Below, piece after piece: positions 1 through 64,000 of a stretch of 64,000 bases of DNA. A program made the position numbers and the translations under genes. The DNA lies in NCBI GenBank assembly GCA_033675265.1, contig JAUJYZ010000773.1:608914-672913 (forward strand), in the 5' to 3' direction. Position 1 is the first letter of the stretch. Every line of letters starts with the position of its first letter. The notes beneath the pieces were generated by a model. That model made no database searches. It was given only the letters and a program-made list of their open reading frames with translations, and was not told where the DNA came from. Origin of the DNA: Actinostola sp. cb2023. Its lineage: Eukaryota > Cnidaria > Anthozoa > Actiniaria > Actinostolidae.

Positions 1-35
1 CCAGTCCCTCTCGATTGCAGATTCATGACTCCGAT

Positions 36-753
36 CATTCTCGTACCCAGAGCCCGCTCGTCATTTGGTTTGTCGCTGGCTCTGGGAATCCCTGAAATTT
101 TAGCGAATTTCATTGGCTGATGAAATCAACAATGACTGATCGTATTTGATTGGTTCATGAGATCAACAAAGATTCAAACTTGCAAGGCGAACGAAAGGAA
201 TGACAGCGACGGTTGTATTTTCATACAATGGTATTCCGTTAAAATGAGAGTGACTGTGTAGACATAAATTGATCTGAATTCGTAAAGGGAGATCTAACAA
301 TACATAAATTATAAAAGTAAAGTAACGGCTACAGACACAATCGATCGTACTCGCTTTGAGTATTCAAAGGAATATTTTTATAATTCAAGAGAAACTCAAT
401 AATTAACAAAGCGGAAGACAGGAAGGTTCACCTGCAAGATCATATTAGAACATGTATTTATCGTCCAGCCTTTACCGCAACAGAGCCAGAGAAGAACCGG
501 TGATGAACGTCGAAGGGATTTTAAACGGCTACACGAAGATAAATGTACAAACTTGTGTACTTGTTAGTTTGAATATTCAAACCAACGTAAATACTACGTA
601 GCCAGTAGACTCTTCCACAGTACCCGCTCTCAGCGGTCTTTAGTATGAGCATGCGCTCTGACGACTTGGTCGTCAAAATTTGACGACCGAGCAACAGGGT
701 TTCCCAGAGCCAGCGACAAACCAAATGACGAGCGGGCTCTGGGTACGAGAATG
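36..753. mobile_element. MULE-like MITE, copy 1
   Basis: Non-autonomous 718-base element with inverted ends, beginning CATTCTCGTACCCAG and ending with its reverse complement. The 9-base sequence GACTCCGAT occurs directly before (27-35) and after (754-762), a clean target-site duplication. Two more copies lie at 4419 and 41446. Duplications of 9-10 bases are typical of the Mutator/MULE superfamily; that assignment is inferred because no transposase is present. No gene seen inside. Confidence 0.85.
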
Positions 754-917
754 GACTCCGATAAGAGTAACAAAAAGTATAGAGGGGTAAAAATATTCGC
801 TGCCACGCCCACCAAGACAAGACTCCGGTCCCTTTTAGGGGTCATTTTCAAAATTTCCGACGAGCATCCCTAGCCCTACCCCCTTTTATAAGGGAGTCCC
901 CCCCCCCCCCGGGCTGT
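754..917. other. Spacer with poly-C tract
   Basis: Short AT/GC-mixed spacer between two repeats, with a run of 14 C at about 898-911. No coding signal. Confidence 0.5.
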
Positions 918-1540
918 AACTATTAGGCACAGACAGATTCTGCTCGGCAACTTTTGAGCAACTTTTTCAATTTTGAGCAACTTTTTCAATTCTGAGCAAC
1001 TTTTGAGATTTTCCGAGCAACTTTTACCAAAATGACAATTTTTGATATATTTTGCCATTTCAAATCAAACACCGAACGAAAAATCTTGCTATAAGCACGA
1101 TTTTCTGTGGTGTATCATATATGGATGTCTCGTTGGGTGTCCTGTGGTGTATCTTCCATATATGTTAAGACATCTCTAGCTCAGCCAGACAGCCAATGGA
1201 AATGGATGTATTTTTTGACTCACTATGTTGCTAAGCCAACAAAATGGCGGCCTAGTGAGTCTCTTTTTAATACAACCATATTGATTCAGGATAATTATGC
1301 AATATGGTGTTTAGAATAATTGCTTGATCTTTTGAAGCTGTTGAGTTTAGAAACTTGATTCTTTATCATTTTTCAATAAATCAGGCAACAAGAGTGAGAA
1401 AATTTTTTTTTATTTGGAGCAACTTTTTATATTCTGGGAGCAACTTTTTCAAATTTGAGCAACTTTTGAGCAACTTTTGAGGGTTTTTTGGGGCAACTTT
1501 AAAAGAATTTTTGAGCAGAATCTGTCTGTGCCTAGTAACT
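918..1540. mobile_element. TIR element with GAGCAACTTTT repeats
   Basis: The 28 bases at 918-945 (containing GGCACAGACAGATTCTGCTC) recur inverted at 1513-1540. Just inside each end are several copies of GAGCAACTTTT. The centre (about 1085-1400) carries no recognisable gene. Probably a small non-autonomous DNA element; no target duplication could be confirmed. Confidence 0.6.
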
Positions 1541-1547
1541 ATAGACT

Positions 1548-3678
1548 CAACCTCGTTCCCAGGGCCCTCTCTTCTCGCTTTCAAAATGGCGGTCGCTCGA
1601 GAGAAGACCCTGGTGTAGGCTGGTCACGTGTCTCCAAGAATCTTGGAGGTTCGTACCCAGGCTGCCTTTTCTAGCCTCCGCATGCAGCACCACAGGAAAC
1701 CCATCTGATAGAGTTTTAGTATTTAGTCGAAAGTAATCGAAAGGGCCTTGTGAAGAGTTACTGAAGAAAATACGTTTGTTGATGTTGCGATTGTTTTGCC
1801 TCAAATAATAAATAAAATCACCTGGAGCAATTCTGGCCATTTGAAAAATAGGGGTTCGGAAGTGTAATTAATGAGACACATTACAACTGAACAGGTTAGA
1901 TCGACACTTTATTCGCTATTTGTATACAAACACCTTTCATCTCTAACGGCTAAAGTACAAAACATGTTGACGTGGATTGACGTGTCACATACTGCAAATC
2001 TCAAGAGCACTAGCAAATTATGTAAACAACGACAATAATATATCAGTTTGCCCACAGGTAGCCCAAACGTAGAATCAGTGGACCGTGACGTCATTGAATA
2101 TTCGTTTGACCGTTGGATTTTCGAATGGTCTCAGGAATGAGCTCTTAGAAAGACTTCAAAGGATATGGGATTCTGAAACATGTCTTCATAACAGTAGTCT
2201 GATAATTAAAGAACACTTTGGTGTAGAAATCTGAGCAAGAAATTGTGTTTTTGAGTGGTTTTGAACGATTCGAAAATTCACCCGTTTCTAGCGTACATAT
2301 AATTAGGAAAGGTTTGCAACTCCGGCCACCAAATTTTTGCAAACACTGTCGCTAAAAAAAATATCTCTCAAAAACTACGCAAGCAAAAAATATCGCCTTC
2401 CTACCACACATTCACAAATAAATGATCTTTTCAATGAGCTTTTGTGCAAATTTTTGGGTCCACCATATGCCGAGAAATATTTTTTTGAAGTTGGGGAAGT
2501 CGACGAAAAGTTTGCCGTGGCCATCCGCAGTCATCAGCTGTGCACCTAAAACGTTCTGAGGGAGGGGACGGACCGATAGATTGTTTTACAAAGATGTCCT
2601 CAAACAGATAAATGCTATATAATTTGAATTTACTACGGTGTATGTTTTAATCAGTATTACCCTGGCTGCCGCTAGCAGAGTTATATTTCATCGTTCTGAT
2701 TTTCGATGAGTCTTTTGCCTTTAGCATCTATCGGTCCCTCCCCTACTCAGTGTAGCTTTTGTTAACAAATCTATCGGTCCGTCCCCTCCCTCAGAACGTT
2801 TTAGGTGCACAGCTGATGACTGCGGATGGCCACGGCAAACTTTTCGTCGACTTCCCCAACTTCAAAAAAATATTTCTCGGCATATGGTGGACCCAAAAAT
2901 TTGCACAAAAGCTCATTGAAAAGATCATTTATTTGTGAATGTGTGGTAGGAAGGCGATATTTTTTGCTTGCGTAGTTTTTGAGAGATATTTTTTTTAGCG
3001 ACAGTGTTTGCAAAAATTTGGTGGCCGGAGTTGCAAACCTTTCCTAATTATATGTACGCTAGAAACGGGTGAATTTTCGAATCGCTCAAAACCACTCAAA
3101 AACACAATTTGCTCAGATTTCTACACCAAAGTGTTCTTTAATTATCAGACTACTGTTATGAAGACATGTTTCAGAATCCCATATCCTTTGAAGTCTTTCT
3201 AAGAGCTCATTCCTGAGACCATTCGAAAATCCAACGGTCAAACGAATATTCAATGACGTCACGGTCCACTGATTCTACGTTTGGGCTACCTGTGGTTTGC
3301 CGTGTCGCCGTCCGAGTAGTCTTGCTCGTATAAATTGATGCCTTGCTTTACGGTAAACGATCTCGATCGGTGGACTTTTTCATGTTCCTAAAGACATTTC
3401 AATGCTTCGATAACACTCACACATCACTTGCAGCGGCTTCGATCTTCCTAATTCGATACATTTAGGACCAGAAAAGAACTATCCGTTGAAACTATAAATT
3501 CACTCGATGCGATTCGAATTTTAATTTATGCTATATTTAGCAACCTTCGATATGGACCAATTAGAAGGCTTGTTGTGTTATCCAATCAAAATGTGTTTTA
3601 GTTCAGCCTACACCAGGGTCTTCTCTCGAGCGACCGCCATTTTGAAAGCGAGAAGAGAGGGCCCTGGGGACGAGGTTG
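1548..3678. mobile_element. MULE-like element hosting a nested foldback
   Basis: Inverted ends start CAACCTCGT(T/C)CCCAGGGCCC and match over about 75 bases. The 9-base duplication CTATAGACT flanks it (1539-1547 and 3679-3687). The ends include AAAATGGCGG, which looks like a YY1 site. A second, perfectly delimited foldback (2053-3294) sits inside, so this element is the older host. No transposase recognised. Confidence 0.8.
2053..3294. mobile_element. Nested foldback with ~530-base arms
   Basis: Two near-identical inverted arms (about 2053-2585 and 2770-3294) flank a loop of about 180 bases. It starts CACAGGTAGCCC and ends GGGCTACCTGTG. GTTTGCC flanks it at 2046-2052 and 3295-3301, a probable 7-base target duplication. 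Both arms encode the same spurious 70-codon frame, which is a consequence of the palindrome and not a gene. Confidence 0.8.
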
Positions 3679-3775
3679 CTATAGACTCGGCCCGGCCTTA
3701 GGCCTGGGCCCGAGTAATAATATTCACAGGCTCAATGTTCATGCTCTAGCCAGCGGTCAACTTTATAAATTCAAA

Positions 3776-5516
3776 ATGGTGGACGAGAAGACGAAAAAAC
3801 TTGAAGATGCAAAGATTATATCCGATAAACAACACGAAACCACTGCCGTTAGCCTCACAACTGCTGCGTTATTTCTTACTGGAGTGACTTTTGTTTCTAT
3901 GATGGGAGGTTTTGGAGTTTCACTTGGAATGGCGCGCAAGAAAAGTCCTGACGCTTTCGTGAATAGACACAACGAAGGCGTGAAACTTGCTGTTCGTGCA
4001 TTGGGCTATGGAAGTTTGTTGGCGATGGGTGGTGTTAGTGTGATCGTTTATGGAGTAAAGAGTGCCTTAGGAGTGAACACTGTAAGTATAGAGGGACGAA
4101 CTAGCAAAATCGAAAAAACATACTTAGATTTTGAGGAACTATTTCAGAAAGTGCTAAAACCTTGAACAGTTTTAATCGAACTAAATTACATTTAGAAAAC
4201 TCCATAGCAACCGACCATCGTGATTACATTTTATTAAATTGTAGCCAGCAAGTCTAGGTTTTGACATCTTGTGATGAAATGTGCTTAGTCGTCATAGCGC
4301 TGTAGATATCTCGTGTTGATAAACCATGACTAATGAGGTCATCTCTGGGTCATCTTGTGGTCAGACTTGGTGTCTCGTTCTGCAAATTCGCGACCTGAAC
4401 ACACACACGAAAAAAGACCATTCTCGTACCCAGTGCCCACTCGTCATTTGGTTGGTCGTGGGCTCTGGGAAACCCTGAAATTTTAGCGAATTTCATTGGC
4501 TGATGAAATGACTGATCGTATTTGATTGGTCCATGAGATCAACAAAGATTCAAACTTGCAAGGCGAACGAAAGGAATGACAGCGACGGTTGTATTTTCAT
4601 ACAATGGTATTCCGTTTTTGAATTATAAAGCTATGGAAATGAGAGTGACTGTGTAGACATAAATTGATCTGAATTGGTAAAGGGAGATGTAACAATATAT
4701 ATATATTAACTGCTGCAGTGACCTACCACCGGAGAAGACGTAATCGATCGTACTCGCTTTGAGTATTCAAAGGAATATTTTTATAATTCAAGAGAAACAA
4801 TATTAAACAAAGCGGAAGACAGGAAGGCTCACACTCAGATATAATAGAACATGTATTTATCGTCCAGCCTTTATCGCAACAGAGCCAGAGAAGAACTGAT
4901 GATGAAAGTCGAAGGGCTACACGAAGATAAATGTACAAACTTTTGTACTAGCTTGTTTGAATATTCGATGGTTCGATTGATGCAACGTAAACACTACGTA
5001 GCCAGTAGGCAGTAGACTCTTTCACAATACCCGCTCGCAGCGGTCTTTAGTATGAGCATGCGCTCTGACGACTTGGTCGTCAAAATTTGACGACCGAGCA
5101 ACAGGGTTTCCCAGAGCCCACGACCAACCAAATGATGAGTGGGCACTGGGTACGAGAATGGAAAAAAGACGAGCAGTGTTTTTAAACTCGTGCCGGCCAT
5201 AGGCCTGGGCATGAGAAAAAAGTTATCATTTACTCTGGTGAAGGATTGATGAAAACATCTGTAACTTAGTGCATTTTTACATCATGCAGATATTCAATCA
5301 GCCAATCAAGAAATGCACTCATCAATATCCAATCAGTCAGTCACTTTGTCATTTATTTGTTCTTTGCAGACTAAAGAATTTGGAACAAAAATGCAAGACA
5401 TTGTCCCATCAAAAGATGGACAGCTTGTTTCCTACTTTGATACCTGGAGATTACCACGTAAGAAAGGACGTCATGATAAAGAGGTGGAGTCATGGTTCAA
5501 TGAAAAACCAAAGTGA
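3776..5516 (+). CDS. tmem242: TMEM242 family mitochondrial inner-membrane protein
   Basis: Two exons, 3776-4081 and 5370-5516, 150 residues. Exon 1 ends ...ALGVNT at a GTAAGT donor (phase 0); exon 2 begins TKEFGTKMQDIVPSKDGQ after TCTTTGCAG. This parallels the vertebrate TMEM242 order: a first membrane segment, the AKKKSPE-type motif (here ARKKSPDAF), the second segment RALGYGSLLAMGGV, then ALGV and a charged tail. Family members act in mitochondria, where human TMEM242 is reported to help assemble ATP synthase; that role is transferred by homology. Reading straight through the donor gives a different 129-residue protein, probably just intron read-through. The single intron holds MITE copy 2 (4419-5160). 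ATG 3776 is the first in frame. Convergent with mpc2. Confidence 0.9.
4419..5160. mobile_element. MULE-like MITE, copy 2 (in tmem242 intron)
   Basis: 742 bases, same ends as the copies at 36 and 41446, with point differences in the arms. Flanked by the 10-base duplication GAAAAAAGAC (4409-4418, 5161-5170). It accounts for most of the 1.3 kb intron. Confidence 0.87.
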
Positions 5517-5759
5517 GAAAGAAAAGAAACAAGGATGTCTTACTTGTCCTGCAATAAGAAAGGCCAGCAATGCCGGAGGAAAGGTTATCTGAGACTGAAG
5601 ATCGTCTACGAACTAGAGAATGCAGAGAAAAAATATACTACACTGCTCACTGTGCAAGTAGATACTCTGAAAGAAGAAAGGAAGGAAGAAAGGCGTAATA
5701 ATTATTATTAAAGGACTGCAGCTGAAACTTTTGAATACAAGAAACAAAGAATTAGAAAA

Positions 5760-5910
5760 GACTCTGAAAGAAGAAAGGAAAAGAGGAAGGAAGGAAGGAA
5801 GAAAGAAAGAAAGAAAGGGAGGAAGAAAGGAAGGGAGGAAGAAAGGAAGGGAGGAAGAAAGGAAGGGAGGAAGAAAGGAAGGGAGGAAGAAAGGAAGAGA
5901 GGGAGAAAGG
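5760..5910. repeat. GGAA/GAAA purine tract
   Basis: Imperfect tandem GGAAGGAAGAAA units on the + strand. All long open frames over it, on both strands, are low-complexity artefacts. Confidence 0.85.
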
Positions 5911-6365
5911 TGTAATTTGTAAAAGACTGCAGCTGAAACTTTTGAAAGATGTTCCATAGAAACATGATAGAAAACTTCAACTTTTGGAAGCAATAATATA
6001 AACTTTTTTCTGGAAAATTGTTCAAGTTTGGAATGTAGTTGAAACTGCACCAGATCCAGAAATTACTGCTAGAAAACGTTTGGAGTATTATTATACTTTA
6101 TTAAATATATTCCAAACTTCAACATCTTTACATTTGATTAAAATACAAATGGAATTATAAAGAATATGTCCAAGGTACTGATATTTCTACAAGAAAAATA
6201 AGATTCCAAAATTAAAATAGTATATTCCAAGAACTAACTGTGTTGTGACTCTTGCAACAGATATAATGTCAATAAAAATGGAGAATAAAAGAATGCGACA
6301 AAATATCCTATAGAAAGCCAGGGGCATAGATTCTATTGCTTATTTCTTTCTAAAAAAAATCAAGC

Positions 6366-6872
6366 AAACTCTCAAAGACAGACACCTCTCAAAGACAGAC
6401 ACCTCTCAAACAGACACCTCAAAACAGACACCTCTCAAGCAGACACCTCAAACACAGACACCTCTCAAACAGACGCCTCTCAAACACAGACACCTCTCAA
6501 AGACAGACACCTCTCAAAGACAGACACCTCTCAAACAGACATCTCTCAAACACAGACACCTCTCAAAGGCAGACACCTCAAACACACAGACACCTCTCAA
6601 ACACAGACACCTCTCAAACAGACACCTCTCAAACACAGACACCTCTCAAACACAGACACCTCAAACACAGACACCTCTCAAACACAGACACCTTTCAAAC
6701 ACAGGCACCTCTCAAACAGACACCTCTCAAACACAGACACCTCTCAAACACAGACACCTCTCAAACAGACACCTCTCAAACAGACACCTCTCAAACACAG
6801 ACACCTCTCAAACACAGACACCTCTCAAACACAGACACCTCTCAAACAGACACCTCTCAAACACAGACACAC
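6366..6872. repeat. Minisatellite, unit CAGACACCTCTCAAA(CA)
   Basis: About 30 copies of a 15-19 base unit built around AGACACCTCTCAAA, with variable length. Its reverse complement, GAGAGGTGTCTGTCTTTG, resembles part of the 74-base array at 44815, so the two may share a source. Confidence 0.85.
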
Positions 6873-7494
6873 TGCTATTCTACTTTATTGAAATCCTCAC
6901 ATCTTACAAAGAATTGAAGGCATTTGTGCAAGATCGATGTAAGTGATCTGTGATCAACGTCTAAATTCTCCATGGGTTTTTTGAATGTCAAATGAGAATT
7001 AGGGCTTTGATCACAATTCACTTACGTATGTACACTGTTTTTGCTTGGCTCCTTCAGTCATGTACCAAGAATGGTACATCGGCAACATATTCCATCCATT
7101 CCTTATTTGGAGGATATAATTATTAATACTAATTAATTAATAAATATTGCTATTGAAGATAAATGGAATACCTAGCTATTAAAAACTGTTAAATTGTGTA
7201 TGATAAATACATTTATCATATGACCTGTACGGCCCTGCTCGTGCGCTCTTAATAAAACCATTGGGAAAACGTCACGTGGTAAGGGCCGGACGTGTTGACG
7301 TACCCGGTCCGGAAAAAGCTGTCCGGCCCTGCTCGATTTTTGCCAAGGACATTTTTTATGCTTTTTTTTGCAGCAAAAAAAATTTTGTTTAATTTTTTTT
7401 TTTGATTGGTTCTTCTAGCGTAATCGCGCGTTTGTGTTCTTGAATGATGTTTAGCACCAAAATGGTCCATATGAAAGGGTCATATGATAAAATG

Positions 7495-7594
7495 CTTATT
7501 GAATGAGTTAGGTCGGGCCAGACGGGAAAATATTTGGCTCTCGGTCATTCTGTACGGGCCTCGCTGCGCTCGGTCCGTACTTCCATGACCTCGA

Positions 7595-7627
<33 letters not shown>

Positions 7628-7637
7628 TTCAATAAGT
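7495..7637. repeat. Palindromic element, family P (copy 1)
   Basis: Imperfect palindrome. Arms start CTTATTGAATGAGTTAGGTC and end with the reverse complement; the centre is the GC-rich CCTCGCTGCGCTCGG. Closely related to the palindrome at 14282, and similar in form to those at 10902, 29250 and 57403. Confidence 0.75.
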
Positions 7638-7814
7638 ACATAGTACTACATATACATGTAGCACATAATTTAAAATTACTATCCTTGTGAATATGAAATG
7701 TTTGAAATGGATAACATTACAGCTTATAAATATTAATCACTGTGTGAATTAGATTTATTCCATTAGCCTCCCCCACACGTTAATCAGTCTTTGGGACATA
7801 TCTTATTAGTGATT

Positions 7815-8852
7815 TTAAGTATTAGACACTTTTGATTCTTGTTTTTCTTCTACTTTGTTTGACGTTAGTTCTTTAGCTTCAGGTTTTTCCTCTTGCGACT
7901 CATTTTCTTTGTTAAGTTCTCGAAGGGTGTATCTGTGACTATGGAAATATATAATGTAGGATTGACAAGACATTTCATACTAAAGCCCTTGAATTCATTG
8001 AGTAAATCATACAGTTGAATGTGGCAATTTGAAAGGGTGATAGGGTGATAGAAGTTAGTCAGACATAACATTTTTTACAACATTTGTCAAATTTCTCGCA
8101 CGCTGATTGGTTGAGAGCCATTGTCGATAAGAGGGCAGATGCATAGAATGACGTTTCGCTCGCGCACGGAACCAGCGCACGCTTGAATCAGTTTTTCTTT
8201 CAAATCTATTGGTCGTTTTGGGAGCCTTTTCTGCTTTCCTGAGTAAATATTGTTGTAAAAAATAAATCGAAGTCGCTTTTCTATGGTCTGTACTCTTATC
8301 GACCATAGAAATGGCATCAGAAAATGATCAAAACTTTGAAGTGAAACCGTTCCACTTGAGTTTTGATCATTTTCTGACGGCATTTCTATGGTCGATAAGA
8401 GCACAGACCATAGAAAAGCGACTACATGTTGTTTCACCATTAAATCAGGGTTTAAAAATCTTTTTTTTTTGCATTGAAATATGGTCAGGGTTCTGAGGCA
8501 CAGGTGGCACACCACGCCCTAACTATGGTGACAGACATATTCGTCAGTGTATTGCATTTAAATTGGGTAAAAATGGGTATATTTACAACCTCCAGTAAGC
8601 TGACATTTCATCTAACAAACCCCATACTAAGCAAAACACCTGTGCTTGATCCAAAGGGTGTTCACTTGTGGGAGGTTTGATCATATGGGTAACTTACTAT
8701 GCAATACGTCCCAGTTGGTTAAGTCCCGTTACTCCTAGACCAATGTTGACAGTAAATAAAAGCCAGTTCTTTGGGATGATAACCATGGAATATCTTGACC
8801 AAATTAAACCTGTAAAAAACAAAATTAATAATAATAATAACAATGCTAAATC

Positions 8853-8917
<65 letters not shown>

Positions 8918-11290
8918 GTATTAAAAGAGACTTTGAATATACTTTGATACTAAAATTAAACACTAATAAATTCTTAAAATCCATTAAGAGGAAACCTAGT
9001 AAAAACTAGTTAAAAACAGACGACGTTTCGACGCTTACTTAATGTCATTATCAAGTCAAGCTAAATGAAAAAGATAAGAATATATAAGGTAAATAACACG
9101 AAAGAATCCGTGCTAAACTGTTTACGTGACACTCTTTTGTATTCTCCTAGGACCTTAGCTCCATTGTAACTACATTCTTTCGTGTTATTTACCTTATATA
9201 TTCTTATCTTTTTCATTTAGCTGGACTTGATAATGACGTTAAGTAAGCGTCGAAACGTCGTCTGTTTTTAACTAGTTTTTACTAGGTTTCCTCTTAAAGT
9301 GCCTATGACGCTTATTTTTTTATTTTAAAAATCGATTACATATGAAGTGAATAGTGGGATGGTTCAGTATTTTGTGATTTGAGCTTCGCATTTGCGAGTT
9401 ATAAAGGTTTGAAATCGTGATATGCTAATTTGGTGACGTCAACGTAGGCATTTGCTGTAACTTATTTATATTTTTTCAAGCAGTACTATTTTCTGAAATG
9501 GAAAAAAAAGTTTAACATCATGTATATAAGTTGTAGAAAAACTTTTTGCCAGATTAAAAATGTCAGTAATTTGCACAAGGGCACTTTTGTATAATAAATG
9601 ATGCCTACGTTGACGTCACTGATTTACCATATCAACATTTCAAACCTTTATAACTCGCAAATGCGAAGCTCAAATCACAAAATACTGAACCATCCCACTA
9701 TTCACTTCATATGTAATCGATTTTTTAAATAAAAAAATAAGCGTCATAGGCACTTTAATGGATTTTAAGAATTTGTTAGTGTTTAATATTAGTATCAAAA
9801 TAATAATAATAAAAATAATAATAACAGTATATTTACAGCATTTCTACATTCCAACATTTCTCCAGTAACATGTATGTGAAAACAGAAACTAAAATGATAG
9901 ACCCAAAAAGTGACTTGTGATCAAAATTGAAATTCTCTTTTGGAATTCAAAGAAACTCGAAGAGAAATTAGATTTAAAAAAAGTCCATTGCGCAAAAACA
10001 AGACCCCAAAAAAGTCCAACGGCTCAAAATCGTAACCCAAAAAATTTCTCCGCATAAAATCGAGAACAGTATAGGATATCATTTTTATCAACCTCAAGAA
10101 AAGTCCTTGCCAAAATCTTTATATCAAAAAAAGTCCACCAGAAAATTGATAACCCCAAAAAAGTCCCTAGCCACGAATTTCAAACCCCAAAAAGGTCTTC
10201 GCACCTCCCCGTCACTGATACCCCTGAGTACCCCCCCTGGGGTATTCTAACCTGTTGCTGTGAGAGCTGTTGATTGTGTAAGACTAAGTCTATCAGCTGG
10301 TCTTGCAAGGTCTGCTATTCCAGCCATCACAAGTCCCTAGGAGAAAGATGTGAGAGGCATGTCGCAATAGTCCATTTCCAAGATCCTTATATCTCTGTTT
10401 CAAAATGAGTCTACGTGTAAAACCTTTCATATGCAAATAATTTTTCCTTTTTCATGTAAATAAATCTCATTTTCATATGAAAGGTTTCGCACGTAGACTT
10501 GACAGTTTTGAAACAGAGATAAAAGGAACTCGGAAATGGACTATTAGCAGTACTGCTAAATAGATTGACATGTTAAAACAATAAATTTAAAAAAAGTACA
10601 TTTATGTGAGATACAGACTGATTTTCAGACGGCTCATGTGTCATACATAGACTGTCACTTCCTCCCCAGACACACATCATATTACAGTAAAGCTGTCTGA
10701 AAATCAGGCTATTATGTCATGATGTGCATGTATCTATCTCCAGGTCTAGCATCCCTTTTTTCTTTTCCTGTTTTCCTTCCTTATAAATAAATAAATACTT
10801 TTTTTTTTCAAGCGCACGGTACCCGAACCTTCAATTTGAAGGTCCACGGTATCCATTTTGTAAGTACTGATTCAGTCAATGTTGTCGAGGGAAAAAAAGA
10901 AGTTATTTACCGAATATTGTGAAAAACTGTGCCCTCGGTCTTGAAAGTGCTGACCTTGGGCCTTCGGCCTCGGTCAGAACTTTCAAGACCTCGGGCACAG
11001 TTTTTCACTTTACGGACCTCCCAGTCGGTAAATAACCTATATATCTTGTGCTCCCTCTCAACAGAGTGGCTGACTTCCATAGACGTCACAGATATTCCTT
11101 ACCACATTCTCATATTCTCTCTAGATCTCCTTTTAAAATCATATCCTTGCTTTTTCCATCCTTTCTTTCTATGATCATTCTGACTTTTCCTCCCTCTATA
11201 ATTGCTATCTTATGTTTGTTTGTTTTTTCTTTCCCTCTCTTTCCTTTGTCATTGTTCTTTGTTTTTTCATCCTTCCATTTCTTTTGTTTC

Positions 11291-11362
<72 letters not shown>

Positions 11363-11902
11363 AACTGCTGTAACAAGTGCATGTTTTCATTGTGAATTTT
11401 ATCTCATGAGATCTCATTCAAAACCACCTCAAAGAGTCTTTCCTACAATTTGATAAACAGCAAAGCAAAGAACGTTTATACACAAAAGTCAACGGCTGAA
11501 GTCCCGAAGGGTTTTATATTTGTTCCAGCAGAGAAACCCCAGCAGATTGTGTAAATATGAAACTTCACTTACCCACTTAAAAGCTGGCGCCCAAAAGAAT
11601 ATCGTCTTTGGTCCTAGCCACCATTTACAAGAACAAAACAAGCAAGTGCAAGTATTAATACGATAATAGGTACAATAACGTGTTAAAGTTACTGTCAAAA
11701 TGACAAAATCCCGAGTTCTTGACTGCAGACTTTGAATCTATAATAAATTTACTATAAGCTTTATAAGCTTACGTTCAACGTAATCAAAAACCCGCTCATA
11801 ATCTCAGATTTTCCTACCTGCTGGCGCATTCCAGAAAGGTACTACACGTCGAGGAAGTAAAGTTTCTATTCTACTAAGAAATCTTGCCCAAGCAACACTC
11901 AT
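7815..11902 (-). CDS. mpc2: Mitochondrial pyruvate carrier subunit 2
   Basis: Five exons on the minus strand: 11818-11902, 11573-11613, 10252-10336, 8698-8809, 7815-7938 (447 bases, 148 residues). All four junctions are GT-AG and the phases close without error. Hallmarks in order: LLPRRVVPFWNAPAG, PKTIFFWAPAFKW, the helix ending ADLARPADRLS, then GLIWSRYSMVIIPKNW and a short acidic/lysine tail. MPC2 pairs with MPC1 in the inner mitochondrial membrane to import pyruvate. The tail is longer than in vertebrate MPC2 (127 residues there). TTTATT at 7751 gives AATAAA on this strand about 60 bases past the stop. Introns are filled with foldback elements and an (ATA)n tract. The first exon faces the nuclease gene head to head. 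Confidence 0.95.
8276..8421. repeat. Palindrome in mpc2 intron 4
   Basis: Arms share CTATGGTCTGT, ATCGACCATAGAAATG and AGAAAATGATCAAAACT in inverted order. Probably a small foldback element; no gene. Confidence 0.75.
8823..8915. repeat. (ATA)n microsatellite
   Basis: Nearly pure trinucleotide run just upstream (on the minus strand) of mpc2 exon 4, beginning about 15 bases from the acceptor. Confidence 0.9.
8943..9800. mobile_element. Two foldbacks nested in a third inverted repeat
   Basis: The outer arms (8943-8985 and 9757-9800) carry CTTAAAATCCATT and its complement. Between them lie two complete foldbacks, back to back: 8984-9296 (ends AAGAGGAAACCTAG) and 9297-9756 (ends AAAGTGCCTATGACGC). 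Each has a long, near-perfect arm. Lies in mpc2 intron 3. Confidence 0.8.
9930..10210. repeat. Degenerate AAAAAAGTCC repeats
   Basis: Diverged tandem copies of a unit of about 30 bases containing CCAAAAAAGTCC. Next to mpc2 exon 3; no coding potential. Confidence 0.65.
10367..10545. repeat. Palindromic MITE in mpc2 intron 2
   Basis: The ends AATAGTCCATTTCC and GGAAATGGACTATT are inverted; the inner arms share CTCTGTTTCAAAA and CCTTTCATATG. About 180 bases. Confidence 0.75.
10617..10708. repeat. Short inverted repeat
   Basis: CTGATTTTCAGACGGC and GCTGTCTGAAAATCAG face each other across about 50 bases, which also contain small internal palindromes. Confidence 0.6.
10902..11036. repeat. Palindromic element, family P-like (copy 2)
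   Basis: The arms GTTATTTACCGA... and ...TCGGTAAATAAC enclose a second palindrome with the GC-rich centre GGGCCTTCGGCCTCGG. Structure resembles the elements at 7495 and 29250. Confidence 0.7.
11295..11359. repeat. (GA)n microsatellite
   Basis: Pure GA dinucleotide run of about 65 bases, in mpc2 intron 2, preceded by a pyrimidine-rich stretch. Confidence 0.95.
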
Positions 11903-12262
11903 TTTGATTTAAAAAAGAATCAAAACTAACAAAAATCTATTTCAAGTTCAACGTTGACTTCACATTGTAGTTTATGCTAATTTTGGATTTCGTCATATGA
12001 TTTTTATATATGCACAACCATGAACCAATCAGAGTGCTTGTTGTATAGTACCGTCGTCATAGTTGTGTTGTTTTATCATTGGTTAGTTTTACTGACATGA
12101 TTGTTAAAAGAAAATTAACCAATCGTGAGAAAGCTTATATATTAATTTATGTAGGAGGACATTGGCCAATCAAAGTGCTGCTTTTATTTTGAACATGAAG
12201 AGAAGGCGCGAAGGCGCGAAGTGTCAAATGTCCAACAAGAATCAGAACCTTTACTGAGCAAA
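11903..12262. promoter_or_regulatory. Divergent promoter region, mpc2 / ERCC4-nuclease gene
   Basis: Only 360 bases separate the two start codons, which point in opposite directions. The region contains CCAAT/ATTGG motifs (ACCAATCAG about 12014, ATTGGTTAG about 12079, ACCAATCGT about 12118, TTGGCCAATC about 12162), as in TATA-less CCAAT promoters. A short upstream ATG at 12195 opens a frame that ends before the main frame continues. Position and CCAAT content support a shared promoter; activity is inferred. Confidence 0.6.
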
Positions 12263-15200
12263 ATGAGGTTCTTTATACGAAACAAGAAAAAGTACGACCC
12301 TTCTGTTGCATTCAAAGATGCAATAATAGCCGTAGATGTGGATCACACGCTAGAGATCGGCAAAATAAAAGAGGTATTTTTGCATCCAGGAATGGCAGGG
12401 TGAAGTACGTTGCTGTGTGGTCGGTGGTCTTTGGTAATGTTTTGTCTGTTGTATTTATCCACAGGAGGCAAGAAAGATCGCCAAGGGATGCAAGATAACA
12501 GCGTTATATGTTGCACGGCTGGATGGATCTTTTATTGACCTCGCTGATGACAGGTATTGTAACCTTTTGGCTGTGTTGGCTGGACATGCTTGTTTGTTTT
12601 GATCAACTTCAAGGTTGCTTTTTGGTCTGTTTGCAATGTTATTATTGTTTGAATAGCACATTAATTTGCTTGAACCTGCCTCCAGATTTATAGAGAGTTC
12701 TGTTATTTTAGCAATTTGTAAATATATTCATTTATCATATGGCCCGTATTTCTAGACTCGCACACTAAAGTTGTGATAGGGTCCTGATGTGATGGCCCTG
12801 CAGCAAGGGGACACGTCGGGCACAAATGACCCCAAAATCGGCAATGTTGAACGTGCCTCTTTTACATTAACCTTCGTATTTTCAACAATTTCACATCAAT
12901 TGGGATGAAAGTTTCGGAGGTTGCTTACTACATGTAGTATTTTATTTTGGCATACTAAAAGTTACCACTGACGTAATTGTGACGTCATCACGAATTGTTA
13001 CATTTCTCGGGAAAATCGAGATCACTTTAAAACGTTCTGAAAAGTAGATATTCTGAAAGAGAATAACATTCAATAAAAGTTAGTGCATTTTTTATCTCGA
13101 TGCGATAATTTATGGCTGAGTTATAAAGGATATTCATCTTATGATGACGTCATAGAAATGACGTCACCTAAATAGCATTAAAGCTTTACGGAGCAATGAA
13201 AATCGATGAAATGACGTTCTTGTGGTCATTTATTGTTAATAATAGATGTTATTAATGGACGAAGCTGAAAATTTCGGTCCACGATCTTTATTAGGGATAT
13301 TTCAAAATATTGGTGACGTCATTATGACGTAACAGGAATCTGTCAATATTTTTGATTAATATTTCTAATACTTATCTTCAAAAAATCAAAAATCTAAAAA
13401 GATACGATTTGAGGGGCGTCTTAGTTCTTTCAATATCCAAAGTGTGAAGACAAAAGATTTTCAAACAAAAAAGTTGAATGAAGAAGTTTATTTACGAATG
13501 GCTCTATATAATTCATTTGGGAAATTATGAAGACCTATGAACAATATTTATAAAAATAACTTCTTCATTCAACTTTTTTGTTTGAAAATCTTTTGTCTTC
13601 ACACTTTGGATATTGAAAGAACTAAGACGCCCCTCAAATCGTATCTTTTTAGATTTTTGATTTTTTGAAGATAAGTATTAGAAATATTAATCAAAAATAT
13701 TGACAGATTCCTGTACGTCATAATGACGTCACTAATATTTTAAAATATCCCTAATAAAGATCATCGACCGAAATTTTCAGCTTCGTCCAATACAAACATA
13801 TATTATTAACAATAAATGATCACGAGAACGTCATTTCGTCGATTTTCAATGCTCCGTAAAGCTTTAATGCTATTTAGGTGACGTCATTTCTATGACGTCA
13901 TCATAAAATGAATATCCTTTATAACTCAGCCATAAATTACCGCATCACGATAAAAATTGCACCAAATTTTATTGAATGTTATTCTCTTTCGAAATATCTA
14001 CTTTTCAGAAGGTTTTAAAGTGATCTCGATTTTCCCGAGAAATGTAACAATTCGTGATGACGTCACAATTAAGTCAGTGGTAACTTTTAGCATGCCAAAA
14101 TAAAACAATACATGTAGTAAACAATCTCCGAAACTTTCATCCTAATTGATGTGAAATTGTTGAAAATACGACGGTTAATGTAAAAGAGGCACGTTCAACA
14201 TTGCCGATTTTGGGGTCATTTGTGCCCGACGTGGGAGGGCACCCTGCAGCAGCAAGCTGAACCGCTGACATGTATTATGTACTTATTGACTGAGTTAGGT
14301 TGGGCCGGACAGGAAAATAAATGGCTCGAGGTCATGGCCATACAGACCGAGCGCAGAGAAATCCATGCTGAATGACCAAGAGCCAAATATTTTCCCAGCA
14401 GCCGAACCTAACTCAGTCAATAAGCATTTTTTTAAATTATTATATGACCCACCAAACCCTCGCCTTCCAATGGTTTTATCAAGAGTGCGCGAGTCGGGAA
14501 ATATGTCATATGATAATATTCATTCATACATTCCACCTGCATACATCTGCATTCATCATTCCTTCCATTCATTTATTCATTCATGCATCCCACATGCATC
14601 CATCTGCATTCATCATTTATTCATTCATGCATCCCACCTGCATACATCTGCATTCATCATTCATTTATTCATTCATGCATCCCACCTGCATACATCTGCA
14701 TTTATCATTCATTTATTAATTCATGCATCCCACCTGCATACATCTGCATTCATCATTCATTTATTCATTCATGCATCCCACCTGCATACATCTGCATTCA
14801 TCATTCATTTATTCATTCATGCATCCCACCTGCGTACATCTGTATTCATCATTCCTCCCATTCATTTATTCATTCATGCATCCCACCTGCATACATCATT
14901 CCTCCCATTCATTTATTCATTCATGCATCCCACCTGCATACATCATTCCTCCCATTCGTTTATCCATTCATGCATTCCACCTGCATACATCTGCACACAT
15001 CATTCCTCCCATTCATTCATTCATTCATTCTTTCAATCATTCTGTTTCATCCATTCAGAACTATCAACTTCTATAATTTGCAAGATGGTATGATATTGGA
15101 GACAACATCCAATCCATTTTGGGTAACAACGTTGTACTCCAATATGAGACGACGAGAACAGGAAGCCGCTACAAACCCAGAGGATGCAAAATTGTGCTTT

Positions 15201-18200
15201 CAAGCTCAAAAGTCTTACATCCATCGCTGCATGGCTATTGGATTGCTTTTAAATGGAACAGGGCAAGTAACAAAGTACATTGTATGTGGATTAGGAAACA
15301 TGGGGGTCTTAGGTTTCTATGCCTTGAATTTCTATCCTAATGGCCCATGGCCTACACCAAGTCTGGCCTTGCAGCTCAGCTGAAAGTGATCAGCAGCAGA
15401 GGTCATGGGTGAGAATCCCATTGAGGATCAATGGTCGGAAGGATTTTATGGATTTTTTATTGGAACAATTTTTTCATTCTAAAGTAATAAAAAAAATTGG
15501 TTATATAGCACTATATATATATAGCATTATATAGGAAATTTCGAATTCTTATTCCAATTTTTTCTTTTGAAAGTTGTTGTGGCATAGGCCGCTGTCCAAC
15601 CCTCTGTTATATGTATTAGCCTCACAGAGAATAAAGCAGGAACAGGATAGCACTTTAACTTTCCTCTATATTTCTACACTGTACAATAGGTACATTATCA
15701 ATAAATGGTGATTTCGTTGACACCTACTTCTCGTGAACTGATCATTTTTTCTTATAGAGAGACTGAAAAGCAGCCACCAACGTTCCATGATCTGGATGAC
15801 TTATACGAGTACTGCTTAACCCAAGGCAAGAAGCCTGCATACATGTCACAGTTCACCCTTGATGAGCTACAGGAGATGTTGGATACTTTTAAGCAGCAAT
15901 TACAGCACAGAACTGATCCTATTGGTGCATTTATTTACGTACAAGCTGTAAAACTTAGTTACTTGCAAGGTACACTTATGTACTGCTATACAATACATGT
16001 ACATACATGTACACGTCAAATAGAAGGAAATAAAATTATGGGACACAGAAAAGGTTCCATATTTCAAGTACTGGGGCCGGTTGTTCGAAAGGCTATTAGT
16101 GCTAATCCTGGATTAAAGCATGAATAGTTTTCTTCTTCTTCTTCTTTTATTATTATTATTTTAATATTATTACTTAAGATTTAATATTGGATTAGCACTA
16201 ACCGCCTTACGAACAACTGGGCCCTGGTGGTAATAGCATTTTCCATTGTATAAACAACCTTGGCAATAAATATTTATTATGATTATTTTAGTTTATACAT
16301 GTACTAGATATGTTTTTACATCATCACCAGTACTTGAACCCAAAACCTGCATTTTTTTTTGTTTCATTAGAAAATACTCCCATTGATGCCGATGACCCAT
16401 TCAGGTCCCACTTCCAACAGAATCCCAGACAAGAAAGGTAAGTCAATACATGTTAGAGTGAGCCAATCTTCTCCATGTAGCAGCATAGCAGCAGACAGTC
16501 ATGTATGTGTGTGTTGGGGGGGGGGGGGGGGGGGGTGTGGGTGTGGGGGGGGGGGGTGGGGGGACTTGTCATGTATATCGGGGGAGGGGGTGGTAAGGGA
16601 TTGACACTTGTCATGTGTATTGGAGGTGGGGTGGGTGGTAAGGGATTGGGGGAGGGGCTGGTGGTAAGGGATTGGGGGAGGGGCTGGTGGTAAGGGATTG
16701 GGGAGGGGCTGGTGGTAAGGGATTGACACTTGTCATGTGTATTGGAGGTGGGGTGGGTGGTAAGGGATTGGGGGAGGGGCTGGTGGTAAGGGATTGGGGG
16801 AGGGGCTGGTGGTAAGGGATTGGGGAGGGGCTGGTGGTAAGGGATTGACAATTGTCATGTGTATTGGAGGTGGGGTGGGTGGTAAGGGATTGGGGGAGGG
16901 GCTGGTGGTAAGGGATTGGGGGAGGGGCTGGTGGTAAGGAATTGGGGGAGGGGCTGGTGGTAAGGGATTGACACTTGTCATGTGTATTGGAGGTGGGGTG
17001 GGTGGTAAGGGATTGACACTTGTCATGTGTATTGGGGGTGGGGTGGGTGGTAAGGGATTGACACTTGTCATGTGTATTGGAGGTGGGGTGGGTGGTAAGG
17101 GATTGACACTTGTCATGTGTATTGGAGGTGGGGTGGGTGGTAAGGGATTGGGGGAGGGGCTGGTGGTGGGATTGGGGGGAGGGGTGGGTGGTAAGGGATT
17201 GGGGGAGGGGCTGGTGGTAAGGGATTGGGGGAGGGGCTGGTGGTAAGGGATTGGGGGGGGCTGGTGGTAAGGGATTGACACTTGTCATGTGTATTGGAGG
17301 TGGGGTGGGTGGTAAGGGATTGGGGGAGGGGCTGGTGGTAAGGGATTGGGGGAGGGGCTGGTGGTAAGGGATTGGGGGGGGGGCTGGTGGTAAGGGATTG
17401 ACACTTGTCATGTGTATTGGAGGTGGGGTGGGTGGTAAGGGATTGGGGGAGGGGCTGGTTGTAAGGGATTGGGGGAGGGGCTGGTGGTAAGGAATTGGGG
17501 GAGGGGCTGGTGGTAAGGGATTGACACTTGTCATGTGTATTGGGGTGGGGTGGGTGGTAAGGGATTGACACTTGTCATGTGTATTGGGGGTGGGGTGGGT
17601 GGTAAGGGATTTTTGACACTTGCCATGTGTATTGGAGGTGGGGTGGGTGGTAAGGGATTGACACTTGTCATGTGTATTGGAGGTGGGGTGGGTGGTAAGG
17701 GATTGACACTTGTCATGTGTATTGGAGGTGGGGAGGGGGTGGTAAGGGATTGACACTTGTCATGTGTATTGGAGGTGGGGTGGGTGGTAAGGGATTGACA
17801 CTTGTCATGTGTATTGGGGGTGGGGGTGGGTGGTAAGGGATTGACACTTGTCATGTGTATTGGAGGTGGGGTGGGTGGTAAGGGATTGACACTTGTCATG
17901 TATATTGGGGGTGGGGTGGGTGGTAAGGGATTGACACTTGTCATGTATATTGGGGGTGGGGTGGGTGGTAAGGGATTGACACTTGTCATGTGTATTGGAG
18001 GTGGGGTGGGTGGTAAGGGATTGACACTTGTCATGTATATTGGGGGTGGGGTGGGTGGTAAGTTGACACTTGTCATGTATATTGGGGGTGGGGTGGGTGG
18101 TAAGGGATTGACACTTGTCATATATATTGGGGGTGGGGTGGGTGGTAAGGGATTGACACTTGTCATGTATATTGGGGGTGGGGTGGGTGGTAAGGGATTG

Positions 18201-21200
18201 ACACTTGTCATGTATAATAATAATAATAATACTTTATTATTTTTATAGTGCCTTATCCAAAGCTCTAAGGCGCTTAACAATAAAAGAATCATTATTTACT
18301 AATTTAAAAAAAACTTACTCTATATGAATATTATACTGGTATGTATATTGGGGGGAGGGGGTGTAAAGTGATCTTAAAACACTTGTCATGTATATTGAGG
18401 GGGAGGGGTGGTAGGGGATTGACACTTGGTTGGATAAATGTGTTATATTTTCTTGTAACTTGGTAGAGGTGTTGTAGCTGCAAGACAAAATGGAGGACAA
18501 AACAGGAATGTTGCAGGTAATATGTGTGCATAACTTCAATGTACATAATGATTGATTACTACATGTATGTGACCACCTGAGAGGTGCGACTTGTAGCTTT
18601 GTAATTAGACTCTAGACATCACAGAAGCCATAGTTGGTGTCTTACTTGTTTATGATTGACATACGTCAAGTCTAAAAGCAAACTTACCAGTTACAACTTT
18701 CATCTCGAGTGGCCACAGTAACGCAAACAATGGTAAGATGGACAGTTCAAGAATAACAATCCAGTGCACATCAATTCTGTGTCCCGTGGAAAATCTGAGC
18801 AACAGCATCCAAAACTGATTAAAGGTTGTTCTGTGTGCAGCAGGAGCAGGTCGAGTTGGTCGAAGGAGAGCCAATAACAATCGCATGTGTGATGATTGTG
18901 AGGTTGCCATGGCAATGTCTTATTGTAACGACTGTACCTTGTGTCTGTGTGACAACTGCTGGATGACTTTTCACAGAGGAGCAACAAGAAGGAATCACCA
19001 AATGAAAGGTAAAGATCTTCTTGGCAGGCTTAGGATTGTAAAGGTCAGGAGGACACACTAAGCGACAAGTCACAGCAACAGGTCTCTGCGACAAACCACT
19101 TCGTGTGCATTGCTTCTGAAACATGTCACTTTTACTCATTTTGTCACTGCGATCTTACGCACAAATTCAAACCAGATTGAATTCATGCGACTTGTCGTGG
19201 GGACAAAATTCTGTCGCGGGGACAAGAATTTTACATAAAACCTGCGTGTCACACGAAGGGAATTGTCGCTGCGACCTGTTGCCTAGTGTGTCCCGACCTT
19301 AAGTGTCTACAATCATCTTGTAAACAATCATTTCTTTACAGATGTTTCAGAGGCCCCTCGGCAAACGTCTTATGTACCCCAGGTAAGATAAATATATGTC
19401 AGAAAAATTGTGTTGATTTGAATTGTGTATAACAGGTCACAAGTTTGATGGAATTAAATTATTTTGTACATATTTCATTGTAAAGTGCGTTCAGGCATTT
19501 AGAGAGTGCGCTATATAAATAAACCATATTATAATGATTATTAAATTTATGGTTAGCTTACAGCCATTTGCGATGCTTGTTTGCATTTCACAGTTAGTTG
19601 TGAATGTCATTCAGTTTTGCAAAGTTCAACAAGGATTCAGAAAATGTTCTTGTTCCTCATATAACTAGGCTTCCATTGGAATTTTTGAGTTTGGTGATGA
19701 AACAAAATTAACCAGTGATTGTATGGATCTTTGAGAATATTTCAGTTTTGTTTTATGTAAGTGACAAATGCAAATTATTAGGCGATTTCTGTACTAATGT
19801 CCCCTTTTAATTGAGATTTCAATGCGAATTCACACTTGAAACTGACAACATGGTCAGCAATCTCAAATACGATCCTCAACTACAGAATTCCCACATAAAG
19901 CACAAGATACGTATATCTGATGGGTACCCCAGGTATAGATAAAGAAACATACACATGTACAAAAAATTAGGGTCACAGATCTTTGGCACGACATTTACCG
20001 ATCAGAAACGCGAAAGCTTGAATAGGAACTGCTTTATTTCCCTCAACTTCCAACGAAGCCGAATGTGTTCAGCTCCCGTAAGCGACCGCGAAAAGCATTG
20101 TGGTTATTGAGAATTGCATGATGGTTTTGAATTGCATGATGGTTATTGAGAATTGCATGATGGTTATTGAGAATTGCATGATGGTTGAGAATTGCATGAT
20201 GGTGATTTGAAACTGCATGCCGGGTAAAAAACGAGATTTTTTCTCCCTACATGAATGGATTAGAATTGCTTCCTTGTCGCTTCAGGCTCGGCTGCGTCAG
20301 CAATAAGCACATTATATAAACTATTTATTTATCTATTGATGTCATTTCAAGGGCTTACGAGAGGTTCCAACTATAGTGACTTTGACTTGGAACTGAACAT
20401 TTTGGTATTTTGGAAATCTTAACCTTCATCCTCATATCATCAATCTGCGACCACCACCATTATCGCTCACTTGGGAGAGGTGGTCGCTTACGAGAGTGGT
20501 CGCAACTGGAGGTTCAACTATATTTCATTATAAAGTGCATTAGGCATAATCAATATGGACCACCATATTATGCTACCTTGACCAATGACTATAATCACCA
20601 CAGATTATCATAATTTTTTATGGTTCATTAGGCATAATCAATACAGGACCACCACCATTATCAATCACCTTGACCTTGTTGCATTAATCACCACAGGTCA
20701 TATCATTGTGAATCATCATATTCATCATAATCAATTTGACCACCACCATTATCACTCAACAACTTGACTATAATCACCAAGAAAATGTCATCTTGTTCTC
20801 ATCATCATAATCAAAGCACATTTCACTACCTTGAAACTTACTATAATTATTTAATCATTATCATGATCATCATTAATCAAGGACCACCACCATTATCACA
20901 GGACCAAGACTATAATCACCACAGACTAATAATCTCTCTAACAGCTGATGAAATTAAGTTGAGAGGGCAGCCATTATCACTCACCTTGACCACTGACACA
21001 GACTATCATGAAGATCATCATATCAACATCATCATAATCAATACTGTGTATTCATACTTGACTATGTCATCATCATCATCATTATCAGTATCCTTAATAC
21101 TACGACCACCACCATTATCACTCATCATCATCATCATAATCACCACCACATCACTATCATCATCATCATCATCAGTATCATCATCATCAATACTGCGACC

Positions 21201-24200
21201 ACCACCATTATCACTCACCTTGACCAACTTGACTATAATCACCACAGACTATCATAATCATTATCATCATCATCATCTCATCATCATAATCAATACTGTG
21301 ACCACCACCATTATCACTCACCTTGACCAACTTGACTATAATCACCACAGACTATCATAATCATTATCATCATCATCATCTCATCATCATAATCAATACT
21401 GTGACCACCACCATTATCACTCACCTTGACCAACTTGACTATAATCACCACAGACTATCATAATCATTATCATCATCAGCAGAAGCAGCATCATTGTCAC
21501 CAACATTATCACTTCATCATCATTGACTCATCATCATCAATCAATACTGTCACCACCACTACTATCATCATCACTCACCTTGACCAACTTGACTATAATC
21601 ACCACATACTATCATAATCATAACTATCATCATCACCACTAATCATCATCACCATAACACTTGTCACCATAAACATTATGACCACCATAACCACTATACC
21701 ATCACCACCTTGACTCACCATAGGAAACATCATCACCATAACTACTATCATCATTACCATAACTACTACTACTATTTTCTACAGGAAAGCCTTTCAGTGG
21801 TTTTGACTCCCTGGAAAATGCTTTAATGAAAAACCATATTGTGAAGAAAGAGGCGGCAAGAATCCCAAAGTAAGCTGTTTTGTAATCAACAATCTAGCAA
21901 TATCCCTTGTACTTGGAAGTTCGCTAACAGCATGCCGAAAGAATTGCCACCAAAGAAGAAAGTGATCTGCGCCCAATCTCTTTGACACCCTGTATATCAA
22001 AAGCTCTTGAAGAATTATTATGATACATAGTTACATATTACATACATACATACATGGTTTATTTGTTTCTGCAGGTTTGTTTATGTTTTGGTGATGATTT
22101 ATTGTTTTATTTCTAGATACAGCCTTGAAGAATCTGGACAAGGTTTAGCACTGAGGTGTAGCAACTTTGACTTTGCTGTGCAGACATTGTTACAACAGGC
22201 AGTTGTTCCAACTGTTCCAGCACCCGCCAGAAGGTATGACATCACATGCACACACATGCACATACATGTAGGCAAGGTTGGCCTAGTGGTGAGAGCACTC
22301 ACCTCTCACCGCTGTGATGCTTTTGTTGAAAAGCCCAAGAAGAAGAATACTTTATTTGCACTTTACATAATATTACAAGTTTTTTTGTATTGATAAATAA
22401 ATATTGATAAACAACAACAACAGCAACAACAGGGGGAACATGTAATAAAGTATGTATGTATGTGCCTGGTTCAATTCACGGACCATCACCACCACTTCTT
22501 CCAAAACAGATTTCATTTATCAACTCAAGCCATTATTACCATGCATCCAGCTTTTGATTGTAATATTATCAATCACTCCAGCTATCATCAATCATCATTG
22601 CATCAACTATCAATCATCATCATTGCATCACTGATCAATCATCATCATTGCATCAACTATCAATCACCATCATTGCATCAACTATCAATCATCATCATTG
22701 CATCAACTATCAATCATCATTGCATCAACTATCAATCATCATCATTGCATCAACTATCAATCATCATTGTATCAACTATCAATCATCATCATTGCATCAA
22801 CTATCAATCATCACCATTGCATCAACTATCAATCATCATCATTGCATCAACTATCAATCACCATCATTGCATCAACTATCAATCATCATCATTGCATCAA
22901 CTATCAATCATCATCATTGCATCAACTATCAATCATCATCATTGCATCAACTATCAATCATCATCATTGCATCAACTATCAATCACCATCATTGCATCAA
23001 CTATCAATCATCATCATTGCATCAACTATCAATCATCATCATTGCATCAACTATCAATCATCATCATTGCATCAACTATCAATCATCATCATTGCATCAA
23101 CTATCAATCACCATCATTGCATCAACTATCAATCATCATCATTGCATCGACTATCAATCATCATCATTGCATCAACTATCAATCATCATCATTGCATCAA
23201 CTATCAATCATCATCATTGCATCAACTATCAATCATCATCATTGCATCAACTATCAATCATCATGCATCAACTATCAACTATCAATCATCATCATTGCAT
23301 CAACTATCAATCATCATCATTGCATCAACTATCAATCATCATCATTGCATAACAACTATCAATCATCACTTCATCATTATCAATCATCATCTGATGTACC
23401 TATATAACTTTTCAGGCCAGTGCAAACAACAGACAAGTATCATCTACTAGTTGCATCAACTATCAAAAATCATCATTGCATCAAACTATCGCATGATCAG
23501 GCCCACTGTTAAAGTGAGAAAACTTCCTAATGATTTCTTCATGATTATTAATAGTAATCTGATGTACCTATAGGAACTGGTTTGCAGGCCAGGAGTGTAC
23601 TGATACAACAGACAAGTATGTCTACTAGTTGACACAGAAGAACCTCAAAAAGACAGATTTATCAAAGTTGCGCATGAGAGAGGCCTGTACTGTGAGAAAA
23701 CTTTATGCCTGACCAGGAACTGGTAAGTAGTGCACAACTGTGCACTGATATGCCTGACCAGGAACTGGTAAGTAGTGCACAGGTGTGTACTGATATGCCT
23801 GACCAGGAACTGGTAAGTAGCGCACAGGTGTGCACTGATATGCCTGACCAGGAACTGGTAAGTAGCGCACAGGTGTGCACTGATATGCCTGACCAGGAAC
23901 TGGTAGGTAGTGCACAGGCGTGTACTGATATGCCTGACCAGGAACTGGTAAGTAGTGCATAGGCATGTACTGATATGCCTGACCAGGAACTGGTAAGTAG
24001 CGCACAGGCGTGTACTGATATGCCTGACCAGGAACTGGTAGGTAGTGCACAGGCGTGTACTGATATGCCTGACCAGGAACTGGTAGGTAGCGCACAGGCG
24101 TGTACTGATATGCCTGACCAGGAACTGGTAGGTAGTGCACAGGCGTGTACTGATATGCCTGACCAGGAACTGGTAGGTAGTGCACAGGCGTGTACTGATA

Positions 24201-27200
24201 TGCCTGACCAGGAACTGGTAAGTAGTGCACAGGCGTGTACTGATATGCCTGACCAGGAACTGGTAGGTAGTGTGTGGCATTGGGTTCAAGTGCAGTTCAC
24301 CCACAATTAATTTCATAAAACATTGTTGCAGTCAACTCTCTCCAGTTGGACACCTATCTAAGTTGGACACCCATCTAAGTTGGACACCCATCTAAGTTGC
24401 ACACCCATGGACAGCTCGCTAAGTAGAACAGCAAAAGTTAGTTCCAAAGGTGTCCAGGTCAGAGAGAGTTGACTGTCATGACTCTTTCAAAGACTATTCC
24501 ATCTCTGTCTGAAGACTAACACTTCACCATAATTAGGACAGCAATCTTGAGTTCATTGAATGTAAAACTGAATGTAAAACTTATGCTACTTTCAGGTCCT
24601 TCCTTATCTTGTTGAACGAAAGACGTGGGACGACTTGTGGACCAGTGTCAGGTCTCCTAGATTTGAAGGTCAAGTTACAAGGATGAAGGTAAAGACTAAT
24701 ATTAATCCACTTGCCTCAATGTCGTAATAATAAACTATATTTCGTACTTTCATCAGAGGTCGGGCATCACTAACCTGATCTACTTGGTGGAAGGTTCACC
24801 TAAAGACATCACTGGAAGACCTGGTCATGAAGTGGAACAGTTCCTACAAGTAAACGTCACTCTTGTATTCCTTATTCACATGACTTTAATAAGCCATTTC
24901 AATGAGAGAAAATATGTTGTGTCTTAGCTAAGTCATGAACAACTCGTATAAATGGGTCAAATCAGCAAAATATATGTTCAACTGAGCCACGGCATAGCTA
25001 AAGCTAGGGGTTCCAGCTTATCTAACTTAACTTAAAGAACCTGTTGAACTCTTCGTAAGAGTAGGGGGTTATTTCCCTGTTCAACAGCCTATTTCAAATT
25101 GGAGGCATAACACACTAACGTACACATACTAATTAACTCCTCATGATTGTAAGCTGCTCGGCTGCCGTAGGCGCCTTCATATGCAGCCTGAAAAAGTCCT
25201 CCATTGGTTGTAAAGCGCATTGAGACAATGCGAAATGCGCTATATAAGAACCGATTTATTATTATTATTATTACCCATTTATATGTCAAGTCGACAATCG
25301 TGGTTCCTAAGCCGTGACTTATTTTCTCTTATATAAATGGGCCTATAAATGTCAAAATTGAGATGTTAATTTCTTTGGTTTATATACATTATCATTGAAG
25401 TGCAATTGTAATGTTCAATGCTTTCACACAAACTGACGGCTGCCAATCGAAGTCCTTCAGTATATGAATGTTTTTTTTTTTTTTAAATTTAAAGTTCTTT
25501 ATTTGCATTTACAAAATTTACAAGAACAAATACAGATATAACATACAGATATAAATAGAGTTCCAGACTTACGGTACGCACGCAATGCATTATGTGATTA
25601 TTACAAAGGAAAAGTTAGCACCAATTCTAGACACAGGGAGCCCAAGCTATGTTTTGCTCACTTGGTGCTCACTTTTCCTTTGTAATAATCTCTCAATACA
25701 TTGCGCGCGTACCGGAAGTCTGGAACTCTTGATGCTTGTATGGTGATTTGTGACCATGATGGTAATGATGATGATGATGATACTATTGGTTGTAAAGGTT
25801 ATGTTGTTAGATGATCACAGATGATGATGGTGATGATACTATTGATGATACTATTGGTTGTCAAGGGTATGTTGTTAGATGATCACAGGATGATGATGAT
25901 GGTGATGATACTATGGATGATACTATTGGTTGTCAAGGTTATGTTGTTAGATGATCACAGGATGATGATGATGGTGATGATACTATGGATGATACTATTG
26001 GTTGTCAAGGTTATGTTGTTAGATGATCACAGGATGATGATGATGATGATACTATTGATGATACTATTGGTTGTCAAGGTTATGTTGATAGATGATAACA
26101 GGATGATGATGATGATGATGATGATACTATTGATGATACTATTGGTTGTCAAGGTTATGTTGTTAGATGATCACAGGATGATGATGATGATGATACTATT
26201 GATGATACTATTGGTTGTCAAGGTTATGTTGATAGATGATAACAGGATGATGATGATGGTGATGATACTATTGATGATACTATTGGTTGTCAAGGGTATG
26301 TTGTTAGATGATCACAGGATGATGATGATGATACTATTGGTTGTCAAGGTTATGTTGATAGATGATAACAGGATGATGATGATGGTGATGATACTATTGA
26401 TGATACTATTGGTTGTCAAGGTTATGTTGTTAGATGATCACAGGATGATGGTGATGACAATAATAAACAGCATATTCACACTTTTCTATTCCTAGAACAA
26501 GAACGGCACTTGATGACCTATGCTGATTTCACTAGAAATGCAAATCACCCAACAATAAATGCCAGAAGAGAAGCACAACCAACACACGGCATTGTTTGGT
26601 CGGCTGGTGAATTTGCTGAAAACATAAGAAGGTGATATAAGTGGAATTGTTCCATCTTTGTTAAACTAACAGAAGCCGATAATCCAAGATTCAATAGGGC
26701 ACTGATGATAAGGCAGGGTCATACATAACCTAAAATTCAATGGATTGGCAGTACGTATATAAAATAAATAAAAATAGTACAGTTCTCAGTACTTTTTGGT
26801 ATCTTTTTTGCCTTTCTAGGGGGGTCAACTGCCCCCCTGTGCTGTGTACGGCCCTGTAAGGGGGTGTAGATGGGGTACTATGCCCCACCCTACTGTGATG
26901 CTCTGGTGAGGGAATGAATGGGGCTTGTTAGCCCTAACTTCTATTCCCATTGTCCATTGTTGATCTGCTGAAACTTGGTTTATTGCCTTGGAGACAGCAT
27001 ATTCTCTAAGTACAATGTAAATGCATGTCAAATGATGTCCAATTTGAATTTGTGTAAACCAACTTAATAGGGGTATCGAAGCAAGACTTTGCGAGACTCT
27101 GAGATAAGGCATTTTTTGCGAGCCCGAGACGCGTTTTCACCGATTTCCTTTGATTTCAAAATTCGAGACTCTGAGACCGCTTTTTGCGAAAAAACTAGAC

Positions 27201-30200
27201 CCGAAAAATTTGACCGAGATTTTGCAAGACTCTGACTTTTTGCAGGGACCATTCGACACCCCTATGTTATATATATTAGATGGGCCTAGATGTAAATTAC
27301 TTTGTAATTCTAGTTTACCCAATAAAGTGTTATTGTTATTATTATTATTATTATTGTATTTGCGGAAGAATCCGCAGAATTTATCGAAATGTTAAAAGAA
27401 ATAGGTTTAGAAAGTAAACAACAAAAGTATATTGCTAGAAAAATAAGTAATATTATTATCAGGTCAAAATATTATATTTTCTGTTGTAGAAATAAGGACT
27501 GGCTTAATCCCGAATTAATGAAGTCTTAAACATTGTTTTTTATTTTTTATTTTTTATTTTATTTATTTATTTATGTTACTATTTTCTTTTTGTTAGTAAT
27601 ATTTTCGAGTTCAAGTAGCCAATTGTAAATTACCTACATGTAGTGAGATTTGCAATTGTTTGTGTAAAAATACATGAAATAAAGTTTTCATTATTATTAT
27701 TATTATTATTACCTAATGTACTTGATAGTTTGGTGAATAGTCTGTTGCAGAATAAAACTGTACATCAAGAACTAGCCTGCATCTCAGTCATTCCCAGACT
27801 GCTCTCTCTGACTGTCAGGGAGAGTGAGCTGGGAATGATTCAGCAAAGACTAACTAGAGAAGGTTGTCGTCTTTTATTGAAGAAAAATGTTATGTGTGTT
27901 TAGTCATCACAGGCATGATAGAGATGTTGGATGCACCTTGGACCGTACTCACCAGCTGACTGACTCCATTCTAGTTGTCCAGGGACTGACAGCTTACAAT
28001 ACTGTATGTTGTGAACACCACAATATTATTACATGTAGATACAATACATTACACTACACTACATTACACTACATTTATCGAATTCATGAATAATTAATGA
28101 GGGAAATACAATAGAAATCATAAGTGTAGCAAACATCTGTAAATCGGATACAGAATCGTCCTCATTTGCATTCAACTTTAACTTGGATTTTCTCGGCCAA
28201 ACTGTTTCCTATCATCCAAATTATAGCAAAACATCCACTTATACATCGTTGGATTCGATAAGTCAGATACAATATTCGCGTCCGAACTGTATGGTATTTA
28301 CAAATTTACAATACCATACAGTTCGGCCGCTCATATTGTATCTATTACACGAATATTGTGTATTACTTATCGAATCCAACGATGTATAAGTGGATGTTTT
28401 ACTATAATTTTGATGATAGGAAACAGTTTGGCCAAGAAAATCCAAGTTAAAGTTGAATGCAAATGAGGACGAATCTCTTGCCAATTTACAGATGTCTGCT
28501 ACGCTTATGATTTCTATTGTATTTCCCTCATTAATTATTCATGAATTCGATAAGTGATACCGGTAGATACAATATGAGCAGCTGTACTGTATGGGAATCA
28601 CAAACTCGAGCCACAGGCCAGACATTATAATTCCCATACAATACGGTTGCGAATATTGTATAAGACTTATCATATGCATAGATGTATAAAATCTTGTTCT
28701 GCTATAATTTTCAAGACACCAGTAAGTTTGGTCAAGAAATCAAAGTTAAAGTCTAGTATGCAAATGAATACGATTTTGTATCAGAAATACAAGTATCACC
28801 AGTTCATAATGTTGTCAATAGCTCTTTGACAGTTCATAATGTTGTCAATAGCTCTTTGACTGTGTGTGTTTCAGAATTGTCATAGTCTGTTTAAGAAAAC
28901 CCTTGCCGACTACCTAAAAGTGCCTGGACAAACTGCAGATGGTAATTAGGAGGCTTACATATACACAATGTACATGTTTTCTAGTCAATTATATATATTG
29001 TTATATACCAACTGTCAAAGTTCATTTTTCTCGTGCTCTGATTGGGTGAGCTGGTATCACGTGAACGTGAACAAGTTTTCATGTTTCCCCGGCAACAGCT
29101 CTCAGCGGGCAACAATATGTTGTGGACCGGCAATAACAAAACCGGAAGTTGATTGAGCTTTGTAACCTTGATTGGCGTTGGTAATCGTGCTTGAAAAGCG
29201 GGAAACCCATCTTTTTGTTGTTCTTTGACAGTCGGTATATAACAAAACACTTATTGACTGGGACCTCGGGAAAGCAGTATGTTTTGTGGTCCCTCGACCG
29301 CGAATGTTTCCCTCGGCTCCGCCTCTGGAAACATTCGCGGTCTCGGGACCACAAAACATACTGTTTCCCTCGGTCCCAGTCAATAAGTCTTAATTATTAT
29401 TATCTGTTGTAGTTACTGTTTAAATTGGTAAATGTAGTGCTTGATTGGTGTACACTGATGCAGTCTCGTGTTATTTATAAAGAGTGTGTGCAAATCCACC
29501 TTGAAGACTACACAGACCAACTTGTTTCCATCAATGTCTTCCAGTATTATACTCTTTATCTAGAGGTATGTACTCTATTCAACCATTCATTATTCATTTA
29601 TCCCTTTATTCATCCATCCATGCATTCATGCATTCATTCATCCATCCATTTATTCATTCATTTATTCATCCATCCATGCATTCATCCATGCATTCATTCA
29701 TTTATTCATCCATTCATTCATCCATCCATTTATTCATTTATTCATTCATCCATCCATTCATCCATCCATCCATCCATCCATCCATCCATCCATCCATCCA
29801 TCCATCCATCCATCCATCCATCCATCCATCCATCCATCCATCCATCTATTCATTCATCCATCCATTCATCCATCCATCCATTCATTCATCCATTCATTCA
29901 TCCATCCATCCATCCATCCACTCATCCATCCATCCATCTATCCATTCATTCATCCATTCATCCATCCATCCATCCATCCATCCATCCATCCATCCATCCA
30001 TCTATTCATTCATTTTCTCCAGTTAATGTATTTCCTCAATTTCCTATTCTGAAGGTGTTTAGAGGTCTAAGGCTTTATCGCACAGAAACTGAAGAAGAAA
30101 CCCAAGAATTCTTGTCAAGATTCAATGCTCAAGACAGTAAGTTGCGACTAATAATACCTGTACGTGTGATCTTGACTTATAGTTGAATTGTGACTTCAGA

Positions 30201-33200
30201 TCAAGTTGTTGATGATGACAAAGGTGCTAATAATCAGCCAAACCAAAAGGTTGCAGAAAGGTGAGGACTTTAGACAGTGGTTGTGATGTGTAGTGATGGA
30301 GATAGCATTGATATTCCTGATGTAAAAATAAAATAAATATAAATTACTTTTTTTACGTGTCAATCGATCTAGCATTACTGCTAATATGGGGACACGACTC
30401 TCACACTCACTCACTCACTCACTCACTCACTCACTCACTCACTCACTCACTCACTCACTCACTCACTCACTCACATAACAATAATTATAATTATAATAAA
30501 AATAGTAGTAGTAGTAATAATAATAATAATAGAAATAACATCACTTGTTTGGTGCTCAGGATGGAGGCTGATGTAATGTTTGCCAGTGATTCACAAGAGG
30601 AAGAAATCATGTTACAACAGGTCTGGTAAAGATTAGTAAAGATCTGCAATTCAAATTAAGAAAATGATGCAATAATGGAATCGTAATATGTTAATATTAC
30701 GATTTAAAAAATATTAAATATTAAAAATATTAAATAGTTTCCCAAAGGGCAGTTGCCATCAGTCTGTTGTGTGGAAAGTTAGGATTCAGAGCAACACCCA
30801 GGGTCTTAGAATGTTGAGGAGAAGGTGCTGCCTTGTTTTCCCAACTGCACATGGTTAGACATTATTTTGTGTGATTCGACATTATTTTGTGTGATTCAGA
30901 TCATGACATGTCAGTAGTCCCGTCTCTCCATAATACACTACTAACCTGAATTAGAGCAAGAACCTCTGACAGCATAACAAACCCTGACCATGACTGCTCT
31001 CAGCATCGCAATTGCCCTGACTGCGTGTGTACATGTATGTGCGTGTGTCTGTTGGTGTGTGTTGGTGTATGTTCATGAATTCCTTTCAATAATTAAATAT
31101 TAAATCCTCACTCTCACATCCCTCTCGTAGGCTCTACAGCAAAGTCTTGCAGACGACACTCAGCCACTTCAGCAGGGTGCAACCGTAATTATGGCACATC
31201 ACGAAAATAGACCAAACACTTCAACAACACTACATGCAGCAACACCAGAGGAAACCAACAGCACAACCAACAATGGCGACCAAAACAATGATGCTGGTAC
31301 AAATGCCTCACACGCAAGCAATGCTGGTACTGGCAGAAATGCCTCACACGCAAGCAATGCTGGTACTGACAGAAATGCCTCACACTCAAGCAATGCTGGT
31401 ACTGACAGAAATGCCTCACACTCAAGCAATGCTGGTACTGACAGAAATGCCTCACACGCAAGCAATGATGGTACTGACAGAAATGCCTCACACTCAAGCA
31501 ATGCTGGTACTGGCAGAAATGCCTCACACGCAAGCAATGCTGGTACTGACAGAAATGCCTCACACTCAAGCAATGCTGGTACTGACAGAAATGCCTCACA
31601 CTCAAGCAATGCTGGTACTGACAGAAATGCCTCACACTCAAGCAATGCTGGTACTGGCAGAAATGCCTCACACTCAAGCAATGCTGGTACTGGCAGAAAT
31701 GCCTCACACGCAAGCAATGCTGGTACTGGTACAAATGCCTCACACACAAGCAATGCTGGTACTGACAGAAATGCCTCACACTCAAGCAATGCTGGTACTG
31801 ACAGAAATGCCTCACACTCAAGCAATGCTGGTACTGACAGAAATGCCTCACACGCAAGCAATGCTGGTACTGGCAGAAATGCCTCACACGCAAGCAATGC
31901 TGGTACTGACAGAAATGCCTCACACTCAAGCAATGCTGGTACTGACAGAAATGCCTCACACGCAAGCAATGCTGGTACTGGCAGAAATGCCTCACACGCA
32001 AGCAATGCTGGTACTGGCAGAAATGCCTCACACGCAAGCAATGCTGGTACTGGTACAAATGCCTCACATGCAAGCAATGCTGGTACTGGCAGAAATGCCT
32101 CACACGCAAGCAATGCTGGTACTGGCAGAAATGCCTCACACGCAAGCAATGCTGGTACTGGCAGAAATGCCTCACATGCAAGCAATGCTGGTACTGACAG
32201 AAATGCCTCACATGCAAGCAATGCTGGTACTGGCAGAAATGCCTCACATGCAAGCAATGCTGGTACTGGCAGAAATGCCTCACACTCAAGCAATGCTGGT
32301 ACTGGCAGAAATGCCTCACATGCAAGCAATGCTGGTACTGACAGAAATGCCTCACACTCAAGCAATGCTGGTACTGACAGAAATGCCTCACACTCAAGCA
32401 ATGCTGGTACTGACAGAAATGCCTCACACTCAAGCAATGCTGGTACTGACAGAAATGCCTCACACTCAAGCAATGCTGGTACTGACAGAAATGCCTCACA
32501 CGCAAGCAATGATGGTACTGGTACAAATGCCTCACACGCAAGCAATGCTGGTACTGACAGAAATGCCTCACACGCAAGCAATGCTGGTACTGGCAGAAAT
32601 GCCTCACACGCAAGCAATGCTGGTACTGACAGAAATGCCTCACACTCAAGCAATGCTGGTACTGACAGAAATGCCTCACACGCAAGCAATGCTGGTACTG
32701 ACAGAAATGCCTCACACTCAAGCAATGCTGGTACTGACAGAAATGCCTCACACGCAAGCAATGATGGTACTGGTACAAATGCCTCACACGCAAGCAATGC
32801 TGGTACTGACAGAAATGCCTCACACGCAAGCAATGCTGGTACTGGTACAAATGCCTCACACTCAAGCAATGCTGGTACTGACAGAAATGCCTCACACGCA
32901 AGCAATGCTGGTACTGGTACAAATGCCTCACACTCAAGCAATGCTGGTACTGGTACAAATGCCTCACACACAAGCAATGCTGTTGGCATCAAACAGGAAT
33001 GCATAGAGGAGGAGGACGATGACTTACAAAATATTATACAATTTAAACTTTATGATGAAATACAAAGCAACCTCCAGGAGGACTGCACTAGAAGTGAAAC
33101 ATCTACAAACCTTGAAGCTGATGATGACGAATTAAGGAAAGCTTTAGAGCAAAGTAGACTGCAATATCAAATCGAGCAAAGGACAGTAGAAGTGGACAGC

Positions 33201-36200
33201 AGTATGTCTGGTGCACAAGGACTTGAAATAAAAGAAAAGCTTGATTCAAAAGGTGATTCTGAGGATGAATCACTGCAAAAAGCTTTGCAAGAAAGTGTCA
33301 ATTCACAGTGTGAAATGGAGCAAAGGACAACAAAAACGGCAAGTAATTTGCATTGTGCTCGAGTTGAAGGCAGTTCCAGCAGAGGCGACAAGCATCAATC
33401 AAAGAGTCATTCAGATGACGAGCTGCAAGAGGTTTTACAGCAGAGTAAAATGCAATATGAAATGGGGAAAAATCAGGACAAATTGTCAAGTGACAGTTAC
33501 GACGAGGATGAAGCATTGAGAAAAGCACTTGAACTCAGTAAACAAGGAATGGAAAGTGGAAAAAAAGAGAAAAGGAAAGAAAAGGAATAGTGGGAACAAA
33601 AATGGGATGTCATCTTATCAGAATAATGAACACTCAGGGCAAAAGACAGAGTTTGAAGAGTTTATTATTGACAGTCAAGAAGACGACAACAATCCTGAGG
33701 TCTTTTTCCATGATTTTGAGGTCCCAGATTTTGCCAATGAAAAGCCAGATTCAAGAGATGATTTGTCAAATAATGGTAACAATACTTCCACTCCTAAGAA
33801 CTCTAATTCCATTATTCCTCCAATGCCATTATCTCCAAGACAAAGTAATGGTGGACACCAAGTAGTTAATACTTTGAGTGAGCAAACTTCAGTTGAATTG
33901 TCAAATACGTCCTTGAACAATAGCGATGATAAAGAGCAGGGTGATGATAGAAGCCAAGAATGCTCCAACACATTGACAGGTACATCAAACGTTGATACTT
34001 GTGCCATTTTGGTGGACAGCCAAGACTATGATGATGATGTCATCACAATACACCGTGGTAAAAGTAACTCAGAACCAGAACAAAACTTCTCCCTGTTTTC
34101 AAGGACATGATTCTATCATGATTGACAGCCAAGATGACATCGAGGATCTCGACAGTGGCACTGATTATATGATAGCAAGACAGCTTCACGAAGAGTTAAA
34201 CAACGAAGTAAACAATAACAGAAGTAACAATGTTGCCACAATTTCAACACCAACATTTGAGTCTAATACCAGAGTAAATAGTCAGATTGATTCGTATAGA
34301 GATGAGCAGCAGAAACGATTTAGAGAGTTAAAAACTGGTAAAAGTCCATCCACTAGGAATCCAGGCCTGGCTTTTAGACAAAAAGCTGAGGCTATCGCAA
34401 GGGGAAAGGAATCGTTATTGTCAGTTGGAAGACATCTAGGAAGTGATGCAGGCAGTCCAAGAAGGAGACCAGACAAAAGAGGTTGTGATGGTAAAGTCAA
34501 GAACACTTCAAGCATCTACAAGACTTCCAGGTATTGAAGATAATGGAGGTAGTCACAGTACATGGGAGATGATAGGAGGCCATAATCTTGATGGTGAAGT
34601 TGATAGTTGAAGAGATGATGATGATATTGATGGTGATGATGATAATAGCGATGATGATGATAGCGATGGTGATTATTGATGATGGTGATGATGATAGCAT
34701 TGATGGTGATGATGATAGTTGAAGAGATGATGATAATAGCGATGGTGATATGATTAAATTTTGTAGCTTTGATCTTGTTCACCAACTAGAAGCGCAAGGC
34801 CTTATTTGGGGCAGATGCTTGGTGTATGATTACAATCATACTATCATACTATTCTTTTTGCATTGACAAAATATTCCCTGAAACTTGTGCTCGTCATCAT
34901 TCTCGTCTACCAAGCTTAAGCCCCTTATTGTTGACAGTGGTGGTGACAGTAATGACTGATGTTATGATAATAATCTTAACCTGTTTCTTGTACAATGTTC
35001 TATTCCAGTACAATTACCAAAGATGAAACCAGACAAAATATGACAGCAAGAAAGAGCTGTAATTTCTAGTCCAAGAAGTCGCCCAGAATCTAGTCTTGGT
35101 TACAGTTCATCTTCAAGTTCGACCAGTAATTCAAGATACAGCAGCTCACTAACATTTCCTCAGTCACCTTCTCCATCAATCAATAACACAAGAACAAGCA
35201 GCACAACAGAGTCAGGAGGGTCATTCACTTTCCCAGCAAGTTCACCACAGCCAAGTCATTCTAGGTAAGTATGACCGCTATCATCTGTATCAGGGTTAAT
35301 GCCCAAACAAAGTCTGGTGCATTTGACTGGCTATGCCAGGCATTCTGTCAGCTATTTTCAATGCTGGAGCATCTTGCTGCTTTAATGCTAGTTGAGCCAC
35401 CTACTCTCCTGCTACAGCCTGCTGCTCAAAGACCCAGTGCATTTGACTGGCTACGCCAGGCATTCTGTCAGCTAGTTTGAATGCTGGAGCATCTTGCTGC
35501 TTTAATGCTAGTTGAGCCACCTACTCTCCTGCTACAGCCTGCTGCTCAAAGACCCAGTGCATTGACTGACTACGCCAGGCATTCTGTCAGCTAGTTTGAA
35601 TGCTGGAGCATCTTGCTGCTTTAATGCTAGTTGAGCCACCTACTCTCCTGCTACAGCCTGCTGCTCAAAGACCCAGTGCCAACCAGGAGGCTTTATCTTG
35701 CATAGTTATTAGTTACATTGTGGATTCATCACAAACGTTTTCTCTCCTCTTGTAAAATGTGTTTCAGATCAGCAAGTGATGATGCAGTGCATGGATTTGT
35801 GTTTCCTAGCAGCGTGAGTACCATATTTTACTTTATTGTTACTCATGGTGATATTGATGATCATTTCAATAATGACAGTAGGGGTGTAAGACACAGGTAG
35901 TGATGTTGATAGTGCTTGTGGTGGTAGTTGTAAGTATGACAGTAGCAACAGTGGTGTTGGTGGTGGTGATTATGACGACGATGATGCTCACAAGATAGCA
36001 ACAATCATCTCCATTATGTAAAATCAGATTACTTTTTACATTTTATTGGGATTTGTTTTTGCTACTCAGTCTTGTTTGTTGTCTATTTAAAGCAATGTTT
36101 TTGTACTTTCCATATAGTCTTCAAGTCCAAGTCCATCAATGAATAACAACCATGCAGACGAGCACACAAGAACCAGCAAAGGCACAAGTGCACCTAAATG

Positions 36201-37429
36201 TTCCGATTGTGGCGAAGTAGTAGGTCATCGCAAAGGAACAAAGAAATGTCCTTATTATTACACAGAAGAAGCACAGAGGAAAAGAGAGGCAAGTAAATGG
36301 GAGACAGTTAATCAGAAATAAACTAACAAACTTTACTAACATGAAGCACCTGCTCCAGGGATTGGTATCACATTAGTTAGCAATGGATGCTCTCACCACT
36401 CAATCATCCTTGATGTGACTGACAATTCCAAGACATTTATCTTGGATGTTTGAACATGACATCCAATGGTGCAATGGTCTGTAACCATTGTCATCATCAT
36501 CATTATTGTCATCGTCATCATTATAGGTGTCATCAGCAAGATTGTCATCATCATTATAGGTGTCATCATCATCATTATTGTCATCATCATCATTATAGAT
36601 GTCATCAGCAGGATTGTCATCATCATCATTGTGTCATCATCATCATTATTGTCATCATCATCATTATAGATGTCATCAGCAAGATTGTCATCATCATCAT
36701 TATAGGTGTCATCAGCAGGATTGTCATCATCATCATTATAGGTGTCATTAGCAACATTGTCATCATCATTATAGGTGTCATCATCATCATTATTGTCATC
36801 ATCATTATAGGTGTCATCAGCAAGATTGTCATCATCATTATAGGTGTCATCAGCAGGATTGTCATCATCATCATTATAGGTGTCATCAGCAGGATTGACA
36901 TCATCATCATTATAGGTGTCATCAGCAACATTGTCATCATCATCATTATAGGTGTCATCAGCAACATTGTCATCATCATTACTAACATTGTTGTCTCCGA
37001 TTCCTCATTATCATCATCAATATATTTAGCATCATTTCTTGTCATCATCGTCACCATCATTTAATTTTTACATTATGATTATGATGGAAAATAATGTTAA
37101 TGTACTTTTCAAGGAACAAACGAGAAAGAGAAAAGAAAAACGAGATGAAGATGACAGACAACAACAGATCAAAGTGGATGCTTTGGTAAGCCCTTGAAAC
37201 TTCTGTTTCTCCAAATTTGATGCAGAATTAAGGCCCAGTTACATGCAGGGGACAACTCACAATGAAATGAAAATATTATTTTCATTTTTAGGTTGCAGAA
37301 CATGCTGAAATGTCAGAGCAAGGAGAGCAACTGAGGATTCAAATAGAACGATTTAATCGGCGAAACAATAATCTACCAAGAATGGTAGAGGACGCTGTGA
37401 AGGGTTTGAAGAAAAGGCGTAGAAAATAG
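12263..37429 (+). CDS. Multi-domain ERCC4 (XPF/MUS81-type) nuclease with UBL, B-box, UIM and SIM-like motifs
   Basis: Not a family I recognise as a whole. Proposed exons: 12263-12373, 12465-12553, 15059-15266, 15762-15969, 16371-16437, 18467-18516, 18841-19008, 19342-19382, 21790-21869, 22117-22233, 23612-23722, 24596-24688, 24757-24849, 26496-26631, 27819-27862, 27904-28003, 28875-28941, 30065-30136, 30200-30260, 30560-30620, 31131-34530, 35009-35264, 35768-35813, 36118-36288, 37114-37185, 37292-37429 (about 2,020 codons). Domains in order: beta-grasp-like N-terminus, helical region, B-box, ERCC4 nuclease with ERKTWDD, low-complexity 12-residue repeats, five UIMs, SIM-like motifs, zinc knuckle, coiled coil and basic end KKRRRK. 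Likely a nuclear, structure-specific DNA nuclease recruited through ubiquitin/SUMO; this is inferred. Phases close at most junctions. Three junctions (exons 11/12, 13/14, 15/16) and three points in exons 21-22 are off by one base, so exons are missing, the assembly has indels, or the gene is decaying. First in-frame ATG chosen as start. Confidence 0.75.
12812..14231. mobile_element. Large foldback with ~675-base arms and CRE-like sites
   Basis: Arms 12812-13489 and 13557-14231 are near-perfect inverted copies around a loop of about 67 bases. They begin ACGTCGGGCACAAATGACCCC. Each arm holds several GACGTCA/TGACGTCA octamers, for example near 12982, 13143 and 13157, and mirrored near 13890 and 14056. 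Sits in intron 2 of the nuclease gene. No transposase; target duplication not established. Confidence 0.85.
14282..14426. repeat. Palindromic element, family P (copy 3)
   Basis: Arms CTTATTGACTGAGTTAGGTT and its complement, with an internal AGCCAAATATTTTCCC that also occurs in the copy at 7495. Less symmetric than copy 1, so older. Confidence 0.75.
14517..15048. repeat. CATT-rich minisatellite before exon 3
   Basis: Repeats of about 48 bases containing CATCCCACCTGCATACATC plus CATTCATTTATT runs. It ends only about 10 bases before the exon 3 acceptor, so it supplies the polypyrimidine region. The long frames across it are artefacts. Confidence 0.9.
15762..16437 (+). other. Nuclease-gene exons 4-5: acidic helical region
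   Basis: Exon 4 encodes [20 protein letters not shown]... and a predicted helical stretch [20 protein letters not shown] ending at a GTACAC donor. Exon 5 (16371-16437) gives [19 protein letters not shown] before GTAAGT. No domain recognised. The exon 4 acceptor is chosen from three overlapping AGs (AGAGAG) to keep phase. Confidence 0.65.
16515..18215. repeat. G-rich minisatellite, potential G-quadruplex array
   Basis: About 1.7 kb of two interleaved units on the + strand: GGTAAGGGATTGGGGGAGGGGCT-type and a 42-45 base unit GATTGACACTTGTCATGTGTATTGGAGG-type. Nearly every unit holds three or four runs of three or more G. It lies in intron 5 of the nuclease gene, so the transcript also carries the G-rich strand. 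Proline-rich frames on the minus strand are artefacts. Confidence 0.92.
18218..18290 (-). mobile_element. SINE/LINE 3' tail
   Basis: TA-rich (ATAATA)n followed by ATAGTGCCTTATCC and AAGGCGCTTAACA, the reverse complement of a common invertebrate retroposon tail that ends in (TTATTA)n. Confidence 0.5.
18841..19008 (+). other. Nuclease-gene exon 7: B-box zinc finger
   Basis: The exon encodes CDDC, eight residues, CNDC, then CLCDNC, and later [10 protein letters not shown]. This spacing (C-x2-C-x8-C-x2-C-x4-C-x2-C-x4-H-x7-H) fits a B-box. B-boxes bind zinc and usually mediate protein contacts in TRIM-type ligases; here one precedes a nuclease. It is preceded by an Arg/Gly-rich linker split over exons 6 and 7. 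Flanking splice phases (1 and 1) close exactly. Confidence 0.85.
19480..19530 (+). mobile_element. Retroposon tail fragment
   Basis: GTAAAGTGCGTTCAGGCATTT followed closely by GTGCGCTATATAAATAAA resembles the 3' end of invertebrate SINEs. Short relic. Confidence 0.5.
19531..21784. repeat. Intron 8: CAT/ACC-rich tandem repeats
   Basis: No exon clearly seen. ATTGCATGATGGTTATTGAG repeats lie at 20098-20215. From about 20440 there are diverged units of 100-140 bases containing ACCACCACCATTATCACTC and GACTATAATCACCACAGACT, with three near-identical copies at about 21196, 21315 and 21414. A small exon could hide before 19800. Confidence 0.75.
22570..23390. repeat. 25-base minisatellite
   Basis: About 32 copies of ATCAACTATCAATCATCATC + ATTGC. 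All three forward frames read through it, giving spurious His/Ser/Ile-rich proteins. It lies in intron 10 of the nuclease gene. Confidence 0.92.
23390..23545 (+). pseudogene. Decayed duplicate of nuclease exon 11
   Basis: CTGATGTACCTATA, CAGGCCAG, ACAACAGACAAGTAT and CTACTAGTTG recur in the same order as at 23559-23630. After an insertion of minisatellite-like DNA, GCATGA, AGGCC and GTGAGAAAACTT also match exon 11. It is a broken copy of the exon with its acceptor. Confidence 0.7.
23705..24289. repeat. 45-base minisatellite carrying a splice donor
   Basis: Thirteen units start at 23705 and then exactly every 45 bases to 24245. The first overlaps the end of exon 11. Every unit contains AGGAACTGGTA(A/G)GTAG, so each has a usable 5' splice site. 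The ATG-CCT-GAC-CAG-GAA-CTG phase is open across units and its donor is in phase with exon 12. Confidence 0.92.
24331..24473. repeat. Small TIR element with GTTGGACACC repeats
   Basis: CAGTCAACTCTCTCC and AGAGAGAGTTGACTG face each other. Inside are four copies of TCTAAGTTGGACACCCA. Probably a Tc1/mariner-type MITE. Confidence 0.6.
25140..25280 (+). mobile_element. SINE 3' end
   Basis: TTGTAAAGCGCATTGAGA, AATGCGCTATATAAGAACC and then (TTA)n: the standard tail of tRNA-type SINEs in marine invertebrates. Confidence 0.7.
25555..25731. repeat. Palindromic MITE in intron 13
   Basis: GAGTTCCAGACTT...GGTACGC and GCGTACCGGAAGTCTGGAACTC are inverted, with ATTATTACAAAGGAAAAG and its complement inside. 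Confidence 0.75.
25765..26455. repeat. GATGATACTATT minisatellite
   Basis: Units of about 50-70 bases: GATGATACTATTGGTTGTCA, AGG(T/G)TATGTTG, TAGATGATCACAG. Ends about 40 bases before the exon 14 acceptor. Confidence 0.9.
26640..27720. other. Intron 14: TIR relic and retroposon tails
   Basis: 27067-27263 is bounded by GGGGTATCGAA and TTCGACACCCC and holds diverged GAGACTCTGAG units. Two poly-(TTA) retroposon tails end near 27355 and 27712, the second after ATGAAATAAAGTTTTCA. No exon seen. Confidence 0.55.
28076..28552. mobile_element. Foldback with ~230-base arms
   Basis: The ends TATCGAATTCATGAATAATT and AATTATTCATGAATTCGATA are inverted, and the arms match throughout (for example ATCGTTGGATTCGATAAGT). 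Related, more diverged sequence continues to about 28770, suggesting a second degraded copy. Confidence 0.8.
29250..29388. repeat. Palindromic element, family P-like (copy 4)
   Basis: The arms CTTATTGACTGGGACCTCGG and its complement enclose TGTTTTGTGGTCCC and a GC-rich centre CGGCTCCGCC. It shares the CTTATTGACTG end with the copy at 14282. Confidence 0.75.
29580..30020. repeat. (CATC)n/(CATT)n array
   Basis: Tetranucleotide array in intron 17, ending about 45 bases before exon 18. The Ser/Ile/His/Pro frames are artefacts. Confidence 0.93.
30399..30475. repeat. (ACTC)n microsatellite
   Basis: Pure ACTC tetranucleotide run of about 75 bases in intron 19, followed by an A/T-rich (AAT)n stretch. 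Confidence 0.95.
30560..31190 (+). other. UIM 1, split by an intron
   Basis: Exon 20 ends [10 protein letters not shown] and exon 21 starts ALQQSLADD, so the spliced product carries [16 protein letters not shown]. This fits the ubiquitin-interacting motif (acidic run, then A-x-x-x-S). The phase-0 splice confirms the join. Confidence 0.8.
31302..32993 (+). repeat. Coding 36-base minisatellite, 47 units
   Basis: Inside exon 21. Units start at 31302 and every 36 bases to 32958 without a single length change. Each codes N-A-S-H-(A/S/T)-S-N-(A/D)-G-T-(G/D)-(R/T). Variation is mostly at three codons. The segment should be disordered and hydrophilic, and links the nuclease part to the UIM part. Long open frames on the other strand and in frame +2 are by-products of the 36-base period. 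Confidence 0.93.
33119..34196 (+). other. UIM 2-5, SIM-like motifs and a MIU-like helix
   Basis: UIMs: [15 protein letters not shown] (33119), [15 protein letters not shown] (33260), [15 protein letters not shown] (33411), [15 protein letters not shown] (33501). All keep the central Ala or Val and the Ser. Then three hydrophobic-plus-acidic motifs: [11 protein letters not shown] (33655), [13 protein letters not shown] (34000), [12 protein letters not shown] (34110), each fitting a SUMO-interacting motif and sharing [15 protein letters not shown] (34162) resembles an inverted UIM (MIU). Two one-base frame changes lie at the A7 run 33560-33566 and the T4 run 34096-34099; removing one base at each gives a continuous frame. 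Confidence 0.75.
34590..34760. repeat. GATGAT/GGTGAT array
   Basis: Imperfect GAT trinucleotide repeats in intron 21, just after the exon 21 donor (34531). Confidence 0.85.
35009..35264 (+). other. Nuclease-gene exon 22: Ser-rich segment
   Basis: Encodes [11 protein letters not shown]... then [18 protein letters not shown] and [16 protein letters not shown]. The frame changes by one base near the AAA at 35051; dropping one A joins both parts. Probably a disordered, phosphorylatable linker. Confidence 0.6.
35300..35680. repeat. 119-base tandem repeat, 3 copies
   Basis: Three nearly identical units containing GGCATTCTGTCAGCTA and GTTGAGCCACCTACTCTCC. In intron 22. The low divergence suggests a recent duplication. 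Confidence 0.9.
36118..36288 (+). other. Exon 24: zinc knuckle, ends at a GC donor
   Basis: Encodes [17 protein letters not shown], a C-x2-C-x5-H-x6-C knuckle, followed by the basic helix EEAQRKRE. The next exon is in phase only if the donor is GAG|GCAAGT at 36289, a near-perfect consensus for a GC-AG intron. Without splicing, the frame stops at 36321. Confidence 0.7.
36475..37005. repeat. CATCATCATTATAGGTGTCATC array
   Basis: Units of about 30-40 bases with ATTATAGGTGTCATCAGCA; intron 24. Confidence 0.9.
37114..37429 (+). other. Exons 25-26: coiled coil and nuclear-localisation tail
   Basis: [18 protein letters not shown], then [14 protein letters not shown] and finally [10 protein letters not shown] before TAG at 37427. 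The basic clusters fit nuclear targeting; the middle suits a short coiled coil. Splice phase 0, GT-AG. Confidence 0.8.
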
Positions 37430-38085
37430 TATGTAAAAATGATAAATGAGCTTGTGTCACCTGTCACAGCGATACAGAGAAGAGCGTCCCGGCTAATCTG
37501 TGGTCCGGATAAAGAGTATCCTGAAAGACTGTCAATGTTAAAGTGGGACTCCTTAGAGCTAAGGCGTAAATACCTAAGCCTAGTTCAAATGTATAAAATC
37601 ATATTTGGACTCTGTGCTATTGATAGGTCTAGATATTTTGATATTTTAGGTGTTATACGCACTAGAAGTCACAATAATTATAAAATCAGACCTATGGGGG
37701 CCCGTACTAATTATTTCAAATATTCGTTTTTTCATCGTTATATTAATGACTGGAACTCCTTATCCAGTACAGTTATAGATTCGCCCAGCATTTCCTCTTT
37801 TAAGGCAGCGTTAATTAAGCATTTGCGTTAGTTTTCACTTCTATTTTTGCATATTTACATTTTATACATTTTATATCTACATTTTGTTGTTGTTTTTTCT
37901 CTGTTGATGTTTTTGTCGTTACTTACTTATATGTTAGGAGGGTAGCCTTTGAATGGGAATTTAGTTTCCCCCTGCCACCATCCCGTCAACATCGTTAGTT
38001 TTAGTTCTTTGTTCATTGTGTATTATTGTATCTATTTTATTTTATGTTATGTTATATCAGGTTGTATAGTTGACAAAGAGTTATT
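37430..38085 (+). mobile_element. LINE 3' fragment (5'-truncated)
   Basis: The frame 37439-37831 encodes the region C-terminal to a non-LTR reverse transcriptase: RRASRLICG, LRRKYLSLVQMYKI, then FHRYINDWNSL and SSFKAALIKHLR. This pattern is typical of CR1/L2/Rex-type LINEs. No reverse-transcriptase core is present. It starts immediately after the nuclease stop codon and probably supplies its 3' UTR. Confidence 0.8.
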
Positions 38086-38087
38086 AA

Positions 38088-38433
38088 ACATGACTTTTTA
38101 AATTTTCACTGAAGACAAACGAAAATACCATAACTGGAAAGAGCATACTAAAGTTAGTAAAAGTGGAAAGTTCAAAGGGAAGTAAGTAAATAGGGCAATA
38201 GTTACAGGCCTTCAAACTTTGCCTTTTTTGTATGGAAATGTATGTTGGAAGGCAATGCTTGCCCTCCAAGCGAAAAACCCATACAAATCCTTGTCAAAGC
38301 GGGAAACTTTGAAAGCCTTTAACCTTTGTCTTATTTGCTTGATTCTTAAAATTTTCAACTTTTACTAATTTTAGTATGCTCTTTCAAGTTATGATATTTT
38401 CGTCTGCCTTCGGTGAAAATTTAAAAAGTCACA
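38088..38433. mobile_element. Foldback MITE
   Basis: Inverted arms share ACTTTTTAAATTTTCAC, AAACGAAAATA and AAAGAGCATACTAAA. The segment CTTGTGTCACCTGTCA near 37450 also recurs inverted near 38435, bracketing the LINE fragment plus MITE. Confidence 0.75.
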
Positions 38434-38459
38434 TGACAGGTGACACAAGCCCATTAGAG

Positions 38460-39825
38460 ACCTTTTTACAACCATGTTTTACCCTCCAATATATATAAAA
38501 TATATATCGTTTTATCACTAGATATTTCTAATAACTAAACAAGCTGAAGATGGCTTTATTCTATTGTTGGATATTGAATCAGTAATACAAGATGTTCCAA
38601 ATACTAAGAGGAGCCATGATGAGTCAAACAGCAAGGAAGTGCTAAACCAATCCCATCAAAGCTATATGGTTTGATTGAAGGCTGTAAGATTGCCTAAAAG
38701 CTTTTTCACTTCAACGGTAATGGTTGTAATAAGAAAAGTGATGGATTCTGAAGCGCAAATGGCAGCATACACTAGTGATGACTAAGATACAATATCTCAA
38801 GCACACGAGATTGTCTGATGTCCTCTGTATCTTATTGCTACTGGATGTCTAGCCTGCGTGCAGCTGTTATATAGTTCAACTGTGTATATCGGTAGTCAAT
38901 ATATCATCAGCCACGCGTGCTAAATTTTAGAACAAAAATTTACATAAAAAAAGAACAAAATGTTTCAGTTTTTAGTGGTTAAAGAAATGTTACGATTTTA
39001 AGACTTGTTTAATAAAATAACAAGAGCAACTGATTGGAAAGTTTAGTGTTATATCATTACTAAGTAATTAAGGTTCTATATTGCCTTCAAGTATAGACAA
39101 GTAGCTAAAATGCTGATGTAAAATTGATTAAAAAAAGGGGAAATACATGACAAGTCTAATGGACTTAATGCTCTTTTCATTGATTCGCCTTCAAGTGTTG
39201 TAACCATGGCAACAGATTATTCTAATATGAAGGCAAAGGAGATTGCCATGGCAACAGAGACACATTTGATTCATTGAATGTGTTAGAAATGAGCCTAAAC
39301 AAATGGAATAACTCGAGTATGTTTTCTTTGTGCAACAAAAAGATTTTGCGATATTTTTCAATGGTGTCTGAACATCTCAATTGCCTTTTAACGCGTCACA
39401 ATGCAAGAGAAAGAGGTTTTAAACACCACTATCACTTTATAGCCTAGAAATCATATTGCTACTGACAGAATATAGACTTTTAACAGATTAGAGTAAAATA
39501 TATTTATTTATTCTCGTTAGTCTTTTCATTTTATTTCAAAGGGTAATCGACTCGGTCCGCAAACTACTTGATTTTCTCACATAAGCAATTCTATTTCGAC
39601 CGCAAAATACAATATTACAAATGTTTTTCTATAAGCTCTTTTTCCATCTAGAATAATTGCCGTCCTTGGTATTACAGTTTTCAGATTTTAATATCCACGT
39701 CGATCGCTTTGTGTGGACTTTCGGGTCCTTGAAAAAGCGAATTCTTTTCTATATTAGCGGCTTTATATATTTTAATTGTCCACAAAAACCTTGAATAACT
39801 CTGTGCAGTGAAGTAGAAAATAGTG
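38460..39825. other. Intergenic, AT-rich
   Basis: No gene or strong repeat seen. TTTATT near 39505 gives an AATAAA on the minus strand about 320 bases past the GPCR stop, a candidate poly(A) signal. Confidence 0.45.
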
Positions 39826-40947
39826 TTATATCGAAGAAACTGCCATTTTTCGGTCAACTTCGTATATAGCATGAGGACGAATTCGTCGAATCGTTCTACC
39901 AGGGAGACACTTCGGCAAATGTACACACCATGCAGGCATAATGTCAATGCACGCTTCGCGAAATTTCCCGATTCTCCAATAATAGATGATGGGCTTTAAT
40001 GTACAATTGAAATAGGTGAGCCATAGAAAAACTGCGCTTGCTTCCCTCATGCCGTTCGTTGCGTTAAACCCTAGGAAATACATATAAAATTGAAGAGCTG
40101 TATAAGGAAGACAACATATTACAAAGAGAAGAAAAAGTATTAAAATAGTCGTAAATGCTCTGGTTTTGAAGCTATAGTTGATGTCCATTCGACCGGGTCG
40201 GCTCATTTTTGTTGCCATTGGCACCCCAGGGATTGGTGGGTGATTCTGGACCCTCGTTGAATTCCGCCGAACCGTCCTCAAAATGCAGAAGTAACAATAA
40301 CTCATGATTATAAACGGGAATATAAAAGCGAACACCAGATAATAAATCCCGTAAGACAAGTCTGGTACTCCCGACACTGGCAGCCGAACTGAGCATTGCA
40401 ATTGACCTGCTATGTACAGATAGTCGCCCCAGTGAAATATTGGAGGAATCGCGAGAAGTACAGCAACTACCCACGAAGCAACGATGTACACTTTGGCTTT
40501 TTGCGGCGTAAGAGTATCTTTCCTTCTCACAATAATGAGATAACGATCAATACTGATAGTCACAAGAACAAGGGTCGATTCACTGACCAGAAACGAATAT
40601 AGCAGTCCATTGATTTGGCAAAATATGGAGCCCAGAATCCACTTCTGAGCTATGAGTGTCAGCAGAGCAAAAGGCATACAGCAAATTGCAGTCATAACGT
40701 CAGCCATTGCAAGTGTAGCCAGTAGTAAATTGATCGCGGATCTCATGGCGGGCTTTTGGTATACAATGTAGCATACAACGAAATTCCCCATCATGCTAAC
40801 GACAATCATAATTATCATGACAACTGACAATAATACCACGAATACAGTGCTAAAACTGTGCGAACTTGTCATGGATTCACTGCAGTTCGTGTAGCCACTC
40901 ATTGTCGAGTTGGTTGTATTTCCATCCCGAATTAACGTTGTACACAT
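39826..40947 (-). CDS. Class A GPCR, GPR45/GPR63-like
   Basis: Intronless, 373 residues, seven membrane segments. The N-terminus has several N-x-S/T sites (NTT, NST, NCS). DRY motif in SIDRYLIIVRR; TM3 cysteine in IFCQING, with its partner in LQCSVRL. The strongest family clues are SFKTRAFTTILILF before TM6 and YYWRIGKFREACIDIMP followed by RTIRRIRPHAIYEV, which match vertebrate GPR45/GPR63 (PSP24) closely. The usual CWxP of TM6 is CCLP, and NPxxY of TM7 is KPIIY. Ligand unknown; lysolipids have been proposed for this group. A TATA-like TTTATATATGG lies about 290 bases upstream, and MITE copy 3 lies just beyond it. Best alternative: another orphan lineage-specific rhodopsin-like receptor. Confidence 0.92.
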   Translation of the reverse strand: MCTTLIRDGNTTNSTMSGYTNCSESMTSSHSFSTVFVVLLSVVMIIMIVVSMMGNFVVCYIVYQKPAMRSAINLLLATLAMADVMTAICCMPFALLTLIAQKWILGSIFCQINGLLYSFLVSESTLVLVTISIDRYLIIVRRKDTLTPQKAKVYIVASWVVAVLLAIPPIFHWGDYLYIAGQLQCSVRLPVSGVPDLSYGIYYLVFAFIFPFIIMSYCYFCILRTVRRNSTRVQNHPPIPGVPMATKMSRPGRMDINYSFKTRAFTTILILFLLFVICCLPYTALQFYMYFLGFNATNGMREASAVFLWLTYFNCTLKPIIYYWRIGKFREACIDIMPAWCVHLPKCLPGRTIRRIRPHAIYEVDRKMAVSSI

Positions 40948-41445
40948 TTTGGATTTATTCCAAGGCCATCATGCACCGAACTCGACTAGAATAGACGGCG
41001 AATGTTGAAATAAACTTCGAGACTGCGATCGAGTCGCCGAAGTGTGAATTCCCTATGGAATACAGGCTGGTGGGATTTTCCCTCTGAAGAAATCCACTCC
41101 ATTCGCATGGAATATATCCATATAATATTACATTATCCACTTTTCTTCGATCGAAGCGATGATGGTTAGCTGTTGAGAAAAAATATTCGATCTGTGGTGG
41201 ACTAGGAAAGCGAGCCTTTCGTTACCAGTCCATATATAAACAAAGGGAGCCAACAGGATTCAAATTGAGTTCAGCGAGCCTATCGATCATCGGAGCCACC
41301 TGGATCTGACTTTTCCTATTTTAACAGTTTTAAAATTGATTGCTCTGAATATTTCTTTGATAATCACTTTGAATGCTGCCGCCACACGGAACTCTGTCCT
41401 TCTGTTCCCATAGGCCTATACAAAGATGGCAGGCACCTCGCTGTT
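40948..41445 (-). promoter_or_regulatory. GPCR 5' flank
   Basis: Single-copy DNA between the receptor start codon and MITE copy 3. It contains TATATATGG on the minus strand around 41231-41239. No other gene seen. Confidence 0.4.
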
Positions 41446-42162
41446 CATTCTCGTACCCAGAGCCCGCTCGTCATTTGGTTTGTCGCTGGCTCTGGGAATC
41501 CCTGAAATTTTAGCGAATTTCATTGGCTGATGAAATCAACAATGACTGATCGTATTTGATTGGTTCATGAGATCAACAAAGATTCAAACTTGCAAGGCGA
41601 ACGAAAGGAATGACAGCGACGGTTGTATTTTCATACAATGGTATTCCGTTATTGAATTATAAAGCTATGGAAATGAGAGTGACTGTGTAGACATAAATTG
41701 ATCTGAATTCGTAAAGGGAGATCTAACAATACATAAATTATAAAAGTAAAGTAACGGCTACAGACACAATCGATCGTACTCGCTTTGAGTATTCAAAGGA
41801 ATGTTTTTATAATTCAAGAGAAACAATAACAAAGCGGAAGACAGGAAGGTTCACATGCAAGATTATATTAGAACATGTATTTATCGTCCAGCCTTTACCG
41901 CAACAGAACCAGAGAAGAACCGGTGATGAACGTCGAAGGGATTTTAAACGGCTACACGAAGATAAATGTACAAACTTGTGTACTTGTTAGTTTGAATATT
42001 CAAACCAACGTAAATACTACGTAGCCAGTAGACTCTTCCACAGTACCCGCTCTCAGCGGTCTTTAGTATGAGCATGCGCTCTGACGACTTGACGACCGAG
42101 CAACAGGGTTTCCCAGAGCCAGCGACAAACCAAATGACGAGCGGGCTCTGGGTACGAGAATG
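41446..42162. mobile_element. MULE-like MITE, copy 3
   Basis: 717 bases, nearly identical to the copy at 36. Flanked by the 10-base duplication CCTCGCTGTT (41436-41445, 42163-42172). The very high identity to copy 1 implies recent activity. Confidence 0.88.
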
Positions 42163-42981
42163 CCTCGCTGTTTTAATAAAATGTACTTTTTTGGAAACTT
42201 TAATTATGACATTGTTCCAATAAAATACAAGTTGTCCCGAGAGAATACGAAGGATATTTTCGGATTATGTTCGAGAAATCTTCGCTTGGATGAAGGGTGT
42301 ATATTTATGGTTTGACAGTATGAATTTCAAATGAATGAATGGATAGAAATTGAAATCGGTGTAGATCAAAAGAATCGTAACAAAAACTTGGCCACTCAAA
42401 AACTACACATATCATCGTACAGTCAATAATTCATTGTTTTGTCTTCAGAGAGCTAGATTTCCATCCCTCTTCATTGACTTTCAAAAGGTGAGTTCGAGTG
42501 ATTACAATTTTGCTCTCAAATAATCTCATATTTTCTGTCGCAATTAATCATTAATTTTAACGTTTCACATTATTTAGGATTTTGAGCGCTAATATTATTA
42601 TAAACTTAGCCTTATATTAATTTGCCATTTTGCCATTTTTTTGTTTTCACGCATTTTCTTTTCTTACTTTCTGTTCTTATTTTCTCGCTATTTTTGAAAA
42701 AACAAAAATTCATTTCATTTTCTTGTTTTTAGTGTTCCAAAATTTTCTAAATCTTTCTCAAATTTATGTCATTTTTTCTGACCGCTCCCTCCCCTCCCTC
42801 GTACAAAATTTCCCCCGCACTTCGGCCAGCAGGGAAGCGACTTCCTGTGTCTTGTCAACGTTGTTTGAACTGAACAACAAATAAAGTGCTCGTTTTGCAA
42901 GAAAGCCACCTCAAATTGCTTCAAAAGTTAGCCTCAAACAAGATGAAACCTTGAAGATTGTGTGATATATCGTGTCTTAGG
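42163..42981 (+). promoter_or_regulatory. 5' region of the zinc-finger gene
   Basis: AT-rich. TTTCAAAAGGTGAGTTCG at about 42481 is a good donor and GTGTCTTAG|GATG at 42980 a fair acceptor, so a 5' UTR intron just before the start codon is likely. No coding sequence seen. Confidence 0.4.
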
Positions 42982-45900
42982 ATGCATTGTCCATTATGTC
43001 ATGAATTCATCGGCGATGGAGAAGACTTACAATTGCACTACTTGCTGAGCTGTTCTGCGTACTCAGGTAAAGGAAATTGTGATTTCACGGTCACTTTTGA
43101 GCAAGTCAACCTGCAGTAGTGATTCTCTGATTGTGTTTTCTTCATTTTTAAGTTGGCAGAGTTCAAGAAAACGTGCAAGAAACAGAGCCAATGGCATTGG
43201 TGCGGTTTCGATGGGCGAGAGTGGAGCCATGTGTTCAGCGTATCGTTCATCTCATCAGCTCGTTGGTCAGTACTAAATGCACGCTAGAATCTACAATTTC
43301 ACGCATTTACTACACCTCTTTGTTCTTAAACCAGTAATCGTATCACTACAGAAGCACTAGAACAGCTGATTTCACGGAAAACCCCGCAAAAACATTGAAC
43401 TTTTCACCGTGTTTGGCTCGAGTTTGTAAATTTCGTCTGTCACTAGTTGATCACTTTCGTTTTCAAAATCAATTGTTTACATTTACATTTTATCTTCTCG
43501 AAGAAGCTTGAATGATGGTTTTTCACAGATTTATAGTGTCTGTTGAAAGACATGTATCAGAATAATATCAGCTTACTCATTTACAGTTTATTACTTGTAG
43601 TTATAGGTTGATATAGTAAACGTTCAAGACCGAAATCGTGTATAAATCGTATAAAACTCAACCAACACGAACCATTCTCTCTAATCAAATATACACAGAA
43701 AATTCTCTTTTGTAATTTTTAAAGCTAAACCTTCATAAACTGGCTTTAATTCGCATATTTTTTGCTTTTGTTTTCGTGATAGTTCGATTCTGGTTTGAGT
43801 TTTGGTGTATTATTGTCTTTATAAAATATGCATTACTAGAGTAGGTTGCTACATTGTCGTCAAGTGCTTGTATTGCATTGTCTCGATATAGACATCTTGT
43901 TTTTACTTTCTAATCTTTCCCAAGAATAACTCATACATAATACAACCACTTCATTAAGAATTTTATAAACTAAAAAACAAATATTTTTCTGAATTTTTTT
44001 AAATTTGACTGAAAATAATGATTTTTTAAACTATTCAGTTTAGTTTCCAAACTAATCCAAATATTCACTTTCTTGTTTCCTTTGTTCGTTTTACTTTCCA
44101 GTGAATTTCCTTGTGTAATACTTTGAGCATTGGGACATAAAACATAAAGTTGAGCTTAAAATAGTACTTGAACAGAAACTTTGTATTGTCGTTGTGTAAA
44201 TGGAATAACAAAATCTGAAATCTGTTGATACAGCAGTCGCCAGACATACGTGTCTGTCTTTGAGAGATATCTGTCTAAAGGCGCTGTTACACGTAGCATT
44301 TTATCGTGCAACTCGTCTCGCGAAAAAAATTGTTGCAGGTTGCAGAAGACCATGTCGCACGTACAATTTTCGTTGCAACTTGTCTCGCGCACAAAGAAAT
44401 TTCAAGTTGCACGCGTAATCGTGAAACCGTCATTTCCACTCTTTTCTGGGAAAATATCAGAATCTTTCGTCCTCGTCTGCCATGTTTACCGAAAATAATT
44501 GTGTTTTGGTCTGTTTTTATTATGTTATAAGTTCTCCCTTTCTCAGTGATCGACTCGTTTGCTCTAGTTGTGGCGCGAGACAAGTTGCATGGACCCATGT
44601 TACACGTAAATTTTTGAAAAAATTGTTGCAGAAAGTAGAAGCTAGTTCTACTTTTCGTGCAACAAAAAAAACTAAAAAAACTAGTCGCGCGAGGGGATGT
44701 TACACGTAAAAAACGCTCTTGCAACATGCAACAATTTTTTTCGCGAGACAAGTTGCACGAAAAAACGTTACGTGTAACAATAATAATAATAATAACAACG
44801 CCTTAAGAGAGAGAATTTGCAATAAAACTGTGCAGCAGGGACCAGACAAAGGTGTCTGTCTTAGAGAGATGTCTGTCTAAGAGAGAGAATTAGCAATAAA
44901 ACTGTGCAGCAGGGACCAGACAAAGGTGTCTGTCTTAGAGAGATGTCTGTCTAAGAGAGAGAATTTGCAATAAAACTGTGCAGCAGGGACCAGACAAAGG
45001 TGTCTGTCTTAGAGAGATGTCTGTCTAAGAGAGAGAATTTGCAATAAAACTGTGCAGCAGGGACCAGACAAAGGTGTCTGTCTTAGAGAGATGTCTGTCT
45101 AAGAGAGAGAATTTGCAATAAAACTGTGCAGCAGGGACCAGACAAAGGTGTCTGTCTTAGAGAGATGTCTGTCTAAGAGAGAGAATTTGCAATAAAACTG
45201 TGCAGCAGGGACCAGACAAAGGTGTCTGTCTTAGAGAGATGACTGTCTAAGAGAGAGAATTTGCAATAAAACTGTGCAGCAGGGACCAGACAAAGGTGTC
45301 TGTCTTAGAGAGATGACTGTCTAAGAGAGAGAATTTGCAATAAAACTGTGCAGCAGGGACCAGACAAAGGTGTCTGTCTTAGAGAGGTGTCAATCATAGA
45401 GGGGAGTCTGTCAACATAGTGTTGACTACTAGCATTGCAAAGTTTTAGAACAGAAATCTTAATCATACCATTCACAATTTGATCTCGTTTCCTTAATCTC
45501 ATTCTTCATATTGATATTTCCCATTCACTTCCCATTTTTCTTTTCGACTGTTTATATTCACCATTAGGCTGGTCCAATAGCATTGCACTGGAGTGATATA
45601 GAGGGCCTATTTGAATCAGCATTGACGACTGTCTCGCTTGGTACACACTCCTGTCAGTTAGCCATGGGAGGAGATGTGATTCCCGTGGAGGATTTTGAGA
45701 TCGCAGAAGAAGCAGACGTCATGTACATCATCCCTCTAGAAGAAGGTAACTTGGAGTCTATAACATTAATTATCACCATGAGAAAATGTTACGAATATTG
45801 AGTGCTGTTTCTAAGATGTGGTTGTGTATGATAATATTATTGTATGGAATTTCTCTGAATTGGGAAACATGTAGCCTGCTTTTCAGAAGGTCGGTGGTCC

Positions 45901-48900
45901 TCTTCTACACTCCACTCCCCCTTCAGGCTAGGGAACATGGTGATCAATTGGTTACACTTCTTATTTCTCACAACTCTAGTGTCAGGTTCAATTCCTACAC
46001 TATGTGTTCTCATTCTCTCTTGCTTCAAGGGTTTTCCTCCCTCAGTAAAAATGAACTAATGATATTACAATGTAGTAAGAAGTGTGTAAGAATGAATGTT
46101 TAAATATATTTGAAAAGCCCCTGACAACTACGTATGGGGAGAGCCATTAATTAAGTGGGTATATTCCTCAAACCAAAGGGGTCCATGCATGAAAAAAGGT
46201 GATCTCTGATCAAAAACTAAATTATCCTAGAGACTTTTTAAAGGAGAATAATTATTTGGATTTTTGATCCAAATAAGGTCCCTAGTAATGCTCTGACGAG
46301 GTAAGAAGGAAATTGATCGAGCTGAAATCACCAGTTCATATTGTTGTTAATATTTGGACCTGTCGGTGTTATGTGATTTCGGCTCAAACAATTTCCTTCT
46401 TACCTCGTCAGAACATTACTAGGGACCTTAAAAGGCCATTCACGAAGTTTAAAAAAATCGTACAAGGGAATAACGCGTGGCGGCAGATTTAGTGAAAATT
46501 ACGGTGGCCCACAAGGGCAATACACAACTCAATATTTGGTTTAAAACAGAACAAAGTTTCGTAATACAAAACAATGTTTCGTGATACACAACAAAGTTTC
46601 GTAATACAAAACAAAATTTCTCGATGCACAATAAAGTTTCGCGATACACAACAATCTTTCGTGATACACAATAAAGTTTCGTAATACAAAACAAAATTTC
46701 GCGATGCACAACAAAATTTCGTAATACAAAACAAAGTTTCGCGATACACAACAAAATTTCGGGAGACTAGTAACGAGCTCGGACAAGAATAATGAAGAGA
46801 GATTTGGATCAAGTCACGTGACTCGTTCTGTGTTCACTCGTCCCGCCATGTTTTGTCAGAACTGTGGTTGTTGGGTACGCAAAGATTACAAATATTGTCC
46901 TGGATGTGGCATTTCTTCAACTAAACATTCATCAAGTGAAGGCTCAAGTGGTGTTTCTAGAAATCTCAAAACGTTTAAAGAATTTAAAAAGTCTAAGTCG
47001 ACCGAAAGGACACAATTAATCGACCACAAGAATACCGGGAAGAACAAGAAGAGAAAGATGGCAGATGAGTCACCCGTCACTATAACCATTGGCATCGCCG
47101 CTAACTTGATGGGCACACTCAAGCCCATTCGAGGAAAGTCTTTACCTCTCAAAGTCATTAAATCTGCGTCAGCAGTAGCTGTACGCGAAGAAGCCTTAAA
47201 GAAAAGAGCAGCTTACGATAGGTCTTTCAGAAATGATCTAACATACAGACTATGCTATCCAGACGGGAGTGAAGTTATAAACCTGCCAGGCAGTAATGAG
47301 CCATTTACCCTGGAAAAGTACAAGGAAGACTTAGGAAGAAGCTATAGCCGTATAACACTTTTTCTTTGTTCAGTCCAGACCGAAGAATATATTCAAGATG
47401 ATGCCGACGGCGACAGTGTGCAATCTGGAGATTGTGAAAGCTTAAATGATGATGGCTCTGATAATGACTCATTTAATGACCTGCAAAACTGTGTATTTGA
47501 TGATAATGATGAGATTAAGATTACAGATTACAAACAGGGCAACCAAAGTGAGTCTTAGTATCAACAACAACAATAATCATGTCATCATTTAAGTACTCAA
47601 CAGCATTTAGGTGTCCCTCTACTAGAACAGGCTAATGCCCCATTCACACCAAAACTTGTTTAGTTAAACTGGGGTTTTCTAGCTTCTATAATCTGAGAGC
47701 ACCTAATTTCACAAGAATCAAACTATCTGGTATTTATACTATGCAACACAAAGGACAGTTTACCAGCAGTTTTGTGCCAAATGTTGCATGGTGTAGTTAA
47801 ACCACTTTAAAACATGTTTTAGCCTTGGTGTGAACGGGCATAAGACTTTACCAGTTTGTGGAGAGCATGTTTTTCTCATCTCTGCTTTTTGTTTGTTTGT
47901 TTAAAATGATATATGGTCATCTTGGTCCACTGCCTATACCAGTGTTATGTTCCAATTGCTGGAATGAATTATATAATTTGTTTATGAATTCCATATTTTT
48001 AATAGGTCTCTCATGTACTTCTACATGTGTTGAACCCACCACAGACAGTTCAGTTGAATTTGGTGCATCTATTTCAGGTAGGAATATATTAAACATCATG
48101 ACTTCATGATTCAGGATGAAAAACCAATTTGGATTTCTTAACCTTAAATAATTATTGTATTGTGTTGTACTCTCAGAGACTTAACTGGTTTACTGGTTTA
48201 TACAGTTTTTCATTTATCACTATCAAAATACTTTTGGTTCTATTTCTAAATGTAAGCTGCATGTTGTTTTGCTTTCCTGGTTTATTTATTTATAATAACT
48301 TTATTTGCAACTAAAAATATAACAAAAAGGGTGCCAACAGGGAGGTGCAACTAAAAATATAACAAAAAGGGTGCCAACAGGGAGGATCGAACTGAATCCC
48401 CATATTAAGTCGACCCCCCAATACTCTATAAATTACAATACAAACTATATATAAAATATTATAACTCTAAAATATAGAAACTATGTATACCATATATTAT
48501 ATCATTCCATATTTTTATTACCAGTAGGTCTCTCATGTACTTCTACATGTGTTGAACCCACCACAGACAGTTCAGTTGAATTTGGTGCAACTATTTCAGG
48601 TAGGAATATATTAAACATCATGATGTCATGATTGTAATTTAAGACATACAATGTATACAGTTTGTCATTTATCACTATAAAAATACTTTTGGTTCTATTT
48701 CTAAATGTAAACTGCATATATTACACATTTTTTATTCATATTATGTATGTTTTTGTTTGCTTCATCCCAATCCAGATAATGATATTGAGCAAGATGTTGA
48801 TGCTTCAGAAAGCCAGCCTGCTAGTGAAGGTACATGTACACTCAAAAATATGATTTTGCTATGATAGTATACATGTAGGTATTACACTTTGATGACTTCA

Positions 48901-51900
48901 ATCAGGGCCACCAATACAAAGTTTTCTAGATATATAAAGTGGGTGATTATAGCCATATACATGTAACATGCAAGCCTTAATTACCTACAGTTATAATACA
49001 TTGCTGATCATTTGTAAGACTTGCTTTCTGATTGGTTAAAAAGACTTTGGTGGCTCCAGTTGAAGTCGTTCCACTGTAATAAAATCGACCAGTACTGGTA
49101 CATTGTAGCTTGTTTATCTATCTACATTTGTATCTCTATCTACATGTATATATCTTGTTTGTTTCAATAATAGTAATACATTTCTATTTGTAAAGGATTT
49201 TCACTTGAATCTATTTTGAAAAAAGTACATAGAACCTGTGCAAACTAAATATAGTTCATTCTTCTAGATAATAGTGCTACTAATAATGGAAAAATCACTA
49301 TCTAGTAATGTTGTGTAATGTACTATTCATGGTATATAATATGTATTGTGCATAAAGTTAGTGTTTCCTAATTTAATTAATACACAAAAACAATACATAG
49401 TTTATAAGAATGTTGTTACATCTGTTATCACTTTGTTCTTTCCTAGGCTGTTTGTCAAGTACAGCTCTTACACCTTCCATACTCACTGAAGTAATTCCAC
49501 TGACCGCCAGGGTGATAAAAGTCCATAGAGCCAATATCAGAAAGGATATGCTGGAAATTTTTTCAGATCCATCTATACTTGATGAACGGATCCTCTTACA
49601 AGTGGTATTTATCAATAGTAGAGGAGAAGAGGAAGTGGGAAGTGGAAGTGGCTTAGTAAGAGATTTGTTCAGTCTCTTCTGGAAAGATATCTATCAGTCG
49701 CTAATGGTTGGTGAAATCGAACGAGTGCCTAGTATCAGACACGATTATCAAAGACCACAGTGGGAAGCAATTGGAAGGATCCTCATGAAAGGCTTCAGTT
49801 CTTGTCAGTATTTCCCCTTGATGCTATCAAAGACATTTTTTGTTTGCTGTCTCTATGGTGAATCTGAAATAAGCGAGGAAATGCTTATGAAGTCTTTCAT
49901 GAACTTTGTATCTGAAAGCGAGAAAAATCTCATTGAGAGGTGTCTTAATGGCCAAGTTGATCCATCTGATGATGAATTGTGTGATTTGCTATCCACCTTT
50001 GATTGCAAGAAAGTTGTCAATGCAAATAATGTGAAAGGCATTCTGACAGAATTAGCTCATAAGGAGCTGATTCAAAAGCCACAATACGTAGCAGAGTGTT
50101 GGAAAAGTGTCATTCCATGGCTTCGTGAGTGCTTCCCTCAAAAGTCTGAAGTTGATAACCTTTATGAAAGACTCCATCCAACTGTTTCGAGGGTTATAGC
50201 TTGCTTTGAAGCTGAAGAAACAAATGAAGCCGAGAGAGATGTAATGAAGCATCTGAAGAGATTTGTACGAGGGCTTGATAAAGTGAAACTTGGCAAGTTC
50301 TTGCAATTTGTCACTGGTTCAGACATAATGCTGTGTGATCATATTTACGTTATATTTACAAGGCTAGACGGTATAGAAAGAAGACCAGTAGCGCACACCT
50401 GCACATTTACACTAGAGATCCCATCTACTTATCAGTCCTTTCCAGAGTTCCGAGAAGAGTTCCATTCTATTCTGGAAGCAAACACATTGGAAATGGACAT
50501 TGTTTAGCAGACAATTTTAATGCTAGCACATGTATTATTCAAATGTTAGTATTTCACATTTGTGTTTAGATGGAACATTTACATCCATAATCAGAGAAAA
50601 TGTTACAAATGTTATTGTTAAAATTCTTACTGTTACTTTGACTTGCATATAGAGTGTGCATATACAGCTTCTCTCACAGAAGTAATGTATCACTAAGCTT
50701 TTATTGCAAACTAATAAAACATATTTTTCACTGATTTAATAGTATAGTAGTATTTAGTCAACTTTTTCACAGGTTTTAGAGTGCAGACAATGAGACCATG
50801 AAAAAGCAGTAATCAATATTAGTATTGTCTGCAATCTAAAATGCATAAAAGTGACTTTAAACTCAATGTTGTGGTCAGATGTCTACTATTAAAAACAACC
50901 CAGAGTGAACTCTCAGTACTGCAGATGTATAAACATAGTTATGAATTTGTTGTTAGAAACCAATGCCCTTAATGAATTTCTATAGAAACAATCCGACTGA
51001 GCCATTGTTATCAGATATCTGTCCCAGCAATATCCAATAGAGTACTATACAGTTGAAGTCCTTCTTCACAGGTAGTTGGCATATCCAATTGTGTGTTTGC
51101 CAAAACATATTCAAAGTACTCTTGTTGCACACTCTTCTCCTCCACATATGTTAAGTTTTCTCTCAACGACTCTACTTCATCGTGTGACACTTGGCAAAGT
51201 AAGTTGTCTGTACCATCATGTAGCTCGGGAAGGAAGAAGAGTTCATCAGGTCTGCCACTGACAGTGCCATGCCTAGAATGTCTTATCCGATGTGTATTCC
51301 AGTGATCTTTGACTGAGTTTAAATCATCTTGAATTAACTGGGCAAGGGCAGAACCATAGACACTCCAGGTGGAGTTCATTTCCAGGATTAAAGATGTCTT
51401 GCTCAATCAAATTCTTGAAAAAGTCTATCCACCAGCTAGTCCTGTTCTTTCGTAAAAATGACCACCATCCCTCGATACGTTGGTTTGCTGGAGAGGTTCC
51501 ATATTTATGAGCGTCAATATTGTTTCTCAGTGTACACTGCATGGCTGCCATGACGCCATTTTTCTGTTCCACAGTCTGTTCGCAGTTTCACCGGACATCC
51601 ACCAACTCCTGAGACAGTGTCCAGATAAAAATTGGCAACAACTTCTGGGTTATTGTTTGATTTTGTTACTTTTAGCCACATTATTTTTCGGCTCCACCCA
51701 TCAATACAACCGTGGATGGGAAACCCAAAGGGTTTCAATTTATCATACCCATCCACATGCCATGTATGGTTTGGACCTGGAGAGAAGTACCTTCGTCTTT
51801 GCAATCGCCGCGACTTCCTCTGCTCACAACCATCTGGGTCAAGCTCTCTCATCAGTTTTTCTACAACATGCCTAGGTACTTGAATGTTCTCCAAGCGTAG

Positions 51901-54243
51901 AGTATGCCACATGCTCCTGTAACCGCTGCTGCATCCAGGGCCACTCAGCTCCCTCAAAATTCTGTCACGTACCAAGTCCAAATCGAATGCTGGTGTCCTT
52001 CTTCGTAGCTTATAGTGTCGCAATCTGTTCTTTAATGTCCTGATGCTTATACTTATTTGATGATACTTGTCTAAAAATTTTACAATTGCTTGATATTCAT
52101 ATCCCTTTCTAAAATAATATGTGATAATATCCTTCTCATCTCCAGTGGGAATACTTTTATCCATAGTTATCCAAGAAATCCAAGATGGCACTGATACTCT
52201 AGGTCCAAATCTCTCTTCATTATTTTTGTCCGAGCTCGTTACCAGTCTCCCGAAATTTTGCTTTGTATCACTTTACGGTTGTATCGAGAAACTTTGTTGT
52301 GCATTACGAAACTTTGTTTTGTATTACGAAATTGTGTTTTGTTTCGCGAAATTTTGTTGTGTATCGCGAAACTTTGTTTTGTATTACGAATTTGTGTTTT
52401 GTATCGCGAAACTTTGTTGTGTATCGCGAAACTTTGTTGTGTATCGCGAAACTTTGTTTTGTATTACGAAACTTTGTTGTGTATCGCGAAACTTTGTTTT
52501 GTATTACGAAACTTTGTTGTGTTTTTAAACCAAATATTGAGTTGTGTTTTGCCCTTGTGGGCCACCGTAGAAAATAGTGTCCTTTGAATATCAGCTGGCA
52601 TTCACAAACATATTATGATAATTTTGAATACACCGTCCAAAGGCAGAATAGTTGAATTAGTATTAAGAGAGGTTGACTGTAAAATTCGAAGAAAATGAAA
52701 GAAAGACGGAAAATGAGGATTAGCTGATTTCAATCACGTTTTGGTCATAGTTTGTGTTAGAGGTCTAAATTAAATCCACGGCATTAGTTTCTTAAAATAT
52801 CATAATGCCGGCAATCTACAGGCCATGCAAATTTGGTGTATTGAGGAGGCCTGGGGCGATAAGTGAAAATAGGAAATTTAGGGTATGTTTCAAGGGTCGT
52901 TACTCGTACGCAATAAGGATATTAGAACAAAAAACACATTTGGTATTATATTTGATCTATTTCTAATAAATCTAGCACAATTTTCTTCAAAATGTTAAAT
53001 TTTCGAAGAATCTACAGCTCTATTTTGAGAAAGGGTTTTTGTCTAAGAAAAAATATGAAAATATTGTATTTGAAGAGTAAGTTTTGGCGAAACGTCTGAT
53101 AATCCAGCGGACTTGATTCTTAGTATTTATAGATTTCGAAGTATAAGAAAGCTTGTGAAATCAAGTTTTTCCTGGGTAATTTCATAGAAAGTTTGAAAAA
53201 TCCAGTCAAATTCTCTGAAAATCACACACACAAAAAATATTGTTTTTGCATTTTATTCTGGAAATAAAGGAAATTTGACATTTGAGCAAAGAATACCAAT
53301 ACAACAAGACAGTTGTGATGCTTGGTTTATTATTTAGGAGGATCAAGGAGATTGAACATTATTGTTTTTGAAGAAATTGTGTGTCACAATTAGTCACTTT
53401 GGAAACGAGTAAAGGACTGGGAACGAGTTTTTAGAATTAATCTAATTAAGAAATGATCCCCATCACAAGAAAGAGCATGTCAGCGTTAGTAAGTTTACAA
53501 ACTTTCGATAGGTTCAGTTAGATATTGAACGAATAACAGCTTTCCAAACATCTCGAAATTTACCGCAAAGAAGTGTATGTGTCCCCTGTAACCATAGCCT
53601 CGACTAAAGCCCCGGTCAAACGTAAACGCAAGTCGCTGCAAGTTCATGCAAGTTTTGACTTGCGTAGACGTTTGATCGCTATTAAACTTGCAGGGACTTG
53701 CATCGACGCTATACGGGGACGTGCCGCTGGAGAGGGTATGATTTTTGGCCTCTCTGTCCTGAACAGGGTAGAACAGGGTATATGATTTTATGTGAGTCTG
53801 TCCTAAACAGGGTATGGTAATGCACGATTGTCGTCGTTAAATATGGTTTTTATCCGGTATTTAGCCATATATCTGATATCCGAGATTTGCCGGTCTTTAG
53901 CAATTCATCAGTCAATGAAAACGCGTTAGAATTGTGTGTATTTTGTCCTTCGTCCTAAACAGGGTCCTAAAATAGAGGGTACGTGTTGTCCTAGACAGGG
54001 TATGTATTTTAGATTATTTTTGTCCCAAACAGGGTCAGGTTTTCAAACCCTCAGCGGCACCCCTATACCCAAACATGGGAGGTTTCTTGGTGTTGCAGAA
54101 CACCAGATGACGTTAGACAATGAACACAAAGAATGAGAAGAATGAACTTGAACCAAAACAATACCCTGCATACAAAGAAACCTAACCAAAAATACAATGC
54201 AGACTGTAGCACCAAGAAACACCCCAAGCATGGGTCAAGTACC

Positions 54244-54278
<35 letters not shown>

Positions 54279-57200
54279 TTTTCACCGTTTGACCGGCAAA
54301 CGCGAACGCATGCGCAATGCGCAAGTCACTGAAAGTGTCTTCGCAATTCAGCCGAACGAATAAACCACAGTTAGCTGGAGTAAAGAAACATATGAACTTA
54401 ATTGCATCAACTTGCGTTCACCGTTTGACCGGCTACTGGAGAGGAGGCTGCTCTAACCATACATTTCTTTGCAGTTTTTGAATGTCTGCAGTTCATTTAC
54501 TACTTGTCCAAACCCTATCAAACTCCTGAAACTTACCAATTCTGATATGCTCTTTCTTGTGATGGGCCGTTCATTTTTCAATTATATTAATTTTAAAAAC
54601 TCGTTCCCAGTCCTTTACTCATTTCCAAAATGGCTAATTGGGTACCTTTTGCGGTCGGGATATAGCGTACCTTTTGCGGTCGGGATATAGGGTACCTTTT
54701 GCGGTCGGGATATAGCGTACCTTTTGCGGTCGGGATATAGGGTCCCTTTTGCGGTTGGTATATAGCGTACCGTTTGCGGTCGGGATATAGGGTACCTTTT
54801 GCGGTCGGGATATAGCGTACCGTTTGCGGTCGGGATATAGGATACCTTTTGCGGTCGGGATATAGGGTACCTTTTGCGGTCGGGATATAGGGTACCTTTT
54901 GCGGTCGGGATATATGGTACCTTTTGCGGTCGGGATATAGGGTACCTTTTGCGGTCGGGATATAGGATACCTTTTGCGGTCGGTATATAGGGTACCTTTT
55001 GCGGTCGGGATATATAATTGACGCGCCCAATTACACCGCTCTTTGTGTCGGAAAGCGATCAACACAAAGAGCTGCTGCAAAGGAGGCTACCAGCGTTATC
55101 ATTGTTGCGACTTACAGTTTTACCAAATAAAACAGCGTCAGAAAGAACGTTAACATTTCTAGGATAGGGTATGGAAAATCGCAATTTTAGGTCTGGGAGA
55201 GGGTCGGGGGTCCGTCGTACACCTCTATCCGAATACGCCCTTAGTACCACCCAGGCATCATCGTCATCATCATTAAACACCATGACCATCATCATGAACA
55301 TCACCACCATCAACAACAATAACAGCGGCAAGAACACCACCAAGACTGTAGCGATGCTTGGCACAAATAGTAAATGATGCCAAGTATTCCAAGTTGTTAG
55401 AGAAAATACCCACTCTGGCTAAAATCAATTCGACCTCAGTGTTTAAATGTCACTTACTCGAATAGTACTGAGATGTCTCGTTATATCTCTGGTAGACTGG
55501 TACACGACCCCAGAGGCACTACATGATGAGGTAGATTTACACTTTCTGATACGTCTCCACATTCTGAGCCACTCAAATCTTGAAAAGAACACCACATGCC
55601 AATATATAAAGATTCGGAATCCTTTATATTGTATTAAAAGTTATTGTATTATAATGGCCGATTAACATCGCTCACGCTAGCTCCGTTTCGACATAACAAA
55701 CAAACGCACACAATGTATGTCTGACTCGTGTAGATTGCAACTTTTATTCGGGCTTTTATTCCGCCGCCGGCAGGCAACTAATAAGCTGTAAAACTGCTTG
55801 TATCATAGCAGTTCACTTTGATCATTTAATTGTGCGATATATCATCAGTATCTTGAAGCATTTCAGTTGTTAAAGTATACATTTTTTAAACTAACATTTT
55901 GCCGGGGATGATCTGGAATAGCGAAAACTTTCGTATCAAGTTTTTAGTTTTCCAGTACGATAATATCTGAAGTTAGTTTTTCCTTTTAGTAGTAACTATT
56001 ATTGCGAATCAGAAACAACAACTAGACGAATAAAGTTATTCAAATGTATCAATTAGTGAGGTGCGCCAGCTCTTGCTTGTTACTTGTTATTCTCCTCAAA
56101 TTTGCATAATTAACTAAAGTTGCTTCACGTGAATAACAAAACGAGTACATTTACCCTTCAAAAACGTCAGTCCATGTGAAAGGTAGATACCCCTTCTTGT
56201 GAATGGACACTAATTCAGTCAGTCTAGTTGGTCAGACATTCCTAAAATCGGTTTAACTTCAGACACTAAAATCAGCTTCAATGATTTATACAAAAAGACT
56301 ATATTTGCCAAACGTTTTTATCAGCGATATAAAACAGACAACTAACAAAGATCCCACAAAATAGAAGCCCTTATGTAGATGTTCCGAAACGCTGTAAAAC
56401 TTTTTTTAAAATTCATTTTAATCAGCTGTGGCTTGCTTAACAAAATGTATAAATTCGCAATTATTTTACTCTCGTCCCAGGCCCTCTCTCTATAGGAAAT
56501 ACCAATCCCGTTTTTACCATACCTTGAGGGGTGAGGCAAAAACCAACCCCACAGCTGTTGTCTGCTATCATCAATACTTTATCTATGGCAAAAAGGTGGT
56601 TAAGTTTGGAAGACCCCCATTTTCCGCTCAATCTTCGAAGTTTACAGTCAACCTCTCTTAAGCACCATAAAATCCAAGCAATATTGACGTGGAGCGAGCG
56701 AGTTAAAAAATACAGCAAATCGGTCATTCATTTTGCGGGAGCCACCTTAAATATCTGTAAGATGGAGCACTGATGGAGAGAGGGGAGTAAAGTGCACACC
56801 GTCGGCCAGCACTTCACTTTCTATTAGAAATGACTAGTATATCCTGTTATGAGCTACCGACATTAAATAAGGTCTCGTTACTTTACTTTACATTCACAGT
56901 AATTAACTTAGTTATTGTGATATTCAGATAATACTGAGGAAGAACATGGCATACAAGATAATATTATAGACCAACATGACGACCCTGTTGCAGACCTCCT
57001 GGCATCTTCATCCTTCCAAAGACATTCTGTACTTGATGATGATTTTATACGGAGTCATGATGATGATGAGGGTGAACGAAATGAAGATCTGTTGGAAGGT
57101 AGATTGATGCTGTTTACAACATTGTTTATACCTTGGTACAGATACGGTACCTAGTTTTAGTTCTAGCCAATCTAATGAACAACAAATGCCGCCACCTGAG

Positions 57201-60200
57201 AATAACCATTTCATTTTGCCTTGTCTTGCTATTACTTGATGGTTGACAATAATAATTGACTGAGTTTGAGCTGCATGTCATTAGGTTTTCAAACATGTTT
57301 CCAATGTTATTAACAATAGAACAACGAATCTATAGATTGTGTTACTGCCTCGTTCTATTGTTCACAATAGCACGAATCTGTACCTTTTATTAACAGAGTG
57401 TGAGGTCCGTACGGGAAGTTATGGACCAAGTCTTTTCGCATGGCCTCATGGCCCAAGCGCGTAGCGCGCGGGCCATAAAAAGTGGGGTAAAACAAGGATC
57501 CATAACTTCCAGTACGGACCGAGCAAGCGAGGTTAATAAGATATTTATTATATAGCTTTTCCTTACTTTTCTGTTTTCAGCGGGCCGTACGGGAAGTTAT
57601 GACCCGCTAATTGACCAATAAGAGCGCACATAGTATCTGTGCTACGGTATATAATAAATACAGCTTATTAGATGTTTGTAGAGGTAATCATACGGTTTCG
57701 AGTTCAATTTGGAAATAATTTGCACGAGTGTGTTTTTCAAAGAGTATCAAAATTGCACGAGCCCGTAGGACGAGTGCAATTTGAGCTCTTTGAAAAACAC
57801 ACGAGTGCAAATTATTGCAAATTGAACGAGAAATCGTATGATTACCAATTAATAATATTCATGAAAAAAAAGTAATTTAATTTGCACTGCAGTGCAAATT
57901 ACTTTTCAACTGCACTGCTTTAAGCCAATCAGAATCGAGTATTTTTTTCATGTATATTATTATCTCAGGTATTACGGGCTGATATTTTACGAGTTGTGAA
58001 TGTATTTTTCTGAGCCTGCAGGGCGAGGAAAAATGCGATCAACGAGTAAAAATGTCAGCCCGTAATACCCGAGAAAACATCTAATAAGGGATTTATTATA
58101 TAACTGTGACGTAATTTTATCAGTATATTGTTTTTTTGAGTTTTTTGAGTTGTGAACAGGGCACTACAGATTTCTAGAGGGCATTAACGTCTCATATCGG
58201 CCCTAAAAAATGACCAAATTTGGTAAAATTACGTCACAGATATGTAATAAATTGTGTTACTACTGCCTCATTCTATTGACAGTTCACAATAGATTTGTTT
58301 ATATTGTTTGAATGAATGAATGAATGAATAAACTTTATTTACAGAGGGTAAGACACACAACAGTTTGATTCGTTCTATTGTTTGAAGGTCCTTTTGGTCG
58401 ATGTGATAAATAAGCCCTTTACCCATCAAAATCAAAGTAGCCCCCCCCCCCCCCCCCCCCCCAGTTTAAGGAATAGAATTTCAATAACACATCCTAAATG
58501 TTATATATAACACTTACTTAGAAAATGAGTGAATTGTGAAGTTGATGGGATTGAGACATGCATTATGTAAGATTCTAAAAAATGATCTGTCGAAGAATCT
58601 TTTGGTCAAGGAATATCAAGAATGACAGGAATGCAATATGAGCTAATCGCAAGATTATAGGTATCCCGACTGAATGCCTGTAGGGCGTCTTGTTATTATT
58701 ATTAGGTTTAAGAACTTATACAAGCTGGAAAATTTGAAGCACAGTTTTTGAAAAATATTTGTAATCAATGAGTTTCAAAATATTCAGTGACTTATGTTTA
58801 GTCATTGACTCACCAGGTTAGTAAAAGAATTTTGCAATGAAATAAGCCATGTTTCTTGTTGGTCCTAGGATATGATAATGAGATATATATGATGATTGTT
58901 GTGTACAAAACATCCCCAGTCAATCTACTTAGCTTCATGTATTTATTATGAGGTGTTATAGTACAAACATTGACACATTGTGTCTAATTATTGTGGCTAG
59001 AACCTTAGGTGTTAATTGAGTTGGTTGCCTAGAGACAGAAGTGCTGTTGTCATTGGTACATAATCCTGCATTAGTTTACAAGATTTTGTCATATTTCTTC
59101 ATCACTGAGAAGTGAATACTGACTCTCACAGCAATAGAGTGCAAACACTAAAACCGTGAAACAACTTAGTAACTAAATAGTACTAAATAGTATTTCGCTC
59201 TTATCATGTGTACTGATTTTTTAAGATCAGCAAAAACTGGTTTCTTTCTGGTGCAAACAGAAAATTAGTTATATAAGTATAATGTAGAAGTTTCATGACG
59301 AAATTATATATCTCTGCGAAGTTTATGAACGATTTAAATTCTGAAAAAAAACATCAAAACGAGACTTTGTAACGCATGACGGCAAAAATCCCATACTAAA
59401 GTCTAAATGTCATCCCCGATAACTTTTTGAGATTTTATCCTATACTATTGAAACTTTCCAGAAATGTTCTTTCAGACAAACTCTTTCAGATCATTTCTTA
59501 AAAATCAGTACACATGAGAAGAGCAAATTACTACAAATGTCTAGTTGATTCAAAGGAGATTTAGATCATTATCATCTGTGCAGTGTAGCAGATTCATTGA
59601 CTAGAGTTTCTGTTGTGTTTACAGATGGTAACCATGGCAAACCAATAGAACTCAGCCCACTCTATAAAGAGCTTCTACAGCATCAGGTATGTAATCTGCC
59701 TGAGGGGGAGGGGGTCCTTCTTTGCTTCCTTCTTCCCTTCCTTCTTCCCTTCCTCCTTCCCTTCCTCCTTCCCTTCCTTCTTCCCTTCCTTCTTCCCTTC
59801 CTCCTTCCCTTCCTCCTTCCATTCCTCCTTCCCTTCCTCCTTCCCTTCCTCCTTCCCTTCCTCCTTCCCTTCCTCCTTCCCTTCCTCCTTCCCTTCTTCC
59901 TTCCCTTCCTCCTTCCCTTCCTCCTTCCCTTCCTCCTTCCCTTCCTCCTTCCCTTCCTCCTTCCCTTCCTCCTTCCCTTCCTCCTTCCCTTCCTCCTTCC
60001 CTTCCTCCTTCCCTTCCTCCTTCCCTTCCTCCTTCCCTTCCTCCTTCCCTTCCTCCTTCCCTTCCTTCTTCCCTACCTTCTTCCCTTCCTTCTTCCTTTC
60101 ATTCTCACTTATTTATTCATTCACTCTCTCATTCTGTCATTTATGTGTTCATTCTCTCTTTCCATTCATCCAGACAGTTTCTTCCTGTTGCAACCCTTTT

Positions 60201-63200
60201 GTAGTCATAGCATCATTGTGAATGATAAAGTTGTTATAAACATTCATTCATTCATTCATTGTCTTTTATATTGTTTTGAAATGTGGTTAGCAATAGTTTA
60301 TTCTACATGTACCATAAATTGTCATAACTCTCTGTTTGTTTTACATTGTGAAACTTAGACCCCAATCCTGAACTAGTTCCTAACGTAAACAAATATTGTA
60401 CTATTGCAGCTCGATACACTTTCTTGAATGTTTTGTCTGGTAGGAAACCAGCTGAGTCCTGAATGGTTGACTGTTGAATAGTAAAACCCTTCAATTAGAA
60501 TACCAGTTGTTCTCTTTGTAATCTATTGATAGTGTAAAGAATGTGTGGTTTTTCCTGTGGGTACATTGTTAATGATGTGATACAGCGCTGCCTGTCATTA
60601 TATCATATCATACATGTTAGATAGTCAGTATGGTGTCGTTATAACACTGCTGTAGTACTGTATTTAAACAAGAATAATGGCACTCATGGTATGTCTATAA
60701 TCAATACTTTATATTGTGATATATTGTATGATTAATGCTTTCTTTCTATTAGAACAATTTTAGTGTTACCTTGAAAAAAAAATTTCAAAAAAAAATCAGA
60801 AATCTTTTCTAAATCTTTTCTCATATTTATTGAACAAGTTTTCCACAACTTTAAGTTAGATTTAATTTTCTTGATATTCCACAATACCCATGTCTGCTTT
60901 CCTATCTTTATCTGTGTTTCATATTTATAATTAATGATTGTACAGGCCATTGGATTATGAATGGTTAGGGTCAATGAAATTAGGTAAATCAGACACTAGG
61001 AAATTATGAAATAGTTCATTTTAATTGTGTTTAATTGCTAATGACATTGAAGGCAAATACTGTAGAATCCCGGTTATACATGTAAGGCCCCCCCCCCCCC
61101 GGTTATAAGACCCCCCGATTATAAGCCCACCTGTCTGCTAACAGAAATTTCCTCCCGGTTATAAGCCCCCTTCATTTACTCCTCCCCATACGGAGTACCA
61201 CATACAGGAAACAATAATTAGGCAATTAGGTGTACGTAGCAAACGAGACTGATGGAGTCCAGTAGTATACGGTAGCTCATTGCTTGAAAATCCGCTCAGA
61301 TTATAGTTTTCTCTGAGCATATTCACGTTTAAAAACGCTTACAGTTATTGTTGCATGAACACTGTTTAACTAAAATGGTCACGATTATAAACATTGTTTT
61401 TTTAAATAGAACGGATTTCAGACGTTTTTTCCGGCCCCCCCGGTTTATAAGCCACCCCCCCCGGTTATAAGCCCACCCCCGATTATAAGCCCACCACAAA
61501 ACCCTTACGAAGTTATATAAGCCCAGGGCTTATAATCGGGATTCTACGGTAATTTTTACATTAATATATTTAATTGCTGATTTAATCACTCTACCATGAG
61601 TTTGAATGGAAAAGATAATGTAAAAAACAATCTGTCAAGCCTTGTGGGACAGTCTAAAGTGTGCAGAGCAGTCAGAACAATTTCAAAGAGTTCTGAGCAT
61701 GTGCAGATACTAATAGTGATAGTGATTGTAAATTACTGAAAGCGCAATGGAGCATGCTCAAGCAAGGTTTCTAAATAGTTTTTTAATTGGTTACCAGGTC
61801 TTACATGGACAACCCTCGTGGATTCCCAGTAGTGGTAACCAGTCCCCCACAACCTCAGATGAAGAGCTTGCAGATCTAATCCAGAGGGCTGGTACTGAGG
61901 AAGGACCACCACTACTGACTGGACAACCAGTCATTCCCAACGACCGACTGCTAAAAAGTCCAATCCTTGTCAAGCCCTATGAAGTAGTGGAAGTCAATGG
62001 AAGTAACCATGGTGATGCAAGTAACCATGGTGATGCAAGTAACCATGGTGATGATAATTTATTCGCAGATATCGGAAATTATGGTACAAGATTGGTTCTG
62101 ATCTTTTGTTCATTTATCCATACTATTTTCTGTTTTCCTCCTTTTGAAATCCCTCTATTCATTCTATTCTATTCTTTCTTTCTTCTGTCTTTGCTTCTAC
62201 CATCCTTTCTTTCTTCAATCTTTTATCCCATTCGCTCAATTTAGAGAAAATAAAAGTGTCAGCAAATATTTCTATGTGTAAATTTAGTTTCATCTTCGAT
62301 AATGAGAACATTTATCAGAGTCATCGAAGCATGTAGCCCTGCACACACCTCATTACCATGTTGCTTTACTCATCTGCTCATTAGCATGTAGCCGTGCGCG
62401 CACCTCATTACCATGTTGCTTTACTCATCTGCTCATTAGCATGTAGCCGTGCGCACACCTCATTACCATGTTGCTTTACTCATCTGCTCATTAGCATGTA
62501 GCCGTGCGCACACCTCATTAACCATGTTGCTTTACTCATCTGCTCATTAGCATGTAGCCGTGCACACACCTCATTACCATGTTGCTTTACTCATCTGCTC
62601 ATTAGCATGTAGCCGTGCGCGCACCTCATTACCATGTTGCTTTACTCATCTGCTCATTAGCATGTAGCCGTGCGCGCACCTCATTACCATGTTGCTTTAC
62701 TCATCTGCTCATTAGCATGTAGCCGTGCGCACACCTCATTACCATGTTGCTTTACTCATCTGCTCATTAGCATGTAGCCGTGCGCACACCTCATTACCAT
62801 GTTGCTTTACTCATCTGCTCATTAGCATGTAGCCGTGCGCACACCTCATTACCATGTTGCTTTACTCATCTGCTCATTAGCATGTTTTAGCCGTGCACAC
62901 ACCTCATTACCATTTTGCTTTTACTCATCTGCTCATTAGCATGTAGCCGTGCGCACACCTCATTACCATGTTGCTTTACTCATCTGCTCATTAGCATGTA
63001 GCCGTGCGCACACCTCATTACCATGTTGCTTTACTCATCTGCTCATTAGCATGTAGCCGTGCGCACACCTCATTACCATGTTGCTTTACTCATCTGCTCA
63101 TTAGCATGTTAAAAGCGGGTTACATGAAAACGCTCTAAGAACACACTTATTAATGTTAAACCCCGTATTAAACGTTCCGTCGTTGTCAAAACTGAGAGAG

Positions 63201-64000
63201 ACCAGGGTTCATTCTCCTCCTCGTCGTCAGCAACCTTTAGTGGCTCTACCAGCAATAGAAGCAATGAACGTCTGCCACAAAGACACAGTCCACCGTTTTT
63301 TAAACAGGTCAGAATATCAAATCTACTTGTCCCATGTTTTACCTTACTCCACTTGTGGGGACCACACGTGTAAATGCAATTGTGCAATTGCCCACCCCCC
63401 CATGCGCAATGCTGCATGCTCACGTTTTAATGAATTAGTTGGGATAAGGTAACCAATCGCGTAGCTAATCGTTTTGAATCAATCATGAAGCGCGAAGTCA
63501 CGCAACTCAAAATATATTTTATTACGTCATAGCGATGCATCAGATGACAGTCTTCCATTACAAGAACAGAGTCTTGAAGAGTTACCATGTCCTTATGATG
63601 GAACATTTATTACCAGTGGCATACCCAATAATGTTACCTTTTGAAAAAGCCCCTACTAATGAAGTCCATTCAAGAGAACCGTCCCTCAAGTATCACCCGG
63701 AGGCAACCAATCAGAAACTAGAGCCAGCCCCACATGATCGACCTCCAAGTGCTGAAGGCAACCTATCAGAACTAGAGCCAGCCCTCACGACCGACCTCCA
63801 AGTGCTGAAGGCAACCTATCAGAAACTAGAGCCAGCCCACATGATCGACCTCCAAGTGCTGAAGCAAACCTATCATAAACTAGAGCAGCCCTCACGATCG
63901 ACCTCCAAGTGCTGAGGCAACCTATCAGAAACTAGAGCCAGCCCTCACGATCGACCTCCAAGTGCTGAAGGCAACCTATCAGAAACTAGAGCCAGCCCTC
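42982..64000 (+). CDS. CCHC zinc-finger protein, incomplete at window end
   Basis: Not recognised. Proposed exons with closing phases: 42982-43066, 45581-45745, 56928-57098, 59625-59686, 61798-62083. A later exon near 63140-63307 and one from about 63544 are probable, but their frame is unsettled. Exon 1 encodes MHCPLCHEFIGDGEDLQLH and then LLSC, a C-x2-C...H-x4-C finger like the UBZ or CCHC fingers of ubiquitin-binding proteins. Exon 2 ends FEIAEEADVMYIIPLEE, reminiscent of a beta-grasp edge. Exons 3 and 4 are very acidic (HDDDEGERNEDLLE). Exon 5 has SDEELADLIQRAG and a triple SNHGDA repeat. Intron 2 (11 kb) contains the complete HECT/integrase transposon on the same strand as the HECT gene. 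Confidence 0.6.
44285..44778. mobile_element. TIR element with GTTACACGTA ends
   Basis: The ends GTTACACGTAGC and its counterpart CGTTACGTGTAAC are inverted. Arms contain TCGCGAAAAAAATTGTTGCA and internal repeats of CAACTTGTCTCGCG in both orientations. No gene inside. Confidence 0.75.
44815..45400 (+). repeat. 74-base tandem array, ~8 units, each with AATAAA
   Basis: Unit contains GAGAATTTGCAATAAAACTG, GCAGCAGGGACCAGACAAAG and GTGTCTGTCTTAGAGAGATG. Units differ at only a few bases. Every unit carries CAATAAAACTG on the transcribed strand. Confidence 0.93.
45746..46499. other. Intron 2 before the transposon
   Basis: Holds a palindrome at 46274-46430 (TAAGGTCCCTAGTAATG and its complement, with GACGAGGTAAGAAGGAAATT). 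Otherwise no feature seen. Confidence 0.6.
46500..46808 (+). repeat. Left terminal inverted repeat
   Basis: About 47 bases of unique terminus, then some 10 tandem units containing GTTTCG(T/C)(G/A)ATACA, then TCGGGAGACTAGTAACGAGC and GAATAATGAAGAGAGATTTG. It ends 40 bases before the HECT start codon, so it probably contains that gene's promoter. Confidence 0.93.
46848..50507 (+). CDS. Transposon-borne HECT-type E3 ubiquitin ligase-like protein
   Basis: Five exons, 46848-47547, 48006-48077, 48528-48599, 48776-48829, 49447-50507; 1,959 bases, 652 residues, every internal junction in phase 1 and GT-AG. The N-terminus is a zinc ribbon (C3, C6, C17, C20 in CQNCGCWVRKDYKYCPGC). A basic stretch KNKKRK follows, then a beta-grasp-like segment and an acidic linker. 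The last exon is a HECT-like domain similar to G2E3-type proteins: GLVRDLFSLFWKDIY, RPQWEAIGRILMKGF and the C-terminal PVAHTCTFTLEIP. Cys618 (50400-50402) is in the position of the HECT catalytic cysteine, so ligase activity is plausible. Exons 2 and 3 are a tandem duplication. ATG 46848 is the first in frame after the repeat. AATAAA at about 50708. Confidence 0.9.
48006..48599 (+). repeat. Tandemly duplicated 72-base exon
   Basis: 48006-48077 and 48528-48599 differ at one base within the exon (GCATCT/GCAACT). The flanking intron sequence (TTTTTA before, GGTAGGAATATATTAAACATC after) is duplicated too. Both copies are phase 1 in and out, so inclusion of either or both keeps frame. Confidence 0.92.
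51011..52164 (-). CDS. DDE integrase/transposase of the 6-kb element
   Basis: Minus strand, starting at ATG 52164 just inside the right repeat. The N-terminal part is a helix-turn-helix-like region (TYYFRKGYEYQAIVKFL). The catalytic core follows: NHTWHVDGYDKLKPFG (first Asp, 51751), KLRTDCGTE (second Asp, 51574), then NQRIEGWWSFLRK (Glu, 51471). A C-terminal region with HWNTHRIRHSR is shared with eukaryotic integrase-core proteins. Two single-base frame breaks: at the T5 run 51559-51563, where one base fewer restores the frame, and within 51339-51352. Both lie in or next to homopolymers. Either the copy is slightly decayed or these are sequencing indels. Role: cuts and joins the element's ends. 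Tail-to-tail with the HECT gene, 503 bases apart. Confidence 0.85.
52202..52569 (-). repeat. Right terminal inverted repeat
   Basis: Reverse complement of the left end, with about three more internal units of about 21 bases. Its inner edge is 38 bases from the integrase start codon. Confidence 0.93.
53612..54432. mobile_element. TIR element with CCGGTCAAACG ends
   Basis: CCGGTCAAACGTAAACGCAAG and CTTGCGTTCACCGTTTGACC face each other; further inverted CAAGT/ACTTG blocks lie inside. It also holds several CCTAAACAGGGT repeats (53760-54040) and the poly-C tract. Confidence 0.65.
54245..54278. repeat. Poly-C tract (34 C)
   Basis: Uninterrupted C run followed by TTTTCACCGTTTGACCGG. Similar runs occur near 898, 58441 and 61087. 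Confidence 0.95.
54640..55015. repeat. 25-base minisatellite
   Basis: About 15 units of GTACCTTTTGCGGTCGGGAT + ATAGG. The Tyr/Pro/Arg frames on the minus strand are artefacts. Confidence 0.93.
57099..59624. other. Intron 3: palindromes and poly-C
   Basis: Three palindromic elements follow one another: about 57403-57535 (GGTCCGTACGGGAAGTTATGG), 57690-57840 (AATTTGCACGAGTGTGTTTTTC) and 57970-58070 (ACGGGCTGATATTTTACGAG). Another inverted pair, GTGACGTAATTTTA and TAAAATTACGTCAC, lies at 58108-58240. Poly-C at 58441-58462. 58500-59600 shows nothing notable. Confidence 0.65.
59716..60100. repeat. CCCTTCCTCCTT array
   Basis: 12-base pyrimidine unit repeated about 30 times just after exon 4 of the zinc-finger gene. 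Leu/Pro/Phe and Ser/Leu/Pro frames are artefacts. Confidence 0.93.
60101..61058. other. Intron 4, unremarkable
   Basis: AT-rich intron sequence with short CATT runs at 60105-60140 and 60240-60260. No gene, repeat family or RNA recognised. Confidence 0.5.
61059..61551. mobile_element. TIR element with TACTGTAGAATCCCG ends
   Basis: TACTGTAGAATCCCGGTTATA and TATAATCGGGATTCTACGGTA are inverted ends starting with TA. The interior has many GGTTATAAG(A/C)CCCCCC units near both ends. Resembles Tc1/mariner-type MITEs. Confidence 0.7.
62325..63110. repeat. 55-base minisatellite, ~14 units
   Basis: Unit: CATTAGCATGTAGCCGTGCG, CACACCTCATTACCATGTTG, CTTTACTCATCTGCT. Units are more than 95% alike by eye. 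Lies between exon 5 and the next probable exon of the zinc-finger gene. Confidence 0.93.
63140..63307 (+). other. Probable exon of the zinc-finger gene
   Basis: Bounded by CTCTAAG|AAC and AAACAG|GTCAGA. One frame gives VKPRIKRSVVVKTERDQGS plus a Ser-rich tail; the next frame is also open. The phase from 62083 does not match the first frame, so the intervening structure is unresolved. Confidence 0.45.
63650..64000. repeat. Tandem repeat at the window edge
   Basis: About 6 copies of a 54-57 base unit with CTATCAGAAACTAGAGCCAG and CGACCTCCAAGTGCTGAAGG. It runs past the window. The open frame from about 63535 passes through it, but unit lengths vary, so coding is doubtful. Confidence 0.85.

Follow-up and report, generated by a model that had tools for sequence, protein, structure and literature searches.

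Eukaryotic nucleases of the XPF/MUS81 type are heterodimers that rely on their partner and on (HhH)2 domains to reach the substrate. A locus in the sea anemone Actinostola sp. cb2023 raises the question of whether a nuclease of this type could instead carry its targeting within its own chain. The locus lies on contig JAUJYZ010000773.1, in a stretch of 64,000 nucleotides (the window), where the gene spans 12263-37429 on the plus strand. The encoded domains follow the order putative ubiquitin-like domain (UBL), helical region, B-box, MUS81-type winged helix and MUS81-type ERCC4 domain (with the motif ERKTWDD), and 3' of ERCC4 are found five UIMs, SIM-like motifs, a MIU-like helix, a CCHC knuckle and a basic end. 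Judged from its sequence, the locus is probably a member of an undescribed animal family, 'UBL-B-box-MUS81', that would be guided by ubiquitin and SUMO marks to the branched DNA it cuts.

One gene and its relatives

Whether these domains belong to one gene can be answered using four related proteins: P0001 from amphioxus (deposited as 'MUS81, partial'), the coral-type P0002 (1489 aa), P0003 from Actinia and P0004 from Stylophora. The first search for relatives gave an E value of 8e-36, and a profile search in which 7996 candidates were scored yielded P0002-P0004 at 2.7e-211, 1.9e-161 and 1.1e-158, values obtained with a profile that itself contains the window protein and P0001. P0001 was absent from the listing of that search. 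P0002 probably derives from a spliced transcript, since its source contigs are at most 5003 bases long. When compared with the window by tblastn, the four relatives were found to be colinear with it from 12263 to 37417, with exons 16, 19, 21 and 22 unmatched. P0002 spans the whole gene, P0004 (without a start) covers the helical region to the C-terminus and P0001 the UBL to the nuclease, and the window's order is kept. The Actinia protein stops before the nuclease, where the window turns disordered, and exons 1-7 align to it without frame breaks. Because most exons have counterparts in the four relatives, arranged as in the window, 12263-37429 is taken to be one gene. The initial annotation had likewise proposed a single gene, and neither a split into separate genes nor a loss of ERKxxxD turned up; the domain content and order that it proposed were borne out by the anemone, coral-type and amphioxus sequences, the full order recurring in P0002, with P0004, amphioxus and Actinia agreeing where they reach. 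Viral contigs gave 12 pattern matches and 0 relatives, and the UIM exon alone as query returned 310 candidates, none of them significant, and no match in the PDB. The features of the gene are as follows.

12263..12373 (+): exon 1, start codon and ubiquitin-like domain; 78% identity to P0003 1-37, phase to exon 2 in agreement
12465..12553 (+): exon 2, ubiquitin-like domain; 73.5% identity to P0003 37-70
15059..15262 (+): exon 3, UBL end and conserved SNPFW helical part, GC donor; P0003 88%, P0001 47% (E 8.8e-14)
15758..15969 (+): exon 4, conserved helical region without assigned fold; P0003 65%, P0001 39%
16371..16437 (+): exon 5, linker; matches P0003 only, 57%
18467..18516 (+): exon 6, basic linker; P0003 at E 0.17, phase in agreement
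18844..19008 (+): exon 7, B-box zinc finger; Pfam zf-B_box 1e-8, four relatives 47-75%
19342..19382 (+): exon 8, linker 5' of the winged helix; P0003 at E 0.015
19564..19590 (+): only six residues (PFAMLV...), possibly left over from helix 1 of the winged helix, in a disturbed frame; equalled by 34/200 shuffles
20925..20985 (+): winged-helix helix 2, exon ends provisional; P0002 352-367, 75%, E 0.087, 0/200 shuffles
21785..21869 (+): exon 9, winged helix; P0002 62%, P0004 65%, P0001 46%
22117..22233 (+): exon 10, winged helix; P0002 57%, P0004 60%, P0001 44%
23390..23557 (+): exon 11 partial copy 1, catalytic GD-aspartate strand (here ND), 5' half unlike the exon; 8/200 shuffles as good
23612..23722 (+): exon 11 partial copy 2, first nuclease strand and helix, out of phase with exon 12; P0002 447-473, 67%, E 1.4e-6
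23704..24272 (+): 45-bp array of 12.6 copies, whose unit includes DMPDQEL, where the exon ends, and a donor, GTAAGT/GTAGGT; identical DMPDQEL in P0004
24596..24688 (+): exon 12, nuclease core; P0002 and P0004 71%, amphioxus 62.5%
24757..24849 (+): exon 13, nuclease strand 4; P0001 56%
26496..26631 (+): LMTYADF..., start of the post-nuclease region, boundaries by eye; P0004 475-522, 35%, E 0.12, in the expected place
27956..28003 (+): post-nuclease piece, boundaries by eye; 0/200 shuffles against the P0002 piece
28875..28941 (+): post-nuclease piece; 1/200 shuffles against the P0002 piece
29483..29565 (+): post-nuclease piece, start by eye; P0002/P0004 50-57%
30055..30136 (+): end of the possible second ERCC4-like half; P0002/P0004 46-53%
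30200..30260 (+): exon 16, linker; phase in agreement, no match in the relatives
30560..30620 (+): exon 17, first half of UIM1; P0002/P0004 65%, E 0.11-0.12
31131..33560 (+): exon 18, remainder of UIM1, 36-bp array and UIM2-5, by UIM shuffles; 3' end at 33537, at ~33560 or a frameshift
31301..32982 (+): in-frame 36-bp array inside exon 18, a stop-free linker of ~47 units NASH[AST]SN[AD]GT[GD][RT], by repeat analysis
33638..34057 (+): exon 19, two SIM-like motifs, by motif shuffles; no tblastn match to the relatives
34104..34530 (+): exon 20, SIM-like and MIU-like; P0002 1205-1295, 38%, E 1.2e-12, like motifs in P0002 and P0004
35070..35264 (+): exon 21, Ser-rich; phase in agreement, no match in the relatives
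35768..35813 (+): exon 22; phase in agreement, no match in the relatives
36118..36288 (+): exon 23, CCHC knuckle, GC donor; P0002 40%, E 8e-7, zf-CCHC_6 6.3e-4
37114..37185 (+): exon 24, charged helix; P0002/P0004 41-44%
37292..37429 (+): exon 25, stop codon; P0004 1465-1508, 30%, joined E 1.9e-4

The exons had been described as splice-compatible throughout, which does not hold: the phases disagree at junctions 8/9 and 11/12, exon 11 consists of two partial copies and the frame shifts at ~33.56-33.64 kb. Agreement of phase elsewhere is not independent evidence, because the splice sites were picked with the frame in view. The 3' end of exon 18 is left open, as an end at 33537 would cut UIM5, and for exon 15 the acceptor at 30055 was preferred to one lying upstream at 30023. 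A combined codon test of 20 exons, without exon 14b and with exon 15 in its since-dropped form, gave a Fisher p of 5e-8; it counts as weak evidence, since the relatives show part of 14b to be real, and the view of 14b as non-coding (codon score -0.005, 332/1000) was given up. The earlier reading of this DNA had passed over the winged helix and the MIU-like helix, and also over the GD-aspartate exon with its damage and what may be a second ERCC4-like half.

The N-terminal half

The Pfam ubiquitin model did not match the window or P0001, and the values for P0002 (0.054) and P0003 (0.011) did not pass the cut-off. A ubiquitin fold at residues 1-85 is supported by a UBL profile made from the window, P0001, P0002 and P0003, which was found to match ubiquitin or RUB1 in 21 of 23 PDB matches (E up to 10), with an E value of 0.03 over 2-82 for the single-copy chain 6byh, and against a UBL model of 10 sequences 2 of 2000 shuffles scored better than the window. 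The strand and helix order E-E-H-E-E-E was seen in one low-confidence structure model and not in the other, both models being poor (mean pLDDT 36.7). The B-box of the window is recognized by Pfam at 1e-8 (35.6 bits, cut-off 24.1), and its Cys/His pattern is present in 4/4 relatives, the Pfam scores of which lie below the cut-off. The MUS81-like_WH model matched P0002 (0.0039) and P0004 (0.0014) below the cut-off but in the correct place, and no winged-helix match was found by Pfam in P0001. As comparison of the window's winged helix with human MUS81 alone was not significant (446/5000 shuffles), this domain is settled only by the relatives, exons 9-10 being 57-65% identical to P0002/P0004.

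The nuclease domain and its damaged exon

Five exon composites of the window matched the Pfam ERCC4 model at 50.1-53.8 bits, well above the cut-off of 24 (E 2.5e-14 to 3.5e-13), as did P0001 (3e-16), P0002 (7.7e-26) and P0004 (2.6e-25). The ERK codons of ERKTWDD begin at 24614, and both LPVGD and ERKTWDD are found in the three relatives that reach the nuclease (P0001, P0002 and P0004). All four PDB matches to the nuclease were to MUS81, with no other family represented, and the kinship with MUS81 noted earlier is supported by the anemone, coral-type and amphioxus relatives. A Pfam check of the spliced protein, as had been proposed, placed ERCC4 and zf-B_box above the cut-off and passed one UIM.

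The GD strand is found in the window only in a partial exon 11 copy, where it reads KLPND (ND for GD). The exon for the last nuclease helix, FLVNRTGSWMKTVEWLC, was not found in the window, the best candidate being equalled by 48/200 shuffles. Human MUS81 and XPF alone gave no significant match to exon 11 (2156 and 2453 of 5000 shuffles; 473 and 501 of 2000), and its identity was settled by the coral-type and amphioxus sequences. With a GD exon that looks damaged in this copy, the protein of this anemone might lack activity; a fault of the assembly at this place is the other possibility.

A second MUS81-type family

The same genome encodes an ordinary MUS81 on contig C846, with the winged helix, GDFAW, ERKRMDD and an HhH part on exons in order. 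The window nuclease is 69% identical to that of P0002 and 42% to that of the C846 MUS81, whilst human MUS81 is 64% identical to the C846 MUS81 and 38% to the window protein. Given this separate MUS81 with its HhH part, the window gene is best placed in a second, MUS81-related family. In the own-genome search the sole locus reported was C846, and even the ERCC4 exon of the window was missed, which leaves room for further family members. By Pfam, no HhH or EME1-MUS81 C-terminal family was found in the whole of P0002 and P0004 or in the scanned window pieces (exon 19 left out), and no N-terminal HhH family in P0001, P0002 and P0003, P0004 being without a start. The family occurs in cnidarians and amphioxus and is therefore probably old. 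No paper describing a UBL-B-box-MUS81 family was found in the open-licence literature, in agreement with the earlier remark that no described protein has this order of domains; database entries stand under 'uncharacterized' and 'MUS81, partial'.

The C-terminal tail

Shuffles of the UIMs and SIMs were made with the 552-aa tail of exons 17-20, the array left out. The window has four canonical UIM cores (acidic patch-LxxAxxxS) and one with A->V, a number reached by 0/20000 shuffles, and one UIM lies above the Pfam cut-off (4.6e-5). Three SIM-like motifs of the form [VILM]2-DSQ-[DE] are found in the tail (0/20000 shuffles), the pattern having been written after the motifs were seen; a looser SIM pattern is unremarkable, with three matches where shuffles average 0.68 and reach up to 6. 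P0002 and P0004 each have 5 + 1 UIMs, one AIL.DSQEL motif and one MIU-like helix, the last of which is matched by no Pfam model. The CCHC knuckle of the window matches zf-CCHC_6 at 6.3e-4 (20 bits, below the 22-bit cut-off), and those of P0002 (26.3 bits) and P0004 (23.3 bits) lie above it; a regular expression written for the knuckle missed it in all four relatives. The earlier suggestion that targeting may be built in is in keeping with the lack of HhH domains, and also with a UIM/SIM/MIU-like tail that recurs within the family.

A possible second ERCC4-like half

The region 3' of the nuclease is conserved and takes the place of the (HhH)2 of MUS81. It matched ERCC4 profile positions 80-140 in P0002 (E 7.8e-4; 0.0014 for a longer piece) and P0004 (0.074), and not in the window. 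Its comparison with MUS81 was equalled by 34 and 78 of 1000 shuffles, and a nuclease profile of the family and human MUS81 gave P 0.0036 at a probability of only 9%. An XPF-family chain was found in 0/5 PDB matches, and kinship with EME1 was rejected as not significant, the comparison with EME1 being equalled by 105 and 374 of 1000 shuffles. A tentative and rather doubtful reading is that of a single-chain MUS81-EME1-like enzyme, in which an active nuclease and a degenerate ERCC4 half would replace EME1 and both (HhH)2 domains, fused to a UBL and to a ubiquitin/SUMO reader (UIM x5, MIU and SQ-switched SIMs). Such an enzyme would be switched by chromatin marks alone, and it would have been present before the cnidarian/bilaterian split and perhaps lost in vertebrates.

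Alternative explanations

The damage around exon 11 may lie in the assembly. That an intact gene was locally misassembled, or collapsed between haplotypes (heterozygous collapse), where tandem arrays lie is a serious possibility, if short of an even one: the intervals from which pieces are missing (19.4-21.8, 22.2-24.6 and 24.85-26.5 kb) contain tandem arrays and part of the missing exon is present as a fragment, but there are 0 N runs in the window, and neither the frame change at ~33.56 kb nor the remnant at 19564 has an array next to it. EME1, FANCM and ERCC1 retain a dead nuclease fold, and the sea-anemone gene might similarly have lost catalysis and act as a ubiquitin/SUMO-reading DNA-binding scaffold. 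The two incomplete tandem copies of exon 11, ND in place of GD, the missing last helix and the alignment of exons 1-7 to Actinia without frame breaks favour such a loss, which we nevertheless consider unlikely: exons 9, 10 and 12 still have open frames, with 57-71% identity to P0002/P0004, ERKTWDD is unchanged, and misassembly is a plausible cause of the damage, given the arrays close to these exons.

It is improbable that the nuclease is directed at viral or mobile DNA, as a defence, and not at repairing the genome of the cell, even though the initial annotation spoke of 'foreign DNA' and innate immunity commonly makes use of both the B-box and ubiquitin/SUMO readers; a role in the DNA-damage response is suggested by the relation to MUS81, by the winged helix and by the SQ within the SIM-like motifs. 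That the gene is the animal's MUS81 orthologue with an unusual gene model is suggested by the name of the amphioxus entry and by a nuclease that matches MUS81 only, yet it is scarcely credible beside an ordinary MUS81 on another contig, the closer resemblance of human MUS81 to that copy and P0002 and P0004 without any HhH family. It is very improbable, too, that two or three neighbouring genes (UBL/B-box, nuclease and UIM tail) were strung together by eye; an ATG at the second base of exon 17 and the out-of-phase junctions 8/9 and 11/12 would suit this, but the single protein P0002 spans all of them, and P0004 and P0001 cover large parts in the same order.

Proposed mechanism

As a member of the UBL-B-box-MUS81 family, the protein would cut branched DNA by the metal-dependent VD..E / GD / ERKxxxD chemistry of MUS81, with the DNA held by the winged helix and knuckle. 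The UIM/MIU/SIM tail may dock the nuclease on ubiquitin- and SUMO-marked chromatin, docking that is perhaps tuned by phosphorylation of Ser-Gln inside the SIMs, and the UBL and B-box could recruit or regulate ubiquitin machinery. With these proposed roles for the tail, UBL and B-box, recruitment would take place in cis, where MUS81 relies on partners.

Comparison with known systems

FAN1, SNM1A and SLX4 are repair nucleases or scaffolds steered by ubiquitin binding, which have UBZ zinc fingers and unrelated nuclease folds; none of this type is known to have UIM arrays together with an ERCC4 domain. RAP80 (UIMC1) is a scaffold without a nuclease. It resembles the window protein in having a SIM and tandem UIMs in one protein, with phosphorylation of the SIM, as described in PMC12751080, and differs from it in that the window protein has five UIMs, a MIU-like helix and a nuclease. 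The origin of UIMC1 is dated just before the vertebrates in PMC3969565.

For the XPF/MUS81 nucleases, the GDXnERKX3D chemistry and the role of (HhH)2 are set out in PMC6320978, and inactivation of MUS81 by D307A in PMC3973302. Archaeal XPF/Hef likewise has an ERCC4 nuclease without a separate EME1-type subunit, the archaeal form being homodimeric (PMC6320978), but these proteins keep (HhH)2, may carry a helicase or PCNA motif and are without ubiquitin readers. The possible degenerate ERCC4 half 3' of the nuclease recalls the pairing of EME1 with MUS81, although the window family is without (HhH)2 and the similarity of the second half to EME1 is not significant. With MUS81 itself the family shares a winged helix followed by ERCC4, and the motifs VD..E, GD (in the relatives), ERKxxDD, RF..Q and YLVE; it differs in that no HhH family was found in P0001-P0004, in having a UBL, B-box, UIMs, SIM- and MIU-like motifs and CCHC knuckle, and in coexisting with an ordinary MUS81. 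The family was found under no gene name of its own, and the public name 'MUS81, partial' of the amphioxus entry would need correction. In a second MUS81-type family without (HhH)2 and with a ubiquitin/SUMO-reading tail, structure-selective cutting could be under the direct control of chromatin marks.

Relatives and gene structure

It had been proposed in the initial annotation that a single plus-strand gene occupies window positions 12263-37429, and this proposal was borne out by four relatives. A 580-residue composite, reaching from the B-box to the UIMs, retrieved one protein among 6480 candidates, the ‘MUS81, partial’ of the amphioxus Branchiostoma lanceolatum (P0001; 531 aa, E 8e-36). A profile of P0001 and the window protein recovered at least three further relatives among the 7996 candidates scored (P0002, P0003 and P0004), with E-values that are favoured by the presence of the window protein in the profile. 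P0002 (1489 aa) is taken to be coral-type because it is 71% identical, over the aligned part, to the Stylophora pistillata protein P0004 (LOC111345675 isoform X3, 1508 aa); its source contigs measure at most 5003 bases, and it is therefore probably from a spliced transcript. The Actinia tenebrosa protein P0003 (LOC116304243, 325 aa) shares 73% identity with the window across 37% of the query. Translated comparison with P0001-P0004 (plus-strand matches, E up to 0.5) gave a colinear chain over window 12263-37417, some matches in the UIM and array region being repetitive; exons 16, 19, 21 and 22 had no match in this comparison. These colinear relatives argue against separate genes far better than do the splice phases, the sites of which were picked with the reading frame in view.

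Neither a protein joining an ERCC4 domain with UIMs, with a B-box or with both nor a Mus81-like paralog with such a domain architecture was found described in the open-licence literature searched, and the available part of PMC3969565 describes no such protein. The proposed family of ‘UBL-B-box-MUS81’ proteins (the window protein and P0001-P0004) is present in cnidarians and amphioxus, and is apparently undescribed so far.

A predicted nuclease separate from MUS81

The ERCC4 nuclease and the B-box that had been read from the sequence were both recovered from the window exons, the former at 2.5e-14 to 3.5e-13 in five composites and the latter at 1e-8, and the PDB sequences matched by the nuclease were MUS81 in four out of four and nothing else. 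A search of the animal's own genome found an ERCC4 exon on another contig, C846; the window's own ERCC4 exon went unreported, which shows that the sensitivity of this search is limited. Comparison of the 30 kb around this exon with human MUS81 found the motifs in order and on one strand:

G000:C846:208451-232586, minus strand: ordinary MUS81 gene, ~24 kb; in order, winged helix, VDFIET, GDFAW, ERKRMDD, YLVE, DGFFIKRT and an HhH part

The window nuclease is 69% identical to P0002 compared with 42% to the C846 MUS81, and the latter is 64% identical to human MUS81. A small tree of seven short sequences parts the window family from MUS81 (FastTree 0.94-0.95; IQ-TREE ultrafast bootstrap 80 and 92), with weak branches within the family (59-62). 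The window gene is almost certainly not MUS81 itself.

LPVGD and ERKTWDD are retained in P0001, P0002 and P0004. No HhH family was matched in P0002 or P0004, and a conserved region ending KG.MVRRTE..EE stands where (HhH)2 would be expected. This region matched the second half of ERCC4 in P0002 (7.8e-4) and P0004 (0.074) and not in the window; comparison with a profile of the nuclease of the family plus human MUS81 gave a probability of 9%, and kinship with EME1 was not significant. That the region might act in cis as an EME1-like partner is kept as the boldest reading, not as a finding. Two structure models were both poor and played no part in these readings.

N-terminal half and C-terminal tail

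An N-terminal profile (window, P0001, P0002 and P0003) found ubiquitin or RUB1 in 21 of 23 PDB sequences at E up to 10, the polyubiquitin scores being inflated through repetition; a single-copy chain was matched at nearly full length (E 0.03). Two of three relatives match the ubiquitin family weakly, with the register as expected (0.011 and 0.054; none in the third), and the start of the window protein alone, read as ubiquitin-like in the initial annotation, had no ubiquitin match in Pfam. On these alignments, the N-terminus of the family can be called ubiquitin-like with fair confidence. Behind it, exons 3-5 encode a helical region that is conserved (SNPFW...), and this is followed by the B-box, winged helix and ERCC4 domain. 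MUS81-like_WH was matched below the cut-off in P0002 (0.0039) and P0004 (0.0014), with no winged-helix family match in P0001; the YSL...G...A pattern agrees with L205, G209 and A213, residues of human MUS81 named in PMC3834828.

Intron 2 holds a near-perfect palindrome (window 12812-14233; arms of 520 nt, 94% complementary, and 162 nt, 99% complementary), a hairpin-forming element within the gene of a presumed branched-DNA nuclease.

Of the five UIMs claimed initially in the tail, four have a canonical core and the fifth is an A-to-V variant (0/20000 shuffles as good); P0002 and P0004 each carry 5+1. The claim of SIM-like motifs stood for three copies of [VILM]2-DSQ-[DE], a pattern set after the fact (0/20000 shuffles), and a looser pattern was unremarkable. 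The claimed zinc knuckle, a CCHC knuckle, fell slightly short in the window at 20 bits against a Pfam cut-off of 22, and is recovered above this cut-off in P0002 and P0004. The motif AIL[IL]DSQEL is found in the tails of P0002 and P0004, and FASDSQEE, directly ahead of UIM1, is conserved too; kinases of the ATM/ATR or CK2 type would be candidates for phosphorylating the DSQ sites. A further tail helix, D-[YF]-x-x-A-x-x-[LV]-x-x-E, is putatively MIU-like and is matched by no Pfam model. Between UIM1 and UIM2, about 47 in-frame 36-bp units (window 31301-32982) make a stop-free linker of 560 residues.

Disturbed nuclease exons

Exon 8 ends in phase 0 and exon 9 requires one preceding base, and exons 11 and 12 do not fit at their junction. 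Helix 2 of the winged helix lies at window 20932 (0/200 shuffles as good), six residues only of helix 1 at 19564 (34/200) and the GD strand, only within a partial exon copy and reading ND, at 23511 (8/200); FLVNRTGSWMKTVEWLC, expected from the relatives, was not found in the window (best 48/200). One exon region (exon 11) is present twice in tandem: the copy at 23390-23557 retains the GD end, and the copy at 23558-23723 retains the VDTEEP start. These copies adjoin a 45-bp array (23704-24272, 12.6 copies), each unit of which carries the exon end DMPDQEL (identical in Stylophora) and its splice donor. Such units could serve as alternative exon ends.

Either the local assembly is wrong at these exons or the anemone lineage is losing catalysis. 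Tandem arrays are present in all three intervals with missing pieces; a frame change at 33.56 kb has no adjoining array, and the window contains no N runs. The Actinia protein P0003 stops at APFAMLVAFHR, the same place where the window becomes disturbed, which hints that the disturbance may be common to both.

Other features of the window

2052-3295: second palindrome, arms 353 nt (99%) and 187 nt (100%), same 80-aa ORF on both strands
3602-4165, plus strand: DUF1358 protein (1e-14), presumably TMEM242-like
37430-37831, plus strand: ORF directly after the stop codon, by its motif putatively a non-LTR reverse transcriptase end
39826-40968, minus strand: rhodopsin-type GPCR, long open ORF (7tm_1, 4e-50)
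49401-50507, plus strand: HECT-like ubiquitin ligase ORF (1.7e-7)
51514-52272, minus strand: integrase core fragment (rva_4, 3.8e-15), probably mobile-element remains

Comparison with known systems

The GD aspartate of MUS81 is D307. According to PMC3973302, MUS81 is inactivated by D307A, and PMC6320978 assigns metal-dependent cutting by ERCC4 nucleases to GDXnERKX3D, and DNA binding and dimerisation to (HhH)2. In combination with known systems, the most likely mechanism is a MUS81-type cutter that would be kept at ubiquitin- and SUMO-marked damage through its own tail. RAP80 (UIMC1) combines a SIM and UIMs in one protein and appears to favour mixed SUMO-ubiquitin chains, with affinity rising on phosphorylation beside the SIM core (PMC12751080); its origin is dated shortly before vertebrates (PMC3969565). 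The tail of the window family likewise has UIMs, together with SIM-like motifs.
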